Positions 1 to 64,000 of a stretch of DNA of 64,000 bases are shown piece by piece. Made by a program: the position numbers and the translations under genes. Origin of the DNA: Tridacna crocea. Lineage: Eukaryota > Mollusca > Bivalvia > Cardiida > Cardiidae. Every line of letters starts with the position of its first letter. Position 1 is the stretch's first letter. The stretch lies in the NCBI GenBank assembly GCA_943736015.1, contig OX031057.1, forward strand, positions 57,990,001 to 58,054,000, in the 5' to 3' direction. Under the pieces are notes generated by a model. That model was not told where the DNA came from. It saw nothing but the letters and a program-made list of their open reading frames with translations, and did not search any database.

Positions 1-303
1 TAGCAAACCACTTCTCATGTTCATTTACCTGGCTATCAGACCACCAAAACAGTGTAACAGAAGGAAAATTTTCACACATTCAGATTAATGTTTTGAATTT
101 GAAATTTGTGTTTAATGTCTAGAGCTAAGGGAGGTTAAATGAACACAAAAACAAACGGGGGAATTAAAAAGGTAGTAGTTGCTCAGATTCCAAGCCTGTC
201 CACCAGTAACTAAGACTAAAAGCATTTTGGGACCTGCCATCTGACCCACTGAGCCAGAGAAGCAGTTGATTTCAACCCAGAAAATTGACCTACTTATATT
301 TAG

Positions 304-316
304 CCCCCTCCCCCCC
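304..316. repeat. Length-variable C tract of the satellite unit (unit 1 example)
   Basis: Every unit has a C-run, a T and a second C-run about 300 bp into my phase. The second run is the main source of unit-length variation: units 1-32 read 7,7,7,8,10,8,8,9,8,8,10,9,9,10,11,9,8,8,10,9,9,10,11,9,9,9,8,8,8,8,7,8. It therefore works as a natural barcode. The minus strand is a G-run, an A and six G. Confidence 0.95.
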
Positions 317-626
317 TTTTGTTCCAAAACATAGAAGTAGTTCCATTTGAAAGTTAGATCAATGCCCATATGAAATTTTGATATCAAGCATATTTGTCAC
401 TCTGTTTCTTTCAGACAAAAATGGAAGGCTATGTTTAAAAGGTGTTTCTGGTGTTGGTATGATCGTATCTTGAAAATGAGAGCATGAATGTGTTATTTCT
501 TTAGGAACTACTTTGCTTTTCATTGACCTAATTACGCATAACGGTCTGCTAGGAGTAAAAACCTGGTTTTAAATTAACTTTGCCAGTGTATTTTAAGGCT
601 TATATGTAATTCTTTTGAGAATGGCT

Positions 627-651
627 GGCATGCAAAATCAACATGTATGCC
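627..651. other. Inverted repeat in the satellite unit (unit 1 example)
   Basis: GGCATGCA at 627-634 pairs with TGTATGCC at 644-651 (8 bp including one G-T pair) around a 9-nt loop. It appears in every full unit I read. No function is implied. Confidence 0.7.
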
Positions 652-699
652 AAAATAACACTGACACTGGCATTTCTTTGAGTAAAATGGGTGACAGAA

Positions 700-723
700 G
701 GTCGGGTTCTAAACCGATCGACC
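700..723. other. Bulged dyad in the satellite unit (unit 1 example)
   Basis: GGTCG/CGACC (700-704 with 719-723) encloses GGTT/AACC (705-708 with 712-715) with a 3-nt loop and a 3-nt bulge. A C-rich stretch follows directly to about 741. Part of it looks like a tRNA B box (GGTTCTAAACC), but no tRNA folds around it. Confidence 0.6.
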
Positions 724-903
724 CGCACCCCCCACCCACCTGAGTTATTTATATCGATATGAAGGGTCTGTCTATTGTTCAGATCAGCTTCCTTGTCTCA
801 CACCCAACACTTTGGATGTATTGAGATGATCAAAGAAAACATGATGAAGAATCATGCCTAGCCTAATTAAATAAACCAGAGACCCCACTTATTTCAAAAG
901 CAA

Positions 904-920
904 CTTGCAGCTGTTGCAAG
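904..920. other. Perfect hairpin next to an A-run in the satellite unit (unit 1 example)
   Basis: CTTGCA at 904-909 and TGCAAG at 915-920 form a 6-bp perfect stem with a 5-nt loop, followed by seven A. The structure repeats once per unit; in unit 31 the A-run is broken by T at 59369. Confidence 0.7.
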
Positions 921-1895
921 AAAAAAATGAGCAAAGCAAACTTTAAGTGCCCTTTTCTCTACATGAAGTTGTTTAAAACAGCAAGAAAAATACTTTGGGG
1001 TTGTACTGATGGCATGTTTTGACAGGAAAGATGTTGCAGAAAACAGATAAATCACTAATTAATAGATCTAGATAAAAAGAACATGAATAATAAAGAAAGA
1101 AAATCATGAGTTTTCTTAAGTGCAGGATGGGGGAAAAATTGCTCAGTGTTGCTTTAAGATAGCCTCATATGTTTAAAGGAGTTGTCAATTAATTTTGCTT
1201 GGTAAAGTGGAAAACCAAAAAAAGGGCTCGTTACGTTGCACTTTGCCAGGCTAAAGCGGGCAAAATGTTGCGAATTTACATTTTGTCTTTTCGTGCCCCA
1301 ACGACATACAGTCAGAAAGCACGCAATGACTAAATGTAGAGTAGAAACTGTGATAATTTTGAAAAATGACCTGTGATCTATGGCACTTACGCAGACGTGA
1401 AAACATGAATTCAACAAGAGGCACTAATAATGCTGTTTTTCTTGATTACTTGGTGGGAAAAAAAACACTGGAAAATACATGTATACTCTCCTGATTGAAT
1501 TGTCTCTATTTCGGAATGACAAAATTAGTCACACAAACGACCGAAGCGAGAAAGTGAATGCGAAACCCAGATTTACGCTTAACTGCATGTACCAAAATGC
1601 CATATATCATTGGGTCTTCATCACAATCCATTTCCGAGCCTATCATTGTTTTCCCGTTTAAGCGGTTGAAGCATGTCATCGCGAGCAGAAGTATTATCAT
1701 GTCGGTTCGGGATATCTTCCCAGCCAATGCTTGGTAAGCCGTATGCGTTGGGGTAAGACAAAGAAGCCAATGAATATAAATCAAAGTAGACAAGTAGAGA
1801 TACTGTGTTATGAGATGGGAAATAACCCGTGCAACTCTGATTGCAGACTACACTTCTCCAGTATGAGTTACTGTTCCTGACCCCTTTACAGCTTA

Positions 1896-3784
1896 TAGCA
1901 AACCACTTCTCATGTTCATTTACCTGGCTATCAGACCACCAAAACAGTGTAACAGAAGGAAAATTTTCACACATTCAGATTAATGTTTTGAATTTGAAAT
2001 TTGTGTTTAATGTCTAGAGCTAAGGGAGGTTAAATGAACACAAAAACAAACGGGGGAATTAAAAAGGTAGTAGTTGCTCAGATTCCAAGCCTGTCCACCA
2101 GTAACTAAGACTAAAAGCATTTTGGGACCTGCCATCTGACCCACTGAGCCAGAGAAGCAGTTGATTTCAACCCAGAAAATTGACCTACTTATATTTAGCC
2201 CCCCTCCCCCCCTTTTGTTCCAAAACATAGAAGTAGTTCCATTTGAAAGTTAGATCAATGCCCATATGAAATTTTGATATCAAGCATATTTGTCACTCTG
2301 TTTCTTTCAGACAAAAATGGAAGGCTATGTTTAAAAGGTGTTTCTGGTGTTGGTATGATCGTATCTTGAAAATGAGAGCATGAATGTGTTATTTCTTTAG
2401 GAACTACTTTGCTTTTCATTGACCTAATTACGCATAACGGTCTGCTAGGAGTAAAAACCTGGTTTTAAATTAACTTTGCCAGTGTATTTTAAGGCTTATA
2501 TGTAATTCTTTTGAGAATGGCTGGCATGCAAAATCAACATGTATGCCAAAATAACACTGACACTGGCATTTCTTTGAGTAAAATGGGTGACAGAAGGTCG
2601 GGTTCTAAACCGATCGACCCGCACCCCCCACCCACCTGAGTTATTTATATCGATATGAAGGGTCTGTCTATTGTTCAGATCAGCTTCCTTGTCTCACACC
2701 CAACACTTTGGATGTATTGAGATGATCAAAGAAAACATGATGAAGAATCATGCCTAGCCTAATTAAATAAACCAGAGACCCCACTTATTTCAAAAGCAAC
2801 TTGCAGCTGTTGCAAGAAAAAAATGAGCAAAGCAAACTTTAAGTGCCCTTTTCTCTACATGAAGTTGTTTAAAACAGCAAGAAAAATACTTTGGGGTTGT
2901 ACTGATGGCATGTTTTGACAGGAAAGATGTTGCAGAAAACAGATAAATCACTAATTAATAGATCTAGATAAAAAGAACATGAATAATAAAGAAAGAAAAT
3001 CATGAGTTTTCTTAAGTGCAGGATGGGGGAAAAATTGCTCAGTGTTGCTTTAAGATAGCCTGATATGTTTAAAGGAGTTGTCAATTAATTTTGCTTGGTA
3101 AAGTGGAAAACCAAAAAAAGGGCTCGTTACGTTGCACTTTGCCAGGCTAAAGCGGGCAAAATGTTGCGAATTTACATTTTGTCTTTTCGTGCCCCAACGA
3201 CATACAGTCAGAAAGCACGCAATGACTAAATGTAGAGTAGAAACTGTGATAATTTTGAAAAATGACCTGTGATCTATGGCACTTACGCAGACGTGAAAAC
3301 ATGAATTCAACAAGAGGCACTAATAATGCTGTTTTTCTTGATTACTTGGTGGGAAAAAAAACACTGGAAAATACATGTATACTCTCCTGATTGAATTGTC
3401 TCTATTTCGGAATGACAAAATTAGTCACACAAACGACCGAAGCGAGAAAGTGAATGCGAAACCCAGATTTACGCTTAACTGCATGTACCAAAATGCCATA
3501 TATCATTGGGTCTTCATCATTTCCGAGCCTATCATTGTTTTCCCGTTTAAGCGGTTGAAGCATGTCATCGCGAGCAGAAGTATTATCATGTCGGTTCGGG
3601 ATATCTTCCCAGCCAATGCTTGGTAAGCCGTATGCGTTGGGGTAAGACAAAGAAGCCAATGAATATAAATCAAAGTAGACAAGTAGAGATACTGTGTTAT
3701 GAGATGGGAAATAACCCTTGCAACTCTGATTGCAGACTACACTTCTCCAGTAAGAGTTACTGTTCCTGACCCCTTTACAGCTTA
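1896..3784. repeat. Satellite unit 2, with 7-bp deletion
   Basis: 1889 bp, the shortest full unit. It lacks 7 bp (ACAATCC or the equivalent) at about 3518 and shares the one-C-short GACCTGTG with unit 1. The poly-C run after the T is 7. The deletion fuses two minus-strand chance ORFs into the longest ORF in the array (153 codons). Confidence 0.95.
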
Positions 3785-5682
3785 TAGCAAACCACTTCTC
3801 ATGTTCATTTACCTGGCTATCAGACCACCAAAACAGTGTAACAGAAGGAAAATTTTCACACATTCAGATTAATGTTTTGAATTTGAAATTTGTGTTTAAT
3901 GTCTAGAGCTAAGGGAGGTTAAATGAACACAAAAACAAACGGGGGAATTAAAAAGGTAGTAGTTGCTCAGATTCCAAGCCTGTCCACCAGTAACTAAGAC
4001 TAAAAGCATTTTGGGACCTGCCATCTGACCCACTGAGCCAGAGAAGCAGTTGATTTCAACCCAGAAAATTGACCTACTTATATTTAGCCCCCCTCCCCCC
4101 CTTTTGTTCCAAAACATAGAAGTAGTTCCATTTGAAAGTTAGATCAATGCCCATATGAAATTTTGATATCAAGCATATTTGTCACTCTGTTTCTTTCAGA
4201 CAAAAATGGAAGGCTATGTTTAAAAGGTGTTTCTGGTGTTGGTATGATCGTATCTTGAAAATGAGAGCATGAATGTGTTATTTCTTTAGGAACTACTTTG
4301 CTTTTCATTGACCTAATTACGCATAACGGTCTGCTAGGAGTAAAAACCTGGTTTTAAATTAACTTTGCCAGTGTATTTTAAGGCTTATATGTAATTCTTT
4401 TGAGAATGGCTGGCATGCAAAATCAACATGTATGCCAAAATAACACTGACACTGGCATTTCTTTGAGTAAAATGGGTGACAGAAGGTCGGGTTCTAAACC
4501 GATCGACCCGCACCCCCCACCCACCTGAGTTATTTATATCGATATGAAGGGTCTGTCTATTGTTCAGATCAGCTTCCTTGTCTCACACCCAACACTTTGG
4601 ATGTATTGAGATGATCAAAGAAAACATGATGAAGAATCATGCCTAGCCTAATTAAATAAACCAGAGACCCCACTTATTTCAAAAGCAACTTGCAGCTGTT
4701 GCAAGAAAAAAATGAGCAAAGCAAACTTTAAGTGCCCTTTTCTCTACATGAAGTTGTTTAAAACAGCAAGAAAAATACTTTGGGGTTGTACTGATGGCAT
4801 GTTTTGACAGGAAAGATGTTGCAGAAAACAGATAAATCACTAATTAATAGATCTAGATAAAAAGAACATGAATAATAAAGAAAGAAAATCATGAGTTTTC
4901 TTAAGTGCAGGATGGGGGAAAAATTGCTCAGTGTTGCTTTAAGATAGCCTGATATGTTTAAAGGAGTTGTCAATTAATTTTGCTTGGTAAAGTGGAAAAC
5001 CAAAAAAAGGGCTCGTTACGTTGCACTTTGCCAGGCTAAAGCGGGCAAAATGTTGCGAATTTACATTTTGTCTTTTCGTGCCCCAACGACATACAGTCAG
5101 AAAGCACGCAATGACTAAATGTAGAGTAGAAACTGTGATAATTTTGAAAAATGACCCTGTGATCTATGGCACTTACGCAGACGTGAAAACATGAATTCAA
5201 CAAGAGGCACTAATAATGCTGTTTTTCTTGATTACTTGGTGGGAAAAAAAACACTGGAAAATACATGTATACTCTCCTGATTGAATTGTCTCTATTTCGG
5301 AATGACAAAATTAGTCACACAAACGACCGAAGCGAGAAAGTGAATGCGAAACCCAGATTTACGCTTAACTGCATGTACCAAAATGCCATATATCATTGGG
5401 TCTTCATCACAATCCATTTCCGAGCCTATCATTGTTTTCCCGTTTAAGCGGTTGAAGCATGTCATCGCGAGCAGAAGTATTATCATGTCGGTTCGGGATA
5501 TCTTCCCAGCCAATGCTTGGTAAGCCGTATGCGTTGGGGTAAGACAAAGAAGCCAATGAATATAAATCAAAGTAGACAAGTAGAGATACTGTGTTATGAG
5601 ATGGGAAATAACCCTTGCAACTCTGATTGCAGACTACACTTCTCCAGTAAGAGTTACTGTTCCTGACCCCTTTAACAGCTTA
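3785..5682. repeat. Satellite unit 3
   Basis: 1898 bp. Poly-C run 7. It ends with the extra-A variant TTTAACAGC, shared with units 4, 7 and 15. Confidence 0.95.
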
Positions 5683-6192
5683 TAGCAAACCACTTCTCAT
5701 GTTCATTTACCTGGCTATCAGACCACCAAAACAGTGTAACAGAAGGAAAATTTTCACACATTCAGATTAATGTTTTGAATTTGAAATTTGTGTTTAATGT
5801 CTAGAGCTAAGGGAGGTTAAATGAACACAAAAACAAACGGGGGAATTAAAAAGGTAGTAGTTGCTCAGATTCCAAGCCTGTCCACCAGTAACTAAGACTA
5901 AAAGCATTTTGGGACCTGCCATCTGACCCACTGAGCCAGAGAAGCAGTTGATTTCAACCCAGAAAATTGACCTACTTATATTTAGCCCCCCTCCCCCCCC
6001 TTTTGTTCCAAAACATAGAAGTAGTTCCATTTGAAAGTTAGATCAATGCCCATATGAAATTTTGATATCAAGCATATTTGTCACTCTGTTTCTTTCAGAC
6101 AAAAATGGAAGGCTATGTTTAAAAGGTGTTTCTGGTGTTGGTATGATCGTATCTTGAAAATGAGAGCATGAATGTGTTATTTCTTTAGGAAC

Positions 6193-6194
6193 TA
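6193..6194. repeat. TA target-site duplication, left
   Basis: Uninterrupted units read GGAACTACTTTGC. Here GGAACTA precedes the element and TACTTTGC follows it, so TA is duplicated. Confidence 0.85.
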
Positions 6195-6290
6195 CTGTGG
6201 ATTCATATAATTTCGTTGGTATGAAATTTCGTGGATTTTTCAAATTCGGCATTTTCGTTGGACCGTAAATTCGTTGATTTTCCATTTCCA
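6195..6290 (+). repeat. Left terminal and subterminal repeat region of the transposon
   Basis: Starts CTGTGGATTCATATAATTTC and carries four TTCGT-G motifs (two TTCGTTGG, one TTCGTGGA, one TTCGTTGA) within about 90 bp. They probably serve as repeated transposase-binding sites; that role is inference. Confidence 0.7.
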
Positions 6291-7597
6291 AAAGAAAAGT
6301 TTTTTAGTGAAAAAAAATAATCTAAACTGTTCATTAATAAAGTGTGTCAAAGAAAGACAGATAACATAAGACGGGACTCGATCGATGACAAGTATATAGG
6401 TATCGTATCGGGTGTAAAGGGTGTAAAGTTTATGACACTTATCTGATAATCTGATCGCCGGTCTCAAGTCTATCAATTAAGATATTCGTAATTATTTACA
6501 ATTTACGCAGTTATTATTTAATCCTGTAGTCACAGTTTACAATCAAATTTTAACCCGTAAAAGATACGACGACGTTTTCAGAATCGTCTGCTTTGAAACT
6601 GCTGACTTTCGAAGCTACATGTATCCTTCCCACATGTCTGGGTCACTTAGGAAAACAGGACTGCTTACGGCATATTCGCCGATATATTGTGACAGAAGGA
6701 AAGAGATCTTTTGTTTAGAGCTCGAGTCGTTTATCATTACTGAAATGATACATTTTACCTTGTTCTCCAAAAGTGTGTCCGAAATAGGGTGGAAGTGTAA
6801 ACTCCGACAAATTTGCATCTAGATCTATATTTAGAACAAGCGTGAAGGGTCAAAATTGTAGGAGACCTAAGTTTCGGCTTCCATTCAATCTTGCGCGACT
6901 TCCAAAAGTTGCTTTCTAATACGAGCTAAGCCATTGTGCAACTGAATGGGATAGATCGACGATCAGACCGCATGTTCTGTTTAGTCTGACACCGTCCAAC
7001 AACACGTTGAAATCCGCCATCTTGTCATCACCAAATTCAATATTAAAATGACCCAAATATGAAACAGGCCGTCCGTCAACATGATTTTATGCCAGTTGCA
7101 GGTACACACGCGCTTGCAGTAAAATGTTGATTTGGGGTAGATCTATGACGTAATGTGTAGGTCATTCGAGCAAGAGGGTTGTAAAACAAACGTTTGTTGT
7201 ACTAATTTACGACTTTTTTACCCCACGAAATCGTTTAGAAATGGCTGTTTCAAAAACACCTGGGCAGTCGTGTCACATGTTTTGTGTAGTCGGCAGAAAA
7301 TTGCTGTATGAAAAAAAATCCTCGCAGCCGAAATGCAACAGTAATTTTTCAACAGTATTTATGCCGTCGTCGCCGGGATAACAGAAAAAGAAATGAAGTT
7401 AAGGCAATGAAAAATCACTATTTTTACTCGGTAATTGTTAAGTCTCAAAGAAGTCTTTGTAGGAACAAATAATCTGAGGTGTAAATAACTTTCTGTTCGA
7501 TAGTGTGTACATTTTAACGTTGGCGTCGTCGCGTTCGTTATTGATCAATGAAGCCGAACCCAACTTAGTTGAAGATGGCAAAGGACCTATCTTTCGT

Positions 7598-7676
7598 CGG
7601 GAACTTGAATTCGTGGACTTACCTACCAACGAAATCAACGAAAATTAGTACTCAACGAATATTAATGGTTTCACAG
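7598..7676 (-). repeat. Right terminal and subterminal repeat region of the transposon
   Basis: Read on the minus strand it starts CTGTGAAACCATTAATATTC and has TTCGTTGA, TTCGTTGA and TTCGTTGG. It mirrors the left end in spacing style but not base for base. Confidence 0.7.
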
Positions 7677-7678
7677 TA
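7677..7678. repeat. TA target-site duplication, right
   Basis: Right copy of the TA. The satellite resumes with CTTTGCTTTTCATTG at the base expected from the other units. Confidence 0.85.
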
Positions 7679-9065
7679 CTTTGCTTTTCATTGACCTAAT
7701 TACGCATAACGGTCTGCTAGGAGTAAAAACCTGGTTTTAAATTAACTTTGCCAGTGTATTTTAAGGCTTATATGTAATTCTTTTGAGAATGGCTGGCATG
7801 CAAAATCAACATGTATGCCAAAATAACACTGACACTGGCATTTCTTTGAGTAAAATGGGTGACAGAAGGTCGGGTTCTAAACCGATCGACCCGCACCCCC
7901 CACCCACCTGAGTTATTTATATCGATATGAAGGGTCTGTCTATTGTTCAGATCAGCTTCCTTGTCTCACACCCAACACTTTGGATGTATTGAGATGATCA
8001 AAGAAAACATGATGAAGAATCATGCCTAGCCTAATTAAATAAACCAGAGACCCCACTTATTTCAAAAGCAACTTGCAGCTGTTGCAAGAAAAAAATGAGC
8101 AAAGCAAACTTTAAGTGCCCTTTTCTCTACATGAAGTTGTTTAAAACAGCAAGAAAAATACTTTGGGGTTGTACTGATGGCATGTTTTGACAGGAAAGAT
8201 GTTGCAGAAAACAGATAAATCACTAATTAATAGATCTAGATAAAAAGAACATGAATAATAAAGAAAGAAAATCATGAGTTTTCTTAAGTGCAGGATGGGG
8301 GAAAAATTGCTCAGTGTTGCTTTAAGATAGCCTGATATGTTTAAAGGAGTTGTCAATTAATTTTGCTTGGTAAAGTGGAAAACCAAAAAAAGGGCTCGTT
8401 ACGTTGCACTTTGCCAGGCTAAAGCGGGCAAAATGTTGCGAATTTACATTTTGTCTTTTCGTGCCCCAACGACATACAGTCAGAAAGCACGCAATGACTA
8501 AATGTAGAGTAGAAACTGTGATAATTTTGAAAAATGACCCTGTGATCTATGGCACTTACGCAGACGTGAAAACATGAATTCAACAAGAGGCACTAATAAT
8601 GCTGTTTTTCTTGATTACTTGGTGGGAAAAAAAACACTGGAAAATACATGTATACTCTCCTGATTGAATTGTCTCTATTTCGGAATGACAAAATTAGTCA
8701 CACAAACGACCGAAGCGAGAAAGTGAATGCGAAACCCAGATTTACGCTTAACTGCATGTACCAAAATGCCATATATCATTGGGTCTTCATCACAATCCAT
8801 TTCCGAGCCTATCATTGTTTTCCCGTTTAAGCGGTTGAAGCATGTCATCGCGAGCAGAAGTATTATCATGTCGGTTCGGGATATCTTCCCAGCCAATGCT
8901 TGGTAAGCCGTATGCGTTGGGGTAAGACAAAGAAGCCAATGAATATAAATCAAAGTAGACAAGTAGAGATAATGTGTTATGAGATGGGAAATAACCCTTG
9001 CAACTCTGATTGCAGACTACACTTCTCCAGTAAGAGTTACTGTTCCTGACCCCTTTAACAGCTTA

Positions 9066-10965
9066 TAGCAAACCACTTCTCATGTTCATTTACCTGGCTA
9101 TCAGACCACCAAAACAGTGTAACAGAAGGAAAATTTTCACACATTCAGATTAATGTTTTGAATTTGAAATTTGTGTTTAATGTCTAGAGCTAAGGGAGGT
9201 TAAATGAACACAAAAACAAACGGGGGAATTAAAAAGGTAGTAGTTGCTCAGATTCCAAGCCTGTCCACCAGTAACTAAGACTAAAAGCATTTTGGGACCT
9301 GCCATCTGACCCACTGAGCCAGAGAAGCAGTTGATTTCAACCCAGAAAATTGACCTACTTATATTTAGCCCCCCTCCCCCCCCCCTTTTGTTCCAAAACA
9401 TAGAAGTAGTTCCATTTGAAAGTTAGATCAATGCCCATATGAAATTTTGATATCAAGCATATTTGTCACTCTGTTTCTTTCAGACAAAAATGGAAGGCTA
9501 TGTTTAAAAGGTGTTTCTGGTGTTGGTATGATCGTATCTTGAAAATGAGAGCATGAATGTGTTATTTCTTTAGAAACTACTTTGCTTTTCATTGACCTAA
9601 TTACGCATAACGGTCTGCTAGGAGTAAAAACCTGGTTTTAAATTAACTTTGCCAGTGTATTTTAAGGCTTATATGTAATTCTTTTGAGAATGGCTGGCAT
9701 GCAAAATCAACATGTATGCCAAAATAACACTGACACTGGCATTTCTTTGAGTAAAATGGGTGACAGAAGGTCGGGTTCTAAACCGATCGACCCGCACCCC
9801 CCACCCACCTGAGTTATTTATATCGATATGAAGGGTCTGTCTATTGTTCAGATCAGCTTCCTTGTCTCACACCCAACACTTTGGATGTATTGAGATGATC
9901 AAAGAAAACATGATGAAGAATCATGCCTAGCCTAATTAAATAAACCAGAGACCCCACTTATTTCAAAAGCAACTTGCAGCTGTTGCAAGAAAAAAATGAG
10001 CAAAGCAAACTTTAAGTGCCCTTTTCTCTACATGAAGTTGTTTAAAACAGCAAGAAAAATACTTTGGGGTTGTACTGATGGCATGTTTTGACAGGAAAGA
10101 TGTTGCAGAAAACAGATAAATCACTAATTAATAGATCTAGATAAAAAGAACATGAATAATAAAGAAAGAAAATCATGAGTTTTCTTAAGTGCAGGATGGG
10201 GGAAAAATTGCTCAGTGTTGCTTTAAGATAGCCTGATATGTTTAAAGGAGTTGTCAATTAATTTTGCTTGGTAAAGTGGAAAACCAAAAAAAGGGCTCGT
10301 TACGTTGCACTTTGCCAGGCTAAAGCGGGCAAAATGTTGCGAATTTACATTTTGTCTTTTCGTGCCCCAACGACATACAGTCAGAAAGCACGCAATGACT
10401 AAATGTAGAGTAGAAACTGTGATAATTTTGAAAAATGACCCTGTGATCTATGGCACTTACGCAGACGTGAAAACATGAATTCAACAAGAGGCACTAATAA
10501 TGCTGTTTTTCTTGATTACTTGGTGGGAAAAAAAACACTGGAAAATACATGTATACTCTCCTGATTGAATTGTCTCTATTTCGGAATGACAAAATTAGTC
10601 ACACAAACGACCGAAGCGAGAAAGTGAATGCGAAACCCAGATTTACGCTTAACTGCATGTACCAAAATGCCATATATCATTGGGTCTTCATCACAATCCA
10701 TTTCCGAGCCTATCATTGTTTTCCCGTTTAAGCGGTTGAAGCATGTCATCGCGAGCAGAAGTATTATCATGTCGGTTCGGGATATCTTCCCAGCCAATGC
10801 TTGGTAAGCCGTATGCGTTGGGGTAAGACAAAGAAGCCAATGAATATAAATCAAAGTAGACAAGTAGAGATACTGTGTTATGAGATGGGAAATAACCCTT
10901 GCAACTCTGATTGCAGACTACACTTCTCCAGTAAGAGTTACTGTTCCTGACCCCTTTACAGCTTA
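9066..10965. repeat. Satellite unit 5
   Basis: 1900 bp. Poly-C run 10. Private G to A at 9574. Confidence 0.95.
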
Positions 10966-12863
10966 TAGCAAACCACTTCTCATGTTCATTTACCTGGCTA
11001 TCAGACCACCAAAACAGTGTAACAGAAGGAAAATTTTCACACATTCAGATTAATGTTTTGAATTTGAAATTTGTGTTTAATGTCTAGAGCTAAGGGAGGT
11101 TAAATGAACACAAAAACAAACGGGGGAATTAAAAAGGTAGTAGTTGCTCAGATTCCAAGCCTGTCCACCAGTAACTAAGACTAAAAGCATTTTGGGACCT
11201 GCCATCTGACCCACTGAGCCAGAGAAGCAGTTGATTTCAACCCAGAAAATTGACCTACTTATATTTAGCCCCCCTCCCCCCCCTTTTGTTCCAAAACATA
11301 GAAGTAGTTCCATTTGAAAGTTAGATCAATGCCCATATGAAATTTTGATATCAAGCATATTTGTCACTCTGTTTCTTTCAGACAAAAATGGAAGGCTATG
11401 TTTAAAAGGTGTTTCTGGTGTTGGTATGATCGTATCTTGAAAATGAGAGCATGAATGTGTTATTTCTTTAGGAACTACTTTGCTTTTCATTGACCTAATT
11501 ACGCATAACGGTCTGCTAGGAGTAAAAACCTGGTTTTAAATTAACTTTGCCAGTGTATTTTAAGGCTTATATGTAATTCTTTTGAGAATGGCTGGCATGC
11601 AAAATCAACATGTATGCCAAAATAACACTGACACTGGCATTTCTTTGAGTAAAATGGGTGACAGAAGGTCGGGTTCTAAACCGATCGACCCGCACCCCCC
11701 ACCCACCTGAGTTATTTATATCGATATGAAGGGTCTGTCTATTGTTCAGATCAGCTTTCTTGTCTCACACCCAACACTTTGGATGTATTGAGATGATCAA
11801 AGAAAACATGATGAAGAATCATGCCTAGCCTAATTAAATAAACCAGAGACCCCACTTATTTCAAAAGCAACTTGCAGCTGTTGCAAGAAAAAAATGAGCA
11901 AAGCAAACTTTAAGTGCCCTTTTCTCTACATGAAGTTGTTTAAAACAGCAAGAAAAATACTTTGGGGTTGTACTGATGGCATGTTTTGACAGGAAAGATG
12001 TTGCAGAAAACAGATAAATCACTAATTAATAGATCTAGATAAAAAGAACATGAATAATAAAGAAAGAAAATCATGAGTTTTCTTAAGTGCAGGATGGGGG
12101 AAAAATTGCTCAGTGTTGCTTTAAGATAGCCTGATATGTTTAAAGGAGTTGTCAATTAATTTTGCTTGGTAAAGTGGAAAACCAAAAAAAGGGCTCGTTA
12201 CGTTGCACTTTGCCAGGCTAAAGCGGGCAAAATGTTGCGAATTTACATTTTGTCTTTTCGTGCCCCAACGACATACAGTCAGAAAGCACGCAATGACTAA
12301 ATGTAGAGTAGAAACTGTGATAATTTTGAAAAATGACCCTGTGATCTATGGCACTTACGCAGACGTGAAAACATGAATTCAACAAGAGGCACTAATAATG
12401 CTGTTTTTCTTGATTACTTGGTGGGAAAAAAAACACTGGAAAATACATGTATACTCTCCTGATTGAATTGTCTCTATTTCGGAATGACAAAATTAGTCAC
12501 ACAAACGACCGAAGCGAGAAAGTGAATGCGAAACCCAGATTTACGCTTAACTGCATGTACCAAAATGCCATATATCATTGGGTCTTCATCACAATCCATT
12601 TCCGAGCCTATCATTGTTTTCCCGTTTAAGCGGTTGAAGCATGTCATCGCGAGCAGAAGTATTATCATGTCGGTTCGGGATATCTTCCCAGCCAATGCTT
12701 GGTAAGCCGTATGCGTTGGGGTAAGACAAAGAAGCCAATGAATATAAATCAAAGTAGACAAGTAGAGATACTGTGTTATGAGATGGGAAATAACCCTTGC
12801 AACTCTGATTGCAGACTACACTTCTCCAGTAAGAGTTACTGTTCCTGACCCCTTTACAGCTTA
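10966..12863. repeat. Satellite unit 6
   Basis: 1898 bp. Poly-C run 8. Private C to T at 11758. Confidence 0.95.
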
Positions 12864-14762
12864 TAGCAAACCACTTCTCATGTTCATTTACCTGGCTATC
12901 AGACCACCAAAACAGTGTAACAGAAGGAAAATTTTCACACATTCAGATTAATGTTTTGAATTTGAAATTTGTGTTTAATGTCTAGAGCTAAGGGAGGTTA
13001 AATGAACACAAAAACAAACGGGGGAATTAAAAAGGTAGTAGTTGCTCAGATTCCAAGCCTGTCCACCAGTAACTAAGACTAAAAGCATTTTGGGACCTGC
13101 CATCTGACCCACTGAGCCAGAGAAGCAGTTGATTTCAACCCAGAAAATTGACCTACTTATATTTAGCCCCCCTCCCCCCCCTTTTGTTCCAAAACATAGA
13201 AGTAGTTCCATTTGAAAGTTAGATCAATGCCCATATGAAATTTTGATATCAAGCATATTTGTCACTCTGTTTCTTTCAGACAAAAATGGAAGGCTATGTT
13301 TAAAAGGTGTTTCTGGTGTTGGTATGATCGTATCTTGAAAATGAGAGCATGAATGTGTTATTTCTTTAGGAACTACTTTGCTTTTCATTGACCTAATTAC
13401 GCATAACGGTCTGCTAGGAGTAAAAACCTGGTTTTAAATTAACTTTGCCAGTGTATTTTAAGGCTTATATGTAATTCTTTTGAGAATGGCTGGCATGCAA
13501 AATCAACATGTATGCCAAAATAACACTGACACTGGCATTTCTTTGAGTAAAATGGGTGACAGAAGGTCGGGTTCTAAACCGATCGACCCGCACCCCCCAC
13601 CCACCTGAGTTATTTATATCGATATGAAGGGTCTGTCTATTGTTCAGATCAGCTTCCTTGTCTCACACCCAACACTTTGGATGTATTGAGATGATCAAAG
13701 AAAACATGATGAAGAATCATGCCTAGCCTAATTAAATAAACCAGAGACCCCACTTATTTCAAAAGCAACTTGCAGCTGTTGCAAGAAAAAAATGAGCAAA
13801 GCAAACTTTAAGTGCCCTTTTCTCTACATGAAGTTGTTTAAAACAGCAAGAAAAATACTTTGGGGTTGTACTGATGGCATGTTTTGACAGGAAAGATGTT
13901 GCAGAAAACAGATAAATCACTAATTAATAGATCTAGATAAAAAGAACATGAATAATAAAGAAAGAAAATCATGAGTTTTCTTAAGTGCAGGATGGGGGAA
14001 AAATTGCTCAGTGTTGCTTTAAGATAGCCTGATATGTTTAAAGGAGTTGTCAATTAATTTTGCTTGGTAAAGTGGAAAACCAAAAAAAGGGCTCGTTACG
14101 TTGCACTTTGCCAGGCTAAAGCGGGCAAAATGTTGCGAATTTACATTTTGTCTTTTCGTGCCCCAACGACATACAGTCAGAAAGCACGCAATGACTAAAT
14201 GTAGAGTAGAAACTGTGATAATTTTGAAAAATGACCCTGTGATCTATGGCACTTACGCAGACGTGAAAACATGAATTCAACAAGAGGCACTAATAATGCT
14301 GTTTTTCTTGATTACTTGGTGGGAAAAAAAACACTGGAAAATACATGTATACTCTCCTGATTGAATTGTCTCTATTTCGGAATGACAAAATTAGTCACAC
14401 AAACGACCGAAGCGAGAAAGTGAATGTGAAACCCAGATTTACGCTTAACTGCATGTACCAAAATGCCATATATCATTGGGTCTTCATCACAATCCATTTC
14501 CGAGCCTATCATTGTTTTCCCGTTTAAGCGGTTGAAGCATGTCATCGCGAGCAGAAGTATTATCATGTCGGTTCGGGATATCTTCCCAGCCAATGCTTGG
14601 TAAGCCGTATGCGTTGGGGTAAGACAAAGAAGCCAATGAATATAAATCAAAGTAGACAAGTAGAGATACTGTGTTATGAGATGGGAAATAACCCTTGCAA
14701 CTCTGATTGCAGACTACACTTCTCCAGTAAGAGTAACTGTTCCTGACCCCTTTAACAGCTTA
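12864..14762. repeat. Satellite unit 7 (left breakpoint of the eight-unit block)
   Basis: 1899 bp. Poly-C run 8 (unit 15 has 11). Private C to T at 14427. Its last 30 bases match unit 15: A at 14735 and the extra A in TTTAACAGC. The start of the higher-order duplication therefore falls inside this unit. Confidence 0.95.
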
Positions 14763-16661
14763 TAGCAAACCACTTCTCATGTTCATTTACCTGGCTATCA
14801 GACCACCAAAACAGTGTAACAGAAGGAAAATTTTCACACATTCAGATTAATGTTTTGAATTTGAAATTTGTGTTTAATGTCTAGAGCTAAGGGAGGTTAA
14901 ATGAACACAAAAACAAACGGGGGAATTAAAAAGGTAGTAGTTGCTCAGATTCCAAGCCTGTCCACCAGTAACTAAGACTAAAAGCATTTTGGGACCTGCC
15001 ATCTGACCCACTGAGCCAGAGAAGCAGTTGATTTCAACCCAGAAAATTGACCTACTTATATTTAGCCCCCCTCCCCCCCCCTTTTGTTCCAAAACATAGA
15101 AGTAGTTCCATTTGAAAGTTAGATCAATGCCCATATGAAATTTTGATATCAAGCATATTTGTCACTCTGTTTCTTTCAGACAAAAATGGAAGGCTATGTT
15201 TAAAAGGTGTTTCTGGTGTTGGTATGATCGTATCTTGAAAATGAGAGCATGAATGTGTTATTTCTTTAGGAACTACTTTGCTTTTCATTGTCCTAATTAC
15301 GCATAACGGTCTGCTAGGAGTAAAAACCTGGTTTTAAATTAACTTTGCCAGTGTATTTTAAGGCTTATATGTAATTCTTTTGAGAATGGCTGGCATGCAA
15401 AATCAACATGTATGCCAAAATAACACTGACACTGGCATTTCTTTGAGTAAAATGGGTGACAGAAGGTCGGGTTCTAAACCGATCGACCCGCACCCCCCAC
15501 CCACCTGAGTTATTTATATCGATATGAAGGGTCTGTCTATTGTTCAGATCAGCTTCCTTGTCTCACACCCAACACTTTGGATGTATTGAGATGATCAAAG
15601 AAAACATGATGAAGAATCATGCCTAGCCTAATTAAATAAACCAGAGACCCCACTTATTTCAAAAGCAACTTGCAGCTGTTGCAAGAAAAAAATGAGCAAA
15701 GCAAACTTTAAGTGCCCTTTTCTCTACATGAAGTTGTTTAAAACAGCAAGAAAAATACTTTGGGGTTGTACTGATGGCATGTTTTGACAGGAAAGATGTT
15801 GCAGAAAACAGATAAATCACTAATTAATAGATCTAGATAAAAAGAACATGAATAATAAAGAAAGAAAATCATGAGTTTTCTTAAGTGCAGGATGGGGGAA
15901 AAATTGCTCAGTGTTGCTTTAAGATAGCCTCATATGTTTAAAGGAGTTGTCAATTAATTTTGCTTGGTAAAGTGGAAAACCAAAAAAAGGGCTCGTTACG
16001 TTGCACTTTGCCAGGCTAAAGCGGGCAAAATGTTGCGAATTTACATTTTGTCTTTTCGTGCCCCAACGACATACAGTCAGAAAGCACGCAATGACTAAAT
16101 GTAGAGTAGAAACTGTGATAATTTTGAAAAATGACCCTGTGATCTATGGCACTTACGCAGACGTGAAAACATGAATTCAACAAGAGGCACTAATAATGCT
16201 GTTTTTCTTGATTACTTGGTGGGAAAAAAAACACTGGAAAATACATGTATACTCTCCTGATTGAATTGTCTCTATTTCGGAATGACAAAATTAGTCACAC
16301 AAACGACCGAAGCGAGAAAGTGAATGCGAAACCCAGATTTACGCTTAACTGCATGTACCAAAATGCCATATATCATTGGGTCTTCATCACAATCCATTTC
16401 CGAGCCTATCATTGTTTTCCCGTTTAAGCGGTTGAAGCATGTCATCGCGAGCAGAAGTATTATCATGTCGGTTCGGGATATCTTCCCAGCCAATGCTTGG
16501 TAAGCCGTATGCGTTGGGGTAAGACAAAGAAGCCAATGAATATAAATCAAAGTAGACAAGTAGAGATACTGTGTTATGAGATGGGAAATAACCCTTGCAA
16601 CTCTGATTGCAGACTACACTTCTCCAGTAAGAGTTACTGTTCCTGACCCCTTTACAGCTTA
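14763..16661. repeat. Satellite unit 8
   Basis: 1899 bp. Poly-C run 9. T at 15291 (A in the consensus) and C at 15931 (CATATG), both repeated in unit 16. Confidence 0.95.
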
Positions 16662-18559
16662 TAGCAAACCACTTCTCATGTTCATTTACCTGGCTATCAG
16701 ACCACCAAAACAGTGTAACAGAAGGAAAATTTTCACACATTCAGATTAATGTTTTGAATTTGAAATTTGTGTTTAATGTCTAGAGCTAAGGGAGGTTAAA
16801 TGAACACAAAAACAAACGGGGGAATTAAAAAGGTAGTAGTTGCTCAGATTCCAAGCCTGTCCACCAGTAACTAAGACTAAAAGCATTTTGGGACCTGCCA
16901 TCTGACCCACTGAGCCAGAGAAGCAGTTGATTTCAACCCAGAAAATTGACCTACTTATATTTAGCCCCCCTCCCCCCCCTTTTGTTCCAAAACATAGAAG
17001 TAGTTCCATTTGAAAGTTAGATCAATGCCCATATGAAATTTTGATATCAAGCATATTTGTCACTCTGTTTCTTTCAGACAAAAATGGAAGGCTATGTTTA
17101 AAAGGTGTTTCTGGTGTTGGTATGATCGTATCTTGAAAATGAGAGCATGAATGTGTTATTTCTTTAGGAACTACTTTGCTTTTCATTGACCTAATTACGC
17201 ATAACGGTCTGCTAGGAGTAAAAACCTGGTTTTAAATTAACTTTGCCAGTGTATTTTAAGGCTTATATGTAATTCTTTTGAGAATGGCTGGCATGCAAAA
17301 TCAACATGTATGCCAAAATAACACTGACACTGGCATTTCTTTGAGTAAAATGGGTGACAGAAGGTCGGGTTCTAAACCGATCGACCCGCACCCCCCACCC
17401 ACCTGAGTTATTTATATCGATATGAAGGGTCTGTCTATTGTTCAGATCAGCTTCCTTGTCTCACACCCAACACTTTGGATGTATTGAGATGATCAAAGAA
17501 AACATGATGAAGAATCATGCCTAGCCTAATTAAATAAACCAGAGACCCCACTTATTTCAAAAGCAACTTGCAGCTGTTGCAAGAAAAAAATGAGCAAAGC
17601 AAACTTTAAGTGCCCTTTTCTCTACATGAAGTTGTTTAAAACAGCAAGAAAAATACTTTGGGGTTGTACTGATGGCATGTTTTGACAGGAAAGATGTTGC
17701 AGAAAACAGATAAATCACTAATTAATAGATCTAGATAAAAAGAACATGAATAATAAAGAAAGAAAATCATGAGTTTTCTTAAGTGCAGGATGGGGGAAAA
17801 ATTGCTCAGTGTTGCTTTAAGATAGCCTGATATGTTTAAAGGAGTTGTCAATTAATTTTGCTTGGTAAAGTGGAAAACCAAAAAAAGGGCTCGTTACGTT
17901 GCACTTTGCCAGGCTAAAGCGGGCAAAATGTTGCGAATTTACATTTTGTCTTTTCGTGCCCCAACGACATACAGTCAGAAAGCACGCAATGACTAAATGT
18001 AGAGTAGAAACTGTGATAATTTTGAAAAATGACCCTGTGATCTATGGCACTTACGCAGACGTGAAAACATGAATTCAACAAGAGGCACTAATAATGCTGT
18101 TTTTCTTGATTACTTGGTGGGAAAAAAAACACTGGAAAATACATGTATACTCTCCTGATTGAATTGTCTCTATTTCGGAATGACAAAATTAGTCACACAA
18201 ACGACCGAAGCGAGAAAGTGAATGCGAAACCCAGATTTACGCTTAACTGCATGTACCAAAATGCCATATATCATTGGGTCTTCATCACAATCCATTTCCG
18301 AGCCTATCATTGTTTTCCCGTTTAAGCGGTTGAAGCATGTCATCGCGAGCAGAAGTATTATCATGTCGGTTCGGGATATCTTCCCAGCCAATGCTTGGTA
18401 AGCCGTATGCGTTGGGGTAAGACAAAGAAGCCAATGAATATAAATCAAAGTAGACAAGTAGAGATACTGTGTTATGAGATGGGAAATAACCCTTGCAACT
18501 CTGATTGCAGACTACACTTCTCCAGTAAGAGTTACTGTTCCTGACCCCTTTACAGCTTA
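16662..18559. repeat. Satellite unit 9
   Basis: 1898 bp. Poly-C run 8. Close to consensus. Partner of unit 17, from which it differs at 16756 (G here, T in unit 17). Confidence 0.95.
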
Positions 18560-20457
18560 TAGCAAACCACTTCTCATGTTCATTTACCTGGCTATCAGAC
18601 CACCAAAACAGTGTAACAGAAGGAAAATTTTCACACATTCAGATTAATGTTTTGAATTTGAAATTTGTGTTTAATGTCTAGAGCTAAGGGAGGTTAAATG
18701 AACACAAAAACAAACGGGGGAATTAAAAAGGTAGTAGTTGCTCAGATTCCAAGCCTGTCCACCAGTAACTAAGACTAAAAGCATTTTGGGACCTGCCATC
18801 TGACCCACTGAGCCAGAGAAGCAGTTGATTTCAACCCAGAAAATTGACCTACTTATATTTAGCCCCCCTCCCCCCCCTTTTGTTCCAAAACATAGAAGTA
18901 GTTCCATTTGAAAGTTAGATCAATGCCCATATGAAATTTTGATATCAAGCATATTTGTCACTCTGTTTCTTTCAGACAAAAATGGAAGGCTATGTTTAAA
19001 AGGTGTTTCTGGTGTTGGTATGATCGTATCTTGAAAATGAGAGCATGAATGTGTTATTTCTTTAGGAACTACTTTGCTTTTCATTGACCTAATTACGCAT
19101 AACGGTCTGCTAGGAGTAAAAACCTGGTTTTAAATTAACTTTGCCAGTGTATTTTAAGGCTTATATGTAATTCTTTTGAGAATGGCTGGCATGCAAAATC
19201 AACATGTATGCCAAAATAACACTGACACTGGCATTTCTTTGAGTAAAATGGGTGACAGAAGGTCGGGTTCTAAACCGATCGACCCGCACCCCCCACCCAC
19301 CTGAGTTATTTATATCGATGTGAAGGGTCTGTCTATTGTTCAGATCAGCTTCCTTGTCTCACACCCAACACTTTGGATGTATTGAGATGATCAAAGAAAA
19401 CATGATGAAGAATCATGCCTAGCCTAATTAAATAAACCAGAGACCCCACTTATTTCAAAAGCAACTTGCAGCTGTTGCAAGAAAAAAATGAGCAAAGCAA
19501 ACTTTAAGTGCCCTTTTCTCTACATGAAGTTGTTTAAAACAGCAAGAAAAATACTTTGGGGTTGTACTGATGGCATGTTTTGACAGGAAAGATGTTGCAG
19601 AAAACAGATAAATCACTAATTAATAGATCTAGATAAAAAGAACATGAATAATAAAGAAAGAAAATCATGAGTTTTCTTAAGTGCAGGATGGGGGAAAAAT
19701 TGCTCAGTGTTGCTTTAAGATAGCCTGATATGTTTAAAGGAGTTGTCAATTAATTTTGCTTGGTAAAGTGGAAAACCAAAAAAAGGGCTCGTTACGTTGC
19801 ACTTTGCCAGGCTAAAGCGGGCAAAATGTTGCGAATTTACATTTTGTCTTTTCGTGCCCCAACGACATACAGTCAGAAAGCACGCAATGACTAAATGTAG
19901 AGTAGAAACTGTGATAATTTTGAAAAATGACCCTGTGATCTATGGCACTTACGCAGACGTGAAAACATGAATTCAACAAGAGGCACTAATAATGCTGTTT
20001 TTCTTGATTACTTGGTGGGAAAAAAAACACTGGAAAATACATGTATACTCTCCTGATTGAATTGTCTCTATTTCGGAATGACAAAATTAGTCACACAAAC
20101 GACCGAAGCGAGAAAGTGAATGCGAAACCCAGATTTACGCTTAACTGCATGTACCAAAATGCCATATATCATTGGGTCTTCATCACAATCCATTTCCGAG
20201 CCTATCATTGTTTTCCCGTTTAAGCGGTTGAAGCATGTCATCGCGAGCAGAAGTATTATCATGTCGGTTCGGGATATCTTCCCAGCCAATGCTTGGTAAG
20301 CCGTATGCGTTGGGGTAAGACAAAGAAGCCAATGAATATAAATCAAAGTAGACAAGTAGAGATACTGTGTTATGAGATGGGAAATAACCCTTGCAACTCT
20401 GATTGCAGACTACACTTCTCCAGTAAGAGTTACTGTTCCTGACCCCTTTACAGCTTA
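18560..20457. repeat. Satellite unit 10
   Basis: 1898 bp. Poly-C run 8. G at 19320 (ATCGATG instead of ATCGATA), matched in partner unit 18. Confidence 0.95.
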
Positions 20458-22357
20458 TAGCAAACCACTTCTCATGTTCATTTACCTGGCTATCAGACCA
20501 CCAAAACAGTGTAACAGAAGGAAAATTTTCACACATTCAGATTAATGTTTTGAATTTGAAATTTGTGTTTAATGTCTAGAGCTAAGGGAGGTTAAATGAA
20601 CACAAAAACAAACGGGGGAATTAAAAAGGTAGTAGTTGCTCAGATTCCAAGCCTGTCCACCAGTAACTAAGACTAAAAGCATTTTGGGACCTGCCATCTG
20701 ACCCACTGAGCCAGAGAAGCAGTTGATTTCAACCCAGAAAATTGACCTACTTATATTTAGCCCCCCTCCCCCCCCCCTTTTGTTCCAAAACATAGAAGTA
20801 GTTCCATTTGAAAGTTAGATCAATGCCCATATGAAATTTTGATATCAAGCATATTTGTCACTCTGTTTCTTTCAGACAAAAATGGAAGGCTATGTTTAAA
20901 AGGTGTTTCTGGTGTTGGTATGATCGTATCTTGAAAATGAGAGCATGAATGTGTTATTTCTTTAGGAACTACTTTGCTTTTCATTGACCTAATTACGCAT
21001 AACGGTCTGCTAGGAGTAAAAACCTGGTTTTAAATTAACTTTGCCAGTGTATTTTAAGGCTTATATGTAATTCTTTTGAGAATGGCTGGCATGCAAAATC
21101 AACATGTATGCCAAAATAACACTGACACTGGCATTTCTTTGAGTAAAATGGGTGACAGAAGGTCGGGTTCTAAACCGATCGACCCGCACCCCCCACCCAC
21201 CTGAGTTATTTATATCGATATGAAGGGTCTGTCTATTGTTCAGATCAGCTTCCTTGTCTCACACCCAACACTTTGGATGTATTGAGATGATCAAAGAAAA
21301 CATGATGAAGAATCATGCCTAGCCTAATTAAATAAACCAGAGACCCCACTTATTTCAAAAGCAACTTGCAGCTGTTGCAAGAAAAAAATGAGCAAAGCAA
21401 ACTTTAAGTGCCCTTTTCTCTACATGAAGTTGTTTAAAACAGCAAGAAAAATACTTTGGGGTTGTACTGATGGCATGTTTTGACAGGAAAGATGTTGCAG
21501 AAAACAGATAAATCACTAATTAATAGATCTAGATAAAAAGAACATGAATAATAAAGAAAGAAAATCATGAGTTTTCTTAAGTGCAGGATGGGGGAAAAAT
21601 TGCTCAGTGTTGCTTTAAGATAGCCTGATATGTTTAAAGGAGTTGTCAATTAATTTTGCTTGGTAAAGTGGAAAACCAAAAAAAGGGCTCGTTACGTTGC
21701 ACTTTGCCAGGCTAAAGCGGGCAAAATGTTGCGAATTTACATTTTGTCTTTTCGTGCCCCAACGACATACAGTCAGAAAGCACGCAATGACTAAATGTAG
21801 AGTAGAAACTGTGATAATTTTGAAAAATGACCCTGTGATCTATGGCACTTACGCAGACGTGAAAACATGAATTCAACAAGAGGCACTAATAATGCTGTTT
21901 TTCTTGATTACTTGGTGGGAAAAAAAACACTGGAAAATACATGTATACTCTCCTGATTGAATTGTCTCTATTTCGGAATGACAAAATTAGTCACACAAAC
22001 GACCGAAGCGAGAAAGTGAATGCGAAACCCAGATTTACGCTTAACTGCATGTACCAAAATGCCATATATCATTGGGTCTTCATCACAATCCATTTCCGAG
22101 CCTATCATTGTTTTCCCGTTTAAGCGGTTGAAGCATGTCATCGCGAGCAGAAGTATTATCATGTCGGTTCGGGATATCTTCCCAGCCAATGCTTGGTAAG
22201 CCGTATGCGTTGGGGTAAGACAAAGAAGCCAATGAATATAAATCAAAGTAGACAAGTAGAGATACTGTGTTATGAGATGGGAAATAACCCTTGCAACTCT
22301 GATTGCAGACTACACTTCTCCAGTAAGAGTTACTGTTCCTGACCCCTTTACAGCTTA
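20458..22357. repeat. Satellite unit 11
   Basis: 1900 bp. Poly-C run 10. Consensus A at 21220, where partner unit 19 has G. Confidence 0.95.
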
Positions 22358-24256
22358 TAGCAAACCACTTCTCATGTTCATTTACCTGGCTATCAGACCA
22401 CCAAAACAGTGTAACAGAAGGAAAATTTTCACACATTCAGATTAATGTTTTGAATTTGAAATTTGTGTTTAATGTCTAGAGCTAAGGGAGGTTAAATGAA
22501 CACAAAAACAAACGGGGGAATTAAAAAGGTAGTAGTTGCTCAGATTCCAAGCCTGTCCACCAGTAACTAAGACTAAAAGCATTTTGGGACCTGCCATCTG
22601 ACCCACTGAGCCAGAGAAGCAGTTGATTTCAACCCAGAAAATTGACCTACTTATATTTAGCCCCCCTCCCCCCCCCTTTTGTTCCAAAACATAGAAGTAG
22701 TTCCATTTGAAAGTTAGATCAATGCCCATATGAAATTTTGATATCAAGCATATTTGTCACTCTGTTTCTTTCAGACAAAAATGGAAGGCTATGTTTAAAA
22801 GGTGTTTCTGGTGTTGGTATGATCGTATCTTGAAAATGAGAGCATGAATGTGTTATTTCTTTAGGAACTACTTTGCTTTTCATTGACCTAATTACGCATA
22901 ACGGTCTGCTAGGAGTAAAAACCTGGTTTTAAATTAACTTTGCCAGTGTATTTTAAGGCTTATATGTAATTCTTTTGAGAATGGCTGGCATGCAAAATCA
23001 ACATGTATGCCAAAATAACACTGACACTGGCATTTCTTTGAGTAAAATGGGTGACAGAAGGTCGGGTTCTAAACCGATCGACCCGCACCCCCCACCCACC
23101 TGAGTTATTTATATCGATATGAAGGGTCTGTCTATTGTTCAGATCAGCTTCCTTGTCTCACACCCAACACTTTGGATGTATTGAGATGATCAAAGAAAAC
23201 ATGATGAAGAATCATGCCTAGCCTAATTAAATAAACCAGAGACCCCACTTATTTCAAAAGCAACTTGCAGCTGTTGCAAGAAAAAAATGAGCAAAGCAAA
23301 CTTTAAGTGCCCTTTTCTCTACATGAAGTTGTTTAAAACAGCAAGAAAAATACTTTGGGGTTGTACTGATGGCATGTTTTGACAGGAAAGATGTTGCAGA
23401 AAACAGATAAATCACTAATTAATAGATCTAGATAAAAAGAACATGAATAATAAAGAAAGAAAATCATGAGTTTTCTTAAGTGCAGGATGGGGGAAAAATT
23501 GCTCAGTGTTGCTTTAAGATAGCCTGATATGTTTAAAGGAGTTGTCAATTAATTTTGCTTGGTAAAGTGGAAAACCAAAAAAAGGGCTCGTTACGTTGCA
23601 CTTTGCCAGGCTAAAGCGGGCAAAATGTTGCGAATTTACATTTTGTCTTTTCGTGCCCCAACGACATACAGTCAGAAAGCACGCAATGACTAAATGTAGA
23701 GTAGAAACTGTGATAATTTTGAAAAATGACCCTGTGATCTATGGCACTTACGCAGACGTGAAAACATGAATTCAACAAGAGGCACTAATAATGCTGTTTT
23801 TCTTGATTACTTGGTGGGAAAAAAAACACTGGAAAATACATGTATACTCTCCTGATTGAATTGTCTCTATTTCGGAATGACAAAATTAGTCACACAAACG
23901 ACCGAAGCGAGAAAGTGAATGCGAAACCCAGATTTACGCTTAACTGCATGTACCAAAATGCCATATATCATTGGGTCTTCATCACAATCCATTTCCGAGC
24001 CTATCATTGTTTTCCCGTTTAAGCGGTTGAAGCATGTCATCGCGAGCAGAAGTATTATCATGTCGGTTCGGGATATCTTCCCAGCCAATGCTTGGTAAGC
24101 CGTATGCGTTGGGGTAAGACAAAGAAGCCAATGAATATAAATCAAAGTAGACAAGTAGAGATACTGTGTTATGAGATGGGAAATAACCCTTGCAACTCTG
24201 ATTGCAGACTACACTTCTCCAGTAAGAGTTACTGTTCCTGACCCCTTTACAGCTTA
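22358..24256. repeat. Satellite unit 12
   Basis: 1899 bp. Poly-C run 9. No private change noticed. Partner of unit 20. Confidence 0.95.
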
Positions 24257-26155
24257 TAGCAAACCACTTCTCATGTTCATTTACCTGGCTATCAGACCAC
24301 CAAAACAGTGTAACAGAAGGAACATTTTCACACATTCAGATTAATGTTTTGAATTTGAAATTTGTGTTTAATGTCTAGAGCTAAGGGAGGTTAAATGAAC
24401 ACAAAAACAAACGGGGGAATTAAAAAGGTAGTAGTTGCTCAGATTCCAAGCCTGTCCACCAGTAACTAAGACTAAAAGCATTTTGGGACCTGCCATCTGA
24501 CCCACTGAGCCAGAGAAGCAGTTGATTTCAACCCAGAAAATTGACCTACTTATATTTAGCCCCCCTCCCCCCCCCTTTTGTTCCAAAACATAGAAGTAGT
24601 TCCATTTGAAAGTTAGATCAATGCCCATATGAAATTTTGATATCAAGCATATTTGTCACTCTGTTTCTTTCAGACAAAAATGGAAGGCTATGTTTAAAAG
24701 GTGTTTCTGGTGTTGGTATGATCGTATCTTGAAAATGAGAGCATGAATGTGTTATTTCTTTAGGAACTACTTTGCTTTTCATTGACCTAATTACGCATAA
24801 CGGTCTGCTAGGAGTAAAAACCTGGTTTTAAATTAACTTTGCCAGTGTATTTTAAGGCTTATATGTAATTCTTTTGAGAATGGCTGGCATGCAAAATCAA
24901 CATGTATGCCAAAATAACACTGACACTGGCATTTCTTTGAGTAAAATGGGTGACAGAAGGTCGGGTTCTAAACCGATCGACCCGCACCCCCCACCCACCT
25001 GAGTTATTTATATCGATATGAAGGGTCTGTCTATTGTTCAGATCAGCTTCCTTGTCTCACACCCAACACTTTGGATGTATTGAGATGATCAAAGAAAACA
25101 TGATGAAGAATCATGCCTAGCCTAATTAAATAAACCAGAGACCCCACTTATTTCAAAAGCAACTTGCAGCTGTTGCAAGAAAAAAATGAGCAAAGCAAAC
25201 TTTAAGTGCCCTTTTCTCTACATGAAGTTGTTTAAAACAGCAAGAAAAATACTTTGGGGTTGTACTGATGGCATGTTTTGACAGGAAAGATGTTGCAGAA
25301 AACAGATAAATCACTAATTAATAGATCTAGATAAAAAGAACATGAATAATAAAGAAAGAAAATCATGAGTTTTCTTAAGTGCAGGATGGGGGAAAAATTG
25401 CTCAGTGTTGCTTTAAGATAGCCTGATATGTTTAAAGGAGTTGTCAATTAATTTTGCTTGGTAAAGTGGAAAACCAAAAAAAGGGCTCGTTACGTTGCAC
25501 TTTGCCAGGCTAAAGCGGGCAAAATGTTGCGAATTTACATTTTGTCTTTTCGTGCCCCAACGACATACAGTCAGAAAGCACGCAATGACTAAATGTAGAG
25601 TAGAAACTGTGATAATTTTGAAAAATGACCCTGTGATCTATGGCACTTACGCAGACGTGAAAACATGAATTCAACAAGAGGCACTAATAATGCTGTTTTT
25701 CTTGATTACTTGGTGGGAAAAAAAACACTGGAAAATACATGTATACTCTCCTGATTGAATTGTCTCTATTTCGGAATGACAAAATTAGTCACACAAACGA
25801 CCGAAGCGAGAAAGTGAATGCGAAACCCAGATTTACGCTTAACTGCATGTACCAAAATGCCATATATCATTGGGTCTTCATCACAATCCATTTCCGAGCC
25901 TATCATTGTTTTCCCGTTTAAGCGGTTGAAGCATGTCATCGCGAGCAGAAGTATTATCATGTCGGTTCGGGATATCTTCCCAGCCAATGCTTGGTAAGCC
26001 GTATGCGTTGGGGTAAGACAAAGAAGCCAATGAATATAAATCAAAGTAGACAAGTAGAGATACTGTGTTATGAGATGGGAAATAACCCTTGCAACTCTGA
26101 TTGCAGACTACACTTCTCCAGTAAGAGTTACTGTTCCTGACCCCTTTACAGCTTA
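24257..26155. repeat. Satellite unit 13
   Basis: 1899 bp. Poly-C run 9. C at 24323 (GGAACATTTT instead of GGAAAATTTT). Partner unit 21 and units 14, 22 and 24-29 share it. Confidence 0.95.
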
Positions 26156-28055
26156 TAGCAAACCACTTCTCATGTTCATTTACCTGGCTATCAGACCACC
26201 AAAACAGTGTAACAGAAGGAACATTTTCACACATTCAGATTAATGTTTTGAATTTGAAATTTGTGTTTAATGTCTAGAGCTAAGGGAGGTTAAATGAACA
26301 CAAAAACAAACGGGAGAATTAAAAAGGTAGTAGTTGCTCAGATTCCAAGCCTGTCTACCAGTAACTAAGACTAAAAGCATTTTGGGACCTGCCATCTGAC
26401 CCACTGAGCCAGAGAAGCAGTTGATTTCAACCCAGAAAATTGACCTACTTATATTTAGCCCCCCTCCCCCCCCCCTTTTGTTCCAAATCATAGAAGTAGT
26501 TCCATTTGAAAGTTAGATCAATGCCCATATGAAATTTTGATATCAAGCATATTTGTCACTCTGTTTCTGTCAGACAAAAATGGAAGGCTATGTTTAAAAG
26601 GTGTTTCTGGTGTTGGTATGATCGTATCTTGAAAATGAGAGCATGAATGTGTTATTTCTTTAGGAACTACTTTGCTTTTCATTGACCTAATTACGCATAA
26701 CGGTCTGCTAGGAGTAAAAACCTGGTTTTAAATTAACTTTGCCAGTGTATTTTAAGGCTTATATGTAATTCTTTTGAGAATGGCTGGCATGCAAAATCAA
26801 CATGTATGCCAAAATAACACTGACACTGGCATTTCTTTGAGTAAAATGGGTGACAGAAGGTCGGGTTCTAAACCGATCGACCCGCACCCCCCACCCACCT
26901 GAGTTATTTATATCGATGTGAAGGGTCTGTCTATTGTTCAGATCAGCTTCCTTGTCTCACACCCAACACTTTGGATGTATTGAGATGATCAAAGAAAACA
27001 TGATGAAGAATCATGCCTAGCCTAATTAAATAAACCAGAGACCCCACTTATTTCAAAAGCAACTTGCAGCTGTTGCAAGAAAAAAATGAGCAAAGCAAAC
27101 TTTAAGTGCCCTTTTCTCTACATGAAGTTGTTTAAAACAGCAAGAAAAATACTTTGGGGTTGTACTGATGGCATGTTTTGACAGGAAAGATGTTGCAGAA
27201 AACAGATAAATCACTAATTAATAGATCTAGATAAAAAGAACATGAATAATAAAGAAAGAAAATCATGAGTTTTCTTAAGTGCAGGATGGGGGAAAAATTG
27301 CTCAGTGTTGCTTTAAGATAGCCTGATATGTTTAAAGGAGTTGTCAATTAATTTTGCTTGGTAAAGTGGAAAACCAAAAAAAGGGCTCGTTACGTTGCAC
27401 TTTGCCAGGCTAAAGCGGGCAAAATGTTGCGAATTTACATTTTGTCTTTTCGTGCCCCAACGACATACAGTCAGAAAGCACGCAATGACTAAATGTAGAG
27501 TAGAAACTGTGATAATTTTGAAAAATGACCCTGTGATCTATGGCACTTACGCAGACGTGAAAACATGAATTCAACAAGAGGCACTAATAATGCTGTTTTT
27601 CTTGATTACTTGGTGGGAAAAAAAACACTGGAAAATACATGTATACTCTCCTGATTGAATTGTCTCTATTTCGGAATGACAAAATTAGTCACACAAACGA
27701 CCGAAGCGAGAAAGTGAATGCGAAACCCAGATTTACGCTTAACTGCATGTACCAAAATGCCATATATCATTGGGTCTTCATCACAATCCATTTCCGAGCC
27801 TATCATTGTTTTCCCGTTTAAGCGGTTGAAGCATGTCATCGCGAGCAGAAGTATTATCATGTCGGTTCGGGATATCTTCCCAGCCAATGCTTGGTAAGCC
27901 GTATGCGTTGGGGTAAGACAAAGAAGCCAATGAATATAAATCAAAGTAGACAAGTAGAGATACTGTGTTATGAGATGGGAAATAACCCTTGCAACTCTGA
28001 TTGCAGACTACACTTCTCCAGTAAGAGTTACTGTTCCTGACCCCTTTACAGCTTA
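26156..28055. repeat. Satellite unit 14, most marked unit of the block
   Basis: 1900 bp. Poly-C run 10. It has the AAC marker plus changes at 26315 (G to A), 26356 (C to T), 26488 (A to T), 26569 (T to G) and 26918 (A to G). The whole set recurs in unit 22 and nowhere else in this window. Confidence 0.96.
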
Positions 28056-29957
28056 TAGCAAACCACTTCTCATGTTCATTTACCTGGCTATCAGACCACC
28101 AAAACAGTGTAACAGAAGGAAAATTTTCACACATTCAGATTAATGTTTTGAATTTGAAATTTGTGTTTAATGTCTAGAGCTAAGGGAGGTTAAATGAACA
28201 CAAAAACAAACGGGGGAATTAAAAAGGTAGTAGTTGCTCAGATTCCAAGCCTGTCCACCAGTAACTAAGACTAAAAGCATTTTGGGACCTGCCATCTGAC
28301 CCACTGAGCCAGAGAAGCAGTTGATTTCAACCCAGAAAATTGACCTACTTATATTTAGCCCCCCTCCCCCCCCCCCTTTTGTTCCAAAACATAGAAGTAG
28401 TTCCATTTGAAAGTTAGATCAATGCCCATATGAAATTTTGATATCAAGCATATTTGTCACTCTGTTTCTTTCAGACAAAAATGGAAGGCTATGTTTAAAA
28501 GGTGTTTCTGGTGTTGGTATGATCGTATCTTGAAAATGAGAGCATGAATGTGTTATTTCTTTAGGAACTACTTTGCTTTTCATTGACCTAATTACGCATA
28601 ACGGTCTGCTAGGAGTAAAAACCTGGTTTTAAATTAACTTTGCCAGTGTATTTTAAGGCTTATATGTAATTCTTTTGAGAATGGCTGGCATGCAAAATCA
28701 ACATGTATGCCAAAATAACACTGACACTGGCATTTCTTTGAGTAAAATGGGTGACAGAAGGTCGGGTTCTAAACCGATCGACCCGCACCCCCCACCCACC
28801 TGAGTTATTTATATCGATATGAAGGGTCTGTCTATTGTTCAGATCAGCTTCCTTGTCTCACACCCAACACTTTGGATGTATTGAGATGATCAAAGAAAAC
28901 ATGATGAAGAATCATGCCTAGCCTAATTAAATAAACCAGAGACCCCACTTATTTCAAAAGCAACTTGCAGCTGTTGCAAGAAAAAAATGAGCAAAGCAAA
29001 CTTTAAGTGCCCTTTTCTCTACATGAAGTTGTTTAAAACAGCAAGAAAAATACTTTGGGGTTGTACTGATGGCATGTTTTGACAGGAAAGATGTTGCAGA
29101 AAACAGATAAATCACTAATTAATAGATCTAGATAAAAAGAACATGAATAATAAAGAAAGAAAATCATGAGTTTTCTTAAGTGCAGGATGGGGGAAAAATT
29201 GCTCAGTGTTGCTTTAAGATAGCCTGATATGTTTAAAGGAGTTGTCAATTAATTTTGCTTGGTAAAGTGGAAAACCAAAAAAAGGGCTCGTTACGTTGCA
29301 CTTTGCCAGGCTAAAGCGGGCAAAATGTTGCGAATTTACATTTTGTCTTTTCGTGCCCCAACGACATACAGTCAGAAAGCACGCAATGACTAAATGTAGA
29401 GTAGAAACTGTGATAATTTTGAAAAATGACCCTGTGATCTATGGCACTTACGCAGACGTGAAAACATGAATTCAACAAGAGGCACTAATAATGCTGTTTT
29501 TCTTGATTACTTGGTGGGAAAAAAAACACTGGAAAATACATGTATACTCTCCTGATTGAATTGTCTCTATTTCGGAATGACAAAATTAGTCACACAAACG
29601 ACCGAAGCGAGAAAGTGAATGCGAAACCCAGATTTACGCTTAACTGCATGTACCAAAATGCCATATATCATTGGGTCTTCATCACAATCCATTTCCGAGC
29701 CTATCATTGTTTTCCCGTTTAAGCGGTTGAAGCATGTCATCGCGAGCAGAAGTATTATCATGTCGGTTCGGGATATCTTCCCAGCCAATGCTTGGTAAGC
29801 CGTATGCGTTGGGGTAAGACAAAGAAGCCAATGAATATAAATCAAAGTAGACAAGTAGAGATACTGTGTTATGAGATGGGAAATAACCCTTGCAACTCTG
29901 ATTGCAGACTACACTTCTCCAGTAAGAGTAACTGTTCCTGACCCCTTTAACAGCTTA
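28056..29957. repeat. Satellite unit 15
   Basis: 1902 bp, the longest uninterrupted unit. Poly-C run 11. A at 29930 and the extra A near its end, as in unit 7. Confidence 0.95.
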
Positions 29958-31856
29958 TAGCAAACCACTTCTCATGTTCATTTACCTGGCTATCAGACCA
30001 CCAAAACAGTGTAACAGAAGGAAAATTTTCACACATTCAGATTAATGTTTTGAATTTGAAATTTGTGTTTAATGTCTAGAGCTAAGGGAGGTTAAATGAA
30101 CACAAAAACAAACGGGGGAATTAAAAAGGTAGTAGTTGCTCAGATTCCAAGCCTGTCCACCAGTAACTAAGACTAAAAGCATTTTGGGACCTGCCATCTG
30201 ACCCACTGAGCCAGAGAAGCAGTTGATTTCAACCCAGAAAATTGACCTACTTATATTTAGCCCCCCTCCCCCCCCCTTTTGTTCCAAAACATAGAAGTAG
30301 TTCCATTTGAAAGTTAGATCAATGCCCATATGAAATTTTGATATCAAGCATATTTGTCACTCTGTTTCTTTCAGACAAAAATGGAAGGCTATGTTTAAAA
30401 GGTGTTTCTGGTGTTGGTATGATCGTATCTTGAAAATGAGAGCATGAATGTGTTATTTCTTTAGGAACTACTTTGCTTTTCATTGTCCTAATTACGCATA
30501 ACGGTCTGCTAGGAGTAAAAACCTGGTTTTAAATTAACTTTGCCAGTGTATTTTAAGGCTTATATGTAATTCTTTTGAGAATGGCTGGCATGCAAAATCA
30601 ACATGTATGCCAAAATAACACTGACACTGGCATTTCTTTGAGTAAAATGGGTGACAGAAGGTCGGGTTCTAAACCGATCGACCCGCACCCCCCACCCACC
30701 TGAGTTATTTATATCGATATGAAGGGTCTGTCTATTGTTCAGATCAGCTTCCTTGTCTCACACCCAACACTTTGGATGTATTGAGATGATCAAAGAAAAC
30801 ATGATGAAGAATCATGCCTAGCCTAATTAAATAAACCAGAGACCCCACTTATTTCAAAAGCAACTTGCAGCTGTTGCAAGAAAAAAATGAGCAAAGCAAA
30901 CTTTAAGTGCCCTTTTCTCTACATGAAGTTGTTTAAAACAGCAAGAAAAATACTTTGGGGTTGTACTGATGGCATGTTTTGACAGGAAAGATGTTGCAGA
31001 AAACAGATAAATCACTAATTAATAGATCTAGATAAAAAGAACATGAATAATAAAGAAAGAAAATCATGAGTTTTCTTAAGTGCAGGATGGGGGAAAAATT
31101 GCTCAGTGTTGCTTTAAGATAGCCTCATATGTTTAAAGGAGTTGTCAATTAATTTTGCTTGGTAAAGTGGAAAACCAAAAAAAGGGCTCGTTACGTTGCA
31201 CTTTGCCAGGCTAAAGCGGGCAAAATGTTGCGAATTTACATTTTGTCTTTTCGTGCCCCAACGACATACAGTCAGAAAGCACGCAATGACTAAATGTAGA
31301 GTAGAAACTGTGATAATTTTGAAAAATGACCCTGTGATCTATGGCACTTACGCAGACGTGAAAACATGAATTCAACAAGAGGCACTAATAATGCTGTTTT
31401 TCTTGATTACTTGGTGGGAAAAAAAACACTGGAAAATACATGTATACTCTCCTGATTGAATTGTCTCTATTTCGGAATGACAAAATTAGTCACACAAACG
31501 ACCGAAGCGAGAAAGTGAATGCGAAACCCAGATTTACGCTTAACTGCATGTACCAAAATGCCATATATCATTGGGTCTTCATCACAATCCATTTCCGAGC
31601 CTATCATTGTTTTCCCGTTTAAGCGGTTGAAGCATGTCATCGCGAGCAGAAGTATTATCATGTCGGTTCGGGATATCTTCCCAGCCAATGCTTGGTAAGC
31701 CGTATGCGTTGGGGTAAGACAAAGAAGCCAATGAATATAAATCAAAGTAGACAAGTAGAGATACTGTGTTATGAGATGGGAAATAACCCTTGCAACTCTG
31801 ATTGCAGACTACACTTCTCCAGTAAGAGTTACTGTTCCTGACCCCTTTACAGCTTA
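29958..31856. repeat. Satellite unit 16
   Basis: 1899 bp. Poly-C run 9. T at 30486 and C at 31126, matching unit 8. Confidence 0.95.
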
Positions 31857-33754
31857 TAGCAAACCACTTCTCATGTTCATTTACCTGGCTATCAGACCAC
31901 CAAAACAGTGTAACAGAAGGAAAATTTTCACACATTCAGATTAATGTTTTTAATTTGAAATTTGTGTTTAATGTCTAGAGCTAAGGGAGGTTAAATGAAC
32001 ACAAAAACAAACGGGGGAATTAAAAAGGTAGTAGTTGCTCAGATTCCAAGCCTGTCCACCAGTAACTAAGACTAAAAGCATTTTGGGACCTGCCATCTGA
32101 CCCACTGAGCCAGAGAAGCAGTTGATTTCAACCCAGAAAATTGACCTACTTATATTTAGCCCCCCTCCCCCCCCTTTTGTTCCAAAACATAGAAGTAGTT
32201 CCATTTGAAAGTTAGATCAATGCCCATATGAAATTTTGATATCAAGCATATTTGTCACTCTGTTTCTTTCAGACAAAAATGGAAGGCTATGTTTAAAAGG
32301 TGTTTCTGGTGTTGGTATGATCGTATCTTGAAAATGAGAGCATGAATGTGTTATTTCTTTAGGAACTACTTTGCTTTTCATTGACCTAATTACGCATAAC
32401 GGTCTGCTAGGAGTAAAAACCTGGTTTTAAATTAACTTTGCCAGTGTATTTTAAGGCTTATATGTAATTCTTTTGAGAATGGCTGGCATGCAAAATCAAC
32501 ATGTATGCCAAAATAACACTGACACTGGCATTTCTTTGAGTAAAATGGGTGACAGAAGGTCGGGTTCTAAACCGATCGACCCGCACCCCCCACCCACCTG
32601 AGTTATTTATATCGATATGAAGGGTCTGTCTATTGTTCAGATCAGCTTCCTTGTCTCACACCCAACACTTTGGATGTATTGAGATGATCAAAGAAAACAT
32701 GATGAAGAATCATGCCTAGCCTAATTAAATAAACCAGAGACCCCACTTATTTCAAAAGCAACTTGCAGCTGTTGCAAGAAAAAAATGAGCAAAGCAAACT
32801 TTAAGTGCCCTTTTCTCTACATGAAGTTGTTTAAAACAGCAAGAAAAATACTTTGGGGTTGTACTGATGGCATGTTTTGACAGGAAAGATGTTGCAGAAA
32901 ACAGATAAATCACTAATTAATAGATCTAGATAAAAAGAACATGAATAATAAAGAAAGAAAATCATGAGTTTTCTTAAGTGCAGGATGGGGGAAAAATTGC
33001 TCAGTGTTGCTTTAAGATAGCCTGATATGTTTAAAGGAGTTGTCAATTAATTTTGCTTGGTAAAGTGGAAAACCAAAAAAAGGGCTCGTTACGTTGCACT
33101 TTGCCAGGCTAAAGCGGGCAAAATGTTGCGAATTTACATTTTGTCTTTTCGTGCCCCAACGACATACAGTCAGAAAGCACGCAATGACTAAATGTAGAGT
33201 AGAAACTGTGATAATTTTGAAAAATGACCCTGTGATCTATGGCACTTACGCAGACGTGAAAACATGAATTCAACAAGAGGCACTAATAATGCTGTTTTTC
33301 TTGATTACTTGGTGGGAAAAAAAACACTGGAAAATACATGTATACTCTCCTGATTGAATTGTCTCTATTTCGGAATGACAAAATTAGTCACACAAACGAC
33401 CGAAGCGAGAAAGTGAATGCGAAACCCAGATTTACGCTTAACTGCATGTACCAAAATGCCATATATCATTGGGTCTTCATCACAATCCATTTCCGAGCCT
33501 ATCATTGTTTTCCCGTTTAAGCGGTTGAAGCATGTCATCGCGAGCAGAAGTATTATCATGTCGGTTCGGGATATCTTCCCAGCCAATGCTTGGTAAGCCG
33601 TATGCGTTGGGGTAAGACAAAGAAGCCAATGAATATAAATCAAAGTAGACAAGTAGAGATACTGTGTTATGAGATGGGAAATAACCCTTGCAACTCTGAT
33701 TGCAGACTACACTTCTCCAGTAAGAGTTACTGTTCCTGACCCCTTTACAGCTTA
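31857..33754. repeat. Satellite unit 17
   Basis: 1898 bp. Poly-C run 8. T at 31951, unlike partner unit 9 but the same as distant units 30 and 31. Confidence 0.95.
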
Positions 33755-35652
33755 TAGCAAACCACTTCTCATGTTCATTTACCTGGCTATCAGACCACCA
33801 AAACAGTGTAACAGAAGGAAAATTTTCACACATTCAGATTAATGTTTTGAATTTGAAATTTGTGTTTAATGTCTAGAGCTAAGGGAGGTTAAATGAACAC
33901 AAAAACAAACGGGGGAATTAAAAAGGTAGTAGTTGCTCAGATTCCAAGCCTGTCCACCAGTAACTAAGACTAAAAGCATTTTGGGACCTGCCATCTGACC
34001 CACTGAGCCAGAGAAGCAGTTGATTTCAACCCAGAAAATTGACCTACTTATATTTAGCCCCCCTCCCCCCCCTTTTGTTCCAAAACATAGAAGTAGTTCC
34101 ATTTGAAAGTTAGATCAATGCCCATATGAAATTTTGATATCAAGCATATTTGTCACTCTGTTTCTTTCAGACAAAAATGGAAGGCTATGTTTAAAAGGTG
34201 TTTCTGGTGTTGGTATGATCGTATCTTGAAAATGAGAGCATGAATGTGTTATTTCTTTAGGAACTACTTTGCTTTTCATTGACCTAATTACGCATAACGG
34301 TCTGCTAGGAGTAAAAACCTGGTTTTAAATTAACTTTGCCAGTGTATTTTAAGGCTTATATGTAATTCTTTTGAGAATGGCTGGCATGCAAAATCAACAT
34401 GTATGCCAAAATAACACTGACACTGGCATTTCTTTGAGTAAAATGGGTGACAGAAGGTCGGGTTCTAAACCGATCGACCCGCACCCCCCACCCACCTGAG
34501 TTATTTATATCGATGTGAAGGGTCTGTCTATTGTTCAGATCAGCTTCCTTGTCTCACACCCAACACTTTGGATGTATTGAGATGATCAAAGAAAACATGA
34601 TGAAGAATCATGCCTAGCCTAATTAAATAAACCAGAGACCCCACTTATTTCAAAAGCAACTTGCAGCTGTTGCAAGAAAAAAATGAGCAAAGCAAACTTT
34701 AAGTGCCCTTTTCTCTACATGAAGTTGTTTAAAACAGCAAGAAAAATACTTTGGGGTTGTACTGATGGCATGTTTTGACAGGAAAGATGTTGCAGAAAAC
34801 AGATAAATCACTAATTAATAGATCTAGATAAAAAGAACATGAATAATAAAGAAAGAAAATCATGAGTTTTCTTAAGTGCAGGATGGGGGAAAAATTGCTC
34901 AGTGTTGCTTTAAGATAGCCTGATATGTTTAAAGGAGTTGTCAATTAATTTTGCTTGGTAAAGTGGAAAACCAAAAAAAGGGCTCGTTACGTTGCACTTT
35001 GCCAGGCTAAAGCGGGCAAAATGTTGCGAATTTACATTTTGTCTTTTCGTGCCCCAACGACATACAGTCAGAAAGCACGCAATGACTAAATGTAGAGTAG
35101 AAACTGTGATAATTTTGAAAAATGACCCTGTGATCTATGGCACTTACGCAGACGTGAAAACATGAATTCAACAAGAGGCACTAATAATGCTGTTTTTCTT
35201 GATTACTTGGTGGGAAAAAAAACACTGGAAAATACATGTATACTCTCCTGATTGAATTGTCTCTATTTCGGAATGACAAAATTAGTCACACAAACGACCG
35301 AAGCGAGAAAGTGAATGCGAAACCCAGATTTACGCTTAACTGCATGTACCAAAATGCCATATATCATTGGGTCTTCATCACAATCCATTTCCGAGCCTAT
35401 CATTGTTTTCCCGTTTAAGCGGTTGAAGCATGTCATCGCGAGCAGAAGTATTATCATGTCGGTTCGGGATATCTTCCCAGCCAATGCTTGGTAAGCCGTA
35501 TGCGTTGGGGTAAGACAAAGAAGCCAATGAATATAAATCAAAGTAGACAAGTAGAGATACTGTGTTATGAGATGGGAAATAACCCTTGCAACTCTGATTG
35601 CAGACTACACTTCTCCAGTAAGAGTTACTGTTCCTGACCCCTTTACAGCTTA
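33755..35652. repeat. Satellite unit 18
   Basis: 1898 bp. Poly-C run 8. G at 34515, as in unit 10. Confidence 0.95.
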
Positions 35653-37552
35653 TAGCAAACCACTTCTCATGTTCATTTACCTGGCTATCAGACCACCAAA
35701 ACAGTGTAACAGAAGGAAAATTTTCACACATTCAGATTAATGTTTTGAATTTGAAATTTGTGTTTAATGTCTAGAGCTAAGGGAGGTTAAATGAACACAA
35801 AAACAAACGGGGGAATTAAAAAGGTAGTAGTTGCTCAGATTCCAAGCCTGTCCACCAGTAACTAAGACTAAAAGCATTTTGGGACCTGCCATCTGACCCA
35901 CTGAGCCAGAGAAGCAGTTGATTTCAACCCAGAAAATTGACCTACTTATATTTAGCCCCCCTCCCCCCCCCCTTTTGTTCCAAAACATAGAAGTAGTTCC
36001 ATTTGAAAGTTAGATCAATGCCCATATGAAATTTTGATATCAAGCATATTTGTCACTCTGTTTCTTTCAGACAAAAATGGAAGGCTATGTTTAAAAGGTG
36101 TTTCTGGTGTTGGTATGATCGTATCTTGAAAATGAGAGCATGAATGTGTTATTTCTTTAGGAACTACTTTGCTTTTCATTGACCTAATTACGCATAACGG
36201 TCTGCTAGGAGTAAAAACCTGGTTTTAAATTAACTTTGCCAGTGTATTTTAAGGCTTATATGTAATTCTTTTGAGAATGGCTGGCATGCAAAATCAACAT
36301 GTATGCCAAAATAACACTGACACTGGCATTTCTTTGAGTAAAATGGGTGACAGAAGGTCGGGTTCTAAACCGATCGACCCGCACCCCCCACCCACCTGAG
36401 TTATTTATATCGATGTGAAGGGTCTGTCTATTGTTCAGATCAGCTTCCTTGTCTCACACCCAACACTTTGGATGTATTGAGATGATCAAAGAAAACATGA
36501 TGAAGAATCATGCCTAGCCTAATTAAATAAACCAGAGACCCCACTTATTTCAAAAGCAACTTGCAGCTGTTGCAAGAAAAAAATGAGCAAAGCAAACTTT
36601 AAGTGCCCTTTTCTCTACATGAAGTTGTTTAAAACAGCAAGAAAAATACTTTGGGGTTGTACTGATGGCATGTTTTGACAGGAAAGATGTTGCAGAAAAC
36701 AGATAAATCACTAATTAATAGATCTAGATAAAAAGAACATGAATAATAAAGAAAGAAAATCATGAGTTTTCTTAAGTGCAGGATGGGGGAAAAATTGCTC
36801 AGTGTTGCTTTAAGATAGCCTGATATGTTTAAAGGAGTTGTCAATTAATTTTGCTTGGTAAAGTGGAAAACCAAAAAAAGGGCTCGTTACGTTGCACTTT
36901 GCCAGGCTAAAGCGGGCAAAATGTTGCGAATTTACATTTTGTCTTTTCGTGCCCCAACGACATACAGTCAGAAAGCACGCAATGACTAAATGTAGAGTAG
37001 AAACTGTGATAATTTTGAAAAATGACCCTGTGATCTATGGCACTTACGCAGACGTGAAAACATGAATTCAACAAGAGGCACTAATAATGCTGTTTTTCTT
37101 GATTACTTGGTGGGAAAAAAAACACTGGAAAATACATGTATACTCTCCTGATTGAATTGTCTCTATTTCGGAATGACAAAATTAGTCACACAAACGACCG
37201 AAGCGAGAAAGTGAATGCGAAACCCAGATTTACGCTTAACTGCATGTACCAAAATGCCATATATCATTGGGTCTTCATCACAATCCATTTCCGAGCCTAT
37301 CATTGTTTTCCCGTTTAAGCGGTTGAAGCATGTCATCGCGAGCAGAAGTATTATCATGTCGGTTCGGGATATCTTCCCAGCCAATGCTTGGTAAGCCGTA
37401 TGCGTTGGGGTAAGACAAAGAAGCCAATGAATATAAATCAAAGTAGACAAGTAGAGATACTGTGTTATGAGATGGGAAATAACCCTTGCAACTCTGATTG
37501 CAGACTACACTTCTCCAGTAAGAGTTACTGTTCCTGACCCCTTTACAGCTTA
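35653..37552. repeat. Satellite unit 19
   Basis: 1900 bp. Poly-C run 10. G at 36415, unlike partner unit 11 but like its left neighbour unit 18. Confidence 0.95.
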
Positions 37553-39451
37553 TAGCAAACCACTTCTCATGTTCATTTACCTGGCTATCAGACCACCAAA
37601 ACAGTGTAACAGAAGGAAAATTTTCACACATTCAGATTAATGTTTTGAATTTGAAATTTGTGTTTAATGTCTAGAGCTAAGGGAGGTTAAATGAACACAA
37701 AAACAAACGGGGGAATTAAAAAGGTAGTAGTTGCTCAGATTCCAAGCCTGTCCACCAGTAACTAAGACTAAAAGCATTTTGGGACCTGCCATCTGACCCA
37801 CTGAGCCAGAGAAGCAGTTGATTTCAACCCAGAAAATTGACCTACTTATATTTAGCCCCCCTCCCCCCCCCTTTTGTTCCAAAACATAGAAGTAGTTCCA
37901 TTTGAAAGTTAGATCAATGCCCATATGAAATTTTGATATCAAGCATATTTGTCACTCTGTTTCTTTCAGACAAAAATGGAAGGCTATGTTTAAAAGGTGT
38001 TTCTGGTGTTGGTATGATCGTATCTTGAAAATGAGAGCATGAATGTGTTATTTCTTTAGGAACTACTTTGCTTTTCATTGACCTAATTACGCATAACGGT
38101 CTGCTAGGAGTAAAAACCTGGTTTTAAATTAACTTTGCCAGTGTATTTTAAGGCTTATATGTAATTCTTTTGAGAATGGCTGGCATGCAAAATCAACATG
38201 TATGCCAAAATAACACTGACACTGGCATTTCTTTGAGTAAAATGGGTGACAGAAGGTCGGGTTCTAAACCGATCGACCCGCACCCCCCACCCACCTGAGT
38301 TATTTATATCGATATGAAGGGTCTGTCTATTGTTCAGATCAGCTTCCTTGTCTCACACCCAACACTTTGGATGTATTGAGATGATCAAAGAAAACATGAT
38401 GAAGAATCATGCCTAGCCTAATTAAATAAACCAGAGACCCCACTTATTTCAAAAGCAACTTGCAGCTGTTGCAAGAAAAAAATGAGCAAAGCAAACTTTA
38501 AGTGCCCTTTTCTCTACATGAAGTTGTTTAAAACAGCAAGAAAAATACTTTGGGGTTGTACTGATGGCATGTTTTGACAGGAAAGATGTTGCAGAAAACA
38601 GATAAATCACTAATTAATAGATCTAGATAAAAAGAACATGAATAATAAAGAAAGAAAATCATGAGTTTTCTTAAGTGCAGGATGGGGGAAAAATTGCTCA
38701 GTGTTGCTTTAAGATAGCCTGATATGTTTAAAGGAGTTGTCAATTAATTTTGCTTGGTAAAGTGGAAAACCAAAAAAAGGGCTCGTTACGTTGCACTTTG
38801 CCAGGCTAAAGCGGGCAAAATGTTGCGAATTTACATTTTGTCTTTTCGTGCCCCAACGACATACAGTCAGAAAGCACGCAATGACTAAATGTAGAGTAGA
38901 AACTGTGATAATTTTGAAAAATGACCCTGTGATCTATGGCACTTACGCAGACGTGAAAACATGAATTCAACAAGAGGCACTAATAATGCTGTTTTTCTTG
39001 ATTACTTGGTGGGAAAAAAAACACTGGAAAATACATGTATACTCTCCTGATTGAATTGTCTCTATTTCGGAATGACAAAATTAGTCACACAAACGACCGA
39101 AGCGAGAAAGTGAATGCGAAACCCAGATTTACGCTTAACTGCATGTACCAAAATGCCATATATCATTGGGTCTTCATCACAATCCATTTCCGAGCCTATC
39201 ATTGTTTTCCCGTTTAAGCGGTTGAAGCATGTCATCGCGAGCAGAAGTATTATCATGTCGGTTCGGGATATCTTCCCAGCCAATGCTTGGTAAGCCGTAT
39301 GCGTTGGGGTAAGACAAAGAAGCCAATGAATATAAATCAAAGTAGACAAGTAGAGATACTGTGTTATGAGATGGGAAATAACCCTTGCAACTCTGATTGC
39401 AGACTACACTTCTCCAGTAAGAGTTACTGTTCCTGACCCCTTTACAGCTTA
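37553..39451. repeat. Satellite unit 20
   Basis: 1899 bp. Poly-C run 9. No difference from partner unit 12 noticed. Confidence 0.95.
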
Positions 39452-41350
39452 TAGCAAACCACTTCTCATGTTCATTTACCTGGCTATCAGACCACCAAAA
39501 CAGTGTAACAGAAGGAACATTTTCACACATTCAGATTAATGTTTTGAATTTGAAATTTGTGTTTAATGTCTAGAGCTAAGGGAGGTTAAATGAACACAAA
39601 AACAAACGGGGGAATTAAAAAGGTAGTAGTTGCTCAGATTCCAAGCCTGTCCACCAGTAACTAAGACTAAAAGCATTTTGGGACCTGCCATCTGACCCAC
39701 TGAGCCAGAGAAGCAGTTGATTTCAACCCAGAAAATTGACCTACTTATATTTAGCCCCCCTCCCCCCCCCTTTTGTTCCAAAACATAGAAGTAGTTCCAT
39801 TTGAAAGTTAGATCAATGCCCATATGAAATTTTGATATCAAGCATATTTGTCACTCTGTTTCTTTCAGACAAAAATGGAAGGCTATGTTTAAAAGGTGTT
39901 TCTGGTGTTGGTATGATCGTATCTTGAAAATGAGAGCATGAATGTGTTATTTCTTTAGGAACTACTTTGCTTTTCATTGACCTAATTACGCATAACGGTC
40001 TGCTAGGAGTAAAAACCTGGTTTTAAATTAACTTTGCCAGTGTATTTTAAGGCTTATATGTAATTCTTTTGAGAATGGCTGGCATGCAAAATCAACATGT
40101 ATGCCAAAATAACACTGACACTGGCATTTCTTTGAGTAAAATGGGTGACAGAAGGTCGGGTTCTAAACCGATCGACCCGCACCCCCCACCCACCTGAGTT
40201 ATTTATATCGATATGAAGGGTCTGTCTATTGTTCAGATCAGCTTCCTTGTCTCACACCCAACACTTTGGATGTATTGAGATGATCAAAGAAAACATGATG
40301 AAGAATCATGCCTAGCCTAATTAAATAAACCAGAGACCCCACTTATTTCAAAAGCAACTTGCAGCTGTTGCAAGAAAAAAATGAGCAAAGCAAACTTTAA
40401 GTGCCCTTTTCTCTACATGAAGTTGTTTAAAACAGCAAGAAAAATACTTTGGGGTTGTACTGATGGCATGTTTTGACAGGAAAGATGTTGCAGAAAACAG
40501 ATAAATCACTAATTAATAGATCTAGATAAAAAGAACATGAATAATAAAGAAAGAAAATCATGAGTTTTCTTAAGTGCAGGATGGGGGAAAAATTGCTCAG
40601 TGTTGCTTTAAGATAGCCTGATATGTTTAAAGGAGTTGTCAATTAATTTTGCTTGGTAAAGTGGAAAACCAAAAAAAGGGCTCGTTACGTTGCACTTTGC
40701 CAGGCTAAAGCGGGCAAAATGTTGCGAATTTACATTTTGTCTTTTCGTGCCCCAACGACATACAGTCAGAAAGCACGCAATGACTAAATGTAGAGTAGAA
40801 ACTGTGATAATTTTGAAAAATGACCCTGTGATCTATGGCACTTACGCAGACGTGAAAACATGAATTCAACAAGAGGCACTAATAATGCTGTTTTTCTTGA
40901 TTACTTGGTGGGAAAAAAAACACTGGAAAATACATGTATACTCTCCTGATTGAATTGTCTCTATTTCGGAATGACAAAATTAGTCACACAAACGACCGAA
41001 GCGAGAAAGTGAATGCGAAACCCAGATTTACGCTTAACTGCATGTACCAAAATGCCATATATCATTGGGTCTTCATCACAATCCATTTCCGAGCCTATCA
41101 TTGTTTTCCCGTTTAAGCGGTTGAAGCATGTCATCGCGAGCAGAAGTATTATCATGTCGGTTCGGGATATCTTCCCAGCCAATGCTTGGTAAGCCGTATG
41201 CGTTGGGGTAAGACAAAGAAGCCAATGAATATAAATCAAAGTAGACAAGTAGAGATACTGTGTTATGAGATGGGAAATAACCCTTGCAACTCTGATTGCA
41301 GACTACACTTCTCCAGTAAGAGTTACTGTTCCTGACCCCTTTACAGCTTA
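39452..41350. repeat. Satellite unit 21
   Basis: 1899 bp. Poly-C run 9. C at 39518, as in unit 13. Confidence 0.95.
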
Positions 41351-43250
41351 TAGCAAACCACTTCTCATGTTCATTTACCTGGCTATCAGACCACCAAAAC
41401 AGTGTAACAGAAGGAACATTTTCACACATTCAGATTAATGTTTTGAATTTGAAATTTGTGTTTAATGTCTAGAGCTAAGGGAGGTTAAATGAACACAAAA
41501 ACAAACGGGAGAATTAAAAAGGTAGTAGTTGCTCAGATTCCAAGCCTGTCTACCAGTAACTAAGACTAAAAGCATTTTGGGACCTGCCATCTGACCCACT
41601 GAGCCAGAGAAGCAGTTGATTTCAACCCAGAAAATTGACCTACTTATATTTAGCCCCCCTCCCCCCCCCCTTTTGTTCCAAATCATAGAAGTAGTTCCAT
41701 TTGAAAGTTAGATCAATGCCCATATGAAATTTTGATATCAAGCATATTTGTCACTCTGTTTCTGTCAGACAAAAATGGAAGGCTATGTTTAAAAGGTGTT
41801 TCTGGTGTTGGTATGATCGTATCTTGAAAATGAGAGCATGAATGTGTTATTTCTTTAGGAACTACTTTGCTTTTCATTGACCTAATTACGCATAACGGTC
41901 TGCTAGGAGTAAAAACCTGGTTTTAAATTAACTTTGCCAGTGTATTTTAAGGCTTATATGTAATTCTTTTGAGAATGGCTGGCATGCAAAATCAACATGT
42001 ATGCCAAAATAACACTGACACTGGCATTTCTTTGAGTAAAATGGGTGACAGAAGGTCGGGTTCTAAACCGATCGACCCGCACCCCCCACCCACCTGAGTT
42101 ATTTATATCGATGTGAAGGGTCTGTCTATTGTTCAGATCAGCTTCCTTGTCTCACACCCAACACTTTGGATGTATTGAGATGATCAAAGAAAACATGATG
42201 AAGAATCATGCCTAGCCTAATTAAATAAACCAGAGACCCCACTTATTTCAAAAGCAACTTGCAGCTGTTGCAAGAAAAAAATGAGCAAAGCAAACTTTAA
42301 GTGCCCTTTTCTCTACATGAAGTTGTTTAAAACAGCAAGAAAAATACTTTGGGGTTGTACTGATGGCATGTTTTGACAGGAAAGATGTTGCAGAAAACAG
42401 ATAAATCACTAATTAATAGATCTAGATAAAAAGAACATGAATAATAAAGAAAGAAAATCATGAGTTTTCTTAAGTGCAGGATGGGGGAAAAATTGCTCAG
42501 TGTTGCTTTAAGATAGCCTGATATGTTTAAAGGAGTTGTCAATTAATTTTGCTTGGTAAAGTGGAAAACCAAAAAAAGGGCTCGTTACGTTGCACTTTGC
42601 CAGGCTAAAGCGGGCAAAATGTTGCGAATTTACATTTTGTCTTTTCGTGCCCCAACGACATACAGTCAGAAAGCACGCAATGACTAAATGTAGAGTAGAA
42701 ACTGTGATAATTTTGAAAAATGACCCTGTGATCTATGGCACTTACGCAGACGTGAAAACATGAATTCAACAAGAGGCACTAATAATGCTGTTTTTCTTGA
42801 TTACTTGGTGGGAAAAAAAACACTGGAAAATACATGTATACTCTCCTGATTGAATTGTCTCTATTTCGGAATGACAAAATTAGTCACACAAACGACCGAA
42901 GCGAGAAAGTGAATGCGAAACCCAGATTTACGCTTAACTGCATGTACCAAAATGCCATATATCATTGGGTCTTCATCACAATCCATTTCCGAGCCTATCA
43001 TTGTTTTCCCGTTTAAGCGGTTGAAGCATGTCATCGCGAGCAGAAGTATTATCATGTCGGTTCGGGATATCTTCCCAGCCAATGCTTGGTAAGCCGTATG
43101 CGTTGGGGTAAGACAAAGAAGCCAATGAATATAAATCAAAGTAGACAAGTAGAGATACTGTGTTATGAGATGGGAAATAACCCTTGCAACTCTGATTGCA
43201 GACTACACTTCTCCAGTAAGAGTTACTGTTCCTGACCCCTTTACAGCTTA
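41351..43250. repeat. Satellite unit 22
   Basis: 1900 bp. Poly-C run 10. It carries the complete unit-14 signature, including G at 42113, at +15,195. Confidence 0.96.
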
Positions 43251-45151
43251 TAGCAAACCACTTCTCATGTTCATTTACCTGGCTATCAGACCACCAAAAC
43301 AGTGTAACAGAAGGAAAATTTTCACACATTCAGATTAATGTTTTGAATTTGAAATTTGTGTTTAATGTCTAGAGCTAAGGGAGGTTAAATGAACACAAAA
43401 ACAAACGGGGGAATTAAAAAGGTAGTAGTTGCTCAGATTCCAAGCCTGTCCACCAGTAACTAAGACTAAAAGCATTTTGGGACCTGCCATCTGACCCACT
43501 GAGCCAGAGAAGCAGTTGATTTCAACCCAGAAAATTGACCTACTTATATTTAGCCCCCCTCCCCCCCCCCCTTTTGTTCCAAAACATAGAAGTAGTTCCA
43601 TTTGAAAGTTAGATCAATGCCCATATGAAATTTTGATATCAAGCATATTTGTCACTCTGTTTCTTTCAGACAAAAATGGAAGGCTATGTTTAAAAGGTGT
43701 TTCTGGTGTTGGTATGATCGTATCTTGAAAATGAGAGCATGAATGTGTTATTTCTTTAGGAACTACTTTGCTTTTCATTGACCTAATTACGCATAACGGT
43801 CTGCTAGGAGTAAAAACCTGGTTTTAAATTAACTTTGCCAGTGTATTTTAAGGCTTATATGTAATTCTTTTGAGAATGGCTGGCATGCAAAATCAACATG
43901 TATGCCAAAATAACACTGACACTGGCATTTCTTTGAGTAAAATGGGTGACAGAAGGTCGGGTTCTAAACCGATCGACCCGCACCCCCCACCCACCTGAGT
44001 TATTTATATCGATATGAAGGGTCTGTCTATTGTTCAGATCAGCTTCCTTGTCTCACACCCAACACTTTGGATGTATTGAGATGATCAAAGAAAACATGAT
44101 GAAGAATCATGCCTAGCCTAATTAAATAAACCAGAGACCCCACTTATTTCAAAAGCAACTTGCAGCTGTTGCAAGAAAAAAATGAGCAAAGCAAACTTTA
44201 AGTGCCCTTTTCTCTACATGAAGTTGTTTAAAACAGCAAGAAAAATACTTTGGGGTTGTACTGATGGCATGTTTTGACAGGAAAGATGTTGCAGAAAACA
44301 GATAAATCACTAATTAATAGATCTAGATAAAAAGAACATGAATAATAAAGAAAGAAAATCATGAGTTTTCTTAAGTGCAGGATGGGGGAAAAATTGCTCA
44401 GTGTTGCTTTAAGATAGCCTGATATGTTTAAAGGAGTTGTCAATTAATTTTGCTTGGTAAAGTGGAAAACCAAAAAAAGGGCTCGTTACGTTGCACTTTG
44501 CCAGGCTAAAGCGGGCAAAATGTTGCGAATTTACATTTTGTCTTTTCGTGCCCCAACGACATACAGTCAGAAAGCACGCAATGACTAAATGTAGAGTAGA
44601 AACTGTGATAATTTTGAAAAATGACCCTGTGATCTATGGCACTTACGCAGACGTGAAAACATGAATTCAACAAGAGGCACTAATAATGCTGTTTTTCTTG
44701 ATTACTTGGTGGGAAAAAAAACACTGGAAAATACATGTATACTCTCCTGATTGAATTGTCTCTATTTCAGAATGACAAAATTAGTCACACAAACGACCGA
44801 AGCGAGAAAGTGAATGCGAAACCCAGATTTACGCTTAACTGCATGTACCAAAATGCCATATATCATTGGGTCTTCATCACAATCCATTTCCGAGCCTATC
44901 ATTGTTTTCCCGTTTAAGCGGTTGAAGCATGTCATCGCGAGCAGAAGTATTATCATGTCGGTTCGGGATATCTTCCCAGCCAATGCTTGGTAAGCCGTAT
45001 GCGTTGGGGTAAGACAAAGAAGCCAATGAATATAAATCAAAGTAGACAAGTAGAGATACTGTGTTATGAGATGGGAAATAACCCTTGCAACTCTGATTGC
45101 AGACTACACTTCTCCAGTAAGAGTTACTGTTCCTGACCCCTTTACAGCTTA
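43251..45151. repeat. Satellite unit 23 (right breakpoint of the eight-unit block)
   Basis: 1901 bp. Poly-C run 11 like unit 15. Private G to A at 44769. It lacks the two 3' markers of unit 15, so homology to the block ends inside this unit. Confidence 0.95.
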
Positions 45152-47050
45152 TAGCAAACCACTTCTCATGTTCATTTACCTGGCTATCAGACCACCAAAA
45201 CAGTGTAACAGAAGGAACATTTTCACACATTCAGATTAATGTTTTGAATTTGAAATTTGTGTTTAATGTCTAGAGCTAAGGGAGGTTAAATGAACACAAA
45301 AACAAACGGGGGAATTAAAAAGGTAGTAGTTGCTCAGATTCCAAGCCTGTCCACCAGTAACTAAGACTAAAAGCATTTTGGGACCTGCCATCTGACCCAC
45401 TGAGCCAGAGAAGCAGTTGATTTCAACCCAGAAAATTGACCTACTTATATTTAGCCCCCCTCCCCCCCCCTTTTGTTCCAAAACATAGAAGTAGTTCCAT
45501 TTGAAAGTTAGATCAATGCCCATATGAAATTTTGATATCAAGCATATTTGTCACTCTGTTTCTTTCAGACAAAAATGGAAGGCTATGTTTAAAAGGTGTT
45601 TCTGGTGTTGGTATGATCGTATCTTGAAAATGAGAGCATGAATGTGTTATTTCTTTAGGAACTACTTTGCTTTTCATTGACCTAATTACGCATAACGGTC
45701 TGCTAGGAGTAAAAACCTGGTTTTAAATTAACTTTGCCAGTGTATTTTAAGGCTTATATGTAATTCTTTTGAGAATGGCTGGCATGCAAAATCAACATGT
45801 ATGCCAAAATAACACTGACACTGGCATTTCTTTGAGTAAAATGGGTGACAGAAGGTCGGGTTCTAAACCGATCGACCCGCACCCCCCACCCACCTGAGTT
45901 ATTTATATCGATATGAAGGGTCTGTCTATTGTTCAGATCAGCTTCCTTGTCTCACACCCAACACTTTGGATGTATTGAGATGATCAAAGAAAACATGATG
46001 AAGAATCATGCCTAGCCTAATTAAATAAACCAGAGACCCCACTTATTTCAAAAGCAACTTGCAGCTGTTGCAAGAAAAAAATGAGCAAAGCAAACTTTAA
46101 GTGCCCTTTTCTCTACATGAAGTTGTTTAAAACAGCAAGAAAAATACTTTGGGGTTGTACTGATGGCATGTTTTGACAGGAAAGATGTTGCAGAAAACAG
46201 ATAAATCACTAATTAATAGATCTAGATAAAAAGAACATGAATAATAAAGAAAGAAAATCATGAGTTTTCTTAAGTGCAGGATGGGGGAAAAATTGCTCAG
46301 TGTTGCTTTAAGATAGCCTGATATGTTTAAAGGAGTTGTCAATTAATTTTGCTTGGTAAAGTGGAAAACCAAAAAAAGGGCTCGTTACGTTGCACTTTGC
46401 CAGGCTAAAGCGGGCAAAATGTTGCGAATTTACATTTTGTCTTTTCGTGCCCCAACGACATACAGTCAGAAAGCACGCAATGACTAAATGTAGAGTAGAA
46501 ACTGTGATAATTTTGAAAAATGACCCTGTGATCTATGGCACTTACGCAGACGTGAAAACATGAATTCAACAAGAGGCACTAATAATGCTGTTTTTCTTGA
46601 TTACTTGGTGGGAAAAAAAACACTGGAAAATACATGTATACTCTCCTGATTGAATTGTCTCTATTTCGGAATGACAAAATTAGTCACACAAACGACCGAA
46701 GCGAGAAAGTGAATGCGAAACCCAGATTTACGCTTAACTGCATGTACCAAAATGCCATATATCATTGGGTCTTCATCACAATCCATTTCCGAGCCTATCA
46801 TTGTTTTCCCGTTTAAGCGGTTGAAGCATGTCATCGCGAGCAGAAGTATTATCATGTCGGTTCGGGATATCTTCCCAGCCAATGCTTGGTAAGCCGTATG
46901 CGTTGGGGTAAGACAAAGAAGCCAATGAATATAAATCAAAGTAGACAAGTAGAGATACTGTGTTATGAGATGGGAAATAACCCTTGCAACTCTGATTGCA
47001 GACTACACTTCTCCAGTAAGAGTTACTGTTCCTGACCCCTTTACAGCTTA
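45152..47050. repeat. Satellite unit 24
   Basis: 1899 bp. Poly-C run 9. AAC marker near 45218. The same haplotype as units 13 and 21 at every marker I scored. Confidence 0.95.
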
Positions 47051-48949
47051 TAGCAAACCACTTCTCATGTTCATTTACCTGGCTATCAGACCACCAAAAC
47101 AGTGTAACAGAAGGAACATTTTCACACATTCAGATTAATGTTTTGAATTTGAAATTTGTGTTTAATGTCTAGAGCTAAGGGAGGTTAAATGAACACAAAA
47201 ACAAACGGGGGAATTAAAAAGGTAGTAGTTGCTCAGATTCCAAGCCTGTCCACCAGTAACTAAGACTAAAAGCATTTTGGGACCTGCCATCTGACCCACT
47301 GAGCCAGAGAAGCAGTTGATTTCAACCCAGAAAATTGACCTACTTATATTTAGCCCCCCTCCCCCCCCCTTTTGTTCCAAAACATAGAAGTAGTTCCATT
47401 TGAAAGTTAGATCAATGCCCATATGAAATTTTGATATCAAGCATATTTGTCACTCTGTTTCTTTCAGACAAAAATGGAAGGCTATGTTTAAAAGGTGTTT
47501 CTGGTGTTGGTATGATCGTATCTTGAAAATGAGAGCATGAATGTGTTATTTCTTTAGGAACTACTTTGCTTTTCATTGACCTAATTACGCATAACGGTCT
47601 GCTAGGAGTAAAAACCTGGTTTTAAATTAACTTTGCCAGTGTATTTTAAGGCTTATATGTAATTCTTTTGAGAATGGCTGGCATGCAAAATCAACATGTA
47701 TGCCAAAATAACACTGACACTGGCATTTCTTTGAGTAAAATGGGTGACAGAAGGTCGGGTTCTAAACCGATCGACCCGCACCCCCCACCCACCTGAGTTA
47801 TTTATATCGATATGAAGGGTCTGTCTATTGTTCAGATCAGCTTCCTTGTCTCACACCCAACACTTTGGATGTATTGAGATGATCAAAGAAAACATGATGA
47901 AGAATCATGCCTAGCCTAATTAAATAAACCAGAGACCCCACTTATTTCAAAAGCAACTTGCAGCTGTTGCAAGAAAAAAATGAGCAAAGCAAACTTTAAG
48001 TGCCCTTTTCTCTACATGAAGTTGTTTAAAACAGCAAGAAAAATACTTTGGGGTTGTACTGATGGCATGTTTTGACAGGAAAGATGTTGCAGAAAACAGA
48101 TAAATCACTAATTAATAGATCTAGATAAAAAGAACATGAATAATAAAGAAAGAAAATCATGAGTTTTCTTAAGTGCAGGATGGGGGAAAAATTGCTCAGT
48201 GTTGCTTTAAGATAGCCTGATATGTTTAAAGGAGTTGTCAATTAATTTTGCTTGGTAAAGTGGAAAACCAAAAAAAGGGCTCGTTACGTTGCACTTTGCC
48301 AGGCTAAAGCGGGCAAAATGTTGCGAATTTACATTTTGTCTTTTCGTGCCCCAACGACATACAGTCAGAAAGCACGCAATGACTAAATGTAGAGTAGAAA
48401 CTGTGATAATTTTGAAAAATGACCCTGTGATCTATGGCACTTACGCAGACGTGAAAACATGAATTCAACAAGAGGCACTAATAATGCTGTTTTTCTTGAT
48501 TACTTGGTGGGAAAAAAAACACTGGAAAATACATGTATACTCTCCTGATTGAATTGTCTCTATTTCGGAATGACAAAATTAGTCACACAAACGACCGAAG
48601 CGAGAAAGTGAATGCGAAACCCAGATTTACGCTTAACTGCATGTACCAAAATGCCATATATCATTGGGTCTTCATCACAATCCATTTCCGAGCCTATCAT
48701 TGTTTTCCCGTTTAAGCGGTTGAAGCATGTCATCGCGAGCAGAAGTATTATCATGTCGGTTCGGGATATCTTCCCAGCCAATGCTTGGTAAGCCGTATGC
48801 GTTGGGGTAAGACAAAGAAGCCAATGAATATAAATCAAAGTAGACAAGTAGAGATACTGTGTTATGAGATGGGAAATAACCCTTGCAACTCTGATTGCAG
48901 ACTACACTTCTCCAGTAAGAGTTACTGTTCCTGACCCCTTTACAGCTTA
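47051..48949. repeat. Satellite unit 25
   Basis: 1899 bp. Poly-C run 9. AAC marker. No difference from unit 24 noticed. Confidence 0.95.
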
Positions 48950-50848
48950 TAGCAAACCACTTCTCATGTTCATTTACCTGGCTATCAGACCACCAAAACA
49001 GTGTAACAGAAGGAACATTTTCACACATTCAGATTAATGTTTTGAATTTGAAATTTGTGTTTAATGTCTAGAGCTAAGGGAGGTTAAATGAACACAAAAA
49101 CAAACGGGGGAATTAAAAAGGTAGTAGTTGCTCAGATTCCAAGCCTGTCCACCAGTAACTAAGACTAAAAGCATTTTGGGACCTGCCATCTGACCCACTG
49201 AGCCAGAGAAGCAGTTGATTTCAACCCAGAAAATTGACCTACTTATATTTAGCCCCCCTCCCCCCCCCTTTTGTTCCAAAACATAGAAGTAGTTCCATTT
49301 GAAAGTTAGATCAATGCCCATATGAAATTTTGATATCAAGCATATTTGTCACTCTGTTTCTTTCAGACAAAAATGGAAGGCTATGTTTAAAAGGTGTTTC
49401 TGGTGTTGGTATGATCGTATCTTGAAAATGAGAGCATGAATGTGTTATTTCTTTAGGAACTACTTTGCTTTTCATTGACCTAATTACGCATAACGGTCTG
49501 CTAGGAGTAAAAACCTGGTTTTAAATTAACTTTGCCAGTGTATTTTAAGGCTTATATGTAATTCTTTTGAGAATGGCTGGCATGCAAAATCAACATGTAT
49601 GCCAAAATAACACTGACACTGGCATTTCTTTGAGTAAAATGGGTGACAGAAGGTCGGGTTCTAAACCGATCGACCCGCACCCCCCACCCACCTGAGTTAT
49701 TTATATCGATATGAAGGGTCTGTCTATTGTTCAGATCAGCTTCCTTGTCTCACACCCAACACTTTGGATGTATTGAGATGATCAAAGAAAACATGATGAA
49801 GAATCATGCCTAGCCTAATTAAATAAACCAGAGACCCCACTTATTTCAAAAGCAACTTGCAGCTGTTGCAAGAAAAAAATGAGCAAAGCAAACTTTAAGT
49901 GCCCTTTTCTCTACATGAAGTTGTTTAAAACAGCAAGAAAAATACTTTGGGGTTGTACTGATGGCATGTTTTGACAGGAAAGATGTTGCAGAAAACAGAT
50001 AAATCACTAATTAATAGATCTAGATAAAAAGAACATGAATAATAAAGAAAGAAAATCATGAGTTTTCTTAAGTGCAGGATGGGGGAAAAATTGCTCAGTG
50101 TTGCTTTAAGATAGCCTGATATGTTTAAAGGAGTTGTCAATTAATTTTGCTTGGTAAAGTGGAAAACCAAAAAAAGGGCTCGTTACGTTGCACTTTGCCA
50201 GGCTAAAGCGGGCAAAATGTTGCGAATTTACATTTTGTCTTTTCGTGCCCCAACGACATACAGTCAGAAAGCACGCAATGACTAAATGTAGAGTAGAAAC
50301 TGTGATAATTTTGAAAAATGACCCTGTGATCTATGGCACTTACGCAGACGTGAAAACATGAATTCAACAAGAGGCACTAATAATGCTGTTTTTCTTGATT
50401 ACTTGGTGGGAAAAAAAACACTGGAAAATACATGTATACTCTCCTGATTGAATTGTCTCTATTTCGGAATGACAAAATTAGTCACACAAACGACCGAAGC
50501 GAGAAAGTGAATGCGAAACCCAGATTTACGCTTAACTGCATGTACCAAAATGCCATATATCATTGGGTCTTCATCACAATCCATTTCCGAGCCTATCATT
50601 GTTTTCCCGTTTAAGCGGTTGAAGCATGTCATCGCGAGCAGAAGTATTATCATGTCGGTTCGGGATATCTTCCCAGCCAATGCTTGGTAAGCCGTATGCG
50701 TTGGGGTAAGACAAAGAAGCCAATGAATATAAATCAAAGTAGACAAGTAGAGATACTGTGTTATGAGATGGGAAATAACCCTTGCAACTCTGATTGCAGA
50801 CTACACTTCTCCAGTAAGAGTTACTGTTCCTGACCCCTTTACAGCTTA
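48950..50848. repeat. Satellite unit 26
   Basis: 1899 bp. Poly-C run 9. AAC marker. No difference from units 24-25 noticed. Confidence 0.95.
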
Positions 50849-52746
50849 TAGCAAACCACTTCTCATGTTCATTTACCTGGCTATCAGACCACCAAAACAG
50901 TGTAACAGAAGGAACATTTTCACACATTCAGATTAATGTTTTGAATTTGAAATTTGTGTTTAATGTCTAGAGCTAAGGGAGGTTAAATGAACACAAAAAC
51001 AAACGGGGGAATTAAAAAGGTAGTAGTTGCTCAGATTCCAAGCCTGTCCACCAGTAACTAAGACTAAAAGCATTTTGGGACCTGCCATCTGACCCACTGA
51101 GCCAGAGAAGCAGTTGATTTCAACCCAGAAAATTGACCTACTTATATTTAGCCCCCCTCCCCCCCCTTTTGTTCCAAAACATAGAAGTAGTTCCATTTGA
51201 AAGTTAGATCAATGCCCATATGAAATTTTGATATCAAGCATATTTGTCACTCTGTTTCTTTCAGACAAAAATGGAAGGCTATGTTTAAAAGGTGTTTCTG
51301 GTGTTGGTATGATCGTATCTTGAAAATGAGAGCATGAATGTGTTATTTCTTTAGGAACTACTTTGCTTTTCATTGACCTAATTACGCATAACGGTCTGCT
51401 AGGAGTAAAAACCTGGTTTTAAATTAACTTTGCCAGTGTATTTTAAGGCTTATATGTAATTCTTTTGAGAATGGCTGGCATGCAAAATCAACATGTATGC
51501 CAAAATAACACTGACACTGGCATTTCTTTGAGTAAAATGGGTGACAGAAGGTCGGGTTCTAAACCGATCGACCCGCACCCCCCACCCACCTGAGTTATTT
51601 ATATCGATATGAAGGGTCTGTCTATTGTTCAGATCAGCTTCCTTGTCTCACACCCAACACTTTGGATGTATTGAGATGATCAAAGAAAACATGATGAAGA
51701 ATCATGCCTAGCCTAATTAAATAAACCAGAGACCCCACTTATTTCAAAAGCAACTTGCAGCTGTTGCAAGAAAAAAATGAGCAAAGCAAACTTTAAGTGC
51801 CCTTTTCTCTACATGAAGTTGTTTAAAACAGCAAGAAAAATACTTTGGGGTTGTACTGATGGCATGTTTTGACAGGAAAGATGTTGCAGAAAACAGATAA
51901 ATCACTAATTAATAGATCTAGATAAAAAGAACATGAATAATAAAGAAAGAAAATCATGAGTTTTCTTAAGTGCAGGATGGGGGAAAAATTGCTCAGTGTT
52001 GCTTTAAGATAGCCTGATATGTTTAAAGGAGTTGTCAATTAATTTTGCTTGGTAAAGTGGAAAACCAAAAAAAGGGCTCGTTACGTTGCACTTTGCCAGG
52101 CTAAAGCGGGCAAAATGTTGCGAATTTACATTTTGTCTTTTCGTGCCCCAACGACATACAGTCAGAAAGCACGCAATGACTAAATGTAGAGTAGAAACTG
52201 TGATAATTTTGAAAAATGACCCTGTGATCTATGGCACTTACGCAGACGTGAAAACATGAATTCAACAAGAGGCACTAATAATGCTGTTTTTCTTGATTAC
52301 TTGGTGGGAAAAAAAACACTGGAAAATACATGTATACTCTCCTGATTGAATTGTCTCTATTTCGGAATGACAAAATTAGTCACACAAACGACCGAAGCGA
52401 GAAAGTGAATGCGAAACCCAGATTTACGCTTAACTGCATGTACCAAAATGCCATATATCATTGGGTCTTCATCACAATCCATTTCCGAGCCTATCATTGT
52501 TTTCCCGTTTAAGCGGTTGAAGCATGTCATCGCGAGCAGAAGTATTATCATGTCGGTTCGGGATATCTTCCCAGCCAATGCTTGGTAAGCCGTATGCGTT
52601 GGGGTAAGACAAAGAAGCCAATGAATATAAATCAAAGTAGACAAGTAGAGATACTGTGTTATGAGATGGGAAATAACCCTTGCAACTCTGATTGCAGACT
52701 ACACTTCTCCAGTAAGAGTTACTGTTCCTGACCCCTTTACAGCTTA
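50849..52746. repeat. Satellite unit 27
   Basis: 1898 bp. Poly-C run 8. AAC marker. Confidence 0.95.
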
Positions 52747-54644
52747 TAGCAAACCACTTCTCATGTTCATTTACCTGGCTATCAGACCACCAAAACAGTG
52801 TAACAGAAGGAACATTTTCACACATTCAGATTAATGTTTTGAATTTGAAATTTGTGTTTAATGTCTAGAGCTAAGGGAGGTTAAATGAACACAAAAACAA
52901 ACGGGGGAATTAAAAAGGTAGTAGTTGCTCAGATTCCAAGCCTGTCCACCAGTAACTAAGACTAAAAGCATTTTGGGACCTGCCATCTGACCCACTGAGC
53001 CAGAGAAGCAGTTGATTTCAACCCAGAAAATTGACCTACTTATATTTAGCCCCCCTCCCCCCCCTTTTGTTCCAAAACATAGAAGTAGTTCCATTTGAAA
53101 GTTAGATCAATGCCCATATGAAATTTTGATATCAAGCATATTTGTCACTCTGTTTCTTTCAGACAAAAATGGAAGGCTATGTTTAAAAGGTGTTTCTGGT
53201 GTTGGTATGATCGTATCTTGAAAATGAGAGCATGAATGTGTTATTTCTTTAGGAACTACTTTGCTTTTCATTGACCTAATTACGCATAACGGTCTGCTAG
53301 GAGTAAAAACCTGGTTTTAAATTAACTTTGCCAGTGTATTTTAAGGCTTATATGTAATTCTTTTGAGAATGGCTGGCATGCAAAATCAACATGTATGCCA
53401 AAATAACACTGACACTGGCATTTCTTTGAGTAAAATGGGTGACAGAAGGTCGGGTTCTAAACCGATCGACCCGCACCCCCCACCCACCTGAGTTATTTAT
53501 ATCGATATGAAGGGTCTGTCTATTGTTCAGATCAGCTTCCTTGTCTCACACCCAACACTTTGGATGTATTGAGATGATCAAAGAAAACATGATGAAGAAT
53601 CATGCCTAGCCTAATTAAATAAACCAGAGACCCCACTTATTTCAAAAGCAACTTGCAGCTGTTGCAAGAAAAAAATGAGCAAAGCAAACTTTAAGTGCCC
53701 TTTTCTCTACATGAAGTTGTTTAAAACAGCAAGAAAAATACTTTGGGGTTGTACTGATGGCATGTTTTGACAGGAAAGATGTTGCAGAAAACAGATAAAT
53801 CACTAATTAATAGATCTAGATAAAAAGAACATGAATAATAAAGAAAGAAAATCATGAGTTTTCTTAAGTGCAGGATGGGGGAAAAATTGCTCAGTGTTGC
53901 TTTAAGATAGCCTCATATGTTTAAAGGAGTTGTCAATTAATTTTGCTTGGTAAAGTGGAAAACCAAAAAAAGGGCTCGTTACGTTGCACTTTGCCAGGCT
54001 AAAGCGGGCAAAATGTTGCGAATTTACATTTTGTCTTTTCGTGCCCCAACGACATACAGTCAGAAAGCACGCAATGACTAAATGTAGAGTAGAAACTGTG
54101 ATAATTTTGAAAAATGACCCTGTGATCTATGGCACTTACGCAGACGTGAAAACATGAATTCAACAAGAGGCACTAATAATGCTGTTTTTCTTGATTACTT
54201 GGTGGGAAAAAAAACACTGGAAAATACATGTATACTCTCCTGATTGAATTGTCTCTATTTCGGAATGACAAAATTAGTCACACAAACGACCGAAGCGAGA
54301 AAGTGAATGCGAAACCCAGATTTACGCTTAACTGCATGTACCAAAATGCCATATATCATTGGGTCTTCATCACAATCCATTTCCGAGCCTATCATTGTTT
54401 TCCCGTTTAAGCGGTTGAAGCATGTCATCGCGAGCAGAAGTATTATCATGTCGGTTCGGGATATCTTCCCAGCCAATGCTTGGTAAGCCGTATGCGTTGG
54501 GGTAAGACAAAGAAGCCAATGAATATAAATCAAAGTAGACAAGTAGAGATACTGTGTTATGAGATGGGAAATAACCCTTGCAACTCTGATTGCAGACTAC
54601 ACTTCTCCAGTAAGAGTTACTGTTCCTGACCCCTTTACAGCTTA
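52747..54644. repeat. Satellite unit 28
   Basis: 1898 bp. Poly-C run 8. AAC marker, plus C at 53914 (CATATG), shared with units 29 and 30. Confidence 0.95.
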
Positions 54645-56543
54645 TAGCAAACCACTTCTCATGTTCATTTACCTGGCTATCAGACCACCAAAACAGTGTA
54701 ACAGAAGGAACATTTTCACACATTCAGATTAATGTTTTGAATTTGAAATTTGTGTTTAATGTCTAGAGCTAAGGGAGGTTAAATGAACACAAAAACAAAC
54801 GGGGGAATTAAAAAGGTAGTAGTTGCTCAGATTCCAAGCCTGTCCACCAGTAACTAAGACTAAAAGCATTTTGGGACCTGCCATCTGACCCACTGAGCCA
54901 GAGAAGCAGTTGATTTCAACCCAGAAAATTGACCTACTTATATTTAGCCCCCCTCCCCCCCCTTTTGTTCCAAAACATAGAAGTAGTTCCATTTGAAAGT
55001 TAGATCAATGCCCATATGAAATTTTGATATCAAGCATATTTGTCACTCTGTTTCTTTCAGACAAAAATGGAAGGCTATGTTTAAAAGGTGTTTCTGGTGT
55101 TGGTATGATCGTATCTTGAAAATGAGAGCATGAATGTGTTATTTCTTTAGGAACTACTTTGCTTTTCATTGACCTAATTACGCATAACGGTCTGCTAGGA
55201 GTAAAAACCTGGTTTTAAATTAACTTTGCCAGTGTATTTTAAGGCTTATATGTAATTCTTTTGAGAATGGCTGGCATGCAAAATCAACATGTATGCCAAA
55301 ATAACACTGACACTGGCATTTCTTTGAGTAAAATGGGTGACAGAAGGTCGGGTTCTAAACCGATCGACCCGCACCCCCCACCCACCTGAGTTATTTATAT
55401 CGATATGAAGGGTCTGTCTATTGTTCAGATCAGCTTCCTTGTCTCACACCCAACACTTTGGATGTATTGAGATGATCAAAGAAAACATGATGAAGAATCA
55501 TGCCTAGCCTAATTAAATAAACCAGAGACCCCACTTATTTCAAAAGCAACTTGCAGCTGTTGCAAGAAAAAAATGAGCAAAGCAAACTTTAAGTGCCCTT
55601 TTCTCTACATGAAGTTGTTTAAAACAGCAAGAAAAATACTTTGGGGTTGTACTGATGGCATGTTTTGACAGGAAAGATGTTGCAGAAAACAGATAAATCA
55701 CTAATTAATAGATCTAGATAAAAAGAACATGAATAATAAAGAAAGAAAATCATGAGTTTTCTTAAGTGCAGGATGGGGGAAAAATTGCTCAGTGTTGCTT
55801 TAAGATAGCCTCATATGTTTAAAGGAGTTGTCAATTAATTTTGCTTGGTAAAGTGGAAAACCAAAAAAAGGGCTCGTTACGTTGCACTTTGCCAGGCTAA
55901 AGCGGGCAAAATGTTGCGAATTTACATTTTGTCTTTTCGTGCCCCAACGACATACAGTCAGAAAGCACGCAATGACTAAATGTAGAGTAGAAACTGTGAT
56001 AATTTTGAAAAATGACCCTGTGATCTATGGCACTTACGCAGACGTGAAAACATGAATTCAACAAGAGGCACTAATAATGCTGTTTTTCTTGATTACTTGG
56101 TGGGAAAAAAAAACACTGGAAAATACATGTATACTCTCCTGATTGAATTGTCTCTATTTCGGAATGACAAAATTAGTCACACAAACGACCGAAGCGAGAA
56201 AGTGAATGCGAAACCCAGATTTACGCTTAACTGCATGTACCAAAATGCCATATATCATTGGGTCTTCATCACAATCCATTTCCGAGCCTATCATTGTTTT
56301 CCTGTTTAAGCGGTTGAAGCATGTCATCGCGAGCAGAAGTATTATCATGTCGGTTCGGGATATCTTCCCAGCCAATGCTTGGTAAGCCGTATGCGTTGGG
56401 GTAAGACAAAGAAGCCAATGAATATAAATCAAGGTAGACAAGTAGAGATACTGTGTTATGAGATGGGAAATAACCCTTGCAACTCTGATTGCAGACTACA
56501 CTTCTCCAGTAAGAGTTACTGTTCCTGACCCCTTTACAGCTTA
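54645..56543. repeat. Satellite unit 29
   Basis: 1899 bp. Poly-C run 8. AAC marker, C at 55812, a nine-A run near 56105 (eight in most units), C to T at 56303 and private A to G at 56433. Confidence 0.95.
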
Positions 56544-58442
56544 TAGCAAACCACTTCTCATGTTCATTTACCTGGCTATCAGACCACCAAAACAGTGTAA
56601 CAGAAGGAAAATTTTCACACATTCAGATTAATGTTTTTAATTTGAAATTTGTGTTTAATGTCTAGAGCTAAGGGAGGTTAAATGAACACAAAAACAAACG
56701 GGGGAATTAAAAAGGTAGTAGTTGCTCAGATTCCAAGCCTGTCCACCAGTAACTAAGACTAAAAGCATTTTGGGACCTGCCATCTGACCCACTGAGCCAG
56801 AGAAGCAGTTGATTTCAACCCAGAAAATTGACCTACTTATATTTAGCCCCCCTCCCCCCCCTTTTGTTCCAAAACATAGAAGTAGTTCCATTTGAAAGTT
56901 AGATCAATGCCCATATGAAATTTTGATATCAAGCATATTTGTCACTCTGTTTCTTTCAGACAAAAATGGAAGGCTATGTTTAAAAGGTGTTTCTGGTGTT
57001 GGTATGATCGTATCTTGAAAATGAGAGCATGAATGTGTTATTTCTTTAGGAACTACTTTGCTTTTCATTGACCTAATTACGCATAACGGTCTGCTAGGAG
57101 TAAAAACCTGGTTTTAAATTAACTTTGCCAGTGTATTTTAAGGCTTATATGTAATTCTTTTGAGAATGGCTGGCATGCAAAATCAACATGTATGCCAAAA
57201 TAACACTGACACTGGCATTTCTTTGAGTAAAATGGGTGACAGAAGGTCGGGTTCTAAACCGATCGACCCGCACCCCCCACCCACCTGAGTTATTTATATC
57301 GATATGAAGGGTCTGTCTATTGTTCAGATCAGCTTCCTTGTCTCACACCCAACACTTTGGATGTATTGAGATGATCAAAGAAAACATGATGAAGAATCAT
57401 GCCTAGCCTAATTAAATAAACCAGAGACCCCACTTATTTCAAAAGCAACTTGCAGCTGTTGCAAGAAAAAAATGAGCAAAGCAAACTTTAAGTGCCCTTT
57501 TCTCTACATGAAGTTGTTTAAAACAGCAAGAAAAATACTTTGGGGTTGTACTGATGGCATGTTTTGACAGGAAAGATGTTGCAGAAAACAGATAAATCAC
57601 TAATTAATAGATCTAGATAAAAAGAACATGAATAATAAAGAAAGAAAATCATGAGTTTTCTTAAGTGCAGGATGGGGGAAAAATTGCTCAGTGTTGCTTT
57701 AAGATAGCCTCATATGTTTAAAGGAGTTGTCAATTAATTTTGCTTGGTAAAGTGGAAAACCAAAAAAAGGGCTCGTTACGTTGCACTTTGCCAGGCTAAA
57801 GCGGGCAAAATGTTGCGAATTTACATTTTGTCTTTTCGTGCCCCAACGACATACAGTCAGAAAGCACGCAATGACTAAATGTAGAGTAGAAACTGTGATA
57901 ATTTTGAAAAATGACCCTGTGATCTATGGCACTTACGCAGACGTGAAAACATGAATTCAACAAGAGGCACTAATAATGCTGTTTTTCTTGATTACTTGGT
58001 GGGAAAAAAAAACACTGGAAAATACATGTATACTCTCCTGATTGAATTGTCTCTATTTCGGAATGACAAAATTAGTCACACAAACGACCGAAGCGAGAAA
58101 GTGAATGCGAAACCCAGATTTACGCTTAACTGCATGTACCAAAATGCCATATATCATTGGGTCTTCATCACAATCCATTTCCGAGCCTATCATTGTTTTC
58201 CTGTTTAAGCGGTTGAAGCATGTTATCGCGAGCAGAAGTATTATCATGTCGGTTCGGGATATCTTCCCAGCCAATGCTTGGTAAGCCGTATGCGTTGGGG
58301 TAAGACAAAGAAGCCAATGAATATAAATCAAAGTAGACAAGTAGAGATACTGTGTTATGAGATGGGAAATAACCCTTGCAACTCTGATTGCAGACTACAC
58401 TTCTCCAGTAAGAGTTACTGTTCCTGACCCCTTTACAGCTTA
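56544..58442. repeat. Satellite unit 30
   Basis: 1899 bp. Poly-C run 8. T at 56638, C at 57711, nine-A run, T at 58202 (shared with unit 29) and private C to T at 58224. Confidence 0.95.
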
Positions 58443-60340
58443 TAGCAAACCACTTCTCATGTTCATTTACCTGGCTATCAGACCACCAAAACAGTGTAAC
58501 AGAAGGAAAATTTTCACACATTCAGATTAATGTTTTTAATTTGAAATTTGTGTTTAATGTCTAGAGCTAAGGGAGGTTAAATGAACACAAAAACAAACGG
58601 GGGAATTAAAAAGGTAGTAGTTGCTCAGATTCCAAGCCTGTCCACCAGTAACTAAGACTAAAAGCATTTTGGGACCTGCCATCTGACCCACTGAGCCAGA
58701 GAAGCAGTTGATTTCAACCCAGAAAATTGACCTACTTATATTTAGCCCCCCTCCCCCCCTTTTGTTCCAAAACATAGAAGTAGTTCCATTTGAAAGTTAG
58801 ATCAATGCCCATATGAAATTTTGATATCAAGCATATTTGTCACTCTGTTTCTTTCAGACAAAAATGGAAGGCTATGTTTAAAAGGTGTTTCTGGTGTTGG
58901 TATGATCGTATCTTGAAAATGAGAGCATGAATGTGTTATTTCTTTAGGAACTACTTTGCTTTTCATTGACCTAATTACGCATAACGGTCTGCTAGGAGTA
59001 AAAACCTGGTTTTAAATTAACTTTGCCAGTGTATTTTAAGGCTTATATGTAATTCTTTTGAGAATGGCTGGCATGCAAAATCAACATGTATGCCAAAATA
59101 ACACTGACACTGGCATTTCTTTGAGTAAAATGGGTGACAGAAGGTCGGGTTCTAAACCGATCGACCCGCACCCCCCACCCACCTGAGTTATTTATATCGA
59201 TATGAAGGGTCTGTCTATTGTTCAGATCAGCTTCCTTGTCTCACACCCAACACTTTGGATGTATTGAGATGATCAAAGAAAACATGATGAAGAATCATGC
59301 CTAGCCTAATTAAATAAACCAGAGACCCCACTTATTTCAAAAGCAACTTGCAGCTGTTGCAAGAAAAATATGAGCAAAGCAAACTTTAAGTGCCCTTTTC
59401 TCTACATGAAGTTGTTTAAAACAGCAAGAAAAATACTTTGGGGTTGTACTGATGGCATGTTTTGACAGGAAAGATGTTGCAGAAAACAGATAAATCACTA
59501 ATTAATAGATCTAGATAAAAAGAACATGAATAATAAAGAAAGAAAATCATGAGTTTTCTTAAGTGCAGGATGGGGGAAAAATTGCTCAGTGTTGCTTTAA
59601 GATAGCCTGATATGTTTAAAGGAGTTGTCAATTAATTTTGCTTGGTAAAGTGGAAAACCAAAAAAAGGGCTCGTTACGTTGCACTTTGCCAGGCTAAAGC
59701 GGGCAAAATGTTGCGAATTTACATTTTGTCTTTTCGTGCCCCAACGACATACAGTCAGAAAGCACGCAATGACTAAATGTAGAGTAGAAACTGTGATAAT
59801 TTTGAAAAATGACCCTGTGATCTATGGCACTTACGCAGACGTGAAAACATGAATTCAACAAGAGGCACTAATAATGCTGTTTTTCTTGATTACTTGGTGG
59901 GAAAAAAAAACACTGGAAAATACATGTATACTCTCCTGATTGAATTGTCTCTATTTCGGAATGACAAAATTAGTCACACAAACGACCGAAGCGAGAAAGT
60001 GAATGCGAAACCCAGATTTACGCTTAACTGCATGTACCAAAATGCCATATATCATTGGGTCTTCATCACAATCCATTTCCGAGCCTATCATTGTTTTCCC
60101 GTTTAAGCGGTTGAAGCATGTCATCGCGAGCAGAAGTATTATCATGTCGGTTCGGGATATCTTCCCAGCCAATGCTTGGTTAGCCGTATGCGTTGGGGTA
60201 AGACAAAGAAGCCAATGAATATAAATCAAAGTAGACAAGTAGAGATACTGTGTTATGAGATGGGAAATAACCCTTGCAACTCTGATTGCAGACTACACTT
60301 CTCCAGTAAGAGTTACTGTTCCTGACCCCTTTACAGCTTA
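58443..60340. repeat. Satellite unit 31
   Basis: 1898 bp. Poly-C run 7. T at 58537 (shared with units 17 and 30), private A to T at 59369, nine-A run, and private A to T at 60181. The last change puts a stop in the 117-codon minus-strand ORF. Confidence 0.95.
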
Positions 60341-60816
60341 TAGCAAACCACTTCTCATGTTCATTTACCTGGCTATCAGACCACCAAAACAGTGTAACAG
60401 AAGGAAAATTTTCACACATTCAGATTAATGTTTTGAATTTGAAATTTGTGTTTAATGTCTAGAGCTAAGGGAGGTTAAATGAACACAAAAACAAACGGGG
60501 GAATTAAAAAGGTAGTAGTTGCTCAGATTCCAAGCCTGTCCACCAGTAACTAAGACTAAAAGCATTTTGGGACCTGCCATCTGACCCACTGAGCCAGAGA
60601 AGCAGTTGATTTCAACCCAGAAAATTGACCTACTTATATTTAGCCCCCCTCCCCCCCCTTTTGTTCCAAAACATAGAAGTAGTTCCATTTGAAAGTTAGA
60701 TCAATGCCCATATGAAATTTTGATATCAAGCATATTTGTCACTCTGTTTCTTTCAGACAAAAATGGAAGGCTATGTTTAAAAGGTGTTTCTGGTGTTGGT
60801 ATGATCGTATCTTGAA
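60341..60816. repeat. Satellite unit 32, partial, cut by the LINE
   Basis: The first 476 bp of a unit, with poly-C run 8. It ends at CGTATCTTGAA, where other units continue with AATGAGAGC. Whether the rest of the unit and more array lie beyond the LINE cannot be seen. Confidence 0.94.
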
Positions 60817-60838
60817 TGAATGAATGAATGAATGAATG
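60813..60838. repeat. TGAA microsatellite, LINE 3' tail
   Basis: Six TGAA repeats plus TG on the plus strand (TTCA on the LINE coding strand). The first TGAA is already satellite sequence (CTTGAA), so tail and target overlap by up to 4 bp. This fits annealing of the tail to the target during target-primed reverse transcription. Confidence 0.85.
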
Positions 60839-60845
60839 TTGTTTT

Positions 60846-60881
60846 ATGGCGCGTCGACAACTTTGGTCATTTAGCGCGCAT
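60846..60881 (-). other. GC-rich stem at the LINE 3' end
   Basis: ATGGCGCG at 60846-60853 can pair with CGCGCAT at 60875-60881 around a loop of about 21 nt. It sits 8 bases from the microsatellite tail. Such a terminal hairpin is a plausible RT recognition element; this is inference. Confidence 0.5.
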
Positions 60882-60967
60882 ATCTATGTTAAAAGATAAT
60901 AAACGTGGAGTTGTTTAAACTGAATAAAGTTTGAATTACAATAAAAGAATTAAATTAAGAAAATTTA

Positions 60968-61047
60968 ATGCATAAAGGGCTTCATCGAGTTACAGGGCAA
61001 TCCCTATATAGTCAAATGTTTTAAATGATAAGAACTGAATTAAGAAG
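60968..61047 (-). repeat. LINE 3' UTR direct repeat A
   Basis: An approximately 80-bp segment sharing GCATAAAGGGC, TCGAGTTACAGGGCAATCC and GTTTTAAATGATAAGA with the next segment. Confidence 0.75.
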
Positions 61048-61125
61048 AATGCATAAAGGGCATTATCGAGTTACAGGGCAATCCGTATATACTCAAAAGT
61101 TTTAAATGATAAGATTTAAGAATGT
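61048..61125 (-). repeat. LINE 3' UTR direct repeat B
   Basis: Adjacent copy of repeat A. It differs by scattered substitutions (for example CATTATCG against CTTCATCG), so the duplication predates this insertion. Confidence 0.75.
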
Positions 61126-61205
61126 GATAAAAAGGTTTAAACTCAATGCTGGTTTGATAAAAAGAAGTTTTTTTTTAAATGAAAAAGAAATATGTGTCAT
61201 TTATA

Positions 61206-61270
61206 ATGTGCATAAAATATGATATTGAGTGGCTGGGCATTCCCTGCCTACTCAACAGTTTTAGATTAAA
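61206..61270 (-). repeat. LINE 3' UTR direct repeat C (degenerate)
   Basis: A more diverged copy with the same order of blocks: GTGCATAAAA, GGGCATTCCCTGCCTACTCAA and AGTTTTAGAT. A still weaker echo may lie around 61128-61165. Confidence 0.5.
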
Positions 61271-61331
61271 AGGCAAGACTGATAATATTGTTTTTCCTTG
61301 GAAATGAGGTTAAAATTGATAAAGATTGGAG

Positions 61332-61365
61332 CCTCCAATGGGATAAGATACTCCCATTAAAGAGG
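61332..61365 (-). other. LINE 3' UTR inverted repeat 1
   Basis: AATGGGA at 61337-61343 pairs with TCCCATT at 61352-61358 over an 8-nt loop; CCTC at 61332-61335 and GAGG at 61362-61365 extend it. Confidence 0.6.
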
Positions 61366-61370
61366 TCCTG

Positions 61371-61422
61371 TCTCCAATGGGATAAGATGTCTCCAAGAGA
61401 GCCAATCCTCCCATTAAGGAGA
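61371..61422 (-). other. LINE 3' UTR inverted repeat 2
   Basis: TCTCC plus AATGGGA (61371-61382) pairs with TCCCATT plus GGAGA (61409-61415 and 61418-61422) across a 26-nt loop. The left arm shares CTCCAATGGGATAAGAT with inverted repeat 1, so the two hairpins come from one duplicated module. Confidence 0.6.
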
Positions 61423-61489
61423 TGCAAACTGAATATTTATGAAGTAAAAAATGTTGTAAAAGGATGGGTAAGAAACTCAAGAGTAAATA

Positions 61490-64000
61490 TCACAGTTTAT
61501 TGTAAATGTCAATCTCCTTTATGAAAGCGATAATAGATTCAACGCTGACAGAATCAAAAAGATTTTTCAAACTATCTACGTTGAAATATTTTGAACGAAC
61601 TGGCTGAAAGTCAATGCAATCTAGTAGGATATGTTTTACAGAAAAGGTTGCATTGCATGGTATACATTCAGGGGCATCATCTCTTGTCAAGAGCCAGGAA
61701 TGTGTGATGCGTGAATGGCCAATTCGAAGTCGTGCAATTATCACTTCTTCTCGACGAACGGATCTGTAAACGGGATACCATTCACCAAGGGATGGTTTAA
61801 TTGAATGCAATTTATTGAAAATATCAGCATCCCACTGGGATTGCCAAGAAGATTGGATATGTGATAAAACGGTGGATTTAAAATCAGTGTGTGGAACTTT
61901 AAAATCTGAAATGGGAAGGTTAAGTGCAGATTTGGCAGACCTATCGGCATTTTCATTGCCTTTGATGCCTACATGACTTGGAAGCCAGCAGAACACCAAT
62001 CTATTCTTATAAGAGATTTGTGAGATCCTTTCAAGTAAACTGCAGATTAAAGGATTCTCAAGTCGTTGATTTGAAAGGGCCTGTAATGTTGACAAAGAGT
62101 CTGAAAAGATAATAAAACGGTTGGAATTAGAACTTTCAACTAGATTAAGGGCCAGATCTACTGCTTTAATTTCAGCAGAGAAGATAGAGGAGTTGTTTGG
62201 AAGGCGGCATTTTAAGCTCCTTTGTCCATAAACAGCGGCAGCTGCTACAGAATTGCCTTCTTTAGATCCATCCGTATAGATGGGTTTGAAGGAAAAATAA
62301 TGCTCCTTTATCTCGTTGTATCTAGCATGAAATACAGTTCTATCCGTGACAGACTTTTTGTCAGATGCAAGGTCAAATCTGAATTCTGCACTGTTTAGTG
62401 TCCATGGAGGTATTTCAGAGATTTTATAGTCGGCAATAGACTCAGTGTCTATGCCAAGGTTATCTACAATGGGCTCCATGCGGATACCAAATGTAGGAAT
62501 AACATTTGGTTTCCTTTCAAAAAGACGTTTATATTGAGGTTTAAAAACGACGTTATGAGTTGGATTAAAACTATTCGACTTCAGTTTTAAAATATATTGA
62601 AGTGAGAGTTTTTCTCTTCTGTAAGAAAGGGAAGGTTCATTAGCCTCAACATAAAGACTATTGACGGGAGAAGTTCTGAAAGCTCCAAGTACAAGACGTA
62701 GACCTTCGTGATGTATAGAATCAAGAATTTTCAGATAGGATTTACGGGCCGATCCGTATACAACAGATCCATAGTCCAACTTGGAGCGAACTAAAGACCG
62801 ATAAAGCCGCAAGAGGACTTTACGGTCTGCTCCCCATTCAGAATGGGCCACAACCTTAAGAAGATTAAGAGCCTTCTTGCACTTCTTTTTAAGTGCAGTG
62901 ATGTGAGGAAGGAAAGAAAGCTTTCTGTCAAAGATGACTCCAAGAAATTTAAACTCAGAAACGACTTCAATTTTAGTTTTGTCCAGATAAAGTTCAGGAT
63001 CTGGATGAACACCTCGTAGATTACAGAGGTGCATGCATTTAGTTTTGGACTTTGAAAATTTGAAGCCATTTTCATCAGACCATGTTTGCAGTTTGTTGAG
63101 ACACTGTTGAAGTTGTCTCTCAATAATATTCATATTTCGAGATCTGAAGCATATAACGAAGTCATCAACATAGAGGGAACAGTCTACACCAGGACAGATA
63201 GCTTTGACTATACTGTTTATTTTCACACTGAAAAGTGTAACAGAGAGAATACATCCTTGGGGTACACCCATCTCCTGTTCACGGGCTCCCGAGACAGTAT
63301 TACCAACTCGGACGCGGAAAAGACGTTCATCCAAGAAGGCTGAAATAAAAAGAGGAAGACGGCCTCGAAGACCAAAGTCATGCAAGTCTTTCAGAATTCC
63401 GTATTTCCAAGTTGTATCGTAAGCGCTTTCAAGGTCAAAAAAGACAGATACTACATGCTGTCTATTAATAAAGGCTTCTCTGACAAAGGTTTCAAAGCGG
63501 ACAAGATGATCTATGGTGCCGCGCTGGCGACGAAATCCACTCTGTACATCAACGATGAGGTTGTTCTTCCCTAAAAACCAGACAAGCCTGTCGTTGACCA
63601 TACGTTCTAGGGTCTTGCAGAGACAACTAGTAAGAGCTATTGGCCGATAGTTAGCCGGGTCACTAGCATCTTTGCCAGGTTTTGGGATAGGAATGACAAG
63701 TGCCTCCCGCCAGGATGCAGGAAAATCACCTGACTGCCAGATATCATTAAAAATATCAAGTAAAACTGAGAGGGAAGTAAAAGGTAAGTGTTTTAAAAAC
63801 TGGTAATGAACTTTATCTGGGCCAGGAGAAGAATCATGAGCTTTATTCAGAGCAGATTTTAATTCTTTAAAAGTGAAGAGTTTATTATAATGCTCTGAAT
63901 TCGAAGACTTGAAATTAAGCTTTTTCTTTTCTTCTCTAGCTTTATTCCTCTGAAACTTTTCTGAATAGTTTGCAGAGGAAGACTTTTTGCAAAAAGTGTT
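61490..64000 (-). CDS. LINE pol: reverse transcriptase and RNase H (5' partial)
   Basis: An open frame of 836 residues from the window edge to a stop at 61490. An internal ATG at 63601 gives 703 residues, but it is not the start: the upstream frame encodes conserved RT blocks. It would copy the element's RNA into DNA at a nicked target. Residue numbers count from the window edge. RT: PGPDKVH at 59-65, VIPIPKPGKD at 102-111, YRPIALTS at 118-125, motif A FFDLESAYD with Asp 189, motif B GVPQGCILS at 245-253, motif C YVDD at 277-280, and FKFLGVIFD near 350-358. RNase H: YTDGSKEG with Asp 577, Glu 610 in FSAEIKA, Asp 634 in FSDSLST, and HVGIKGNENAD with His 676 and Asp 686, so the catalytic set is complete. 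Near the C-terminus Cys 779, Cys 782, His 790 and Cys 795 form a CX2CX7HX4C motif, as in related pol proteins. No frameshift or stop is visible. An N-terminal endonuclease is expected upstream of the window but not seen. Confidence 0.95.
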   Translation of the reverse strand, partial: NTFCKKSSSANYSEKFQRNKAREEKKKLNFKSSNSEHYNKLFTFKELKSALNKAHDSSPGPDKVHYQFLKHLPFTSLSVLLDIFNDIWQSGDFPASWREALVIPIPKPGKDASDPANYRPIALTSCLCKTLERMVNDRLVWFLGKNNLIVDVQSGFRRQRGTIDHLVRFETFVREAFINRQHVVSVFFDLESAYDTTWKYGILKDLHDFGLRGRLPLFISAFLDERLFRVRVGNTVSGAREQEMGVPQGCILSVTLFSVKINSIVKAICPGVDCSLYVDDFVICFRSRNMNIIERQLQQCLNKLQTWSDENGFKFSKSKTKCMHLCNLRGVHPDPELYLDKTKIEVVSEFKFLGVIFDRKLSFLPHITALKKKCKKALNLLKVVAHSEWGADRKVLLRLYRSLVRSKLDYGSVVYGSARKSYLKILDSIHHEGLRLVLGAFRTSPVNSLYVEANEPSLSYRREKLSLQYILKLKSNSFNPTHNVVFKPQYKRLFERKPNVIPTFGIRMEPIVDNLGIDTESIADYKISEIPPWTLNSAEFRFDLASDKKSVTDRTVFHARYNEIKEHYFSFKPIYTDGSKEGNSVAAAAVYGQRSLKCRLPNNSSIFSAEIKAVDLALNLVESSNSNRFIIFSDSLSTLQALSNQRLENPLICSLLERISQISYKNRLVFCWLPSHVGIKGNENADRSAKSALNLPISDFKVPHTDFKSTVLSHIQSSWQSQWDADIFNKLHSIKPSLGEWYPVYRSVRREEVIIARLRIGHSRITHSWLLTRDDAPECIPCNATFSVKHILLDCIDFQPVRSKYFNVDSLKNLFDSVSVESIIAFIKEIDIYNKL

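What the first reader, a model, noticed from the sequence alone, without database searches (positions are those of the whole stretch)
13175..45120. Eight-unit higher-order repeat duplicated with a period of exactly 15,195 bp
Units 8-15 and 16-23 match one to one: the same unit lengths, the same poly-C run series (9,8,8,10,9,9,10,11) and the same rare substitutions, including the five-change signature of units 14 and 22. Neighbouring units within a copy differ more than partner units 15 kb apart. This is the higher-order repeat architecture known from primate alpha satellite and from some plant and insect satellites, here on a 1.9-kb monomer. Breakpoints fall in the same part of the unit (inside units 7, 15 and 23), as expected for unequal exchange in register.
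Basis: seen in the sequence. Interest (0 to 1): 0.8.

Follow-up and report, generated by a model that had tools for sequence, protein, structure and literature searches.

The report
One duplicated block inside a satellite
A stretch of eight near-identical 1.9-kb repeat units was copied once, head to tail, inside a large repetitive DNA array in an unnamed large genome; this is ordinary repeat turnover rather than a true higher-order repeat, although jumping genes caught in the array make the turnover measurable.

Summary
Units 8-15 (14763-29957) and 16-23 (29958-45151) pair at offset exactly 15,195, with partner differences 0,1,0,1,0,0,0,3 against a within-block mean of 4.1. Shared variants place the junctions in units 7, 15 and 23, in register.

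"Higher-order repeat architecture" does not hold. The signatures of units 14/22 and 7/15 each have exactly two exact matches in the 1.05-Gb assembly. Among 111 aligned units, offset 8 shows no excess once this block is left out, and units within the block are already about 99.8% identical. It is one recent tandem duplication.

The block lies in a 748-kb satellite array on C2, apparently non-coding. A LINE insertion in four copies and a TIR element in three show the array turning over at several scales. Between two LINE-bearing blocks the 6.5-kb LINE differs at 1 place and the adjacent 12.8 kb of units at 24 columns, 14 of them with both states elsewhere in the array, which suggests conversion between units. 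All of this rests on one assembly.

The parts
1..60814 (+). 1.9-kb (about 1,899 bp) tandem satellite array, 32 unit starts in the window; part of a 748-kb array C2:57554893-58303162
   Evidence: anchor positions; array ends from fetched edges and probes
14763..29957 (+). units 8-15, first copy of the eight-unit block
   Evidence: unit matrix and diagonal
29958..45151 (+). units 16-23, second copy of the eight-unit block
   Evidence: unit matrix and diagonal
13174..14734 (+). interval in unit 7 that holds the left junction of the duplicated segment (counterparts 28369-29929 in unit 15 and 43564-45124 in unit 23)
   Evidence: units 7 and 15 share tail variants at alignment columns 1879 and 1898; units 15 and 23 share the 11-C head
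26156..28055 (+). unit 14, whose columns 162+203 signature is found only here and in unit 22
   Evidence: columns 162, 203, 336, 417, 766; pattern search, 2 exact matches in the genome
41351..43250 (+). unit 22, partner of unit 14, 0 differences
6194..7677 (.). about 1.48-kb element with imperfect terminal inverted ends and a 3-4 bp target duplication (read by eye), in unit 4; two more copies at the same unit site in the array and dispersed relatives on other contigs (boundaries approximate)
60814..64000 (-). 3' part of an apparently full-length LINE (endonuclease, RT and RNase H domains; TTCA tail at its 3' end) inserted in unit 32 and continuing beyond the window; unit sequence resumes after about 6.5 kb

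Best explanation
The feature is a single, recent, in-register tandem duplication of eight units (15,195 bp) inside a long, apparently non-coding satellite array. Two misaligned copies of the array, shifted by eight units, exchanged or copied sequence at one matching point in unit 7 and unit 15. This gave 7head-7tail, 8..14, 15head-7tail, 8'..14', 15head-15tail, which is the order seen (shown by shared variants). Homologous pairing of nearly identical repeats is the inferred cause. Unequal crossover between sister chromatids or homologues and break-induced or template-switch replication would leave the same product and are not separated here. The same kind of event at other sizes (from one unit to a LINE-bearing seven-unit block, and jumps over 50-200 kb) shaped the parts of the array that were read, and short conversion tracts between units then blur the copies (inferred).
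For: Junction order of variants in units 7, 15 and 23. Near-identity of the copies: 5 mismatches in the 16.8-kb diagonal, of which 29930 marks the junction. Two exact matches genome-wide for each of two block signatures; a third marker, 766G, has 5 exact matches, all inside the block. The same array has three LINE copies spaced 19,835 bp twice and a fourth 165,643 bp away with the same insertion junction, three TIR-element copies at one unit site, and marker units 15,195 bp apart at 57.845/57.860 Mb. Unit divergence rises with distance, from 6.69 columns at offset 1 to 8.49 at offset 40. Edge units are less like the consensus (right 97.7 and 98.0%, left 99.5% by substitutions), as unequal exchange predicts.
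Against: It rests on one assembly; no reads, no second individual and no optical map were available. The states at 1523 and 1571 need one later mutation whichever side the breakpoint is, so it is only placed within about 1.56 kb. The mechanism of exchange is not seen directly. The second 8-unit pair (1 mismatch in the first 5.8 kb read, 11 before register is lost at about 7.97 kb) and a 15,194-bp marker spacing at 58.100/58.116 Mb could be read as a preference for jumps of this size; about two thirds of the array was not read in full, so this is not excluded.
Confidence: 0.72

Rival explanations
1. Assembly artefact: the assembler joined two haplotypes, or went twice round a loop in the graph, so that one eight-unit stretch is written out twice.
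For: Block length (15.2 kb) is near typical accurate long-read lengths (recalled); units are so alike that graph tangles are likely; 5 mismatches in 16.8 kb between copies.
Against: The copies differ at single-base substitutions (16756, 21220, 29574), which an exact loop would not give. Unit 15 is a hybrid of unit 15 head and unit 7 tail, as a true junction requires, though an allele with that junction could also be stitched in. No N in the 263,700 letters fetched nor in the window. Similar duplications tagged by LINE and TIR insertions occur elsewhere in the array, though these rest on the same assembly.
Confidence: 0.13
2. A true higher-order repeat: eight unit types amplified together as the current repeating unit of the array.
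For: Two ordered copies of eight units; partner units more alike than neighbours; a second pair of marker units 15,195 bp apart at 57.845/57.860 Mb with 1 mismatch in the first 5.8 kb read, and one 15,194-bp marker spacing at 58.100/58.116 Mb.
Against: Two block signatures have two exact matches each in the genome. Outside the block, offset 8 averages 7.34 differences over 90 pairs against 6.94 (102) and 6.60 (98) at offsets 7 and 9. Unit lengths at 57.556-57.731 Mb show no lag above the shuffle 95% level, but this is a weak test: it also misses the known block in the 244 kb. Units 24-31 do not continue the order. The second pair lies where none of the three window-block markers has an exact match, so it is another event.
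Confidence: 0.06
3. The unit is a functional gene or RNA repeat (as rDNA or snRNA clusters are) kept uniform by selection.
For: Near-uniform units; stop-free stretches of 117 and 113 codons on the minus strand, still 113 and 113 codons in one right-edge unit.
Against: No Rfam match at gathering score; on one unit only two weak snoRNA matches (E 0.65 and 1.7; 19 and 21 bits against a gathering score of 80); no tRNA; no Pfam match at E<=1 for the two longest stretches. Both long frames are interrupted in the 94.5%-identical outlying unit. Poly-C and other indels vary freely.
Confidence: 0.03

Closest known systems
Complex satellite DNA arrays evolving by unequal exchange and conversion (concerted evolution; Smith-type models as reviewed in PMC8122249, passages read)
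   Same: Tandem array of one orientation, homogeneous interior, more diverged edges, local block duplications, short-range similarity.
   Different: Monomer of 1.9 kb, longer than the common nucleosome-size units; as far as the capped listings show, one main array on one contig.
Primate alpha-satellite higher-order repeats
   Same: A multi-unit block copied as a unit; partner units closer than neighbours.
   Different: Two copies only, units within the block already about 99.8% identical, no period of eight over the 111 units aligned.
Pericentric kilobase tandem repeats such as the potato 2D8 repeat (about 3-kb monomers in 5.9-kb dimers; PMC8122249, passage read)
   Same: Kilobase-size monomers in tandem.
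   Different: No relation in sequence tested; not a regular dimer; no rRNA match found.
Molluscan satellites such as Adamussium Ac4p1 (about 726 bp) and Ac4p3 (about 237 bp) (PMC5874043, passages read)
   Same: Possibly the same phylum (my guess, from no call); tandem repeat.
   Different: Monomer size; no direct subrepeats of 14 bases or more found in the 1.9-kb unit, whereas Ac4p1 has subrepeats.

Membership tests
[quoted passage not shown]
   Two copies; two signatures with two exact matches each genome-wide; no offset-8 excess outside the block among 111 units
Higher-order repeat (alpha-satellite sense) | Monomers within a block much more diverged than blocks from each other | tested here: not met
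   Direction is right (4.1 against 0.6 columns on average) but within-block identity is about 99.8%; review value about 70% within (PMC8122249)
In-register tandem duplication by unequal exchange | Hybrid unit at the inner junction and both outer junctions at the same unit position | tested here: met
   Unit 15 = unit 15 head + unit 7 tail; unit 23 = unit 15 head + other tail
Satellite DNA array | Long one-orientation tandem array of non-coding units with low within-array divergence | tested here: met
   748 kb between the edges, sampled by probes where not read; 116 unit starts in 244 kb on + and 0 on -; mean 8.0 differing columns per unit pair over 6,105 pairs of 111 units; no coding or RNA family match
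Centromeric satellite | CENP-A/CenH3 nucleosomes on the array | not testable with these tools
   no chromatin data; the array sits at 75-76% of C2 length
rDNA, snRNA or tRNA gene cluster | Match to the RNA family in each unit | tested here: not met

The most novel reading that the evidence does not exclude
The array is the centromere core, or pericentromere, of this chromosome, built on a kilobase-size, apparently chromosome-private monomer that grew from one end of an inverted duplication. LINE and TIR insertions caught in the array then give an internal clock that separates block duplication from conversion between units, with conversion replacing unit variants faster than mutation does.
Probability: 0.15. 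Interest if true: 0.6.

Novelty: new member of a known kind. Interest (0 to 1): 0.33.

Why it matters
It shows that a striking eight-for-eight match can come from one duplication and need not mean a higher-order repeat. More usefully, non-repeat insertions copied along with array blocks let one compare, in the same block, a clock that should change mainly by mutation (the LINE) with repeat units that can also change by conversion. That would make the old question of how far exchange and conversion each homogenise satellites directly measurable in this genome.

Tried and rejected
Gene or RNA cluster: rejected (frames interrupted in the outlier). Array-wide eight-unit period: rejected on 111 aligned units (of 115 unit intervals in 244 kb; the 4 with insertions were dropped); unit lengths of a further stretch agree but are a weak test. 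In the window matrix 30 of 32 units were used; unit 4 (insertion) and unit 32 (cut by the LINE) were dropped. Internal subrepeats of the unit: no direct repeat of 14 bases or more, one weak inverted pair. Tandem Repeats Finder as run has a longest period of 500 and cannot see this unit. The genome-wide search with a whole unit was not scored, too many candidates. The third LINE block was left out of the rate test because its right flank may lie outside the copied segment; its counts (40 and 46 unit differences against 0 and 1 in the LINE) point the same way. Literature: a size search for a 1.9-kb satellite gave 34 papers, and the 20 listed are unrelated by title. Two searches for molluscan higher-order repeats (140 papers, 20 listed; 38 papers, 15 listed) and five more searches were seen as listings; none of the listed titles names such an array. 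Passages only were read of PMC5874043 and PMC8122249. The species was not identified; mollusc is a guess from genome size and sequence flavour, not a result.
Full report
What is there. The window is C2:57,990,001-58,054,000 of an unnamed 1.05-Gb assembly of 31 contigs. It lies in a tandem array of a unit of about 1,899 bp. Unit starts in the window are at 1, 1896, 3785, 5683, 9066 and on to 60341, 32 in all. Fetched edges put the array at 57,554,893-58,303,162, 748,270 bp; between the stretches that were read, sample probes fall in unit sequence. In the 244 kb read without a break, 116 unit starts are on the + strand and none on the - strand. A 32-base piece of the unit, with up to 3 mismatches, has 376 forward and 2 reverse matches genome-wide. 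Only 100 places were listed: 98 forward in the array and the 2 reverse ones elsewhere on C2. The array's length less the known insertions would hold about 378 units, so nearly all forward matches are probably in it.

The claim, checked. At offset 15,195 the ungapped diagonal runs from 13,174 to 29,949 with five mismatches. Shared 50-mers are more numerous at 15,195 (18,314) than at 1,898 (17,085) or 1,899 (16,168). Partner units 8/16 to 15/23 differ by 0,1,0,1,0,0,0,3 columns, while neighbours within the first copy differ by 3,1,3,1,1,6,9. The poly-C series is 9,8,8,10,9,9,10,11 in both copies. One small correction: unit 15 is 1,902 bp and unit 23 is 1,901 bp. In 200 shuffles of unit order, none reached the offset-8 score (53.6 against a maximum of 31.3).

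Where the junction lies. Units 7 and 15 share tail variants at alignment columns 1879 and 1898, which unit 23 lacks; units 15 and 23 share the 11-C head, which unit 7 lacks. So the copied segment runs from the tail part of unit 7 to the head part of unit 15, and the inner junction is inside unit 15. The private states at 1571 in unit 7 and 1523 in unit 23 allow a crossover either before 1523 or after 1571, with one later mutation either way (inference).

Why it is not a higher-order repeat array. The two-variant signature of unit 14 has two exact matches in the genome, 58,016,308 and 58,031,503, and five one-mismatch relatives elsewhere in the array. The tail signature of units 7 and 15 has two. 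A third marker, 766G, has five, all inside the block. Over 111 units, offset 8 without the block averages 7.34 differences (90 pairs), offset 7 6.94 (102) and offset 9 6.60 (98). A review's definition asks for amplified and homogenised blocks with diverged monomers inside (passages of PMC8122249). Results that lean the other way: a marker variant has two pairs of units exactly 15,195 bp apart at 57.845/57.860 Mb and one 15,194-bp spacing at 58.100/58.116 Mb. The stretch around the first of these has 1 mismatch in the first 5.8 kb read and 11 before register is lost at about 7.97 kb; its left end was not read. So eight-unit jumps have probably happened more than once.

Turnover at several scales. 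An apparently full-length LINE with endonuclease, RT and RNase H domains (its first frame of 528 codons has no Pfam match) sits in the array with one and the same insertion junction, found by pattern at 57,885,155, 58,050,798, 58,070,633 and 58,090,468, and nowhere else within 3 mismatches; the last three are 19,835 bp apart. A TIR element in unit 4 has identical matches of a 401-bp query at 57,734,558 and 57,787,314, in units broken at the same site; aligned more fully, the 57.734-Mb copy differs from the window copy at two element positions. Between the first two of the three tandem LINE blocks, the LINE differs at 1 place in about 6.5 kb and the unit sequence at 24 columns in about 12.8 kb. 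Of these 24 columns, 14 have both states elsewhere among the other units aligned, 6 have a state seen only here, and 4 are poly-C. The chance of so few LINE changes under one rate is 0.0005, 0.002 or 0.006 for totals of 25, 21 or 18 changes, the smaller totals after merging by hand; the 6 private columns, counted as 5 events against 1 in the LINE, fit one mutation rate (P 0.35). I read the excess as conversion from other units (inference). The test was made after seeing the data, on one pair of blocks, and homogenisation among the LINE copies themselves could add to the contrast.

Origin. A relic of about 2.6 units lies inverted at C2:55,062,389-55,067,255, 94.3-95.6% identical to the unit consensus by substitutions and 90.7-92.8% to unit 9 in BLAST alignments with gaps counted. 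The sequence just outside the array's right end matches the sequence beside the relic at 95.3% over 1.93 kb, in inverted orientation, with further weaker and tandem-type matches beyond. Two pieces of it, 400 and 401 bp, have full-length matches only at these two places; the other 3 of 5 and 9 of 11 matches are 30 to about 110 bp long. So the array's right end and the relic look like the two ends of an inverted duplicated locus 3.24 Mb apart, and the array grew on one of them (inference). The long unit frames are interrupted in the relic, so the unit is probably non-coding.

Verdict. A real, well-described, recent tandem duplication in a typical satellite array. The name higher-order repeat claims too much. 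The main doubt is the assembly, which only reads can settle. The part worth keeping is the set of insertions that can act as clocks inside the array.

Noticed in passing
C2:57885155, 58050798, 58070633, 58090468 (window 60798 on): Four copies of one LINE insertion junction in the array, three at exact 19,835-bp spacing; LINE parts differ by 0-1 between the three aligned copies, and the 3,134-bp right end of the first copy with its flank is identical to the second.
   Followed up: partly
window 6194-7677; C2:57734558; C2:57787314: A 1.48-kb TIR element at one unit site in three places of the array; 39 of the 42 matches reported (40 of 286 candidates scored) lie outside the array, 38 of them on other contigs, at 81-96% identity.
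   Followed up: partly
C2:57844859/57860054 and 57846761/57861956 (L059, L060): A second pair of unit groups exactly 15,195 bp apart: 1 mismatch in the first 5.8 kb read, 11 before register is lost at about 7.97 kb.
   Followed up: partly
C2:55062389-55067255 (L058) and C2:58305001-58306930 (L054, L061): Inverted relic of the satellite and a shared flank, 3.24 Mb apart: possible inversion breakpoints or the seed locus of the array.
   Followed up: partly
C2:58303384-58304802 (L054 flank): The right end of the array is followed by a degenerate 165-bp tandem repeat, 8.6 copies.
   Followed up: no
C2:57790501-57790860 (L056 7501-7860): A 360-bp insertion with inverted ends (by eye) in one unit; no other unit interval read has this length.
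   Followed up: no
C2:58299202-58303006 (L054): Two units at the right edge are 2.0 and 2.3% from the consensus by substitutions, the left edge unit 0.5%: an uneven gradient.
   Followed up: no
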